DNA of 41,200 bases from an uncultured Bacteroidales bacterium (GTDB lineage: Bacteria; Bacteroidota; Bacteroidia; Bacteroidales; FEN-979): positions 1 to 41,200 of the forward strand of contig CAISJJ010000424.1 of NCBI GenBank assembly GCA_903885595.1, in the 5' to 3' direction. This document shows, piece after piece, positions 1-41,200 of this stretch. Position 1 is the stretch's first letter. Each line of letters starts with the position of its first letter. The notes beneath the pieces are model-generated. The model had not been told where the DNA came from. It saw nothing but the letters and a program-made list of their open reading frames with translations, and ran no database searches. Both the position numbers and the translations under genes were made by a program.

Positions 1-1
1 C

Positions 2-523
2 TGGGGTGACCGGAACGCTCAATTTAAAATATATAAACTATACTATAAGGCCATGTATAACACCTGTCTCCGGATCGTAAACGACACTGCTGAAGCTGAG
101 GATATCATGCAGGAATCGTTTCTCGATGCCTTTCAGCGGATTGAAAGCTACACAGGGGAGGGCAGTTTCGGATCATGGCTCAAACGCATCGTGGTCAACC
201 GATCGCTCGATTATTTAAGGAAACAGAAGGAGATCATTTCACTGGATGAGGCATCGATCGATTTACCCGATCAGGTTGAAGAGAGCAGGGATGAGGAGCT
301 GCAGCTGCAGGTGGCCGGGGTGAAGAAAGCAATTTTTCAGCTGCCCGGCGAATACCGGGTGGTTCTGTCCCTCTTTTTACTCGAAGGATATGATCATGAA
401 GAGATTGCACAAATATTGCATATTTCGAACCAGCTTTCGCGGACCCGTTATTCGCGGGCCCGCCAGAAATTACTGGCCATTTTGAAGGAAAATAGTCTAA
501 TGAATGCTTTTAGCGCCAACTAA
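2..523 (+). CDS. ECF sigma factor, 5' end outside the window
   Basis: This is an extracytoplasmic-function RNA polymerase sigma factor of the sigma-70 family, which directs RNA polymerase to a small set of stress or envelope promoters. The frame stays open from position 2 to the left edge. It reads FKIYKLYYKAMYNTCLRIV before the internal Met at 53, and this is the usual start of region 2.1/2.2, so the ATG at 53 is internal and the gene begins upstream. Region 2 follows (AEDIMQESFLDAF, then SFGSWLKRIVVNRSLDYLRK). Region 4 ends the protein (LPGEYRVVLSLFLLEGYDHEEIAQIL, then the helix-turn-helix SNQLSRTRYSRARQKL; quoted here in two parts). The stop lies two bases before the next gene, so the pair is probably co-translated. 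ECF family membership is clear; the regulon cannot be seen. Confidence 0.93.
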   Translation, partial: WGDRNAQFKIYKLYYKAMYNTCLRIVNDTAEAEDIMQESFLDAFQRIESYTGEGSFGSWLKRIVVNRSLDYLRKQKEIISLDEASIDLPDQVEESRDEELQLQVAGVKKAIFQLPGEYRVVLSLFLLEGYDHEEIAQILHISNQLSRTRYSRARQKLLAILKENSLMNAFSAN

Positions 524-525
524 CC

Positions 526-1065
526 ATGTCAGAACTCGAAAAGTATATCAGGGAACACCAGCAGGAATTCGAAACCTTTGAACCGGATCCCTGTCATTTC
601 GACAGATTCAGATCGCGGTTAAACGAACAACCGGTGATGCTGAAGCCGGCCGGCAACCGTTCGGTGATGCTGAAGGCCGCTGCCCTGATCCTGATCCTGA
701 TCAGCGTGAGTGTGTTTGTGTTCGAATTTGCCACAAACGAAATCAGGGAGAGGTTTGCCTCGGGCCCGACGGATACCGAATTGCCGCTCGAGATCACCGA
801 AGCTGTGCAATATTATGATAATCAGGCCACCGCGCAGCTGGGCGCACTGAACAAACTGGCAGCAAACAATGCAGAGGCGCTTTCGTTAACCGAATCGGCA
901 ATGAAAGAGATCAGGAGCCTCGATCTGGCAACAGCTGATCTGAAGCAAACCTGGTCGGGCAATCCCGGCAACGAGCACATTCTCGATGCGATCGTCCGGA
1001 ATCAGCAAATGAAAGGGATCATTCTCAACAATATCATCCATCAACTCAACCAATCTAACAAATAG
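526..1065 (+). CDS. One-TM protein after the sigma gene, probable anti-sigma partner
   Basis: This 179-residue protein matches no named family that I recognise. It has a charged cytoplasmic N-terminus with FEPDPCHFDRFRSRL near residues 18-32. This pattern is often seen in Bacteroidota proteins encoded just after ECF sigma genes. One hydrophobic segment lies at about residues 48-66 (AAALILILISVSVFVF), and a roughly 110-residue, mostly helical C-terminal part should be extracytoplasmic. The start codon is two bases after the sigma stop, which points to translational coupling and a regulator role. I see no ZAS zinc motif (HxxxCxxC), so the anti-sigma role is inferred from position and topology only. 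Confidence 0.75.
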   Translation: MSELEKYIREHQQEFETFEPDPCHFDRFRSRLNEQPVMLKPAGNRSVMLKAAALILILISVSVFVFEFATNEIRERFASGPTDTELPLEITEAVQYYDNQATAQLGALNKLAANNAEALSLTESAMKEIRSLDLATADLKQTWSGNPGNEHILDAIVRNQQMKGIILNNIIHQLNQSNK

Positions 1066-1079
1066 TAATACCTAACGTC

Positions 1080-2132
1080 ATGAAAGCATTATTCAAAATA
1101 TTCTATTTCACGCTGTTGATGCTGCTCCTGCTCGGAATTAAAGGAGTGAAGGCAAGCGATGAATTCACCAAGGTGATCAAAAAGGAATATGCCGTAAACC
1201 CCGATGCCCAGCTAACCATCAGCAACCGTTTTGGCAAGGTCAGCTGCACAAACTGGGAAAAGAATTCCATCTCCATCGAGGTTACGATCACAGTTACGGC
1301 CAGCGATCAGGAGGGGGCAGCTAAAAGGTTCAACCGGATCTCGGTCGCTTTTACCGATTCGCCATCAGCAGTGAGCGCCATCACCACTATTGAAGAGGGA
1401 AAATCATCCATCAAAGGTAATTTTTCCATCGATTACAAGGTCCTCATGCCGGTGTCCATCAGCCTCGATCTTACCAATAAATTTGGGGATATCTTTATCA
1501 ACGAATTCAATGGGAAGGGACGGATCAACCTGGGGTATGGAAACCTGGAGGCTAAAAAGCTGGGAAACTCCGATAACCTGCTCGAGATTAAATTCAGCAA
1601 GGCACAGGTCAACTGGATCAAAGGAGCTGTGGTTATCCTGAAATATTCACAGATGGAACTGGACTATGCAGGCAGTTTGCGGCTCGATTCCAAATTCTCA
1701 GACCTGGATGCCGAAAAGATCATTGCACTCAATGTTGTTTTTGAAGGCGGAAAACTGAATATGGAAAATTCGTCGGCTGTTGAAAGCAAATCGAAATTTT
1801 CCGATATCGATATTCAGCGCATTGAACAAAGCCTGAATCTTGATATACAATATGGTAACTGCGACGTACATGAAATGCCCACCGATTTCACCTCGGTGAA
1901 CATCGTGAATAAATACGGTGATGTATCGATTGGTCTAAACGAACAGGCAAAGTACAGCCTGGAGGCTGAACTGAAATTCTGCGACCTTGACTTCCCATCG
2001 GACAAAGCTAAATTTTCATATCGTTCAACAACCCCCACTTCCAGTAGCTATAAAGGTACGATTGGCGGAACAGAATCACCCGGGAGTAAGGTCAGCGTGC
2101 GCAGTATGTATGGAAATGTGAAACTCAAATAA
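1080..2132 (+). CDS. Exported beta-solenoid, DUF4097-like adhesin-type protein
   Basis: A signal peptide spans about residues 1-25 (charged start, then a leucine-rich core, ending near VKA). The mature part is built of about a dozen repeats of roughly 20-25 residues, each centred on an aromatic-Gly/Ser-Asp/Asn turn: NRFGKVSC, NKFGDIFI, LGYGNLEA, SKFSDLDA, SKFSDIDI, IQYGNCDV, NKYGDVSI, SMYGNVKL. This pattern is typical of the putative-adhesin beta-helix families (DUF4097 type). It sits 14 bases after the anti-sigma-like gene and is probably in the same operon, so it may be an envelope target or sensor for the sigma factor. No enzymatic residues are apparent. Its biochemical role is unknown. 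Confidence 0.82.
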   Translation: MKALFKIFYFTLLMLLLLGIKGVKASDEFTKVIKKEYAVNPDAQLTISNRFGKVSCTNWEKNSISIEVTITVTASDQEGAAKRFNRISVAFTDSPSAVSAITTIEEGKSSIKGNFSIDYKVLMPVSISLDLTNKFGDIFINEFNGKGRINLGYGNLEAKKLGNSDNLLEIKFSKAQVNWIKGAVVILKYSQMELDYAGSLRLDSKFSDLDAEKIIALNVVFEGGKLNMENSSAVESKSKFSDIDIQRIEQSLNLDIQYGNCDVHEMPTDFTSVNIVNKYGDVSIGLNEQAKYSLEAELKFCDLDFPSDKAKFSYRSTTPTSSSYKGTIGGTESPGSKVSVRSMYGNVKLK

Positions 2133-2155
2133 CTCCGGCAGGCAGAAGATTTGAA

Positions 2156-2203
2156 GATGTGAAAATGTGGAGATGTGGAGATGTGAGGATGTGGAGATTT
2201 GGA
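2156..2203. repeat. Phased octamer tandem array (GATGTGGA), six units
   Basis: Six 8-base units lie in exact register: GATGTGAA, AATGTGGA, GATGTGGA, GATGTGAG, GATGTGGA, GATTTGGA. The array starts 23 bases after the stop of the DUF4097-like gene, in the spacer before the GIN-domain gene. It is read directly from the sequence; no function is known. Confidence 0.85.
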
Positions 2204-2227
2204 GCCGGAAGGAATTATTGAAAACTG
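2203..2227. repeat. Dispersed 25-bp motif, copy 1
   Basis: The 25 bases beginning AGCCGGAAGG and ending ATTGAAAACTG match positions 17165-17189 at 23 of 25 positions. Both copies are intergenic and lie before a plus-strand gene. Here the motif directly follows the octamer array. Confidence 0.7.
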
Positions 2228-2239
2228 CAACCTCTAACA

Positions 2240-2307
2240 GTTATAATTTGTGTTTTTGATTTTTGATCTTTGAGTTATAATTTGTGGTTTTGATTTTTGA
2301 ATTTTGC
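2240..2307. repeat. 34-bp direct repeat, two copies, in an AT-rich leader
   Basis: Positions 2240-2273 and 2274-2307 both begin GTTATAATTTGTG and continue with T/G-rich text (TTTTGATTTTTGA). They differ at one of the first 27 positions and diverge only near the end. Further TTTTGAATTTTG variants continue to about 2323. The block fills the spacer before the GIN-domain gene. It also contains many TTTTG/TTG words, so its promoter elements cannot be placed with confidence. Confidence 0.75.
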
Positions 2308-2368
2308 TTTTTGAATTTTGATTGTAACTATATTTTTTTTATTCGTCCAATAACCAAAATTTTAACCT

Positions 2369-3103
2369 ATGAAAACAACAAGATTTTTTTCAGTTTTTAT
2401 GTTTGTGACCCTGTTTATGGGTGTTTCGGGTCTTTTTGCCAGTTGCAGCGTAGTTGGCGGGGCTCATGGAGATGGAAATGTTTTAAAGGAGACCCGCACG
2501 GTTTCCGGATTTGATGCCATTGATGTTTCCGGTGCATTTGATATCATCCTGAAGCAGGGGGAGAAGGAGGAGGTTACAGTGGAAGCTGATGCCAACCTGC
2601 TCCCGGTCATTCGTACCGAGGTTGTTGGCGGAACGCTGAAGATTGACACCCGGAAGCCGGTTCAGCACGTCACAGTGATGCGGGTTTATATAACCGTGAA
2701 GGATCTGAAGGAAATTGATGTGAGTGGTGCAGTTGATATTGAAACCGATGGCCTCATTACGGTTCCCGAACTCAGCATCGATGCATCGGGAGCATCGGAT
2801 TCCAAACTGAATATTGCTGTTCAGAAGTTGACGCTCGATTGCAGCGGCGCCAGCAAGATGAAATTTTCAGGTTCTGCCGTTGATGTGTCTATGGATCTGT
2901 CGGGGGCTTCCGACATTTTTGCCTATGAAATGGCTGCCGAAAACTACGACCTTGGGATCAGTGGTGCCGGCAATGCACAGATAAATGTGTCGAAGAGGAT
3001 TCGCGCCGAGATTTCAGGAGCTGGCAGCGTTAAATACAAGGGATCGCCTGCCGAAGTTGACCAAAGTGTTTCCGGCGCTGGATCGATTAAAAAAGTGCAG
3101 TAA
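2369..3103 (+). CDS. GIN-domain (DUF2807) putative lipoprotein
   Basis: This 244-residue exported protein belongs to the DUF2807 / GIN-domain family of putative auto-transporter-head adhesin-like solenoids. The N-terminus has a hydrophobic signal ending in LFASC (Cys at about 27), a plausible lipobox, so it is probably a lipoprotein. The body carries eight turns with the family's SGA motif: DVSGAFDI, DVSGAVDI, DASGASDS, DCSGASKM, DLSGASDI, GISGAGNA, EISGAGSV, SVSGAGSI, spaced about 15-35 residues apart. It follows the DUF4097-like gene on the same strand after a 236-base repeat-filled spacer, so it may have its own promoter. Family assignment is strong; ligand and role are unknown. Confidence 0.92.
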   Translation: MKTTRFFSVFMFVTLFMGVSGLFASCSVVGGAHGDGNVLKETRTVSGFDAIDVSGAFDIILKQGEKEEVTVEADANLLPVIRTEVVGGTLKIDTRKPVQHVTVMRVYITVKDLKEIDVSGAVDIETDGLITVPELSIDASGASDSKLNIAVQKLTLDCSGASKMKFSGSAVDVSMDLSGASDIFAYEMAAENYDLGISGAGNAQINVSKRIRAEISGAGSVKYKGSPAEVDQSVSGAGSIKKVQ

Positions 3104-3111
3104 AAGAAAAA

Positions 3112-3150
3112 ACCTACCCTGTCAGGGTCCGTGACACTGACAGGGTAGGT
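3112..3150 (-). terminator. 14-bp perfect hairpin, terminator for the minus-strand regulator operon
   Basis: ACCTACCCTGTCAG (3112-3125) pairs perfectly with 3137-3150 across an 11-base loop. It lies between convergent genes. On the minus strand the hairpin is followed by a T-rich run (the complement of AAAAGAAAAA at 3102-3111), as in an intrinsic terminator. On the plus strand no T-run follows. Its inner 31 bases resemble a second palindrome at 8111-8141. Confidence 0.75.
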
Positions 3151-3179
3151 ATGTGAATGCAGGCGAGAAACCGGATTTT

Positions 3180-3476
3180 TTATTTTTTTGGGTGAATATA
3201 GACCTGAATAGAATGAACATAGCTTTCAAACTGCCGGATCCCTTTCGGGGTGATCCGGCAGGTCGTTAAGGGGCGTTTGTTCCGAAAGGATTTTTCAATT
3301 GAAATGTACCCTTCATTGCTGAGTTTCTCAAGCTGAACACTGAGATTTCCTGCAGTGGAACCAGTTTTTTCCTTCAGGAAGGTGAATTCAGCCTCCAGTA
3401 CACTAACCAGTATCGAAACAATAGCAAGTCGCAGTTGCGAATGAAGTATGGGATCAAGTTCGTTATACTGTGCCAT
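3180..3476 (-). CDS. Small winged-helix transcriptional regulator
   Basis: This 98-residue protein is a single winged-helix DNA-binding domain of the MarR-like HTH_34 kind. It opens with LDPILHSQLRLAIVSILVS, continues with the recognition-helix region STAGNLSVQLEKLSNEGYI, then the wing SIEKSFRNKRPLTTCRITPKG. This order is characteristic of short Bacteroidota regulators that act on an adjacent membrane-protein gene. Its ATG lies 14 bases inside the 3' end of the upstream membrane-protein gene, so the two are almost certainly translationally coupled. A perfect 14-bp palindrome before that upstream gene (4103-4116) is a candidate operator. No ligand-binding domain is present. Confidence 0.88.
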   Translation of the reverse strand: MAQYNELDPILHSQLRLAIVSILVSVLEAEFTFLKEKTGSTAGNLSVQLEKLSNEGYISIEKSFRNKRPLTTCRITPKGIRQFESYVHSIQVYIHPKK

Positions 3477-4053
3477 TTTTGAAGCTTAATTTCAAAATGT
3501 AACCCGGAATGATGTATCCGCTTAAAACCGATATCCCCAAAAGAATTAACTGAATGTCGTGTGTTACATAGCAGGCTGCCGCAGCGCATGCCCAGCAAAT
3601 TATACTGCCAATGATCAATGGTATGAAGCGGAATGTCATACCGGAAACAAATAACCCCATGCCATATATGATCATGATTACAGGATACGCGATCTGGCCG
3701 CCAAACCTGCCCCCGACGAATGCTGTAAGGAAAAGCGCGACCAGGACGCTGAACCAGGTATGGCCCAGGAAGGTCTCGAAATAGGTCTTTACTTTTTCTT
3801 TTCGCTTTTGAAAAAGAGAATAAATTAACGCGATTATTCCACCCGTCCCCATTAAAACCGGCCACGGCAGCCAATGGTTTGGAGAATGGGTGATCGTTAA
3901 TAAATAATAGTCCAGCCCGCTGGCAATCAGTACCAGCCAGCCCCAGAGCAAATAATGAAAGCTGTTGTCGCTGACACTGGTTTTGGCCGTAGCAATCATT
4001 TCATTGATGATTTTCAGACTGTCTTGCTCATTTAAATTTTCTTTTGTTTCCAT
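3463..4053 (-). CDS. Polytopic membrane protein coupled to the winged-helix regulator
   Basis: This is a 196-residue protein of unknown function. The first 30 or so residues are polar (KENLNEQDSLKIINEMIATA). About five or six hydrophobic segments follow, for example YLLWGWLVLIASGLDYYLL, VLMGTGGIIALIYSLF, SVLVALFLTAFVG, PVIMIIYGMGLFVSG and LIIGSIICWACAAAACYV. No catalytic or transport motif is visible. The gene overlaps the regulator gene by 14 bases. The pair is likely a small sensing or autoregulated unit, but the signal cannot be read from the sequence. Confidence 0.82.
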   Translation of the reverse strand: METKENLNEQDSLKIINEMIATAKTSVSDNSFHYLLWGWLVLIASGLDYYLLTITHSPNHWLPWPVLMGTGGIIALIYSLFQKRKEKVKTYFETFLGHTWFSVLVALFLTAFVGGRFGGQIAYPVIMIIYGMGLFVSGMTFRFIPLIIGSIICWACAAAACYVTHDIQLILLGISVLSGYIIPGYILKLSFKNGTV

Positions 4054-4102
4054 AATTGATGAGTTATTTTAAATTTGATTTCCAATAAACACTTGAACTA
4101 CT

Positions 4103-4116
4103 ATTGATATATCAAT
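4103..4116. promoter_or_regulatory. Perfect 14-bp palindrome, candidate operator
   Basis: ATTGATATATCAAT is a perfect inverted repeat, centred about 56 bases upstream of the start of the membrane-protein/regulator pair and downstream of the hydrolase stop. Its position and symmetry fit the binding site of a dimeric winged-helix protein, most simply the regulator encoded in the same operon. That link is inference. Confidence 0.45.
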
Positions 4117-4145
4117 CATTACCATCGATTGAACCACATTTTCTG

Positions 4146-5102
4146 TTAATTGTCATCGTTTTTCATCTTGAGTAACTCAATCATTACTATTTCGTTGCTT
4201 TGAGTCATCGCCTCATCAAAAGCCTCGATACTTCCTCCCAAAAAACTGATGTGTTCGATAATACCTTTAAGTATTTCCTTTTTTTCATCCGAAGTTTGGT
4301 AAGGGATTAAAAAAGCATGTCCGGCATTTGGGTAATTAAAACTCAGCAATTGTTCATCATGATTTTTTAACTTGAGCCTCTTTTTTATAGCTTCCGACAT
4401 TAAGTTTGAAGGCCATATCTGGTCTTGATCTCCTGAGAATAGAATAATTCTTGCATTTGAATTTCCAACTGGTATAATAGTCTGTTCATCAACGGGTTTG
4501 TCTAATGCACCCAGGTAAAAGTTTATGATAGGGTAATATCCCTTACTATAGTCGTAATGTACAAAAGGAAGTGGGTTGCCATTTTTAGTCAAACTTGATT
4601 TAATACTGCTGTAGTCTGCTCTGTTTATTCCCTGCCAAACCACGTGACTGGGTGATGCAGCAATCACCAATCGGATTGATTTATTTTCTGATGCAAGCAA
4701 AAGAGCAGGTTCTGTTCCTTTAGAGATACTTATTATGGCTATTTTATCAATCATTACGCCTTTAAATGTTTTTAACGTATCAAGAGCCTGCTGAAAATAC
4801 TCCATGGGGATCTCCTCTAATTGTTTGTTGAGACCCTCGCTGCCAAAGTAGGCTAAGGCCATTACCCCAAAGCCCTTTTTTGTTAATACTTTCGCCCATT
4901 CCCTGGCGTATGTCAGCCCACCTTCAGAGCCACCCAATACCAGTACAACCGGAAATGTCGCCTGATCACCTGGGGCATTCCATTCATAGACAAGCCTTTT
5001 ATATAGGGTGTTTTGTGAAAATGTTTCAAAATGGATGACGGTCAGGAAAATGGTTGCTGCACCCATTAATGCGTAAATCAAAATACTGTTATTCCTTTTC
5101 AT
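4146..5102 (-). CDS. Exported alpha/beta-hydrolase, BAAT/acyl-CoA thioesterase C-terminal type
   Basis: This is a 318-residue serine hydrolase. A hydrophobic N-terminal signal or anchor spans about residues 7-28 (ILIYALMGAATIFLTVI), so it likely acts outside the cytoplasm. The fold markers are VVLVLGGSEGG (oxyanion loop), the nucleophile elbow IISISKGTEPALLLAS, an acid in GDQDQIWPS and a histidine in YPNAGHAFLIPY. The S-x-S-K-G elbow and the following helix resemble the C-terminal domain of bile-acid-CoA:amino acid N-acyltransferase / acyl-CoA thioesterases. The N-terminal Ig-like domain of those enzymes is absent. Its coding sequence is visibly more AT-rich than ligA or its other neighbours, which may indicate acquisition. 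The substrate is unknown; peptidase or dienelactone hydrolase activity is also possible. Confidence 0.85.
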   Translation of the reverse strand: MKRNNSILIYALMGAATIFLTVIHFETFSQNTLYKRLVYEWNAPGDQATFPVVLVLGGSEGGLTYAREWAKVLTKKGFGVMALAYFGSEGLNKQLEEIPMEYFQQALDTLKTFKGVMIDKIAIISISKGTEPALLLASENKSIRLVIAASPSHVVWQGINRADYSSIKSSLTKNGNPLPFVHYDYSKGYYPIINFYLGALDKPVDEQTIIPVGNSNARIILFSGDQDQIWPSNLMSEAIKKRLKLKNHDEQLLSFNYPNAGHAFLIPYQTSDEKKEILKGIIEHISFLGGSIEAFDEAMTQSNEIVMIELLKMKNDDN

Positions 5103-5246
5103 TTGATTCCAATGTTAATGTTGTTACGGATTGGTTGTTTTTCAAATTCAAGATTACACTTTCGATCAGGTAAATTACAAATTAGGCTGTCAGTTTTTTT
5201 CGATTTTTGAGTGTAGTCACAATAGTTGATATTTATAAATAAGTTG

Positions 5247-5278
5247 CAAACATAAATAAGTTTATACCATAAACCAAA
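5247..5278 (-). promoter_or_regulatory. Bacteroidota-type promoter for the hydrolase gene
   Basis: On the minus strand TTTG (5278-5275) is followed after 20 bases by TATGTTTG (5254-5247), matching the -33 TTTG / -7 TAnnTTTG pattern of the Bacteroidota primary sigma factor. The resulting leader would be about 140 bases. The rest of the 215-base gap to ligA is AT-rich with no gene. Confidence 0.5.
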
Positions 5279-5317
5279 TAAAATGCAATAAATATTTTCC
5301 TGATCGGTAACAGGGGA

Positions 5318-8091
<2,774 letters not shown>

Positions 8092-8110
8092 CGGTCAGTC
8101 ATTTTTTACA

Positions 8111-8141
8111 ACCCTGTCAGTGTCCACCACCTTGACAGGGT
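8111..8141. repeat. 31-bp palindromic repeat, copy 2
   Basis: ACCCTGTCA (8111-8119) pairs with TGACAGGGT (8133-8141) across a 13-base loop. It has the same length as 3116-3146 and matches it at 25 of 31 positions, with differences only in the loop. Neither strand shows a T-run after the hairpin, so it looks like a dispersed palindrome rather than a normal terminator. It lies between two same-strand genes (aminotransferase and GT2). Confidence 0.65.
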
Positions 8142-8152
8142 GGTTGGGCGGG

Positions 8153-9271
8153 TTAGTGATTAATAGATCCGATTAAGGTTTGGGCAATAAAGTTGATATC
8201 GGATTCGCCAAGGCCTATGAAGGTTGGCAAGCTGATCGCTTCCTGCGAAACCAGGACACTGTTGGCGGGAGTGGTTCTGAAAAAACCGTCATGCCTGTAA
8301 AACTCCATATGGTGAATAGGATAGAAGGCTGGCCTGGAATCGATATTCTGGGCCTTCAGAACCTCCATAACGTCGTCGCGGCGGGTTTCGGTGAATCCCT
8401 TCATCCGCAGGGTAAAAATCCAGTTTACATGCCGCTGGTGATGCGTTTCCTGGAGAACTACCTGTGAACAATTCACGAAAGCATTTTGATAAGTGCGGTA
8501 TATTTCGTCGCGCATATTAAGCAGATCATCAAGCTGTTCCAGCTGTGCAAGCCCAATGGCTGCCTGCATGTTTGTCATCCGGTAATTAAATCCCAGGAAA
8601 TCGTACCAGTATTTTTTCTGCCTGTTCATACCATGATCACGCAGGATGCGCATGCGTTCGGCCAGTGCGTCGTTGTCGGTGATGCACATCCCCCCTTCGC
8701 CGGTGGTGATGATCTTGTTTCCGAAGAAGGAAAAGCAGCCGATATCGCCCATGGTGCCAACCCGCTTACCGTTGTACGTGGCTCCCAGGGCTTCGGCACA
8801 GTCTTCGATCATGATCAGGCCATGCTTCCGTGCAAGTGCGCCCAACTTGTCCATCCGTGCGGGATTCCCATACAGATGAACCGGAATGATGGCTTTTGTT
8901 TTCGGAGTGATGTTGGCTGCGACCGCATCGGGATCAATATTCCAGTCACCTGCATCCACATCGGTCAGGATTGGCCGCGCATTGCAGTAACGAACGCTGT
9001 TGGCGGTGGCAACGAAGGTGAAATCGGGAACGATAACCTCATCGTCACTGGTGATGCCGGCAGCCACAAGCGCGAGGTGAAGGGCAATGGTGCCATTGTG
9101 TGTGGCAATGGCATGCTTTACGCCATGGTACCTTGCAAACTCCTGTTCAAACTTTTCAATATAGGGACCGATGGAACTGATCCAGCCGCTTTCAATGGTA
9201 TCAAGCAGGTATTTTTTTTCGTTCCCGAGAAATGAAGGCTGGGCGATGTTGATCTTCTTACGGTCGGTCAT
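8153..9271 (-). CDS. DegT/DnrJ/EryC1/StrS-family sugar aminotransferase
   Basis: This is a PLP-dependent aminotransferase of the family that converts keto-sugars linked to nucleotides into amino sugars. Family signatures are SGWISSIGPYIEKFE near the N-terminus, HNGTIALHLAL, VPDFTFVATANSV, VHLYGNPA, EDCAEALGATYNGKRVG, and the PLP lysine in FSFFGNKIITTGEGG (Lys at about 186). I chose the ATG at 9271, one base after the stop of the preceding gene (TGATATG), giving 372 residues. The longer frame from 9298 would need a TTG start and would overlap that gene. It lies between the GT-C and GT2 genes, so it probably makes a modified sugar donor for a glycan. Confidence 0.93.
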   Translation of the reverse strand: MTDRKKINIAQPSFLGNEKKYLLDTIESGWISSIGPYIEKFEQEFARYHGVKHAIATHNGTIALHLALVAAGITSDDEVIVPDFTFVATANSVRYCNARPILTDVDAGDWNIDPDAVAANITPKTKAIIPVHLYGNPARMDKLGALARKHGLIMIEDCAEALGATYNGKRVGTMGDIGCFSFFGNKIITTGEGGMCITDNDALAERMRILRDHGMNRQKKYWYDFLGFNYRMTNMQAAIGLAQLEQLDDLLNMRDEIYRTYQNAFVNCSQVVLQETHHQRHVNWIFTLRMKGFTETRRDDVMEVLKAQNIDSRPAFYPIHHMEFYRHDGFFRTTPANSVLVSQEAISLPTFIGLGESDINFIAQTLIGSINH

Positions 9272-9272
9272 A

Positions 9273-10814
9273 TCATTTGTCAATTCGTTCGGGGACAACA
9301 GCGCTGTTGCGGTAGATAAATATCCTGCGGTTTTTGTTGATCGGGTTTAACCAATGTACAAAACGGTCGATGAACCCTGGCTCTATCGTTGTTTCATAGA
9401 TCAGCCGGGGAAAGTATTTCCTGGCCTTTACTACCATGGGTTGTATCTGCTTGTCGCCGGTGAAGAGAATAAAACCGGGCGGGGAGGTTGCGCTGTGCCG
9501 GTATGCAACGGCAAGGATTGTATCGGCGCTCAGATCACCCACAAATTCGTTGTACGACACTGGCCATTGATTCAGGTAAAATTTAGGCATCAGTTCAGGG
9601 CCGTTTTCTTCATCAACAACAGCAATGGCTTTAATGTTGGGGTATCTTGAAAGATAGGTCATCGACTCGACCCTTGCTTTTTTCGAGTAGGTAAAGGTAA
9701 AGGTCAGTAAAAGAATGGTGTTGAGGGTCCAGAAAAAGCCCCATGACCATGAAAGCAATTTCGGATTTCTCTTCCAGAATCCTGAATTGGCTGCAAAAGC
9801 AGACCATCCCATCGCACCGAACACGATCATCAGCGGGATCATGGGGAGGATAAACCGCTCCTGCTTATTCGGGAAATAGGAATGAAAGATAAAAAACAGT
9901 AAAACCGGGATGAAAACCACGAGGTATTTCTTCCAGCTCTTAACAAAACCAAAGAAGAGGAAAAGACTGACCGGTGGAATAAGAAGGGCAAAGATGGTCA
10001 GGAAATAGTTGTACCAGGGAAGTGAAATATAGTCGTTGCGCTCTGTGACACAAACATTTAAATATTCCAGCATTTCAGCGAACGGCTTACCCCATATGAA
10101 AAAATCAATGCCGCCCTGGACCAGTGAAAAAGTAAACAGTGAGCCCAGCGAGAGGGCCAGGAGTTCGCGCCATTTTCGCTGAAACAGGATGACCAGGCCA
10201 ATGCCGATGGGAAAAAAGACGGCTTGCGGCCTGATATCAACCGATAGTCCGAACAGGAGACCTGCCAGGAACCATGCCATGAAAACACGCGACCCTTGTT
10301 TTTCCCGGAAGATCATCCAGTATCCTGCCATCAGCAGGGGGACACAGGTCATTTCCACAAGATTCCGGATGCTCATCCATGGCATGAACCAGAAAACCGC
10401 GAGCAAAAGTCCGGCCAGCTTTGCTGCTCTTTCATCCTGAAGTTTCGCAGCGATTTTATATCCCAGGTAAACGGTGATGAGTGAAAATGCCCCGTGGATC
10501 AGCCGTGCGACAAACATTTTTATTTGCGGGTCGGTGATCCCGGTCCACTGCAAAAGCGAGAAAAGCAGGAAATGCAATCCCGGGTAAAACAAGTTGTGGC
10601 CGGTCGGACCATGATTATCAGGACTGCCCGGAAGCCAGGGATGATTACCGGGATTGGCGACCCATGATCCGGCCGATTCAATCACAATGAAATGATCATC
10701 AAACATCCCCCAGCCTTTGGCAAAAATGGCGGCCAGTAAGCGGAAAAGAACTGCCAGCGCCATGATAACAAACAATGGATTCTTTTCCCAATACCTCCTG
10801 ATAATCTCTGACAT
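9273..10814 (-). CDS. GT-C membrane glycosyltransferase, GT22/Alg9-like
   Basis: This 513-residue integral-membrane protein has roughly ten hydrophobic segments and the layout of GT-C glycosyltransferases, which use polyprenyl-phosphate sugar donors on the outer face of the inner membrane. The first extracytoplasmic loop carries the acidic motif KGWGMFDDHFIV. Later PNKQERFILPMIPLMIVFG resembles the HKEERF motif of the Alg9/PIG-B (GT22) mannosyltransferases. The C-terminal 130 residues form a soluble domain. It starts the transcript that continues into the aminotransferase, GT2 and ligA genes, with a one-base gap to the aminotransferase. The GT2 product probably supplies its donor. The assignment to GT22 rather than GT39 or GT83 is moderate. 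Confidence 0.82.
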   Translation of the reverse strand: MSEIIRRYWEKNPLFVIMALAVLFRLLAAIFAKGWGMFDDHFIVIESAGSWVANPGNHPWLPGSPDNHGPTGHNLFYPGLHFLLFSLLQWTGITDPQIKMFVARLIHGAFSLITVYLGYKIAAKLQDERAAKLAGLLLAVFWFMPWMSIRNLVEMTCVPLLMAGYWMIFREKQGSRVFMAWFLAGLLFGLSVDIRPQAVFFPIGIGLVILFQRKWRELLALSLGSLFTFSLVQGGIDFFIWGKPFAEMLEYLNVCVTERNDYISLPWYNYFLTIFALLIPPVSLFLFFGFVKSWKKYLVVFIPVLLFFIFHSYFPNKQERFILPMIPLMIVFGAMGWSAFAANSGFWKRNPKLLSWSWGFFWTLNTILLLTFTFTYSKKARVESMTYLSRYPNIKAIAVVDEENGPELMPKFYLNQWPVSYNEFVGDLSADTILAVAYRHSATSPPGFILFTGDKQIQPMVVKARKYFPRLIYETTIEPGFIDRFVHWLNPINKNRRIFIYRNSAVVPERIDK

Positions 10815-10857
10815 CTGCTTTAAATTGTTTAACTGATCATTGTACCTTTAACTATTT

Positions 10858-10979
10858 TGCTACCTCGCTATTTACTCACGATCATTTTTATTTATTTTGG
10901 GTGTTCGTGATTGCTTCGCAATTCGCTACCTCGCAATTTCGCTATTTCGCTACCTCGCAATTTCGCTATTTCGCTACCT
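10858..10979. repeat. Octamer array of the CGCTACCT family, locus 1
   Basis: Two units (GCTACCT, CGCTATTT) lie at 10858-10873. The main phased array runs from 10917 to 10979. From 10924 it reads CGCTACCT, CGCAATTT, CGCTATTT, then the same three again, then CGCTACCT, so a 24-bp higher-order unit is duplicated exactly (10926-10949 and 10950-10973). A decayed unit (CTCTACGT, 10980-10987) contains the TAG stop of the UspA gene. The array fills the spacer between the UspA and GT-C genes. Confidence 0.9.
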
Positions 10980-10981
10980 CT

Positions 10982-11863
10982 CTACGTCAACATCGCCCAC
11001 TCATAATAATGATAACCCAGTTCAATCGGGTTGATACCCATAACAGGAATTTGGGCTTCATTAAACATCAGCCGCTCATCCCACGATGCCAGGCTGAACC
11101 CTGGAACATCGATGTTCGGACGGGTCATGATCATCACCAGGTCGGCATGCACGGTGACGCTGTAAGCAATAACCTCTTCGGCGAAATTACTTGATTTATA
11201 AGCTGTTGTGACTCCATATGGAATGTTTTCCTCGTCGAAAATATCGGTGATCTGCTTGGTGATGATCGAAAGACGGGTCTTAAGTCCCGCATCTTTTTCC
11301 GGACACAGGAACATGTGAATCTTTGCATTGAAAAGTGTTGCCATCAGCTTTGCCCACTGCACAGCCTGGCGCGACTCAACATCGTTGCTTACCGGGAAGA
11401 CGATGTTCTGGTAGCCCTCCTTGAAGGAGCGTTTCTGAACCACCACTACGGGGATGGGCGACTCGATTACAACCTTCAGTGCATAGCTCCCGAAAACGTG
11501 TTGTAATCCTTTTTTTCCGTGGGTGCCGAGGATCATCAGGTTGGCTTTGATCTTTGTGGCTACCTCGCTGATGGTTGAAAAAATGCTTCCTTCCATTGCC
11601 AGGGTATCGATGTCGACGTTGTACTTTTTTTCATAATATTTTTTGTACTCCCTGAGCCGCCACTCAACATAATCGACCCCCACATTTTTCTTTTTCAGGG
11701 CAGCTTTGGTTTCCTTGTTGATGATGTGCAGGATACAGACGCTGTATCCGAGGAATTTCGCCAGTTTTACTCCGTGAGAAATGGCGTTTCCGCATACTTC
11801 AGAGAAATCGGTCGGAATCAGGACAATTTTATTGTACTTCTGTTCCTTGGTTGGTTGTGACAT
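10982..11863 (-). CDS. Tandem universal stress protein (two UspA domains)
   Basis: This 293-residue cytoplasmic protein has two Usp domains in tandem. The first begins KIVLIPTDFSEVCGNAISHG and carries an ATP-loop-like MILGTHGKKGLQHVFGS. The second begins NIVFPVSNDVESRQAVQWA and lacks a clear glycine loop, having instead VMIMTRPNIDVPG. The first domain therefore looks able to bind nucleotide and the second degenerate, a common arrangement in Bacteroidota. Heptamer repeats end 8 bases upstream of the ATG, and its TAG stop lies in a decayed unit of the octamer array. The specific stress is unknown. Confidence 0.93.
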   Translation of the reverse strand: MSQPTKEQKYNKIVLIPTDFSEVCGNAISHGVKLAKFLGYSVCILHIINKETKAALKKKNVGVDYVEWRLREYKKYYEKKYNVDIDTLAMEGSIFSTISEVATKIKANLMILGTHGKKGLQHVFGSYALKVVIESPIPVVVVQKRSFKEGYQNIVFPVSNDVESRQAVQWAKLMATLFNAKIHMFLCPEKDAGLKTRLSIITKQITDIFDEENIPYGVTTAYKSSNFAEEVIAYSVTVHADLVMIMTRPNIDVPGFSLASWDERLMFNEAQIPVMGINPIELGYHYYEWAMLT

Positions 11864-11871
11864 GTGATAAG

Positions 11872-11945
11872 GATTTACGATTTACGATTTACGATTTACG
11901 ATTTTTTAATATTCGATATTCAATATTAGATATTCGATATTCAAT
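11872..11945. repeat. Heptamer arrays (GATTTAC x4; ATTCGAT-type x5)
   Basis: Four perfect GATTTAC heptamers occupy 11872-11899. After an 11-base link come five phased heptamers at 11911-11945: ATTCGAT, ATTCAAT, ATTAGAT, ATTCGAT, ATTCAAT. The array begins 8 bases upstream of the UspA start codon and so would form its 5' leader. The remaining 41 bases to the HD gene stop are unremarkable. Confidence 0.9.
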
Positions 11946-11986
11946 GGGCGATCTCTATTTCATTATTCCTGAACTGTTTGCCCCTT

Positions 11987-12574
11987 TCAGGCAGGATGAA
12001 GTATCTGCTGAATCTCCCGCAGGTTTATCTGCTTTTGTTCATTCCTTAATAAAAGTGCAGATTTTGTAAAATATTGATGGCCCGATAAAAATGATACCTG
12101 GGATGTAAACCAGTCATGTAAATTCATCTGCCTGATGCCATTTACCTGCCATTCAAGCCTGAGCTGGAAGGCATGGATGAAAAAGTCGTCACGGCCAAGG
12201 TAATCGAGGTCAGCATCGCAAAGGATCTTTTCTTCCAGTGACGATGGGCGCTGCGGCAGCCGGGTCACCATGATCAGTGCGGCGATGTAGTCGATGTCAG
12301 CAGGGGCATAATTAAAACGGGGAAGGATCATTTTCGCAAGGCTGACCGATGCAGTTTCATGATCGGTATACTGTAAGAGGATTCCTGCATCGTGGTATAT
12401 TGCTGCTGTTTCAATAAGGGTTCTGTACTTCTCTTCAATTTGTTCGGATTCGATGAGGCGCCTGGCAGCTCTGTGCACATCGAGGGTGTGTTCAACACTA
12501 TGATAAAACAGTGTTGGTTTAAGCTCTGCTTTCAGTCGTTGAACGATATAATCACTGGCTCCGCTGAAATCCAT
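11987..12574 (-). CDS. HD-domain phosphohydrolase
   Basis: This 195-residue protein is a single HD domain, a metal-dependent phosphohydrolase fold that acts on nucleotides or cyclic nucleotides. The metal ligands are visible in order: His25/His29 in YHSVEHTLDV, the His61-Asp62 doublet in AAIYHDAGILL, and Asp120-Asp124 in LCDADLDYLG. No N-terminal sensor or GGDEF-type partner is present, so it is a stand-alone soluble enzyme. It lies upstream of the UspA gene on the same strand, separated by heptamer repeats. The substrate cannot be inferred. Confidence 0.88.
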   Translation of the reverse strand: MDFSGASDYIVQRLKAELKPTLFYHSVEHTLDVHRAARRLIESEQIEEKYRTLIETAAIYHDAGILLQYTDHETASVSLAKMILPRFNYAPADIDYIAALIMVTRLPQRPSSLEEKILCDADLDYLGRDDFFIHAFQLRLEWQVNGIRQMNLHDWFTSQVSFLSGHQYFTKSALLLRNEQKQINLREIQQILHPA

Positions 12575-12650
12575 ATCGGGGATGATTTTTTTGTAAAAAT
12601 ATGAAAAAAAGTGAAGCTTGAAATAGAAAAGAAAAAAGTGACCGGTAAAA

Positions 12651-13304
12651 TCAGCGGATGTTTTTGAGCTGATGGATGGTTGCTGTGGGATCGGCCGACG
12701 AAAAAATGGTATTGCCGGCTACCAGGATGTCAACCCCCTGCCTGACAAGTAGCGGGGCGTTCTGCAGGTCAATGCCTCCATCTACTTCGATCATCACGCT
12801 GAGGTTCTGCAGGGTGATCATGGATCGGAGTGTAATGATTTTTTCCAGGGTATCCTGAATGAACGACTGTCCGCCAAATCCGGGATGTACCGACATCAAC
12901 AGAACCATATCCGCTTCGGCGATAACTTCGGTCAATACATTTACCGGGGTTTCAGGGTTGATCACAATGCCTGCTTTTGCATGCAGGGTCCTGATGGTCC
13001 TCAGGGCTTCAACCGGATTCCTGCATGCCTCCATGTGAATGCTGATAATGTCGGCTCCGGCCTTTTTGAACCGTTCAAGGTACCGTTCGGGATCAACGAT
13101 CATTAAATGCACATCAAGAACCTTTTGGGTTGCTTTCCTTATCTTTTCAATGATGGAAAATCCGAATGAAATGTTTGGAACAAAAACACCATCCATGACA
13201 TCAAGGTGAAACCAGTCGGCCTCACTTTGATTGAGCATGACAATATCTTTCTCGAGATTCAGAAAATTGGCAGAGAGGAGGGAAGGCGCTACCAGATGGG
13301 ACAT
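12651..13304 (-). CDS. rpe: Ribulose-phosphate 3-epimerase
   Basis: Rpe interconverts ribulose-5-phosphate and xylulose-5-phosphate in the pentose phosphate pathway. The TIM-barrel signatures are APSLLSANF, WFHLDVMDGVFVPNISFG (His33 and Asp35 metal ligands), DVHLMI, VHPGFGGQ and EVDGGI. I placed the start at ATG 13304, which gives 217 residues, the usual length. An upstream in-frame start at 13379 would add 25 residues that are just a translation of the heptamer array, so it should be rejected. The ATG lies 8 bases from the array edge. The gap of 76 bases to the HD gene is A-rich without a clear terminator. Confidence 0.96.
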   Translation of the reverse strand: MSHLVAPSLLSANFLNLEKDIVMLNQSEADWFHLDVMDGVFVPNISFGFSIIEKIRKATQKVLDVHLMIVDPERYLERFKKAGADIISIHMEACRNPVEALRTIRTLHAKAGIVINPETPVNVLTEVIAEADMVLLMSVHPGFGGQSFIQDTLEKIITLRSMITLQNLSVMIEVDGGIDLQNAPLLVRQGVDILVAGNTIFSSADPTATIHQLKNIR

Positions 13305-13312
13305 TTGGAAGG

Positions 13313-13410
13313 ACGAATTACGAATTACGAAGTACGAATATCGAGTGACAAGTGACGAGTGACAAGTGACAAGTGACAAGTGACGAATTACGAGTGACGA
13401 GTGACGAAAT
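13313..13410. repeat. Phased heptamer array, 14 units (ACRAGTG / ACGAATT)
   Basis: Fourteen contiguous 7-base units hold perfect register. Most are ACGAATT, ACAAGTG or ACGAGTG, with ACGAAGT, ACGAATA, TCGAGTG and ACGAAAT as variants. The array lies between rpe and rpoD, starting 8 bases upstream of the rpe ATG. Its units are of the same TGAC/GTCA kind as the array at 36665-36734, in the opposite orientation. Confidence 0.92.
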
Positions 13411-13421
13411 CGCCAGTCACT

Positions 13422-13453
13422 AACTTACCAACTTACCAACTTACCAACTTGCC
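13422..13453. repeat. Octamer array AACTTACC x3 plus AACTTGCC
   Basis: Four phased octamers follow the heptamer array after an 11-base link and end 5 bases before the rpoD stop. The units belong to the same TTRCCARC family as the long array at 18180-18331. Two unrelated unit families therefore stand next to each other in one spacer. Confidence 0.88.
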
Positions 13454-13458
13454 AGCTT

Positions 13459-14322
13459 TTATCCCAGATACGTCTTTAAAATCTTACTCCTCGATGTGTG
13501 TTTAAGCCGGCGTATGGCTTTTTCCTTGATCTGCCGCACGCGTTCGCGGGTAAGGTCGAATTTCTCGCCGATCTCCTCCAGGGTCATCGGGTGGCTGCCA
13601 TTCAGTCCGAAATAGAGCCGGATAACGTCAGCTTCACGCTGGGTGAGTGTAGATACAGCGCGTTCAATTTCCTTTTTCAGCGATTCATACAGCAGTCCGT
13701 TGTCGGGGGTGGTATTTTCCTCACTCCGCAATACATCGTACATGGTGTTATCCTCGTCCTGAATAAGCGGGGCATCCATGGAAACATGACGGCCTGAATT
13801 CCGCATCGATTCCTTTACCTCATTTTCTGAAACTTCGAGCAGAAGCGCAATTTCACCTGCATTCGGTTCGCGTTCGTACTGTTGTTCCAGCTGGGCATAG
13901 GCTTTGTTGATCTTATTGATCGAGCCGATTTTATTCAATGGTAAACGCACAATCCTCGATTGTTCGGCCAATGCCTGAAGAATCGACTGACGGATCCACC
14001 ACACAGCATAGGAGATGAACTTGAAACCGCGGGTTTCATCAAACCGCTGGGCAGCTTTGATAAGTCCCAGGTTTCCTTCGTTGATCAGGTCGGGAAGACT
14101 AAGTCCTTGGTTTTGATATTGTTTTGATACAGAAACCACGAAACGCAAATTGGCTTTGGTCAGTTTTTCGAGCGCTGCCATATCGCCCTGCTTGATTCGC
14201 TGGGCGAGGGCCACCTCCTCGTCGGCCGTAATGAGTTCAACTTTGCCAATCTCCTGGAGATATTTATCCAGTGATGCGGTTTCGCGATTGGTAACCTGCT
14301 TCGTAATTTTTAACTGCCTCAT
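13459..14322 (-). CDS. rpoD: Primary sigma factor of RNA polymerase (Bacteroidota type)
   Basis: This is the housekeeping sigma-70 factor. It is 287 residues long, the short form without a large region 1.1 or a non-conserved insertion that is characteristic of Bacteroidota. Region 1.2 is seen as [20 protein letters not shown]. Region 2 includes [18 protein letters not shown] and [18 protein letters not shown]. Region 3 follows ([16 protein letters not shown]). Region 4 ends the protein ([20 protein letters not shown], then [12 protein letters not shown]). It should recognise the TAnnTTTG/TTTG promoters noted in this window. The region upstream (14323-14393) has no clear promoter of its own. 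Confidence 0.97.
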
Positions 14323-14393
14323 GCGAACGCAATTTGTTTTGACCTAAAATATGGGTCGGTTTACGTAAAAATTAGGTTAAGGTTACATTATAA

Positions 14394-16634
14394 TTATCTT
14401 CTCGGGCCACGATGGTCGCCGCCGCGGTGATCACCTCCGCGGTCATGACTACGATCACCCCGGTCGCCCCGGTCGGGACGGCTGTCGGAACGCGGTTCAG
14501 GTTTACGTTCAACGTAGCCTTCCGGTTTTGGAAGCAATGCCCTGCGTGATAGTTTCAGCTTTCCGGTTTTCGGATCCACTTCGATCAGTTTTACTTCAAT
14601 TTCATCGCCAACTTTCAGTGCATCTTCAACCTTTTCCAATCGTTTCCAGTCAATTTCAGAAATATGAAGCAAACCATCCTGGTTGGGAAGGATTTCAACG
14701 AAGGCGCCAAATGACTGGATGTTTTTAACTTTTCCCTTGTAAACGGTACCAACTTCTGCTACGGATGCGATGCGTTTGATCTTTTCGATCACCTTGTCGC
14801 GTGCTTCCATATTGTCGGCTACAATATCGACGATCCCGAATTCACCAACCTCTTCAATAACAATGGTGGTGCCGGTTTCGCGCTGCATCTCCTGGATCAC
14901 CTTGCCACCTGGGCCAATGATGGCTCCGATGAATTCCTTGGGAACCTTCATCTGGAAAATACGGGGGACAAATGGTTTGAAATCGGGACGTGGTTCAGAA
15001 ATGGTTTTTTCCATTTCACCGAGGATGTGCATGCGTCCCTGGCGGGCCTGAAGCAGGGCTTCGCGCAGAATGTCAAATGATAATCCGTCGACCTTGATAT
15101 CCATCTGGCAGGCGGTAATTCCGTCGCGGGTGCCGCAAACTTTGAAGTCCATGTCGCCCAGGTGATCTTCATCGCCCAGGATATCTGACAATACAACATA
15201 GCGCTTGCTGTCGGTGATGAGTCCCATGGCAATGCCGGAAACGGGTTTGGTGATTTTAACGCCGGCATCCATCAGCGCCATGGTACCGGCGCAAACCGTT
15301 GCCATTGATGAACTGCCGTTCGATTCGAGGATGTCGGAAACAATACGTATAGTATACAAATTATCAGCTCCCTGTGGGATCATGTTTTTCAAAGCGCGCA
15401 AAGCGAGATTTCCGTGGCCTATTTCACGCCTGCCTGTGCTGCGTATCGGTTTCACTTCTCCTGTTGCAAAGGATGGGAAATTGTAATGCAGGATGAAATT
15501 CACTTTGCCTTCGATAATAGCGCCGTCGATCGCCTGCTGATCCAGTTTTGTTCCAAGGGTTACCGTGGTGAGCGACTGGGTTTCGCCGCGGGTAAAAATG
15601 GCCGAACCATGCGCTGCGGGCAGGTAATCGATCTCCGACCAGATGGGGCGGATCTCATCCAGCTTACGTCCGTCCAAACGCTTGCGGTTGTCCATGGTAG
15701 CGTTGCGGATGGCATCCTTTTCAACTTCGTGATAGTAACGGCCGATCAGGTTCTTGTTGGCATCTTTTTCCTCATCGGTGAGTGTGGCAACAAATTCTTC
15801 TTTAATGGTTTCGATGATCTTTTTGCGCTCATGCTTGTTGGCATTGCCGCTGGTCGCCATCTCGTAAACCTTCTGGTAGGTACCCGCTTTGATCTTTTCC
15901 CTGAATTCGGGGTTGTTTGATTCGTGGCAATAGCTCCTTTTTACTTTTGATTTTTCAATCATTGATGCAAGCTCGAGCTGGGCTGTACATTGATCCTTGA
16001 TGGCTTCATGCGCAACGCGGATGGCTTCCACCATGTCATCCTCGGATACTTCTTTCATTTCACCTTCCACCATCATGATGTTGTCGATGGAGGCAGCCAC
16101 AATGATGTCGATATCTGCATCAGCCATGGCATCAATGTTCGGATTAATAACGAACTGGCCGTTGATCCGTGCAACCCTGACCTCAGAGATAGGGCCGTTG
16201 AAGGGGATATCGCTTACGGCGAGGGCAGCCGATGCAGCCAGGCATGCCAGCGCATCGGGTAAAACATTCTTGTCGGCTGAGATCAGGGTGACAATCACCT
16301 GTACTTCGGCATGGTAATCATCGGGAAAAAGCGGGCGGAGCGCCCTGTCAATCAACCTTGAAATAAGGATTTCGTAATCGGAGGGTCGGGCTTCGCGTTT
16401 AAAAAAGCCTCCCGGAAAACGGCCGGCGGCGGCATATTTTTCGCGGTATTCAACCGATAATGGCATGAAGTCAACGTTTTCCTTTGCTTCCTGCATAGCT
16501 ACCACAGTAGCAAGTAACATGGTGTCGCCCATCTTTACAACAACAGACCCATCGGCTTGTTTGGCGAGTTTGCCGGTTTCAATGCTGATCTCGCGACCAT
16601 CGGCAAGAGTAAAAGTTTTTGTTATTCCATTCAT
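14394..16634 (-). CDS. pnp: Polynucleotide phosphorylase
   Basis: PNPase degrades RNA 3' to 5' by phosphorolysis and can add tails in reverse. At 746 residues it is full length. It has two RNase PH domains (first: [16 protein letters not shown] and [20 protein letters not shown]; second: [14 protein letters not shown] and [20 protein letters not shown]), a helical linker, a KH domain ([20 protein letters not shown]) and an S1 domain ([20 protein letters not shown]). After the S1 domain a roughly 40-residue tail is rich in Arg, Gly, Asp and His ([18 protein letters not shown]), an RGG-like RNA-binding extension. It lies downstream of rpsO, the usual rpsO-pnp order, with a hairpin between them. 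Confidence 0.98.
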
Positions 16635-16658
16635 TTGTTTTGTCTCTTTCAGATATTA

Positions 16659-16686
16659 AAAGAGGCAATTATCACATTGCCTCTTT
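16659..16686. terminator. 11-bp hairpin between rpsO and pnp
   Basis: AAAGAGGCAAT (16659-16669) pairs perfectly with 16676-16686 over a 6-base loop. On the minus strand the stem ends in TTTT then AATA, a short U-run, so it could terminate a fraction of rpsO transcripts. In many bacteria the rpsO-pnp space holds an RNase III-processed hairpin, so it could equally be a processing site. Confidence 0.7.
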
Positions 16687-16712
16687 CTTGATTTATAAAG
16701 AAAATAATAGAT

Positions 16713-16982
16713 TTATTTACGAATACCGAGTTTTTTAATGATATCACGATAACGTTGAATATCTTTGCTTTTCAGATAATCCAGCAATTTTCTGCGTTTT
16801 CCAACCATGATAACCAGCGAACGTTCAGTCACCATGTCTTTCTTGTTTATCTTCAGATGTTCGGTGAGATGCTGGATTTTCATAGTAAACAGGGCTACCT
16901 GCGCTTCAGTTGAGCCGCTGTCGAATTCTGATTTTCCGTGTTCTAAGAATGCTTTCTTTTTTACTTCAGGTGCTAAATTCAT
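16713..16982 (-). CDS. rpsO: 30S ribosomal protein S15
   Basis: S15 binds the central domain of 16S rRNA and nucleates platform assembly. The 89 residues match the family length. The hallmark central section is present (STEAQVALFTMKIQHLTEHL, then KINKKDMVTERSLVIMVGKR), and the C-terminus (LLDYLKSKDIQRYRDIIKKL) is typical. A strong promoter of the local type lies about 50 bases upstream. It heads the rpsO-pnp transcript. Confidence 0.98.
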   Translation of the reverse strand: MNLAPEVKKKAFLEHGKSEFDSGSTEAQVALFTMKIQHLTEHLKINKKDMVTERSLVIMVGKRRKLLDYLKSKDIQRYRDIIKKLGIRK

Positions 16983-17032
16983 TGCTATACGTGTTGTTTC
17001 TGATTAACTTAATAGGCCTTTTAAACGGGCTG

Positions 17033-17064
17033 CAAATGTATGAATTTCTTTTAATATCACCAAA
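17033..17064 (-). promoter_or_regulatory. rpsO promoter, TTTG-N20-TACATTTG
   Basis: On the minus strand TTTG (17064-17061) and TACATTTG (17040-17033) are separated by 20 bases. This is the best match to the Bacteroidota -33/-7 consensus in the window, with a leader of about 45 bases to the rpsO ATG. Confidence 0.7.
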
Positions 17065-17164
17065 TAAATCTTTGTCCGGAGTATTATTTTTCCTATCCGG
17101 AGAATAATTGTATTTTTGACTTTGTTTAATTTAATTGAGCGCTGCCAGGATTTGTCTCCTGCAG

Positions 17165-17189
17165 AGCCGGAAGGGATTATTGAAAATTG
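17165..17189. repeat. Dispersed 25-bp motif, copy 2
   Basis: This matches 2203-2227 at 23 of 25 positions (AGCCGGAAGG...ATTGAAAATTG). It lies in the divergent spacer between rpsO and the SDR gene, just upstream of the candidate SDR promoter. Nothing in either neighbour explains it. Confidence 0.7.
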
Positions 17190-17210
17190 TAAACTCAAAA
17201 AGGAAGGATC

Positions 17211-17240
17211 TTGCTATATTGAATTCTTCTGGTATAATTG
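17211..17240 (+). promoter_or_regulatory. Candidate promoter of the SDR-ALDH operon
   Basis: TTG (17211-17213) and TATAATTG (17233-17240) are separated by 19 bases. The -7 element deviates from TAnnTTTG by one base. The implied leader is about 30 bases. Confidence 0.4.
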
Positions 17241-17277
17241 CGCTCATTCAATTTGTTTAACATAAAAAAATCAATCA

Positions 17278-18120
17278 ATGACAAAAATTAAAGGGGCTAC
17301 TGTTTTAGTTACAGGAGGCGCATCCGGAATTGGACGGCTGATGGGAAGCATGTGCATGACCGATGGGGCAAAACAATTGATATTGTGGGATATAAACAAG
17401 GGAAAGCTGGAAAAAACAACACGTGAATTGCGTGCCATGCATTTCATCGTTCATCCGTTTGAGGTGGACGTTGCAGATTCCTCACAGGTGATTTCGACAG
17501 CAAGGCAAGTAATAACCGAACTGGGCGAGATTGACATACTTATCAACAATGCCGGAATTATTACCGGGAATATGGATTTTAAGGACTTTACGCATGCCGA
17601 TGTAGATAAAACCATGGCTGTTAATTCGAATGCGCTGATGCATGTAACTCTTGAATTTCTTCCTGGTATGGTTAAAAGGGGTTCAGGCCATATCGTCAAT
17701 ATATCTTCGGCTGCAGGCATGCTTTCAAATCCCGGAATGTCAGTGTATTGTGCGAGTAAATGGGCTGTTTCCGGCTGGTCAGAGTCGCTGCGTCTTGAAC
17801 TTGAGCGGGCCCGGAGCGGGGTGCATGTGACAACGGTCAATCCATCTTTTATTGATACCGGCATGTTTTCGGGGGTTAAATCAATTTTCTTATTGCCGCT
17901 GTTGAAACCTGAAGTCCTTGCCGGAAGGGTCGTAAGGGCAATCAAATTAAACAGGTTGTTTGTGAGGGCACCATTTATGGTAAAAATACTGCCCTTTGCA
18001 AAAGGAATTCTCCCGGTCCGGGTCTTTGACATGATCGTTGGCCGATGGCTGGGGGTCTACCAGGCAATGTCGGGGTTTAAGGGACATGGGGGAGAAGCTG
18101 GCAAGCTGGTAAGCTGGTAA
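17278..18120 (+). CDS. Short-chain dehydrogenase/reductase
   Basis: This 280-residue NAD(P)-dependent oxidoreductase belongs to the classical SDR family. It has the nucleotide-binding TGGASGIG at residues 12-19, NNAG at 90-93, the catalytic Ser in NISSAAG (about 143) and Tyr157-x3-Lys161 in VYCASKW. A hydrophobic C-terminal region (LLPLLKPEVLAGRVVRAIKL) suggests membrane association, as in retinol-dehydrogenase-like SDRs. The stop codon lies inside an octamer array, and the last residues (AGKLVSW) are encoded by repeat units. It precedes an aldehyde dehydrogenase on the same strand, so the pair may oxidise an alcohol to an acid, or reduce in the other direction. The substrate is unknown. Confidence 0.92.
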   Translation: MTKIKGATVLVTGGASGIGRLMGSMCMTDGAKQLILWDINKGKLEKTTRELRAMHFIVHPFEVDVADSSQVISTARQVITELGEIDILINNAGIITGNMDFKDFTHADVDKTMAVNSNALMHVTLEFLPGMVKRGSGHIVNISSAAGMLSNPGMSVYCASKWAVSGWSESLRLELERARSGVHVTTVNPSFIDTGMFSGVKSIFLLPLLKPEVLAGRVVRAIKLNRLFVRAPFMVKILPFAKGILPVRVFDMIVGRWLGVYQAMSGFKGHGGEAGKLVSW

Positions 18121-18132
18121 GCTGGCAAGTTG
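18096..18132. repeat. Octamer array, inverted arm (AGCTGGYA), 4.5 units
   Basis: Units AGCTGGCA, AGCTGGTA, AGCTGGTA, AGCTGGCA plus AGTTG lie in register. They are the reverse complement of the array at 18180-18331, separated by a 47-base unique segment. The SDR stop (18118-18120) falls within the third unit. Transcribed RNA could form a long hairpin. Confidence 0.9.
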
Positions 18133-18179
18133 AACTTCCGGGAGTCATTCTCTGTTCTGTTGAATGCTAAGAAAAAACC

Positions 18180-18331
18180 TTACCAGCTTGCCAGCTTACC
18201 AGCTTACCAACTTGCCAACTTACCAGCTTACCAGCTTACCAGCTTACCAGCTTACCAGCTTACCAGCTTACCAACTTGCCAACTTACCAACTTGCCAGCT
18301 TACCAACTTACCAACTTACCACCTTACTAAC
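18180..18331. repeat. Octamer array TTRCCARC, 19 units
   Basis: Nineteen contiguous 8-base units hold exact register up to 9 bases before the ALDH ATG. The first seventeen differ only at position 3 (A/G) and position 7 (A/G): TTACCAGC, TTGCCAGC, TTACCAAC, TTGCCAAC. The last two (TTACCACC, TTACTAAC) are decayed. There are no spacers, so this is not a CRISPR. Confidence 0.95.
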
Positions 18332-18340
18332 TATTCAAAT

Positions 18341-19717
18341 ATGTCAGAACAAGCCAAGTTTTCAGTAGAAAATCAGCGGTTGTTTTTCAAAACAAACAAA
18401 ACCAAGGATATCGGGTTCAGGATATTGCAGCTTAAAACCTTGAAGAAGGCTATATTGGCTTATGAGGACCGGCTGTATGAAGCGCTCTGGAAGGACCTCC
18501 ATAAATCAAAATTTGAAGCCTATGCGACAGAAATAGGCCTGGTACTGGCCGAAATCAGTTTACACATCAGCCATCTCAGGAAATGGGCTAAACCCAGGCG
18601 TGTTTTTACAAACCAGTTGATTCATTTCTGGTCGTCCAGCCGGATTTATAAAGAACCCTATGGCTGTGTTCTGATCATTGCACCCTGGAATTATCCTTTT
18701 CAGATGCTGATTAAACCGCTGGTTGGCGCTATCTCCGCCGGGAACTGCATTACACTGAAGTCGTCAGAATACAGCCCGCATACATCGGACGTAATGGGCT
18801 GCATGATCAGGGAATTTTTCCCTTCAGAATACCTTGCCATATATAGTGGTGGCAGGGAGGCGAATCAGGCCTTGCTATCCCAGACATGGGATTATATTTT
18901 CTTTACCGGAAGTTCGCTGGTCGGTAAGGTTGTTATGGAAGCTGCAGCGAAGAACCTGACTCCGGTCTCACTTGAGCTTGGTGGAAAAAGTCCGTGCATC
19001 GTCGATCATGATGCCAACCTGAAAATAGCAGCCACCCGCATCATATGGGGTAAATTCATCAACGCCGGTCAAACATGTATTGCACCTGATTACCTCTTTG
19101 TGCATCGATCGGTGAAGGATGAATTGCTTATGCTGATGAAACAGAAAATAACCGACTTCTTTGGCCGCGACCCCAAACAAAGTCCCGATTATGTGCGCAT
19201 TGCAACCAAGGCTAAAACCGAACGGCTTGCTGCATTTCTGAAAGGGGCGCATCTGGTTGCCGGTGGTGAGATTGATGTTGAAACACGTTATATTGCGCCA
19301 ACCATTATCGATGCGGTAAAGCAGGATGATCCGATAATGCAGGAAGAGATATTCGGGCCGATATTGCCTGTCATGGAATTTGAAACCCTCGATGAAGTGG
19401 TCGATTATGTGAATGCTCATGCCCGACCACTTGCTTTTTATTACTTTTCCAGGTCAGGAAAAAAACAGTCGGATATCCTTAACAGGACCTCCTCGGGCGG
19501 GGGATGCATCAATGAAGTTGTCATGCACATTGCCAATGACAACCTGCCGTTTGGTGGCGTTGGGAACAGTGGCATCGGACACTATCACGGAAAATTCAGT
19601 TTTGATTTGTTCTCACATCAGCGGTCGATCATGAAAAAGGCAGTTTTTCCTGATATCCCGGTAAGATATGCGCCCTATAAAAACAAACTGACCCTGGTAA
19701 AAATGCTAATCAAATAG
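18341..19717 (+). CDS. Aldehyde dehydrogenase (class 3-like)
   Basis: This is an NAD(P)-dependent aldehyde dehydrogenase, which oxidises aldehydes to acids. The start at ATG 18341 gives 458 residues, as usual for the short class 3 (ALDH3/FALDH-like) enzymes. An in-frame upstream ATG at 18164 would add 59 residues that only translate the octamer array. Motifs are IIAPWNYPFQMLIKPLVGA, FFTGSSLVGKVV, LELGGKSPCIV (general base Glu at about 212), and NAGQTCIAPDYLF with catalytic Cys at about 246. It ends with PFGGVGNSGIGHYHGKFSF. The SDR just upstream likely shares its pathway. Fatty or medium-chain aldehydes are plausible substrates but not shown. Confidence 0.95.
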   Translation: MSEQAKFSVENQRLFFKTNKTKDIGFRILQLKTLKKAILAYEDRLYEALWKDLHKSKFEAYATEIGLVLAEISLHISHLRKWAKPRRVFTNQLIHFWSSSRIYKEPYGCVLIIAPWNYPFQMLIKPLVGAISAGNCITLKSSEYSPHTSDVMGCMIREFFPSEYLAIYSGGREANQALLSQTWDYIFFTGSSLVGKVVMEAAAKNLTPVSLELGGKSPCIVDHDANLKIAATRIIWGKFINAGQTCIAPDYLFVHRSVKDELLMLMKQKITDFFGRDPKQSPDYVRIATKAKTERLAAFLKGAHLVAGGEIDVETRYIAPTIIDAVKQDDPIMQEEIFGPILPVMEFETLDEVVDYVNAHARPLAFYYFSRSGKKQSDILNRTSSGGGCINEVVMHIANDNLPFGGVGNSGIGHYHGKFSFDLFSHQRSIMKKAVFPDIPVRYAPYKNKLTLVKMLIK

Positions 19718-19744
19718 TATATATAACCTTCTTATTACATTGAT

Positions 19745-20005
19745 ATGGAAAATACTAAAGAGGAATTTTGGGTAAAAGGAGAAGAGTTGGTTGAGAAGAT
19801 CAAACAACTGATTCACGAAGGCAATGTGCGGCGGCTTATCATCAAGGATGAAGATGGAAAGGTCTATTTTGAGATACCAGTTACCTTTGGTGTAATCGGC
19901 GCACTGATCGCCCCAATGCTGGCTGCCGCCGGTGCAGTTGCTGCTATGGTGGCTAATCTGAAGATTGAGGTGGTAAGGGATAACGAACCGGAAAACAAGG
20001 AGTAG
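19745..20005 (+). CDS. DUF4342-like small membrane protein
   Basis: This 86-residue protein has an amphipathic N-terminal half with EEFWVKGEELVEKIKQLI, a short strand pair (RRLIIKDEDGKVYFEIPVTF), and one hydrophobic segment at about residues 48-68 (GVIGALIAPMLAAAGAVAA). This is the DUF4342 pattern. It starts 27 bases after the ALDH stop and is probably in the same transcript. Its 3' end overlaps the convergent aroE by 53 bases. No function is established for the family as far as I know. Confidence 0.82.
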   Translation: MENTKEEFWVKGEELVEKIKQLIHEGNVRRLIIKDEDGKVYFEIPVTFGVIGALIAPMLAAAGAVAAMVANLKIEVVRDNEPENKE

Positions 20006-20765
20006 TATCTTTTGTTGAATTAAATATTTCATATGCCAGGTCAGCCTGGTTGATCAGCATTTGCATGCCGTTCATCGTTTGGGCATGCTTGATTTTTCCC
20101 TGTCTGATGAAGCCGGTTTCTTCGGGATTGTATATGAGATCATATAAAAAATGATCCTCACCGATTGCATCGTATGGAATCGGAGGGCAGGCACCCACAT
20201 CAGGATACATTCCAATTGGTGTTGTATTGATAATGAGTTTGTTATCTTTAATTATATCAACTGTTAGTTCATCATAGGAAAGGATGCCAACCACCCTGGG
20301 TTCTCTCGATACTAATGAATACCGGATTTTAAGGTATTGTAACGCAAAAGCTACTGCTTTTGATGCACCTCCTGTTCCAAGAATCAATGCGTTGGATCGC
20401 TTTATATGATCTGTTACTGTAAGAAAAAATCCGGCTGCATCGGTATTAAAACCCTTTGTATGGATATGCCCTTTTTCACGGGTGATTTTAATGGTGTTAA
20501 CAGCGCCAATCTGATGTGCTGTTTCATCAATATCATCGAGATACGGGATGATGCGTTCTTTGTATGGGATGGTGACATTCAGCCCGGTAAGTTCCGGTAC
20601 GTTTGCTATGAGCGCAGGAAATTCATCGAGGCTGGCTAACGGAAAAAGCTGATAAGATTTATGAGCATAACCTTTACCCCTGAATTTTTCATTGAAATAG
20701 GCTGCAGACCATGAATGTCCCAGCGGATATCCGATCAATCCGAATATTGTCTTATCCATTTCCAA
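19953..20765 (-). CDS. aroE: Shikimate dehydrogenase
   Basis: AroE reduces 3-dehydroshikimate to shikimate with NADPH in aromatic amino acid synthesis. Substrate-binding motifs are YPLGHSWSAAYFNEKF at the N-terminus and LNVTIPYKERI (catalytic Lys). The NADPH domain shows LILGTGGASKAVAFAL, and the C-terminal helix has MNGMQMLINQADLAYEIF. The last roughly 15 residues are read through the antisense of the DUF4342 gene, so the two genes overlap by 53 bases at their 3' ends. The gene has a normal length of 270 residues. An octamer array ends 14 bases upstream of its ATG. Confidence 0.95.
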   Translation of the reverse strand: MEMDKTIFGLIGYPLGHSWSAAYFNEKFRGKGYAHKSYQLFPLASLDEFPALIANVPELTGLNVTIPYKERIIPYLDDIDETAHQIGAVNTIKITREKGHIHTKGFNTDAAGFFLTVTDHIKRSNALILGTGGASKAVAFALQYLKIRYSLVSREPRVVGILSYDELTVDIIKDNKLIINTTPIGMYPDVGACPPIPYDAIGEDHFLYDLIYNPEETGFIRQGKIKHAQTMNGMQMLINQADLAYEIFNSTKDTTPCFPVRYPLPPQSSD

Positions 20766-20779
20766 GGATGTTTGATTTT

Positions 20780-20843
20780 CGCAATTTCGCTACCTCGCTA
20801 CCTCGCTACCTCGCTACCTCGCTACCTCGCTATTTCACTACCT
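20780..20843. repeat. Octamer array of the CGCTACCT family, locus 2
   Basis: Eight phased octamers: CGCAATTT, five perfect CGCTACCT (20788-20827), CGCTATTT and CACTACCT. The array fills the space between the ComA-like gene and aroE. The TAG stop of the ComA-like gene (20838-20840) lies in the last unit. The unit set is the same as at 10917-10979 and 41160-41199. Confidence 0.93.
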
Positions 20844-21638
20844 CGGCTGAAACTTACTGAATTCCTCGGGCAAAAAGGAAAAGAAGGTGTCGCCGCGAAG
20901 TCCAAGCCGTAATGTTTCAAGCGAGATTAATTCGGCAGGGGCAATGTTTCCAAGGTTTACATTAGCGCCAAAATTTTTGATAAACCATACCTGTTGCGCT
21001 TTCAACGGGGCTTCCCATAATAGTTTGTCGGATTGCACCTTTGCAAGGATCCTGTTAATAAGCGCCACGTGGGCTTTCCCGGTGGCACGGTAAATGCCTA
21101 CATTCCCGGTTTCACGTGCCTCCCCGATAACTTTGAACGATCCGGCCTGCAATTCCTTTTGCATCATTTCGATCCATCGGCCCGGGGCAATTAAAATTCC
21201 GGATTCTTTTGAACCGACTTCAGAAAGAACAGTATATGTTTTGGATAATTTGTGGATATATTCGCACTTTACATCGTGGTCCATGATCATTGACCCATCG
21301 GAGACCTCAACGGAATCAAGTCCTAACTGATCGATATACCTTAAATAATCATCAAAAATATTACGAATCACAAAGGCTTCGAAGAGTGTTCCCCCAACGT
21401 AAACTTTGATGTTTGCCTGCTGGTATACCTTTACCTTCTCTTTGACCCGGTTTCCGGCGATGGAGGTTCCAAATCCAAGTTTGATAAAATCGGCCAGGTG
21501 ACCCGCTGTTTCCACTAAATCTTCGGCCTCACGCACACTGAGTCCTTTATCCATCACCATGGCGATGCCATTTTGGCGTGGTTTTGTGGTGCGGTCGGGT
21601 AAAAAAGAGAGGTTGTTCGAGATCATAATCCACTGCAT
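20838..21638 (-). CDS. Phosphosulfolactate synthase (ComA-like)
   Basis: This TIM-barrel enzyme belongs to the ComA family, which adds sulfite to phosphoenolpyruvate to form (2R)-phospho-3-sulfolactate, the first step of one coenzyme M route. Typical motifs are GIAMVMDKGLSVREAEDLVE, DFIKLGFGTS, VKVYVGGTLFEAFV-like text (IKVYVGGTLFEAFVIRN), GLDSVEVSDGSM, LSEVGSKE and FKVIGEARETGNVGIYR. I prefer the ATG at 21638 (266 residues) because the longer frame needs a TTG start inside the upstream TPR gene. The comB, comC, comD and comE partners are absent nearby, so the product may feed another sulfonate such as cysteate. That use is inference. Confidence 0.88.
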   Translation of the reverse strand: MQWIMISNNLSFLPDRTTKPRQNGIAMVMDKGLSVREAEDLVETAGHLADFIKLGFGTSIAGNRVKEKVKVYQQANIKVYVGGTLFEAFVIRNIFDDYLRYIDQLGLDSVEVSDGSMIMDHDVKCEYIHKLSKTYTVLSEVGSKESGILIAPGRWIEMMQKELQAGSFKVIGEARETGNVGIYRATGKAHVALINRILAKVQSDKLLWEAPLKAQQVWFIKNFGANVNLGNIAPAELISLETLRLGLRGDTFFSFLPEEFSKFQPR

Positions 21639-21654
21639 TACGCCGCTGGCAAGG

Positions 21655-23070
21655 TCAACTGATCCGGCTGTTTTTAAACGATTCAATTAACGCAACCACC
21701 TCCGTGTGGTTCCGCGCTTCAGGAAAAGTGGTAAAAAGTCGTTTATGCCCTTCGTAATCCATTTCCATGGCTTTTGTGAGGGTTTCATTTCCCTGTTGCG
21801 ATTTTCCCTGCATATACAGGTAGTAAGCCATCCCAAAGAAAAAATCAGCATTCGCAGCATGATGCTGCAATCCATCGGAAAGTACCATATAACCTTTCGC
21901 AAAGTCTTTCTGGTCGGCATAAACAACTGAAAGATCCAGCCAGATGTCGGCATCGTCAGGATCGAGTTCGATGACTTTCCGGTACGACGCTATTCCATCT
22001 TCGATATTGGAGAGTTTAATCTGGATGTCTCCTAGTATGAACCAATACTCGGGGATGGCAGGCGTAAGTTTGATTGCTTTGAGAATAAAGGGAAGCGCGG
22101 CCTGGGGTTTTCCCAGCTCATCATGTGATATGCCTATACCCAGCCAGGCATCCGCAAATTCGGGATCAAGCGAAATGGCTTTCTGATAGTATTCAATGGA
22201 AGCGTCAAACTTTTTTAGCTTCTCATAACATTCAGCGATATAATAATAGGTGACAGGCTCGGGATCTTCGTAATAGAAGGTTTCAAAATAGGTTTCAATT
22301 GCTTTGTCGAACAGGTCGATGTTAGCATAGCAATTGGCTTTGTTGAAATAGGCCGATGAAAACGTGTCGTCGATGGCAAGTACATAATCATAGGCTTCAA
22401 TGGCCTTTTCATAGAGATCGGTGTTGCTGTATGCGATGCCAAGATTGAACCATGCTGCAACAGAATAGGGGTGCTGATCGAGGAAGGAGTGTAAAAATTT
22501 TATACTCCGCTCCGACTGCTGCGAAACTTCACAACAAAATGCGAATTCGTAGAGCGCTGCATCGTTATCAGGGTTCACCTCAAGCGCTTTTAATAAAAAC
22601 TCGATCGCCTTGTCATACATTCCAAGCGACTCATATTCAAAAGCGATGCTTGAGTAAATATCATCTACAAAATCAGCCCCGGCAATGGCTTTCTGGTACT
22701 CCTCAATCGCTTTTTCGGGTTTTTCGAGCTGACTGTAAAGATTTCCCTTTGCGAGGAAGAGATCGCTGTCGGCTATCTCTGCGTGTTCAATATCCTTCAA
22801 AATACGCAACGCGTCCCTGTCTTTTTTCGCATTGACATGAAACTGAGCCAGTTTTACGAGGATGGTCGTACACCCCGGGTGCTGTTCCAGCGCCTGGTTG
22901 ATGGTCATGAATGCTTTCCGCTGCTCATTCTTGAAAAAATAATACTCAATGATCTCTTCAAATTCATCAACATCAAAGAAATAGTGATGATCCTGCTGGA
23001 GCATTTTTTCGAACCGTCCGACAAGGGACAAGGTTTCGCGGTCAAAATAGGATTCAAAAGATTCTTCCAT
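21655..23070 (-). CDS. Tetratricopeptide repeat protein
   Basis: This protein of about 471 residues is composed almost wholly of 34-residue TPR units, at least ten by eye. Clear examples are SEKAIEEYQ-like KPEKAIEEYQKAIAGADFVD, MYDKAIEFLLKALEVNPDND, LYEKAIEAYDYVLAIDDTFS, KFDASIEYYQKAISLDPEFA and IEDGIASYRKVIELDPDDAD. It has no signal peptide, so it is likely a cytoplasmic scaffold. I chose ATG 23070 over the GTG two codons upstream. The ComA-like gene follows 16 bases downstream, so the two are probably co-transcribed. Partners are unknown. Confidence 0.92.
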   Translation of the reverse strand: MEESFESYFDRETLSLVGRFEKMLQQDHHYFFDVDEFEEIIEYYFFKNEQRKAFMTINQALEQHPGCTTILVKLAQFHVNAKKDRDALRILKDIEHAEIADSDLFLAKGNLYSQLEKPEKAIEEYQKAIAGADFVDDIYSSIAFEYESLGMYDKAIEFLLKALEVNPDNDAALYEFAFCCEVSQQSERSIKFLHSFLDQHPYSVAAWFNLGIAYSNTDLYEKAIEAYDYVLAIDDTFSSAYFNKANCYANIDLFDKAIETYFETFYYEDPEPVTYYYIAECYEKLKKFDASIEYYQKAISLDPEFADAWLGIGISHDELGKPQAALPFILKAIKLTPAIPEYWFILGDIQIKLSNIEDGIASYRKVIELDPDDADIWLDLSVVYADQKDFAKGYMVLSDGLQHHAANADFFFGMAYYLYMQGKSQQGNETLTKAMEMDYEGHKRLFTTFPEARNHTEVVALIESFKNSRIS

Positions 23071-23111
23071 CAGCACTTTAGCTTCCTGTTACAGGCAGGT
23101 ATCAGTTTCTG

Positions 23112-23119
23112 CAAAATTA
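23112..23119 (-). promoter_or_regulatory. -7 element (TAATTTTG) before the TPR gene
   Basis: TAATTTTG on the minus strand lies about 42 bases before the TPR start and matches the local TAnnTTTG consensus. No good -33 TTTG is seen at the expected distance. Confidence 0.4.
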
Positions 23120-23204
23120 CGAAAAAATCAGTTGGCCCGGGTTTCTCTCAAGTCGAGATTTTCAGTTTTTTTTAACACATTGAACCGGTAATATGGAAAA
23201 ACTT

Positions 23205-23212
23205 TACTTTTG
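23205..23212 (+). promoter_or_regulatory. -7 element (TACTTTTG) before the GlmM-like gene
   Basis: TACTTTTG ends 15 bases before the ATG, with a TTG 22 bases upstream (23180-23182). The leader would be under 10 bases, and the TTG at 23210 is part of this promoter rather than a start codon. Confidence 0.5.
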
Positions 23213-23227
23213 CCTAAAAAAAAACAC

Positions 23228-24622
23228 ATGACATTAATTAAATCCATCTCCGGCATCAGGGGAACTATCGGCGGAAAAATGGGCGAGGGGCTTAATCCCA
23301 TTGATATTGTCCGTTTCACTTCATCATACCTGACTTTTATTAAGGAGACCCATCCCGGGAAACGGCTGAAGATAATTGTAGGGCGCGATGCCCGGATTTC
23401 GGGCCCGATGGTCAGCAACCTCGTAGTTGGTACACTCATGGGTATGGGAGCAGATGTGGTGGATATTGGCCTGACGACCACACCAACAACTGAAATTGCG
23501 GTGGTTGATGAGCTTGCCCATGGTGGGATCATTCTGACGGCCAGCCACAATCCAAAGCAATGGAATGCACTGAAACTGCTCAACCACAAGGGTGAATTCC
23601 TTTCAGCTGCCGATGGGCTGAGGGTTCTGGCCATTGCTGATAAGAATAGTTTTTGTTTTGCCGATGTCAATGATCTTGGAACCTGTAAAACAGATGACAC
23701 CTACATCAGTAAACATATTGATAAAATACTGAACCTTCCGTTGGTGGATACGGAAGCCATTAAAAATGCACATTTCAGGATTGCCGTTGACGCAGTGAAC
23801 AGTACCGGGGGAATTGCCATTCCACAATTACTAAAGGCGTTGAAAGTAAATAAGATTGATTGTATTTATTGTGATCCGACCGGCCATTTCCCGCATAACC
23901 CCGAACCGCTTCCCGAACATCTGCGGGATATTTGTGATGAGGTTGTCAGAAAAAAAGCCGACCTGGGATTTGTGGTTGACCCGGATGTCGACCGTCTCGC
24001 CATCATCAATGAGGTTGGCGAAACTTTTGGTGAAGAGTATACTTTGGTGGCGGTTGCCGACTACATTCTGCAGCATAAACCAGGAAATACCGTATCGAAT
24101 TTATCTTCAACACAAGCTTTAAAAGAGGTAACAGAAAAACATGGAGGTAAATACTTTGCATCGGCAGTTGGAGAGGTGAATGTTGTTGAAATGATGAAAC
24201 TGAAAAAGGCTGTTATCGGGGGTGAAGGCAATGGGGGTGTTATTTTTCCTGAACTGCATTACGGAAGGGATGCACTGGTGGGCATTGCACTTTTTTTAAC
24301 GTACCTGGCAAAATCGGGAAAAAAATGTTCCACCCTGCGCGATCAGTACCCGGATTATTATATTTCGAAAAATAAGATTGAGTTTTCTCCTGAGATGGAT
24401 ATTGAAAAAATTATGGACAGCATCATTGAAAAGTATAAATCTTACCGGGTTACAACCATCGATGGCATCAAGATCCATTTTCCAAATGAATGGGTCCATT
24501 TACGCAGGTCAAACACTGAGCCGATCGTCAGGATCTATGCAGAAAGCGATATGATGTCAAAAGCAGACAATCTTGCAAAAAAAATAATCAACGATTTTAA
24601 GGATATATTAAACAACCGCTGA
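23228..24622 (+). CDS. glmM: Phosphohexomutase, probable phosphoglucosamine mutase
   Basis: This alpha-D-phosphohexomutase probably converts glucosamine-6-phosphate to glucosamine-1-phosphate for peptidoglycan and LPS. The start at ATG 23228 gives 464 residues and the family opening LIKSISGIRGTIGG. The phosphoserine loop is GGIILTASHNPKQWNALK. The metal loop is DPDVDRLAIINE, the sugar-binding loop GEGNGGVIFP, and the C-terminal phosphate-binding motif RRSNTEPIVRIYAES. A phosphomannomutase/phosphoglucomutase specificity is possible, but a separate phosphohexomutase is encoded at 34891-36627. It is divergent from the TPR gene. Confidence 0.9.
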   Translation: MTLIKSISGIRGTIGGKMGEGLNPIDIVRFTSSYLTFIKETHPGKRLKIIVGRDARISGPMVSNLVVGTLMGMGADVVDIGLTTTPTTEIAVVDELAHGGIILTASHNPKQWNALKLLNHKGEFLSAADGLRVLAIADKNSFCFADVNDLGTCKTDDTYISKHIDKILNLPLVDTEAIKNAHFRIAVDAVNSTGGIAIPQLLKALKVNKIDCIYCDPTGHFPHNPEPLPEHLRDICDEVVRKKADLGFVVDPDVDRLAIINEVGETFGEEYTLVAVADYILQHKPGNTVSNLSSTQALKEVTEKHGGKYFASAVGEVNVVEMMKLKKAVIGGEGNGGVIFPELHYGRDALVGIALFLTYLAKSGKKCSTLRDQYPDYYISKNKIEFSPEMDIEKIMDSIIEKYKSYRVTTIDGIKIHFPNEWVHLRRSNTEPIVRIYAESDMMSKADNLAKKIINDFKDILNNR

Positions 24623-24627
24623 TCCCT

Positions 24628-24855
24628 ATGCCCCGAAAAAAAGCTAAAAAATCGCGGAAACCTGTAAAATTCAAGACTATCACCATCAAGGTTACTGCAC
24701 GCCAGAAAAAGTCGCTGTTGAATTACAGCAAATCAAGGCGTACGACTCCGAATAAGCTGATCAAAAAGGCCATCCGTCCGTTATTGCAAAATTATGCCGG
24801 CCTTGAAGTGGGGAACATATCACAAGCGAAGGTCAAACAACTCGAACTTTTCTGA
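24628..24855 (+). CDS. Small basic ribbon-helix-helix-like protein
   Basis: This 75-residue protein starts 5 bases after the GlmM-like stop. The N-terminus is highly basic (PRKKAKKSRKPVKFK). A strand (TITIKVT), a helix (ARQKKSLLNYSKSRR), a turn (TTPNK) and a second helix (LIKKAIRPLLQNY) follow. This order is that of a ribbon-helix-helix DNA-binding unit. No toxin gene is adjacent, so a simple antitoxin role is unsupported. It may be a nucleic-acid-binding protein; the function is not known. Confidence 0.75.
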   Translation: MPRKKAKKSRKPVKFKTITIKVTARQKKSLLNYSKSRRTTPNKLIKKAIRPLLQNYAGLEVGNISQAKVKQLELF

Positions 24856-24862
24856 AATTCTT

Positions 24863-25486
24863 TTATTTTCGCAGGAGCCCCGACTCGTAAGGTGTCCGGT
24901 TTAAAATGGAGCGGCCCAGGGTAACTTCATCGGTATGCTCCAGTTCATCGCCGATGGAGACACCGCGTGCGATGGTAGTCAATCTGATCTTAAAGTCATT
25001 CAGTTTTCTGAACAGGTAAAAATTTGTTGTGTCTCCTTCGATGGTCGTAGGCAGTGCCAGGATCACCTCGGCGATGTCACCGGTTCCGATCCGGCTTACC
25101 AGCGCTTCAATGTGGAGATTCTGGGGACCAATACCATCCATGGGAGATATGATTCCACCCAGTACATGGTATACTCCGCTGAACTGACCTGTGTTTTCAA
25201 TTGCCATGACATCGCGGATATCTTCAACAACGCAAATCAGGGTGTGATCCCGCTTGGGACTTGCACAGATGGCGCACAGCTCCTGGTCGGATATATTTCT
25301 GCAATCCTTGCAATAAATGATCTCATTCCGCATTTTAATTACTGCATTCCCCAGTGCTTCAACTTCGCCAGGGTGCTGTTTCAGCAGGTGCAAAGCCATG
25401 CGAAGGGCAGTTTTCCGCCCGATGCCGGGTAGTTTGCCCAGTTCATTTACGGCCTGTTCCAGAAGTTTTGAAGGATAGGTTTGCAA
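24863..25486 (-). CDS. recR: Recombination mediator RecR
   Basis: RecR works with RecO (and RecF) to load RecA on gapped DNA. The 207 residues show the expected parts: helix-hairpin-helix [19 protein letters not shown], a zinc finger with Cys59, Cys62, Cys71 and Cys74 ([19 protein letters not shown]), and a Toprim domain ([16 protein letters not shown] to [15 protein letters not shown]). The C-terminus has [20 protein letters not shown], the Walker-B-like end of the family. The 3' end stands 7 bases from the convergent small gene. A TACTTTTG element lies just upstream. Confidence 0.97.
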
Positions 25487-25506
25487 GAGAATTTGTTATT
25501 AATTTG

Positions 25507-25514
25507 CAAAAGTA
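25507..25514 (-). promoter_or_regulatory. -7 element (TACTTTTG) before recR
   Basis: TACTTTTG on the minus strand is 20 bases upstream of the recR ATG, in the 42-base divergent gap with the MORN-repeat gene. No -33 match is apparent. Confidence 0.4.
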
Positions 25515-25528
25515 ATTTTTTAAGAATT

Positions 25529-26218
25529 ATGTTCCGGATTTTCATACCCATACTGTTCACATTTTTTTCATGTTCAATGTTCGCCCAGGATACGCTGAAT
25601 GTTACCGACAGCTATGGCCGTAAGCAGGGATCATGGCGCAAACGCGATTCGGCTGGGCGTATCGTCTATGAAGGGCGTTTCAAAGATGGCCTTCCTGCCG
25701 GCGAATTCCGCTATTTTTACCCTGACGGAAAGCTGAAAACGGTTTCCATTTTGTCAAACCAGGGCAAAAGGGCTGTCACCATCTCTTACTTTCCCAACGG
25801 CCGCAAAATGGCCGCCGGCAACTATCTGAATGAAAAAAAGGACAGTACCTGGCAGTTTTTTAGCGAATCAAACGGCTCGCTGGTTTCAGAAGAACAATAT
25901 GTAAACGGGATGATCACCGGTTTTTCAAAGGTTTACTATCCCGAAGGCGGTTTATCTGAACAGTGTGAATATAAAGATGGTGTCCGCGACGGGCGCTGGG
26001 AGCAATATTACCTTGACGGGAAAATCAAGCTCCGCGCTGCTTACAGGGCAGGGGAGAAGCAGGGTCCTTTTACAACATTCTACGATTCGGGTCTGTTAAT
26101 GATAACGGGTCAATATATTGCCGGCCACCAGGATGGCGTGTGGATCTATTACAATGAAAAGGGCGGCATCACCAAAAAAGAGACCTATCAAAACGGAAGT
26201 ATGGTCAAAGTGGAATGA
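25529..26218 (+). CDS. Exported MORN-repeat protein (YwqK-like)
   Basis: A signal peptide spans residues 1-18 or so (FRIFIPILFTFFSCSMFA, cut before QD). The rest is a run of MORN_2-type repeats of about 22-24 residues with the G-x-W/F-x-x-Y-x-x-G-x pattern: GSWRKRDSAGRIVYEG, GEFRYFYPDGKLKTV, DSTWQFFSESNGSLVSE, GFSKVYYPEGGLSEQ, GRWEQYYLDGKIKLRA, GPFTTFYDSGLLMITG, GVWIYYNEKGGITKK. Such proteins are often labelled YwqK-like antitoxins, but with an export signal and no toxin neighbour that label has little support. I chose ATG 25529 because it opens the signal peptide; the frame from 25481 would run into recR. Confidence 0.87.
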   Translation: MFRIFIPILFTFFSCSMFAQDTLNVTDSYGRKQGSWRKRDSAGRIVYEGRFKDGLPAGEFRYFYPDGKLKTVSILSNQGKRAVTISYFPNGRKMAAGNYLNEKKDSTWQFFSESNGSLVSEEQYVNGMITGFSKVYYPEGGLSEQCEYKDGVRDGRWEQYYLDGKIKLRAAYRAGEKQGPFTTFYDSGLLMITGQYIAGHQDGVWIYYNEKGGITKKETYQNGSMVKVE

Positions 26219-26234
26219 CCGGATAAAAACTGAC

Positions 26235-26694
26235 TTACCTGTTGCGATAGATCAGCTTCCCCTCCTTTTCGTCCATTTCAATCTCCGCGTCACGATCGAC
26301 CGTTCCGTCAAGGATCATTTTCGACAGTTCATTAAGTACCTGTTTCTGGATTACCCTTTTGATCGGCCTTGCACCATACTGAGTGTCGAAACCCAACCGG
26401 GCGATAAAGGCGATGGCCGCGGGGGTGGCCGTCAGCGTTACATTGTTTATACCGAGTAAGCCCCGGATAAGGCCAATCTGCAGTTCAGCCACACGGATTA
26501 TTTCATTGAATGTGAGCGGTTTGAACATGATTATTTCATCCACCCGGTTAAGGAACTCGGAGCGAATACTTTTTTTAAGCAGGTCGAAAACTTCGTCCCT
26601 GGTGCGATTTTCAATTTCTGAAAAGCCATTGCAATTTCCAGGCCTTTCTGAACAGCCCCTCCTGGACTTTTATGTTGAAATTGTAAAAATTCAT
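26235..26694 (-). pseudogene. clpB: clpB remnant with a large internal deletion and frameshifts
   Basis: The minus strand carries both ends of the ClpB disaggregase and almost nothing between. ATG 26694 opens NFYNFNIKVQE, the ClpB N-terminus. After an indel near 26658 the next frame continues AVQKGLEIAMAF. At about 26620 the third frame picks up the far C-terminus: SEIENRTRDEVFDLLKKSI, RSEFLNRVDEIIMFKPLT, then FDTQYGARPIKRVIQKQVLN and the stop at 26235. Around 700 residues, including both AAA+ Walker motifs, are missing. About 25 N-terminal and 130 C-terminal codons remain. A 103-residue open frame from 26543 (GTG) is just part of this relic. An assembly error cannot be excluded. Confidence 0.88.
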
Positions 26695-26831
26695 GGCTTT
26701 GGTTTTTTTTGACCAGCTTAACCTGGAGATCAGAATGCGTCAAAATTTTTGCCATCCAGGTTTATGTTCCTGATTTTGGAAAAAATGTCACTGGAGGGTG
26801 TGAAATTCATGCCGTTTTGACTGATTTTAAT

Positions 26832-26839
26832 TACTTTTG
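26832..26839 (+). promoter_or_regulatory. -7 element (TACTTTTG) upstream of the CoA-binding gene
   Basis: TACTTTTG matches TAnnTTTG about 113 bases before the next plus-strand ATG. No matching -33 box is clear. The rest of the gap from 26695 to 26952 (258 bases) holds no gene that I can support. Confidence 0.3.
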
Positions 26840-26952
26840 TCTAAAGATTGTGAATCAATTAACATTAGTAATACCAAAAGAAACCGTTGAGTTATCTTGT
26901 AAATAAGAACATTGCGAATGCCGGTCGACGGTTGAGATCAAATGACTGACAA

Positions 26953-27315
26953 ATGAAAAAGAAAACCCTGGTTTTGGGTGCGAGCACAAATCCTGAACGA
27001 TTTGGATATATGGCTGTCAGAAAGTTAAAGTACAGCAATGTTCCGGTCGTGGCAGTTGGTTTGCGTGAAGGAGAGATTAGCGGAGTGAGGATTGAGAAAC
27101 CTTTTTCGAAATTTGAGGAGATTCACACGGTAACCCTTTATATCGGCCCCAAAAATCAGCCTGCCTATTATGATTATGTGCTCAGTCTAAAGCCCAGGCG
27201 GGTAATTTTTAACCCTGGGACCGAGTCGTCTGAGTTTGCTGCCATCCTCACTGAGGCCGGGATTGAAGTCGTTTATGGCTGCACCCTGATCATGATCTCC
27301 AATAATCTCTACTGA
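26953..27315 (+). CDS. CoA-binding domain protein (CoA_binding_2)
   Basis: This 120-residue single Rossmann domain is of the CoA_binding_2 (YccU-like) family. The nucleotide loop is VLGASTNPERFGYMAVRKL. The family pattern continues with VVAVGLREGEISGVRIEKPF, TLYIGPKNQPAYYDYVLSLK, RRVIFNPGTESSEFAAIL and a conserved Cys near the end (VVYGCTLIM). Members are small cytoplasmic proteins that bind CoA; the specific role is not known. No operon partner is obvious, as the clpB relic upstream is on the other strand. Confidence 0.9.
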   Translation: MKKKTLVLGASTNPERFGYMAVRKLKYSNVPVVAVGLREGEISGVRIEKPFSKFEEIHTVTLYIGPKNQPAYYDYVLSLKPRRVIFNPGTESSEFAAILTEAGIEVVYGCTLIMISNNLY

Positions 27316-27374
27316 TCATACCAAATCGTTAACTCCGGCGTTATTGTTTTAACGGGCCTATTCAAAGAATTTCT

Positions 27375-27382
27375 TATTTTTG
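27375..27382 (+). promoter_or_regulatory. -7 element (TATTTTTG) before the T9SS cargo gene
   Basis: TATTTTTG ends 20 bases before ATG 27403. Transcription would start near 27388-27390, so the upstream TTG (27391) would have essentially no leader. This supports the ATG. Confidence 0.45.
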
Positions 27383-27402
27383 TTGCCGCATTGAACCTCC
27401 AG

Positions 27403-28557
27403 ATGAAACATTTCCTTTTCATAATTTTTTTATTTTCCAGCCTGTCGGTCGTAAGCCAGATAACCGTTCTTGTAACACCGGCCGATACAATCGTTTGTTA
27501 TGGCGACAGTGTTGCGTTTACGGCCATCCCAAATGTGGGTACCTATACCGGGACCGTTACCTACAAATGGCAGAAGAATTTTATTGATATTTCAGGCGCA
27601 ACCGATTCAATTTTTGCCATTGCCAGTGTTACTGCCAATTCACCAGGTCTCTTTCGCTGCATTATAACAGGTGAGGTGGATACTATTGCCGACACCAGCA
27701 ACAATGCACAATTGCGCATGTATCCCAAAATAAATATCGACACGCTCTACCGGTACAACCCGCTTGGGTGCCCCCGGGAGTGCAAAGGACAATTTAAAAC
27801 GCAGGTCTCCGGCGGAACACAATTTGAGAACTATCCCCCTTACATATATGACTGGCATGGAGGATTTTCGCAGGATACCATCGTGTTTGGCCTGTGCCGC
27901 GGACATTACAACCTAACTGTTACTGATTCACTTGGCTGCTCGGTCGACAGCTCCTATTATGTCGATGTTTTGAAAGCGCCAAAAGTCGATTTTGAATTTT
28001 CACCCCGTGATACCATCTATCTTACCAATCCCAACATCCAGATGTCGTTTCCTGATTCGATGAAACAATACCTGACGAACTGGACCTGGGATTTTGGCGA
28101 CAGTACAAAGATTCCCAATGTAAATCCTGTTTCTCATTCCTATTCGGAGGAGATGATGCTCAGCAATAAAGAGAGCCGGTTCATAGTTTTGCTTAATTTC
28201 ACTGATATTAATGGATGTGATACGATTATCACACATGAATTGATCATAAAACTGACAGAGCTCACCATTCCCAATGTTTTCACGCCCAACGGCGACGGAA
28301 TAAACGATGATCTGCGGATTTGGCTCGAAGGAGAGTCAAAGGATAAAGATTTCAGGGAGGCTTACCTTAGCAATGAATTTGTTGTATTTGACCGCTGGGG
28401 TAAAAAGGTTTTCGAAGAATCGAACTATCAGAGTGGCGATTGGAATGGGGCCAACCTGTCGGATGGGACCTATTTTTATATCCTGAAATGCCAGGGCCAG
28501 TTCAGGGATGACATTTTCAAAGGGGTTATTACGATCCTGAGGGGGGCTGGACGATAG
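27403..28557 (+). CDS. Secreted T9SS type B (gliding-motility CTD) PKD protein
   Basis: This protein of about 384 residues has a signal peptide (KHFLFIIFLFSSLSVVSQ). An Ig-like segment follows with the motif CYGDSVAFTAIPNVGTYTGT, then a PKD-type domain (NWTWDFGDSTKIPNVNPVSH). The C-terminal domain is the gliding-motility-associated/CHU_C type: TIPNVFTPNGDGINDDLRIW, FVVFDRWGKKVFEES, WNGANLSDGTYFYILKC, and it ends FKGVITILR. Such domains direct passage through the type IX secretion system and retention outside the cell. It is therefore a cell-surface or secreted protein, probably binding or adhesive, with no enzymatic domain visible. The nth gene begins 23 bases after its stop. Confidence 0.92.
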   Translation: MKHFLFIIFLFSSLSVVSQITVLVTPADTIVCYGDSVAFTAIPNVGTYTGTVTYKWQKNFIDISGATDSIFAIASVTANSPGLFRCIITGEVDTIADTSNNAQLRMYPKINIDTLYRYNPLGCPRECKGQFKTQVSGGTQFENYPPYIYDWHGGFSQDTIVFGLCRGHYNLTVTDSLGCSVDSSYYVDVLKAPKVDFEFSPRDTIYLTNPNIQMSFPDSMKQYLTNWTWDFGDSTKIPNVNPVSHSYSEEMMLSNKESRFIVLLNFTDINGCDTIITHELIIKLTELTIPNVFTPNGDGINDDLRIWLEGESKDKDFREAYLSNEFVVFDRWGKKVFEESNYQSGDWNGANLSDGTYFYILKCQGQFRDDIFKGVITILRGAGR

Positions 28558-28580
28558 TCCCATTACCAATCTTTATATTC

Positions 28581-29225
28581 ATGCGCAAAGAAGAACGATT
28601 CAGGCTTGTTCTCGACTATTTTTTGGAACACAGGCCGCAGGCAGAAACCGAGCTTAAATATACTGATCCTTATGAGCTTGTGGTGGCAGTGATCCTCTCG
28701 GCCCAATGCACCGACAAACGGGTAAATATCATAACTCCGGCTTTTTTTAACCGGTTTCCCGATGTGCAATCACTTGCTGCTGCTGAGCCTTCGATGGTTT
28801 TTGACCTGATCCGCAGCTGTTCTTATCCAAACAACAAGACGAAAAACCTAGTTGGAATGGCCAGGGCCCTGACGGGTAATTACAATGGGATACTTCCATC
28901 CGATGTCGATGAATTGCAAAAACTTCCGGGTATCGGCCGTAAAACAGCCAATGTACTGGCGTCGGTCATTTTCAATCAGCCTGCCCTGGCCGTCGACACC
29001 CATGTTTTTCGCGTTTCAGCGCGTATCGGATTGACAACCAATGCTAAAACCCCGCTGCAAACCGAGCAGCAACTGGTCAGACACATTCCTGAAAACCTTC
29101 GTTCCATCGCCCACCACTGGTTAATTCTGCATGGCCGGTATGTTTGTATTGCCCGCAAACCAAAATGTTCAGAATGTGGGCTGACAGCACTTTGCAAGTA
29201 TTTTTTGACGAACCAGGCCACATGA
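28581..29225 (+). CDS. nth: Endonuclease III
   Basis: Nth is a DNA glycosylase/AP lyase that removes oxidised pyrimidines. At 214 residues it is full length. The helix-hairpin-helix is [17 protein letters not shown] with catalytic Lys121, the catalytic Asp139 is in AVDTHVFRVSARIG, and the [4Fe-4S] cluster ligands are Cys189, Cys196, Cys199 and Cys205 in the classic C-x6-C-x2-C-x5-C spacing. It starts a DNA-repair/oxidative-stress stretch with bcp and recA, an arrangement I recognise from other Bacteroidota. Confidence 0.97.
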   Translation: MRKEERFRLVLDYFLEHRPQAETELKYTDPYELVVAVILSAQCTDKRVNIITPAFFNRFPDVQSLAAAEPSMVFDLIRSCSYPNNKTKNLVGMARALTGNYNGILPSDVDELQKLPGIGRKTANVLASVIFNQPALAVDTHVFRVSARIGLTTNAKTPLQTEQQLVRHIPENLRSIAHHWLILHGRYVCIARKPKCSECGLTALCKYFLTNQAT

Positions 29226-29276
29226 ATTTGTTGATAACTCAAGGGTTTATCACGGGGCATTTCAATCATTAATTTC

Positions 29277-29284
29277 TAATTTTG
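29277..29284 (+). promoter_or_regulatory. -7 element (TAATTTTG) before bcp
   Basis: TAATTTTG matches the local consensus and leaves a leader of about 37 bases to the bcp ATG. It probably also serves recA, since no promoter is obvious in the 53 bases between bcp and recA. Confidence 0.4.
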
Positions 29285-29327
29285 AGTGCAGATAATAACA
29301 TCATAATGTAACTTTAATAACCTGATT

Positions 29328-29792
29328 ATGGCACAATTAAAGAAAGGGGATCCTGCCCCAGGCATAGAGACAGTTGATCATAACGGTCAACCGGTTTCAC
29401 TCGCCTCCTTCAGGGGAAGCAAGGTCATCCTCTATTTTTATCCAAAGGATAATACACCGGGGTGTACAGCTGAAGCCTGTAATTTTAGGGACAACTATCA
29501 GATTCTCATGGATAAAGGAATTCGAATCATCGGGGTTAGCGCAGACGATGAACGGTCGCATAAAAATTTTTCTGAAAAATATGTATTACCTTTTGCCCTT
29601 ATCGCCGATAAAGCAAAGAAAATCATTATGGATTATGGTGTGTGGGGAAAAAAGAAACTTTATGGAAAAGAGTATGAGGGGATCAACCGCATGACTTTCA
29701 TTATTGACGAAAACGGTTTGATCGCACATATTTTTACCAGGGTGGATACAAAGAACCACACGGATCAGATCCTGAAGGAAATGGGGTATTAA
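29328..29792 (+). CDS. bcp: Thioredoxin-dependent thiol peroxidase (Bcp/PrxQ)
   Basis: This 154-residue peroxiredoxin of the PrxQ/Bcp class reduces hydrogen peroxide and organic hydroperoxides with thioredoxin. The peroxidatic Cys46 is in [10 protein letters not shown], and Cys51 of the same motif is the resolving residue, as in PrxQ. The family also shows [30 protein letters not shown] and [13 protein letters not shown]. It is between nth and recA on the same strand, and shared expression in oxidative or DNA-damage stress is plausible. Confidence 0.96.
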
Positions 29793-29830
29793 CTTGCGAT
29801 GCCGGAATGCGGTTGTTGCGTAATGTAATT

Positions 29831-29837
29831 AAGGAGG
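29831..29837 (+). promoter_or_regulatory. Shine-Dalgarno AAGGAGG that fixes the recA start
   Basis: AAGGAGG stands 8 bases before ATG 29846 and only 2 before ATG 29840, so 29846 is the likely start. Strong Shine-Dalgarno sequences are rare in this window, which makes this one noteworthy. Confidence 0.75.
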
Positions 29838-29845
29838 AAATGAAA

Positions 29846-30850
29846 ATGGCAAATGAAGTGAACAAGGAAAAAGTGAAGGCGTTGCAGCTCACACTTGACA
29901 AACTGGAAAAAACTTATGGAAAAGGCACCATCATGCGTTTGGGCGACAATGCCATTGAAGCGGTGGATGTTATTTCAACAGGATCCATTGGTTTGGATTC
30001 AGCCCTGGGTATTGGCGGGTTGCCAAAAGGCAGGGTTATCGAAATTTATGGCCCGGAATCATCCGGGAAAACAACCCTTGCATTGCATGCGATTGCCGAA
30101 TCGCAAAAAGCCGGGGGTATTGCTGCATTCATTGATGCGGAACACGCTTTTGACCGGTTTTATGCGCAAAAGCTGGGCGTGGATGTTGAAAACCTGCTTG
30201 TTTCGCAGCCCGACAACGGGGAACAGGCGCTTGAGATTACCGAAAACCTGATCAGGTCGGGCGCTATCGACATCATCGTGATCGACTCGGTGGCAGCGCT
30301 TACTCCTAAAAGCGAAATTGAAGGCGAAATGGGAGATTCGAAAATGGGTTTGCAGGCACGTCTTATGTCACAGGCTCTCAGGAAATTAACATCAACTATC
30401 AGTAAAACAGCAACTTGCTGCATCTTTATTAATCAACTGCGCGAAAAGATCGGGGTGATGTTCGGGAACCCTGAAACGACTACTGGCGGAAATGCCTTAA
30501 AGTTCTATGCTTCGGTTCGCCTCGATATCCGCAGGCAGACGCAGTTGAAGGAGGGCGATGAAGTGGTTGGGAATCATGTGAAGGTAAAGGTGGTGAAAAA
30601 TAAAGTTGCACCACCCTTCCGCAAAGCTGAATTCGACATCATCTTTGGCGAGGGGATATCAAGACCCTTTGAAATCATCGATCTTGCCACGGAGTTGAAC
30701 GTTATCAAGAAGAGTGGCTCATGGTTCAGTTATGGGGATACCAAGCTTGGCCAGGGCAGAGACGCCGTAAAAAAGATCCTGCAGGACAATCCCGAGCTGG
30801 CAGATGAACTTGAAAAGAAAATCAGGGAGGTGTTGGCTGCTCAGAAATAG
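29846..30850 (+). CDS. recA: Recombinase A
   Basis: RecA forms the ATP-dependent filament for strand exchange and for induction of SOS repressor cleavage. The start at 29846 (set by an AAGGAGG eight bases upstream) gives 334 residues, opening [14 protein letters not shown]. Walker A is [12 protein letters not shown], with [20 protein letters not shown] and the L2-loop [36 protein letters not shown]. The C-terminus is short and acidic. ATGs at 29807 and 29840 are in frame but poorly placed for ribosome binding. Downstream lies a TPR lipoprotein with a 32-base gap. Confidence 0.98.
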
Positions 30851-30882
30851 CCTGTGAATACTGATATGAAAATTACCTACAG

Positions 30883-31905
30883 ATGAACAATTTTGCAACC
30901 TGTCTCCTGTTTTGCCTTTTGGCGCTGTCGGCTTGCCGAAGCGGAGGTGACCGTAAAGGTCAGAAACAGGATTCTGATACAACCCGGATGCGGCTTGAAA
31001 TGCTGAATCAGCAGATTGAGGATGATGAAGGCAATCCCGAATTATATAACCGCAGGGCTAAGAGTCTCCTAGCTGACCGCCAGTTTGACAAGGCTTTGAA
31101 AGATGTCAATAAAGCTATTTCGCTGGATGCCAGAAAGGCTGACTATTATATTACCTTATCCGACATCTACCTGTTGATGGGCCAACCTCAAAACAGCCGT
31201 GAGGCGCTTATCAAAGCCACCGGGATTGATGCGAAGGATAAGGGGGCATTGCTTAAGCTGGCAAAGTTGTATCTCATCGTTAAAGATTATCCGAACTGCT
31301 ACGCAACAGTAAAACAGCTCCTGGAAATTGACAATGGGAATGCCTCTGCCTTTTATACGAGGGCCATCGGTTTACTCGAACAGGGCGATACCATTCGTGC
31401 AGTTGATGATCTCAGACAGGCAGTTGACAAAAACCAGGAATTCTACGACGCTTATATCCAGCTGGGGGAACTTTTTTCAATAAAGAGGGATCCCCTGGCT
31501 GCGTTATATCTGCAAAATGCGTTGAATATCAGACCTCAAAGCAAGGAAGCACTGTATATGCTCGGATTATTTTACCAGGAGAACGGACAATATGAAAAAG
31601 CCATTGCAACCTATCATAACCTTGCAAAAGTAGATACTGCCTTCCGTGAAGTACCTTATAATATTGGCTATATTCACCTTGTGTACCAGAAAGATTTTCA
31701 CCTTGCCATTACTTACTTTACCGAATCATTGCAAAAAGATCCGGGATATTATCAGGCATATTATAACAGGGGCTATGCGTATGAATTGTTGGGCGACTAT
31801 AAAAAAGCCCTCGAAGACTATCAAAGGTCACTGAAAATCAAAGTGAATTACGATAAGGCAATCGAAGGACTGAACAGGCTTGACAAGCTAAGGGTCAGGA
31901 AGTAA
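30883..31905 (+). CDS. TPR-repeat lipoprotein
   Basis: This 340-residue protein starts with a lipoprotein signal (LLFCLLALSACRSGG, lipidation Cys at about 18). About 40 polar residues follow, then roughly eight TPR units, for example NPELYNRRAKSLLADRQF, QFDKALKDVNKAISLDARKA, PLAALYLQNALNIRPQSK, QYEKAIATYHNLAKVDTAF and DYKKALEDYQRSLKIKVNYD. It should sit on a membrane facing the periplasm as an assembly scaffold. The 3' end overlaps the convergent Hpt gene by 11 bases. Cargo or partners cannot be told. Confidence 0.92.
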   Translation: MNNFATCLLFCLLALSACRSGGDRKGQKQDSDTTRMRLEMLNQQIEDDEGNPELYNRRAKSLLADRQFDKALKDVNKAISLDARKADYYITLSDIYLLMGQPQNSREALIKATGIDAKDKGALLKLAKLYLIVKDYPNCYATVKQLLEIDNGNASAFYTRAIGLLEQGDTIRAVDDLRQAVDKNQEFYDAYIQLGELFSIKRDPLAALYLQNALNIRPQSKEALYMLGLFYQENGQYEKAIATYHNLAKVDTAFREVPYNIGYIHLVYQKDFHLAITYFTESLQKDPGYYQAYYNRGYAYELLGDYKKALEDYQRSLKIKVNYDKAIEGLNRLDKLRVRK

Positions 31906-32239
31906 GTTCTTTTTTTAATTGCCCGAGTTCCTGCATCAGGTCGTCCGAACTTTTCTTCAGATCGGCAAATAGCTGGTCAATGCCGGCTACCTGCATGTTT
32001 TTAGCCATCTCATCCAGTTTTCTGGAATGCTCGATTGTAACCGGGTCCATGAAATTTGCAATGACGCCTTTCAGACTGTGCGCGTTGAATTTTAATTTTG
32101 TAAAATCCTTATCCTGAATGTTTTGTTGTAAATTTTTGTAACGTTCCTCATATTCAGAAAAGAAAATATCAATGATTTCAATGATTATTTCCTTGTCGAA
32201 ATATTGGAAGTTATCGTTGAACTTCTGCCGGTCGATCAT
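31895..32239 (-). CDS. Histidine phosphotransfer (Hpt) domain protein
   Basis: This 114-residue protein is a stand-alone Hpt domain, a four-helix bundle that relays phosphate between response-regulator receivers. The phospho-accepting His54 is in KFNAHSLKGVIANFMD, the standard xxHxLKGxxxxxG-like motif, though the usual Gly is replaced here by Asn/Phe. Flanking helices are amphipathic (EIIDIFFSEYEERYKNLQQN; LDEMAKNMQVAGIDQLF). No histidine kinase or receiver gene lies in the window, so it is an orphan. It lies 23 bases downstream of the DUF5063 gene, in the same direction. Confidence 0.9.
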   Translation of the reverse strand: MIDRQKFNDNFQYFDKEIIIEIIDIFFSEYEERYKNLQQNIQDKDFTKLKFNAHSLKGVIANFMDPVTIEHSRKLDEMAKNMQVAGIDQLFADLKKSSDDLMQELGQLKKELTS

Positions 32240-32262
32240 AGCGCGATATTTTTACAAATGTA

Positions 32263-32811
32263 TTAAAAAATCATTTCGTTGTCACCTTCCGGGAACTGAA
32301 TACAATGAATTGCAGCCTGTGCATTGATAAGCCGGTACCCATAACGTGTCTCGAACAGGCGTTTGCATTCCTTCACCGCATTTTCTTTGAATGTCCTCAA
32401 CGGATTCTGATATAACAAAAGGAAATCTTTCAAATCCTGATAGATATCAGTAAAACATTCAGCCAGGCTTCCCTTTACAGGATCTGTATGACTTTTTTCG
32501 TGCAGATCGACAAAATAGAACTGATCTTTTTCTCCGAATTTGAAATAAAGCAGGTTAAACAGGGTTTCCCATTGTTCTTCATTAACATAATGTTCAACTG
32601 CTGCATCGTCGGTAACTTCAACCTCAGGCAGCAGGACACTTTTCAAATAGATCAGCGGGGCTATTTTCTGAAGAAATCCCAGCAATTCTTCGCTCGAATA
32701 GTCCCCGGCCTTTTCAAGAAAAAGGCAAAACTCATTCGCTACCGTTAACATCTCCAATACTTTCCTTGAATAAACCGGATCATCGCCGGTGCTCCTCATT
32801 TCATCATTCAT
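32263..32811 (-). CDS. DUF5063 family protein
   Basis: This 182-residue soluble protein has no signal peptide or TM segment. It fits the Bacteroidota DUF5063 family by its helical pattern: VYSRKVLEMLTVANEFCLFL, LLGFLQKIAPLIYLKSVLLP, EQWETLFNLLYFKFGEKDQF, SLAECFTDIYQDLKDFLLLY and, near the end, ECKRLFETRYGYRLINAQAA. I know of no established function. It lies between the BamA-like gene and the Hpt gene on the same strand (48- and 23-base gaps). Confidence 0.82.
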   Translation of the reverse strand: MNDEMRSTGDDPVYSRKVLEMLTVANEFCLFLEKAGDYSSEELLGFLQKIAPLIYLKSVLLPEVEVTDDAAVEHYVNEEQWETLFNLLYFKFGEKDQFYFVDLHEKSHTDPVKGSLAECFTDIYQDLKDFLLLYQNPLRTFKENAVKECKRLFETRYGYRLINAQAAIHCIQFPEGDNEMIF

Positions 32812-32859
32812 GCTGCATACATCATTTGGTGTGTAAAATTACGTTATTTCCCTCTTATT

Positions 32860-34890
32860 TCAGTTTCCGATATTTTCTTCATAGGGCGCTGAAACATTGA
32901 AATCAATATATTGCACATTAAGATTTGACCCGAAGGTAAACTGCAATTGCCTGAAATTCTCTACTGTTGTCGGGTAATAATAGCCGGAAATGAGAAAAGC
33001 AGGAAAAATCAGGTTATTGTTTTTAATGATTAAGCTCAGACCAATGCTGCTGAACAGCGGCGCTTTAAATAAAGAGACCTTTTTTTTCGCGACCAACCCA
33101 CATTGCAGTTCAGTCATGATGGCGAAATGGAATCCATAAAAATACCAAGGTGTAAAACACACCGAAGTGAGCCTGCCTGAGATAATATTTACCCCTGAAA
33201 AGTAATCTGAATTGCCGACTTTGTTTATATCGAAATTGCGGTTTGCATCATAAAAGTCGCGGTTGTTTGACCTCAGGTTGAAAGCATATCTGTAATCAGC
33301 TGAGCAAAAGGTTCTGAATTTGTAACGCTTGTCGCGAGTCTTCAGAAGCGGTGTGAAATATTGCATGTTAAGTTTTAAAACAGCATCTTCGAAAGAATCA
33401 TGGTTGAAGAAACCTCCAAACTTCACGTAGCCAGAAATATATCCGAATTTGTTGAAAAAATTCCCGGCCGAAAGATGAATTCCCGAATATACCCGTGTAT
33501 AAAAATCACATTGGTCGGCCCCAACTGTTACCTGGAACAAATGTCCATAGGGAAGATTCTCTGTTTTCCCAAAATCCAGGACATAATCCGTCAGGTAATA
33601 ATTGTTTCTTGAAATGGAAAAGGATGTCAGCACCTGGAGTTCGTTGTAATAACTCTTGTTTGAATCGATGGAGGCAAAGGGACGCGATGTGAAATCAAGG
33701 CGATACACCGCGGCCGTAATCACTGCACGTGAGGTTACCTTTTGCCGGCTCAGTAAAAATGAGCTGCCGAGCCAAAGTCCTTCATTGCTGAAATAGGTCA
33801 TGGCACCGGCGCTGTCAGCAAATTCTCTTACAGCGGTATTCCAAGCGGCATAGGCCCCCCCGGCCCATTTGGTCAGGTTGGTTAGAAACGACCGGTCAAA
33901 TCGCAACAGCAGGGTCCGGTTACCCAGGTAATCGGCATTGTAGCCCGTACTTGCGTTTATGAGCGATCCCGCAATATTGGAATAAGTATAGGATAACCCT
34001 TCAAAAATAAAAAGAGGAGCCCGGTAAAGATCCATCGACATGTTTGTTGTCAGCTGGTCTCCCAGCCCCAGGAAATTTGCATCATAAATGCGAAACCTGA
34101 CTTTTTGCGGAGTAATTACAGGCACGTCAAACCCGATTGACCAAACATCCTTGGCTACAACTACCAGGTCGACTGAATCGCTGCCGGGACTGTCTGGAAC
34201 TACGATGATACGGGCATTGTCGATAGAGTTCATATCCCTCAGTATCCGCTCATTGTCTGCCAGTATTGCAGGGTTCAACGTGTCTCCTGTTTTAAAGAGA
34301 AGGTTTCTCCTCACCACATATTTTCGCGTATTTATATGTACCCCATTAAGCGCTTTTCCTACTCCGGTAATGGCATATCTGCCTGTATCATATAAACTGG
34401 CACCGAAGGGCGGTAAAATTTTTATCCTGATGTTGCGGATCACCCTTCCTGTATATTCCTCGAAGGGGCTTGCGCTCTTCAACACCTGGAGCGTGTCAGG
34501 CAAATCGGATTGGACAGGCACCTTAAATGCCAGATTATACAGCAACTGGGTTACTTTTTTACGTGAGAACTTTTTATATACTGTATCATAAAAAACCTGT
34601 GAATTCTGATACGAATCCCTGCCATTTGATTTTGTTAATTTTGGATGCACAAGATAGAATGTATCGCGGGGAATGAAGATAGGGGTGTTCTTAAACAGTA
34701 AATAATGCCCCTTGCGAAGGAAAACCGTATCAGGTTTGCCCTGGCCCGCATCCACGGCCGGAAAGGCAGCCGGAAAGCTGTTCCCGATTGAACTGATGAA
34801 GATAAATCCTATAAAAAGAATAGATGATAATCTGAATGAACTCAGGGTTTGGTGATCATAACAACGATTTACAAACCTATGGGCAAACAT
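32860..34890 (-). CDS. Outer-membrane surface-antigen (BamA/D15-like) protein
   Basis: This 676-residue protein has an N-terminal hydrophobic export signal (LSSILFIGFIFISSIGNSF, around residues 21-41). A single visible POTRA-like domain (VIRNIRIKILPPFGASLYD, then FKTGDTLNPAILADNERILR and VDLVVVAKDVWSIGFDV) is followed by a long beta-barrel rich in alternating aromatic strands. It has fewer POTRA domains than BamA, so it is more like the smaller D15/TamA-type transporters. Its ATG is immediately after the phosphohexomutase stop (TAAATG), so translation is coupled. The pairing with a sugar-phosphate gene suggests a role in exporting or displaying a surface polysaccharide or glycoprotein, which is inference. 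Confidence 0.82.
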   Translation of the reverse strand: MFAHRFVNRCYDHQTLSSFRLSSILFIGFIFISSIGNSFPAAFPAVDAGQGKPDTVFLRKGHYLLFKNTPIFIPRDTFYLVHPKLTKSNGRDSYQNSQVFYDTVYKKFSRKKVTQLLYNLAFKVPVQSDLPDTLQVLKSASPFEEYTGRVIRNIRIKILPPFGASLYDTGRYAITGVGKALNGVHINTRKYVVRRNLLFKTGDTLNPAILADNERILRDMNSIDNARIIVVPDSPGSDSVDLVVVAKDVWSIGFDVPVITPQKVRFRIYDANFLGLGDQLTTNMSMDLYRAPLFIFEGLSYTYSNIAGSLINASTGYNADYLGNRTLLLRFDRSFLTNLTKWAGGAYAAWNTAVREFADSAGAMTYFSNEGLWLGSSFLLSRQKVTSRAVITAAVYRLDFTSRPFASIDSNKSYYNELQVLTSFSISRNNYYLTDYVLDFGKTENLPYGHLFQVTVGADQCDFYTRVYSGIHLSAGNFFNKFGYISGYVKFGGFFNHDSFEDAVLKLNMQYFTPLLKTRDKRYKFRTFCSADYRYAFNLRSNNRDFYDANRNFDINKVGNSDYFSGVNIISGRLTSVCFTPWYFYGFHFAIMTELQCGLVAKKKVSLFKAPLFSSIGLSLIIKNNNLIFPAFLISGYYYPTTVENFRQLQFTFGSNLNVQYIDFNVSAPYEENIGN

Positions 34891-36627
34891 TTATTTCAGC
34901 TTCATTGAAGCAATAATGCAGGTTATTTTTTTATCCAGACGTTGTTCTGTTACTTCGAATTCATCCTTACTGCCAAGATGCTCCCTGACCCCGAAGTAAA
35001 ATTTAATTTTCGGTTCCGTGCCTGATGGACGTACGCTGATAATGCTGCCATCCTCAAGAATAAATTGCAGGACATTTGATTTGGGCAGGTCGATGGAGGA
35101 AGTTTTACCGGAGGCAGTCTCTTTTTCCAATCCGAGCAGGTAGTCTTTGATTTTTATTACTTTTGAATCATTGATCGTATCAGGCGGGGTGCGTCTGTAA
35201 TCCACCATCATTTGCTGGATCTCTTCGGCCCCGGTTTTTCCTTTTCTCGTTACTGAGATCAGCGACTCTTTGAAGAATCCATATTTTTGATAGATTTCAA
35301 CAAGAAGATCAAACAAGGATTTGCCCTGGTCGGCCATCCAGGCTGCCGTTTCAGCAATCATGGCACAAGCGCTCACTGCATCTTTGTCACGAACAAAATC
35401 TCCGATCAGGTAGCCATAGCTTTCCTCACCGCCAACGATGAACTTTTTATGACCTTCATTTTGCCGGATGACATCTGCAATGAATTTAAACCCGGTGAGA
35501 CATTCAAAATATTCAATTCCGAAGGAAGATGATATTTCAGAGAGCAATTTGGTTGTTACGATGGTAGACACGATGAATTCATTGCCGGTCAATTTATCCA
35601 GGCCTTTCCACCTGTTCAGGATGTAGTAAAAAAGCAGGGCAGCCGTTTGATTACCGTTGAGCAGGATCATTTCGTTTTTATGATTTCTTACGGCAATGCC
35701 AACCCGGTCGGCATCGGGATCCGTGGCCATCACCAGGTCGGCATGAAGCTCCTCGGCGAGTTTGATGGCCATATCGAGCGCATCATGTTCTTCGGGATTC
35801 GGGGAATGAACGGTAGGGAAGTTACCGTCGGCAACAGCCTGCTCCCTGACCATGTGAATATTTTCGAATCCGTACCTGGAAAGAATTTCGGGCACCAGCT
35901 CCCGCCCGCAGCCATGCAGCGGAGTGTAAACAATCTTCAGGTTTTTTTGCCGCCTGATGCAATCGGGCGACAGTGAAAGCGCCGAGACCAGATCAAGATA
36001 CATCCGGTCAATTTCCGCTCCGATACTGATGATATTTTCGGGCACGGCATTCCACTTTACATCATCGATGGAGGTTATCTTCTGCACCTCTTTAATTACA
36101 TTTTCATCATGGGGCGCGATCATCTGAGCGCCATCGTCCCAGTAGGCTTTATATCCGTTGTATTCCCTCGGGTTGTGTGAAGCAGTGACCATGACGCCGC
36201 TCTGGCATCCCAGGTGCCTGATGGCAAAGGATAATTCTGGAGTAGGGCGAAGATCATCGAACAAAAAGACCTTGAACCCATTGGCTGAAAAAACTTCAGA
36301 AACGACGCGTGCGAAATATTTGCTGTTGTTCCTGCTGTCGTACGACATCGCAATTTTAATGGGATCCAATGCCGGGAACATCATAATCAGGTAATTTGCC
36401 AGTCCCTGGGTTGCCATGCCAACCGTATATTTATTCATGCGGTTAGTACCTACACCCATAACTCCCCGGAGGCCTCCGGTGCCAAATTCAAGATCGCGGT
36501 AAAACGAATCGAATAGTTCCAATGGATTTGTTTCCATCAGTTTCTTTATGGTTATCTTTGTTTCATCGTCAAAACTACCGTCGAGCCAAATCTTTGCCCT
36601 TTCTAAAACTGGTTTTTCTATTTCCAT
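34891..36627 (-). CDS. Phosphoglucomutase/phosphomannomutase
   Basis: This alpha-D-phosphohexomutase converts hexose-6-phosphate and hexose-1-phosphate. It is the longer (about 578-residue) PgcA/ManB-like form. It opens EIEKPVLERAKIWLDG; ATG 36627 is preferred to a TTG at 36651. The active loop is SGVMVTASHNPREYNGYK, the metal loop ATDPDADRVGIAV, the sugar-binding loop VGGEESYGYLIGD, and the phosphate site RPSGTEPKIKFYFGV. Since ugd needs UDP-glucose, which derives from glucose-1-phosphate, it fits as the entry step of the nucleotide-sugar cluster. It lies downstream of the RmlD-like gene and uses the heptamer array as its leader. Confidence 0.92.
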   Translation of the reverse strand: MEIEKPVLERAKIWLDGSFDDETKITIKKLMETNPLELFDSFYRDLEFGTGGLRGVMGVGTNRMNKYTVGMATQGLANYLIMMFPALDPIKIAMSYDSRNNSKYFARVVSEVFSANGFKVFLFDDLRPTPELSFAIRHLGCQSGVMVTASHNPREYNGYKAYWDDGAQMIAPHDENVIKEVQKITSIDDVKWNAVPENIISIGAEIDRMYLDLVSALSLSPDCIRRQKNLKIVYTPLHGCGRELVPEILSRYGFENIHMVREQAVADGNFPTVHSPNPEEHDALDMAIKLAEELHADLVMATDPDADRVGIAVRNHKNEMILLNGNQTAALLFYYILNRWKGLDKLTGNEFIVSTIVTTKLLSEISSSFGIEYFECLTGFKFIADVIRQNEGHKKFIVGGEESYGYLIGDFVRDKDAVSACAMIAETAAWMADQGKSLFDLLVEIYQKYGFFKESLISVTRKGKTGAEEIQQMMVDYRRTPPDTINDSKVIKIKDYLLGLEKETASGKTSSIDLPKSNVLQFILEDGSIISVRPSGTEPKIKFYFGVREHLGSKDEFEVTEQRLDKKITCIIASMKLK

Positions 36628-36664
36628 AATTAATTGATCTGTTTTATTCAAAAATCATATTTAG

Positions 36665-36734
36665 ATTTGTCACTTGTCATTTGTCACTTGTCATTCGTCA
36701 CGCGTCACGCGTCACGCGTCACTCATTATTTGTC
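36665..36734. repeat. Phased heptamer array (ATTTGTC/ACTTGTC/ACGCGTC), ten units
   Basis: Units are ATTTGTC, ACTTGTC, ATTTGTC, ACTTGTC, ATTCGTC, ACGCGTC x3, ACTCATT, ATTTGTC, followed by a decayed ACTTTCC. The stop of the RmlD-like gene (36726-36728) and its last codons lie within it. The TGAC/GTCA content relates it to the array at 13313-13410. Confidence 0.92.
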
Positions 36735-37595
36735 ACTTTCCAACATCCTCGCAATGCACTCCTTCAGACTGTCCCTCCAATACGGTATTTCAAGTTTAAA
36801 CCGTTGTTTGATTTTTGATTTATTGAAAACGCTGTAGAAAGGCCGTACAGCCGGTAACGGATACGCTCTTGTTTCAATCGGGTTAATCTGGCAATCAATG
36901 TTGCAGAATTCAACAATGGCTTTGGCGAAATCGTACCAGCTGGCGACTCCTTCATTGGAGAAATGAAAAATTTCGACACCCTGAACAAATGCTTTATTTT
37001 CAAGTATATCAAGGATGACCCTGGCAAGATCACGGGCATAGGTCGGGGTGCCAACCTGGTCGAAAACAACATTCAGTTGTTCTCGTTCCCTGCCATATTT
37101 CATGATTGTTTTCACAAAGTTATGGCCAAATTCAGAATACAGCCATGAAGTACGGATGATCAATGCTTTATTTGCATATGAACTTACGTGCTGTTCGCCG
37201 GAATGCTTGCTTTTTGCATACATTGAAACCGGGTTGGTGGGATCTTCCTCGATGTAGGGTCTGAAACCCGATCCATCGAAAACATAATCGGTTGAGATAT
37301 GAACAAGCAGCGCATCATGTTTTGCAGCTGCCCTGGCAAGGATTCCAACTGCATTTGAATTAATCAGAAAGGCAATCTTTTCTTCCTGTTCTGCCTTGTC
37401 AACAGCAGTGTATGCGGCGCAGTTGATGATGGCGGCAGGTTTAAATCCGGAAACGATATTATCGACAGCCTCTTCATTGGTGATATCCAGTTCAGCCAGG
37501 TCGGTAAAAAGGAATTCAAATGAGGGATAGGTCGACTGAAGCAACCTGATTTCATTTCCAAGCTGGCCGTTGGAGCCGGTGACTAAAATTTGCAT
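36726..37595 (-). CDS. RmlD-like dTDP-4-dehydrorhamnose reductase family protein
   Basis: This extended-SDR protein is of the RmlD family and reduces 4-keto-6-deoxy nucleotide sugars with NAD(P)H. ATG 37595 gives 289 residues, opening QILVTGSNGQLGNEI. The frame from 37646 adds 17 residues without family match. Motifs: NCAAYTAVDKAEQEE, HISTDYVFDG, catalytic YAKSKHSGE, RTSWLYSEFGHNF, and RPFYSVFNKSKIK near the end. The partner genes rmlA, rmlB and rmlC are not in the window, and it is placed with uxs and ugd, so the substrate may not be dTDP-4-keto-rhamnose. The final codons come from heptamer units. Confidence 0.88.
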   Translation of the reverse strand: MQILVTGSNGQLGNEIRLLQSTYPSFEFLFTDLAELDITNEEAVDNIVSGFKPAAIINCAAYTAVDKAEQEEKIAFLINSNAVGILARAAAKHDALLVHISTDYVFDGSGFRPYIEEDPTNPVSMYAKSKHSGEQHVSSYANKALIIRTSWLYSEFGHNFVKTIMKYGREREQLNVVFDQVGTPTYARDLARVILDILENKAFVQGVEIFHFSNEGVASWYDFAKAIVEFCNIDCQINPIETRAYPLPAVRPFYSVFNKSKIKQRFKLEIPYWRDSLKECIARMLESDK

Positions 37596-37700
37596 TTGCA
37601 GCTCTTTATGTTGTACAATATGTCGGATGGAATGCCATGTTATCATTCTTTGTTTGCCTGAATGTGGTCAGGAGGGAATTGCATGTGGGTGCAAAAGCTA

Positions 37701-38639
37701 TCAGATAACAGACTTGAAATAGTTTATTGTGTTCATCAGGCCTTCTTCAAGCATGATCTTCGGTTCCCACCCCAGCTCCTTCCTGGCAAGTGTAATGTTG
37801 GGCTGACGTTGTGACGGGTCGTCAGACGGGAGTGGCATATAGACGATCTTAGATTTTGTGCCTGTAAGCCGGATCACTTTTTCGGCGAGTTCCAGCATTG
37901 TAAACTCATTCGGATTTCCAATATTAACAGGCCCTGTAAAATCTTCGCGGGAATTCATCAGGCGGATCATTCCCTCAAGCAGGTCGTCAACATAACAGAA
38001 ACTTCTCGATTGGGAACCATCGCCATAAATGGTAATATCTTCGTTCTTCAATGCCTGAACGATAAAATTTGAAACGACACGACCGTCGCTGGGATGCATG
38101 CGGGGCCCATAGGTATTGAAAATCCGCATAATTTTGATGCGGACCTTATTTTGCTGATGATAATTGATAAATAACGTTTCAGCGATCCGCTTTCCTTCAT
38201 CATAGCACGACCTGATTCCGATCGGGTTAACATGGCCCCAGTAGGATTCGACTTGCGGGTGAACCTCCGGATCTCCGTAAACTTCGCTGGTTGATGCCTG
38301 CAGAATGCGCGCTTTTGTACGCTTAGCCAGTCCTAACATATTGATGGCCCCCAATACCGATGTTTTAACTGTTTTGATCGCATTATATTGATAATGAATA
38401 GGGGAGGCAGGGCAAGCCAGGTTGTATATCTGGTCAACTTCGATAAAGAACGGCATGGTCACATCGTGACGGATCAATTCGAAGTAAGGGTTTCCGAGCA
38501 GGTGAACAACATTTTGTTTCTGACCTGTAAAATAATTATCAAGGCAAACTACTTCGTTCCCTTCGTTCAGTAACCGCTCACAAAGATGTGATCCAAGGAA
38601 TCCCGCACCTCCTGTAACTAAAATTTTTTTCCTTATCAT
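37701..38639 (-). CDS. UDP-glucuronate decarboxylase (UDP-xylose synthase)
   Basis: This extended SDR converts UDP-glucuronate to UDP-xylose with internally recycled NAD+. It is 312 residues long. The Rossmann motif is [10 protein letters not shown] (residues 10-19), the catalytic Tyr146-x3-Lys150 is in [13 protein letters not shown], and the UXS-specific text [19 protein letters not shown], with [12 protein letters not shown] and [20 protein letters not shown], separates it from epimerases. It acts on the product of the ugd gene just upstream, giving a two-step route UDP-glucose to UDP-xylose. A hairpin stands between the two genes. Confidence 0.93.
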
Positions 38640-38667
38640 GGTTTTGTGATTTGATGAGCATGATTTA

Positions 38668-38708
38668 AAGGGGGTGTCTCAAATTTCAAAAATCTGAGAC
38701 AGCCTCTT
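38668..38708. terminator. Hairpin between ugd and uxs
   Basis: Left arm AAGGGGGTGTCTCA (38668-38681) and right arm 38695-38708 pair at 12 of 14 positions, plus one G-U pair, over a 13-base AT-rich loop. A modest T-run follows on the minus strand (CCCTTTAAAT). It may reduce read-through from ugd to uxs or be a processing/attenuation hairpin. Confidence 0.6.
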
Positions 38709-38726
38709 CAGTAACAGACAAATATA

Positions 38727-40052
38727 TTAATTAGAAGTATCGACGCCAATGCAATAGTAGGAGAATCCTTTGCGCTTCATCTCAGCAATTTCATATATGT
38801 TTCGTCCATCAAACACAACAGGATCTTTCAGAAGTTTACGGATGATGTTAAAATTCGGGAATTTGAACTCAGGCCATTCGGTGACGAGCATAAGGCAGTC
38901 TGCATCAATAAGGGTGTCGTACTGATCGGGGGCATAATAAATTGTATTGCCAAGAATACGCTCAGCTTCATGCATAGCAACCGGATCATAGGCTTTCACT
39001 TTAACGCCGGCCTCCAGCAGTCTTTTGATGATGACCAGTGAAGGAGCTTCCCGCATGTCATCAGTCTGGGGTTTGAACGATAATCCCCAGATTGCAACAG
39101 TTTTCCCTTCCAGCTTTCCATCGTAATGTTTCATCATCTTATTGAACAGAACGGATTTCTGATCATCGTTAACCGCTTCAACCGCTTTTAAAACACGGAG
39201 GCTGTAATTGTAATCATCGGCGGTATGAATCAGCGCCTTTACATCTTTCGGGAAACATGATCCCCCGTAACCTACTCCCGGATATATGAATTTATTGCCA
39301 ATTCTGGTATCAGAACCGATCCCTTTTCGTACCATGTTGATATCAGCGCCAACAATTTCGCAGAGATTAGCCACATCGTTCATGAAGCTGATCTTTGTGG
39401 CTAGCATGGAATTGGCGGCATATTTCGTCATTTCTGCCGAAGTAATATCCATGAAGATCACCGGGTGACCATTCAGGGTAAAGGGTTTGTACAGCGCTTT
39501 CATCAGTTCTTCGGCCCGGGGCGAATTGCATCCGACAACGATCCGGTCAGGCTTGAGGAAGTCATCAATGGCCGCCCCCTCTTTTAAAAATTCGGGGTTT
39601 GACGCAACATCGAATTCGATACTGACGCCCCGCTTATCTAATTCTTCCTGCACGGCATTGCGAACCTTTGAGGCGGTACCCACCGGAACAGTACTTTTAG
39701 TTACGATCAGCAGGTAATCTTTCATGTGCCTGCCACAATCGCGTGCCACGCTGATTACATACTGGAGGTCGGCGCTTCCGTCTTCATCAGGTGGCGTGCC
39801 GACAGCACTGAAAATTACTTCACAATTCTCGAGCGCTTCGGCGATGTTGGTAGTGAATTGAAGACGGTCTTTTTTCATATTCCGGTGAACCATCTCTTCC
39901 AGTCCTGGTTCATAAATCGGAATAATGCCGTTCTTTAAGTTTTCAATTTTTTTCTGGTCAATGTCAACACAGGTGACTTCGATCCCTACTTCAGCGAAAC
40001 AAGTGCCGGTAACTAACCCGACGTACCCGGATCCTACAATTGCGACTTTCAT
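38727..40052 (-). CDS. UDP-glucose 6-dehydrogenase
   Basis: This enzyme oxidises UDP-glucose to UDP-glucuronate with 2 NAD+. At 441 residues it is full length. The N-terminal NAD domain has [19 protein letters not shown]. The central domain includes [20 protein letters not shown] and [19 protein letters not shown]. The catalytic Cys266 is in [16 protein letters not shown]. The UDP-binding C-terminal domain has [20 protein letters not shown]. It supplies the uxs enzyme. It carries its own likely promoter upstream, so it heads the ugd-uxs-rmlD-pgm series. Confidence 0.96.
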
Positions 40053-40083
40053 GTTGTGGAAGTTTTGGTTATAATATTTTTAA

Positions 40084-40091
40084 CAAATATA
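40084..40091 (-). promoter_or_regulatory. -7 element (TATATTTG) before ugd
   Basis: TATATTTG on the minus strand lies about 32 bases before the ugd ATG, with a TTG 23 bases further upstream. The remaining 226-base gap is AT-rich and holds no supported gene. Confidence 0.45.
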
Positions 40092-40278
40092 AATATAAAT
40101 TGTTCCGTTTATTTCAATATTTCTCTTTACAACCTCAATAAACCTAACAATAAGGTTGAAAAATATAACACGTTGTATTGCCCGTATCAAATTTCCCGGT
40201 TGTTATTGGTTGCCGAAGTTAATCTTTTCTTCAATTCAGTGAATGAATCCTCAAAAAAAAACACGAATCGTAAATGTG

Positions 40279-41082
40279 TCAGATATTAAGCCTGGTTTGA
40301 ATTACCTGGATGTCCTGCTGTAACTTTTTCACTGTTTCCACAAGGTGATAGTTTTCCGTAGTAGTATTCTCCGGAATTTTTGGACTTATATAGTGAACAA
40401 ACTGCCATATTTCCCTGATATCCATGGTGTTGATTTCGTATGGGGGATAAAGCGGGTTCAGCGAATGCAATACCAGTTTTCCCTCGGTTTTGATCCGGTT
40501 TTCGAGAACCTTAAAAACAATACCTTCGTCCATGGTAAGAACAATATAGGCATCCTTGTCGCGTATCGTTGTCCAGTCCTGGATGAATACCCCGGTAACC
40601 CATGCCCCGGGCGGAATCGGAAGCATCGAATCGCCATTGATCTGAAACGTCCTGTATTTTTTTTGACGTGAAAGAAAGGGCAACCGGAATGTGGGTAAAA
40701 TGCTGATATATTCAGGGTCGGCAAAACCACTGGTATATCCTGCTTTCGCTTTTTCGGAAACGAGTTCTATGTTGTCTTCGTTATCTGCATTGACAGTGGT
40801 GGCCAGCACCCTGAGATTACTGCCCTTCAGAAACACATCGAAACCCCGTTCTATCTGCCGCAACTGGCTCTCAGAGAGCTTTGCCAGATCAACCTTTATC
40901 AGGGTATCGATGGCAATGTTGAAGTAATTGGAAAATTGGATGAGCGCCTCCAACCCGGGATGAGCTACATTGTTTTCATACCCGCTCAGGGTCGACCGTT
41001 TCATATTGATGGCGACTGCCACATCGTCCTGCGTACGCCCCCGGCGCCTCCGCATGAATTTTATATTGCTGCTGAAAAACAT
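40279..41082 (-). CDS. XRE-family repressor with S24 self-cleaving domain
   Basis: This is a 267-residue DNA-binding regulator. The N-terminal XRE helix-turn-helix (IKFMRRRRGRTQDDVAVAIN, then MKRSTLSGYENNVAHPG) covers about residues 7-60. The C-terminal domain is a LexA/CI-like S24 peptidase: cleavage site Ala114-Gly115 in KAKAGYTSGF, nucleophile Ser152 in INGDSMLPIPPG, and Lys191 in GIVFKVLENR. A short helical tail (LVETVKKLQQDIQVIQTRL) ends the protein, perhaps for oligomerisation. RecA-promoted self-cleavage is possible but not proven by motifs. It lies upstream of ugd on the same strand and could regulate the sugar cluster. Confidence 0.92.
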   Translation of the reverse strand: MFFSSNIKFMRRRRGRTQDDVAVAINMKRSTLSGYENNVAHPGLEALIQFSNYFNIAIDTLIKVDLAKLSESQLRQIERGFDVFLKGSNLRVLATTVNADNEDNIELVSEKAKAGYTSGFADPEYISILPTFRLPFLSRQKKYRTFQINGDSMLPIPPGAWVTGVFIQDWTTIRDKDAYIVLTMDEGIVFKVLENRIKTEGKLVLHSLNPLYPPYEINTMDIREIWQFVHYISPKIPENTTTENYHLVETVKKLQQDIQVIQTRLNI

Positions 41083-41102
41083 GGTAAAAAGTTTTGGTGT
41101 TG

Positions 41103-41127
41103 CAAATATAGTGATTATATTGTAATC
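41103..41127 (-). promoter_or_regulatory. Promoter -7 element and inverted repeat before the S24 repressor
   Basis: TATATTTG (41110-41103, minus strand) matches the local -7 consensus 21 bases before the ATG. Just upstream GATTA-TATTG-TAATC (41113-41127) forms an inverted repeat between -7 and -33. A repressor bound there would block polymerase, so autoregulation is a natural hypothesis. Confidence 0.45.
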
Positions 41128-41159
41128 GGAAAAATGATTAGAAATATGGCAAAAAAAAT

Positions 41160-41199
41160 AGCGAGGTAGCGAGGTAGCGAGGTAGCGAAATAGCGAAAT
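41160..41199. repeat. Octamer array of the CGCTACCT family, locus 3 (reverse orientation)
   Basis: Five phased units AGCGAGGT x3 then AGCGAAAT x2 run into the right edge of the window. They are reverse complements of CGCTACCT and CGCTATTT, the same two variants as at 10917-10979 and 20780-20843. The array is upstream of the S24 repressor; its full length and the next gene lie outside the window. Confidence 0.9.
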
Positions 41200-41200
41200 A

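Follow-up and report, generated by a model that had tools for sequence, protein, structure and literature searches.

STRR sequences of filamentous cyanobacteria are dispersed heptamer arrays of few unit families, and one STRR unit, TTGGTCA, is identical to one unit family of the genus studied here. This genus differs in belonging to another phylum and in also carrying octamers, but the likeness to cyanobacterial heptamer repeats that an initial annotation of the DNA had pointed out is borne out. REP/REPIN elements, which go with RAYT transposases, are intergenic and likewise dispersed, and occur as converging pairs.

TAACTGA heptamers are known from Beggiatoaceae, Cyanobacteria and five Bacteroidetes (MacGregor, 2015; PMC4679880). 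The passages of that study drawn on here describe intergenic sets mixed with other heptamers in the Bacteroidetes, contigs that end inside such sets, and indels between two Cyanothece strains that are mostly 7-nt steps. In Flexibacter, 12 of 14 TAACTGA sets are forward ahead of starts and one set past a stop is reversed; in a Microcystis sample eight sets are reverse and six forward relative to a start, and eight Microcystis sets between two stops all have one chromosomal orientation (PMC4679880). For the Xanthomonas heptamer GGGAATC, the part of Rehm et al. (2015; PMC4692102) considered here reports close sites paired in convergent orientation in 70 and 75 cases, located nearer to the 5′ neighbouring ORF, with divergent gaps less frequent than in controls and with coding and non-coding strand used about equally; GGGGAYT repeats of Nostoc are rarely paired. 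Mrazek et al. (2007), as cited in both papers, described long SSRs with units of 5-11 nt, of which heptamers are the commonest in most genomes, and slippage and a 7-nt polymerase contact were proposed to explain them (PMC4679880; PMC4692102).

The arrays of our genus resemble the TAACTGA repeats in being tandem intergenic heptamers that occur at many loci, mix units and are missing from the equivalent spacer of close relatives. The TAACTGA work, in the passages mentioned, followed one unit, whereas this genus has many families, octamers and genome dialects (PMC4679880). On our reading of that paper, the Flexibacter orientation agrees with the outward rule described below and the Microcystis sample departs from it. 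Intergenic heptamers are common to this genus and the Xanthomonas and Nostoc repeats, as are convergent pairs in the case of Xanthomonas, but the latter repeats are described as G-rich and quadruplex-forming (PMC4692102), whereas most units here lack a G-triplet: the commonest (AAATCGT, TGACRAR, GGTAGCGA and GGTAAGCT) are without GGG, a few rare units have it, and inspection of the units did not reveal the quadruplex signature of at least four G-tracts of at least three. The dominance of heptamers is shared with long SSRs, with octamers about half as common as heptamers in this genus; dialects and polarity are not mentioned for long SSRs in the passages citing Mrazek et al. (2007). The proposal that the arrays form a distinct system was thus too strong, since mixed intergenic heptamer sets were already described in Bacteroidetes (PMC4679880) and convergent pairs in Xanthomonas (PMC4692102). 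The arrays belong to the heptamer kind known from Cyanobacteria, Beggiatoaceae, Xanthomonas and some Bacteroidetes, and are best read as dispersed intergenic simple-sequence arrays that step by 7 or 8 and are akin to long SSRs and STRR sequences. What looks new is the octamer class, the genome dialects, the unit turnover at orthologous spacers and the outward polarity.

The window, i.e. the whole stretch of 41,200 nt analysed here, was searched with Tandem Repeats Finder, and a custom tandem-array detector was used with shuffled sequence as control. The arrays of the window are as follows.

2147-2204, no strand assigned: octamer array of the AGATGTGG type, about 13 bp past a stop codon
2253-2323 (2288-2320 in custom detection), no strand assigned: degenerate heptamer array of the TTTTTGA type, 70% matches, absent from the initial annotation
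10915-10980, minus strand: octamer array of the GGTAGCGA family mixed with AATAGCGA and AATTGCGA, immediately past the stop of a Usp gene
11872-11904, plus strand: heptamer array of the GATTTAC/AAATCGT family, which several congeners have in the equivalent spacer
11909-11942, minus strand: heptamer array of a GAATATC-like family, from Tandem Repeats Finder
13313-13339, plus strand: heptamer array of the AATTACG family, adjoining the likely rpe start
13342-13407, plus strand: heptamer array of the TGACRAR family, from Tandem Repeats Finder and family counts
13422-13458, minus strand: octamer array of the GGTAAGTT family, adjoining the stop of a sigma-70 gene
18095-18129, plus strand: octamer array of the GGTAAGCT family, left arm, overlapping the end of an SDR gene (ORF ends at 18120)
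18179-18327, minus strand: octamer array of the GGTAAGCT family, inverted, right arm, 18.6 copies, 13 bp 5′ of the likely aldehyde dehydrogenase start at 18341
20787-20845, minus strand: octamer array of the GGTAGCGA family, with the stop codon of a ComA-like gene (20838) inside the array edge
36665-36738, minus strand: heptamer array of the GTGACAA/GTGACGC family, beginning about 3 bp past a stop codon
41156-41200, plus strand: octamer array of the TAGCGAGG family at the contig end (41200 bases), with a left flank only

Tandem Repeats Finder returned period 7 or 8 (or the multiples 14, 16 and 24) at every place where the initial annotation had put an array. Its description of them as uninterrupted and in exact register went too far, as matches at these places are 76-100% and unit variants are many. 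What it gave as one array at 18096-18331 consists of two inverted arrays with 49 bp between them (18095-18129 and 18179-18327), and its array at 11872-11945 is made up of two distinct heptamer arrays. One of the two peptides that it suggested as recurring in environmental genomes, DLRFTIYDLRF, is encoded at 11872-11904; the complete YQLTNLPAYQL is absent from the window, which encodes QLTNLPAYQL at 18280-18309. Gene annotation should take into account that arrays can run over a gene end, as at 18095-18120, and extend an open frame, as at 18164-18340.

For the wider comparison, 1.95 Mb from 20 related genomes were pooled, including that of the uncultured Bacteroidales bacterium (FEN-979) to which the window belongs (hereafter the source genome), and genes were called with a custom simple caller. 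Excluded before counting were 19 source-genome contigs that are mostly N and the short locus L119 of genome G014, which lies outside the pooled set. The dominant tandem repeats were 104 arrays of period 7 and 55 of period 8, in support of the two unit lengths proposed from the window. Neither first-order nor second-order Markov shuffles gave any array of period 7 or 8 with the custom detector. At a looser setting, periods 7 and 8 (with 14 and 16) still prevailed, periods 5, 10, 13, 17 and 19 gave 0-2 arrays each, and the second-order shuffle gave two arrays, of periods 28 and 30. The choice of 7 and 8 is something that slippage leaves unexplained. As in long SSRs, head-to-tail copies of a 5-11 nt unit are thus far above chance, and they are mostly intergenic and dispersed: 147 of 196 arrays lie in spacers, at many loci, 25 lie within called genes and 24 are not flanked by called genes on either side or on one of them. 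A possible core motif is only a lead: TKAC occurs in 36% of the 42 unique heptamers (13% in letter shuffles) and GGYRA in 44% of the 27 octamers (11%), and both motifs were picked after viewing the units. A cryptic 7/8 periodicity of array-free spacers was considered but is weak and uneven; in the source genome lags 7 and 8 gave z scores of 4.9 and 2.4, but lags 3 and 6 gave 6.3 and 4.8, and several genomes show no periodicity.

All seven array spacers of the window with both flanks visible are co-directional, as initially reported, which carries little weight given the few other gaps: among spacers of at least 25 bp, arrays occupy 7 of 21 co-directional, 0 of 4 divergent and 0 of 2 convergent ones. 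Outside the window the claim of exclusively co-directional placement fails because convergent and divergent spacers also hold arrays. Over the 20 genomes, arrays are present in 90 of the 700 spacers between co-directional genes, in 15 of the 106 convergent ones and in 13 of the 195 divergent ones. When the window and stretches chosen for hits are left out (64/599, 12/87 and 11/160, respectively), the shortage in divergent gaps relative to co-directional ones is milder. By the annotation's own refuting test, which concerns array placement with respect to gene orientation, the rule is not supported. The idea that arrays fill spacers from stop to start held in part, with 50 of 113 co-directional arrays beginning at most 8 bp past the stop and 20 ending at most 8 bp from the start.

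Followed outward from a gene edge of either kind, each unit family mostly has one reading direction. This applies to 79 of 89 edge arrays, the ratio of outward to inward arrays being 53:7 for 3′ edges and 26:3 for 5′ edges. Family directions were set on the same data as were scored; a majority test that allows for this gave an agreement of 79/87 against a null mean of 55.0, unmatched in 20000 draws, where the table of 87 omits two one-array families, both inward. The 89 arrays derive from 151 motif clusters, of which 35 were outside any spacer of at least 40 bp and 27 too central for edge assignment; the source genome contributes 51, and orthologous sites in different species were counted separately. 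Family F7 at 5′ edges is an exception (1 outward, 2 inward). Inverted pairs of one family converge in a ratio of 11:0 and opposite-strand neighbours from different families in a ratio of 9:1, while 15 more neighbours from different families share one direction. Inverted pairs are also enriched within spacers (9/35 against 6.2% of 1500 control pairs), and the loops between paired arms are mutually unrelated, save for arrays inside loops. The outward rule could stem from selection at both gene edges.

Unit families recur at distant loci in either orientation, as the window had indicated, and their spelling differs between genomes. Three-copy TGACAAG matches number 42 in the source genome, 52 in G018, 20 in G003 and 0 in G004 and G008, whereas TGACGAA ×3 gives 1, 5, 1, 37 and 30 matches, respectively. 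Between the source genome and its close relative G008, the difference has a Fisher p of ~1e-19 on matches, which are non-independent, and involves 16 and 19 distinct loci. A reversed TGACRAR control pattern gave 0 matches in the source genome and up to 10 in other genomes. The octamer CTTACCAG ×3 has 24 matches in the source genome and any match in only 3 of 120 searched genomes, the source genome included. Genome-specific dialects thus span many unlinked loci, and local slippage alone does not explain them. The units also differ between species within the same spacer: the orthologous rpoD-rpe spacer carries arrays in 9 of 20 species and two further orthologous spacers in 7 of 17 and 3 of 11, the source species included each time. 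Three neighbouring orthologous spacers are array-free (0/19, 0/20 and 0/20 species), and the two of these that were inspected are visibly conserved. Median lengths of the three array-bearing spacers without and with an array are 46/78, 25/44 and 47/90 bp.

Our preferred explanation, at a probability of about 0.5, is that the arrays were expanded by slippage, copied between loci and tolerated where harmless. They would grow and shrink in unit steps by slipped-strand replication, and new arrays, together with a common spelling throughout the genome, would come from copying an array already present elsewhere in the genome. A DNA 3′ end that has broken or stalled within a spacer could, for instance, prime synthesis on a different array, by template switching or ectopic gene conversion, and such extension of the 3′ ends at both sides of a gap could produce the converging arms. 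Selection would mainly purge arrays whose position disturbs a promoter, leader or reading frame, so that the remaining ones would lie next to stop codons and in the spacers of operons. An account by purely local slippage and purifying selection, with a chance seed in each spacer that is often the stop codon, seems unlikely. It would fit the single CGTAAAT copy that the array-free congeners G002 and G007 retain in the HD-Usp spacer, the finding that period 7 is likewise the commonest among 80 further loci of Bacteroidota (14 arrays over 1.37 Mb), and the more frequent than expected abutment of GGTAGCGA arrays on TAG stops (7/13 against 261/1557 genes, p 0.003; for TGACRAR on TGA 5/9, p 0.15, below significance). 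However, the dialects extend over unlinked loci, CTTACCAG is frequent in one genome and rare among those searched, and the orientation rule holds at 5′ edges, where a stop codon cannot be the seed. It is quite doubtful that spacer DNA 3′ ends are instead extended outward by a templated process in which the lineage's current template sets the dialect; such a process may be related to telomere healing, or it may be a form of repair synthesis favouring one strand of existing arrays. We lowered its odds slightly because the Microcystis and Xanthomonas strand counts fit only partly. If true, one rule would cover edge polarity, converging pairs, two-family gaps, dialects and turnover, and perhaps the convergent Xanthomonas pairs. 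Its strict form, a dedicated writer that adds repeats to DNA 3′ ends as in telomere healing, is highly unlikely: the outward direction shared by 3′ and 5′ gene edges, the converging pairs, the unrelated loops and the lineage-specific spelling agree with it, but one genome holds multiple families, the 15 neighbours of different families share a direction, and a reverse transcriptase (PF00078) was unmatched in the array-rich G011 and in G013. A mobile palindromic module (REP/REPIN or MITE), with single arrays as remnants, is hardly credible. It would account for converging pairs and dispersal. PF01797 (RAYT/Y1) is found in 14 of 19 genus genomes, the source genome included, but had no match in the array-bearing G008 (98% complete) and G011 (95% complete); neighbouring arrays come from different families, and the arms are tandem arrays around unrelated loops rather than a conserved 20-40 nt palindrome. 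MITEs have conserved ends and target-site duplications; filled and empty orthologous sites, compared by eye at three spacers, showed no common boundary. Reverse transcriptase and Y1 transposase are doubtful as required partners, G011 lacking matches to both, G013 to the former and G008 to the latter, although in drafts that are 95-98% complete a missing match falls short of proof. The window and a few other contigs do terminate in arrays, but the chance of an assembly artefact is practically negligible, as periods, families and polarity are repeated in separately assembled genomes. A pile-up of arrays at contig ends was not supported either: among contigs not chosen for arrays, the last 120 bp held one at 2 of 55 ends, which is not a strong excess over the 1.3% seen in 3000 internal draws.

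The arrays could also be selected as transcriptional or post-transcriptional elements, namely as binding sites for proteins of the S1, Csp or Csr type, as hairpins with a stabilising or terminating effect, or as multi-frame stop cassettes, since with a step of 7 or 8 bases the same stop codon appears in each of the three frames. We regard this as possible but rather unlikely. Among arrays at most 8 bp past an upstream stop, 20 of 24 octamer arrays, but only 12 of 26 heptamer arrays, have more stop codons on the sense strand; in convergent spacers, the strand that leads away from the nearest stop has more stop codons in 11 of 19 cases and fewer in 3 of 19. Over all 113 co-directional arrays, however, the preference for the sense strand is mild (sense strand richer in 53, antisense strand in 36, ties in 24), and families whose outward strand is free of stops (E7, E7b, T7, I7 and S7) are also outward, 22 to 2, which speaks against stop cassettes as a general rule. 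The enrichment of inverted pairs, the reuse of the same spacers by different species and the pair at 18095-18327, whose arms are predicted to fold as one hairpin (-86.4 kcal/mol, z -6.0), would argue for selected elements, but array spacers as a class are no more structured (co-directional median z -0.11, n=78, against -0.22, n=129), and strong folding is confined to a subset, which speaks against hairpins as a general function. Some converging pairs are predicted to fold into long hairpins, which may have incidental effects on transcripts. Relatives lack arrays at equivalent sites; in G008 the rpoD stop and rpe start are just 2 bp apart. The suggested roles as expression tuner, mRNA spacer or binding site thus found no support.

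Heptamer arrays have so far been described case by case, in several phyla, and there is no consensus on their origin. The dialects imply that more than its own locus determines how an array is spelled, and the polarity implies that in this genus array direction is set by the edges of the gap and not by transcription. Together they lead to a testable question, namely by which process bacteria write short repeats into unlinked spacers or copy them from one such spacer to another.

Tandem Repeats Finder recovered arrays of period 7 or 8 at every position where the initial annotation had placed them. Twenty genomes (16 of the same genus and four from other genera of the family) gave 1.95 Mb of pooled sequence, in which the looser detector setting returned 104 arrays at period 7, 55 at period 8, 22 at period 14 and nine at period 16, with at most 12 for each remaining period; second-order Markov shuffles yielded two arrays in total, of periods 28 and 30. 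These arrays are genuine, and their units come in two lengths, 7 and 8. Heptamer arrays as such are already known. Contigs of the same genome other than the window, not chosen for their arrays, carried 16 strict period-7/8 arrays over 333 kb; at that density the whole genome (a draft of 6.02 Mb in 547 contigs, of which the window is one entire contig, C424, of 41,200 bp) would hold about 290. With the looser setting, 814 kb of this genome (chosen stretches included) held 54 arrays of period 7 and 32 of period 8, and 80 loci of other Bacteroidota, 1.37 Mb in all, held 14 and four. Such arrays are thus widespread in Bacteroidota, but several times thinner in those loci than in this genome. The congener G011 had 22 arrays of period 7, 8, 14 or 16 in 100 kb at the looser setting. 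In the Prevotellaceae MAG Hs463_bin52, a distant relative, five arrays of these periods lie within 1 kb (L062, 1686-2624), where similar TTTGTTGA / TCTTTGT units occur in adjacent 7- and 8-base versions.

The initial annotation had all seven arrays with visible flanks between co-directional genes, and this did not hold beyond the window: among spacers of at least 25 bp, arrays occur in 90/700 co-directional, 15/106 convergent and 13/195 divergent ones, although divergent spacers are the longest class. When the window and the stretches chosen for array matches were removed, the counts became 64/599, 12/87 and 11/160, and the shortage in divergent gaps is therefore modest. Within co-directional spacers, 50 of 113 arrays start at most 8 bp from the upstream stop.

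The 30 window proteins searched against Pfam are mainly ordinary Bacteroidota proteins (PNPase, S15, an RpoD-type sigma factor, RecA, DNA ligase and RmlD among them), and one contains a type IX secretion domain. PNPase is 98% identical to that of G008, one of 18 congeners (G001-G018); its closest named relatives, Bacteroidetes and Bacteroidales MAGs, reach at most 73%. In the syntenic pnp region, three orthologous spacers were array-bearing in 9/20, 7/17 and 3/11 species (one detector setting, own species counted), and none of the S15-pnp (0/19), pnp-rpoD (0/20) and rpe-HD (0/20) spacers had arrays. One orthologous spacer carries unlike units in different species: that between rpoD and rpe has GGTAAGTT, TGACRAR and AATTCGT types here, GGTAGCGA and AAATCGT in G011, and GGTGAAAT and AAATCGT in G022, from a different genus of the family. 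The pnp-rpoD and rpe-HD spacers show conserved sequence in the relatives inspected. The former (14323-14393) measures, by eye, 70-78 nt including stop and start codon in 18 of the 20 relatives inspected, and its strongly conserved TGTAACCT...ACGTAAACCGACC may serve the sigma factor gene as promoter or leader. In the latter (12575-12650), most of the relatives inspected keep a TATTTTTACAAAAAA-like core that resembles the Bacteroidota promoter consensus.

Unit spellings differ between genomes. Searched as three tandem copies, CTTACCAG had 24 matches in this genome and occurred in 3/120 genomes, own included; AAATCGT had 53 and was present in 10/247 genomes sampled from the phylum, this one counted. 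GRTAGYGA, present in 12/46 genomes, had 203 matches here, 76 in G011, 26 in G003 and 24 in G025, and none in G008, G012, G013 and G018. TGACRAR, present in 13/46, had 187 here and at most 397 (G014). Within this last family, TGACGAA is favored in G004 (37 matches) and G008 (30), both with zero TGACAAG, and TGACAAG in this genome (42 against 1), G018 (52 against 5) and G003 (20 against 1); G014 and G013 use both (TGACGAA 26 and 19, TGACAAG 44 and 6). The 42:1 versus 0:30 split between this genome and G008 gives a Fisher p of ~1e-19 on non-independent matches and covers 16 and 19 distinct loci, respectively. Since one spelling per genome is unexpected from independent slippage at each site, array sequence appears to move between loci. 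A long heptamer array in G008 (L242, 16026-16180) changes over its course from AATGACC units to TATTGCC-type ones, possibly a record of unit turnover; TATTGCC-type heptamers, a further family, also occur at several loci, among them L230 8946-8996 and L145 7325-7362 (G011).

Each family was written in one direction (GGTAGCGA, GGTAAGCT, GGTGAAAT, TGACRAR, GATTTAC, AATTACG, AATKACC and less common families). Of 151 motif clusters, 89 were assignable to a gene edge. These point outward 53 times and inward 7 times at 3' edges, and 26 and 3 times at 5' edges. A direction governed by transcription would appear reversed at 5' edges. As family directions were fixed on the same data, within-family majority agreement was compared with coin flips: 79 of 87 agreed against a mean of 55.0, with 0 of 20,000 draws as high (two single-array families, both inward, are left out of the 87). 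By inspection, window arrays of a named family beside a visible gene edge conform. Opposite-strand neighbors of one family at most 400 bp apart converge in 11 cases and diverge in none, and three more same-family pairs run in the same direction; different-family neighbors within 250 bp comprise 9 converging, 1 diverging and 15 same-direction pairs. Inside spacers, inverted pairs are enriched (9/35 against 6.2% of 1500 control pairs), and direct pairs number 1/35 against 6.5%. Loops between arms are unrelated unless arrays lie within them. In published work, convergent pairs of Xanthomonas GGGAATC fit the polarity rule but its even strand shares do so only partly or not at all (PMC4692102); most Flexibacter TAACTGA sets match it, and a Microcystis sample does not, or only partly (PMC4679880). 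Nostoc repeats, with rare pairs, are likewise not or only partly in line (PMC4692102).

At -86.4 kcal/mol (z -6.0), the window pair at 18095-18129 (+) and 18179-18327 (-) is predicted to form a long stem. Taken as a whole, array-bearing spacers had no extra structure against a sample of 200 non-array spacers, with median folding z of -0.11 (n=78) versus -0.22 (n=129) for co-directional, -1.81 (n=11) versus -1.25 (n=25) for convergent and -0.27 (n=9) versus 0.04 (n=46) for divergent spacers. The longest open frame of the adjacent aldehyde dehydrogenase runs, over 18164-18340, across the octamer array; its Pfam match begins at residue 65, and the start is therefore more likely at 18341.

Titles and abstracts found, with subscription literature largely outside their scope, mention neither genome dialects nor a general edge polarity, and passages on STR density in a further study leave arrays of the present kind unmentioned (PMC12699852). 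Matches to PF00078 occur in 16 of 19 genomes of the genus (none in G010, G011 and G013) and to PF01797 in 14 of 19 (none in G005, G008, G010, G011 and G015). Since the array-rich G011 matches neither, neither enzyme seems to be required, within draft completeness. Outward polarity is the pattern expected if DNA 3' ends were extended into the gap, but it may also stem from selection at both gene edges; 20 of 24 octamers following stops are stop-rich, and TAG stops make up 7/13 of those merged with GGTAGCGA arrays against 261/1557 genes. Slippage would let arrays grow by unit steps, and two Cyanothece strains are reported to differ by 7-nt indels (PMC4679880). The dialects call for copying among arrays, which would spread one spelling through a genome.
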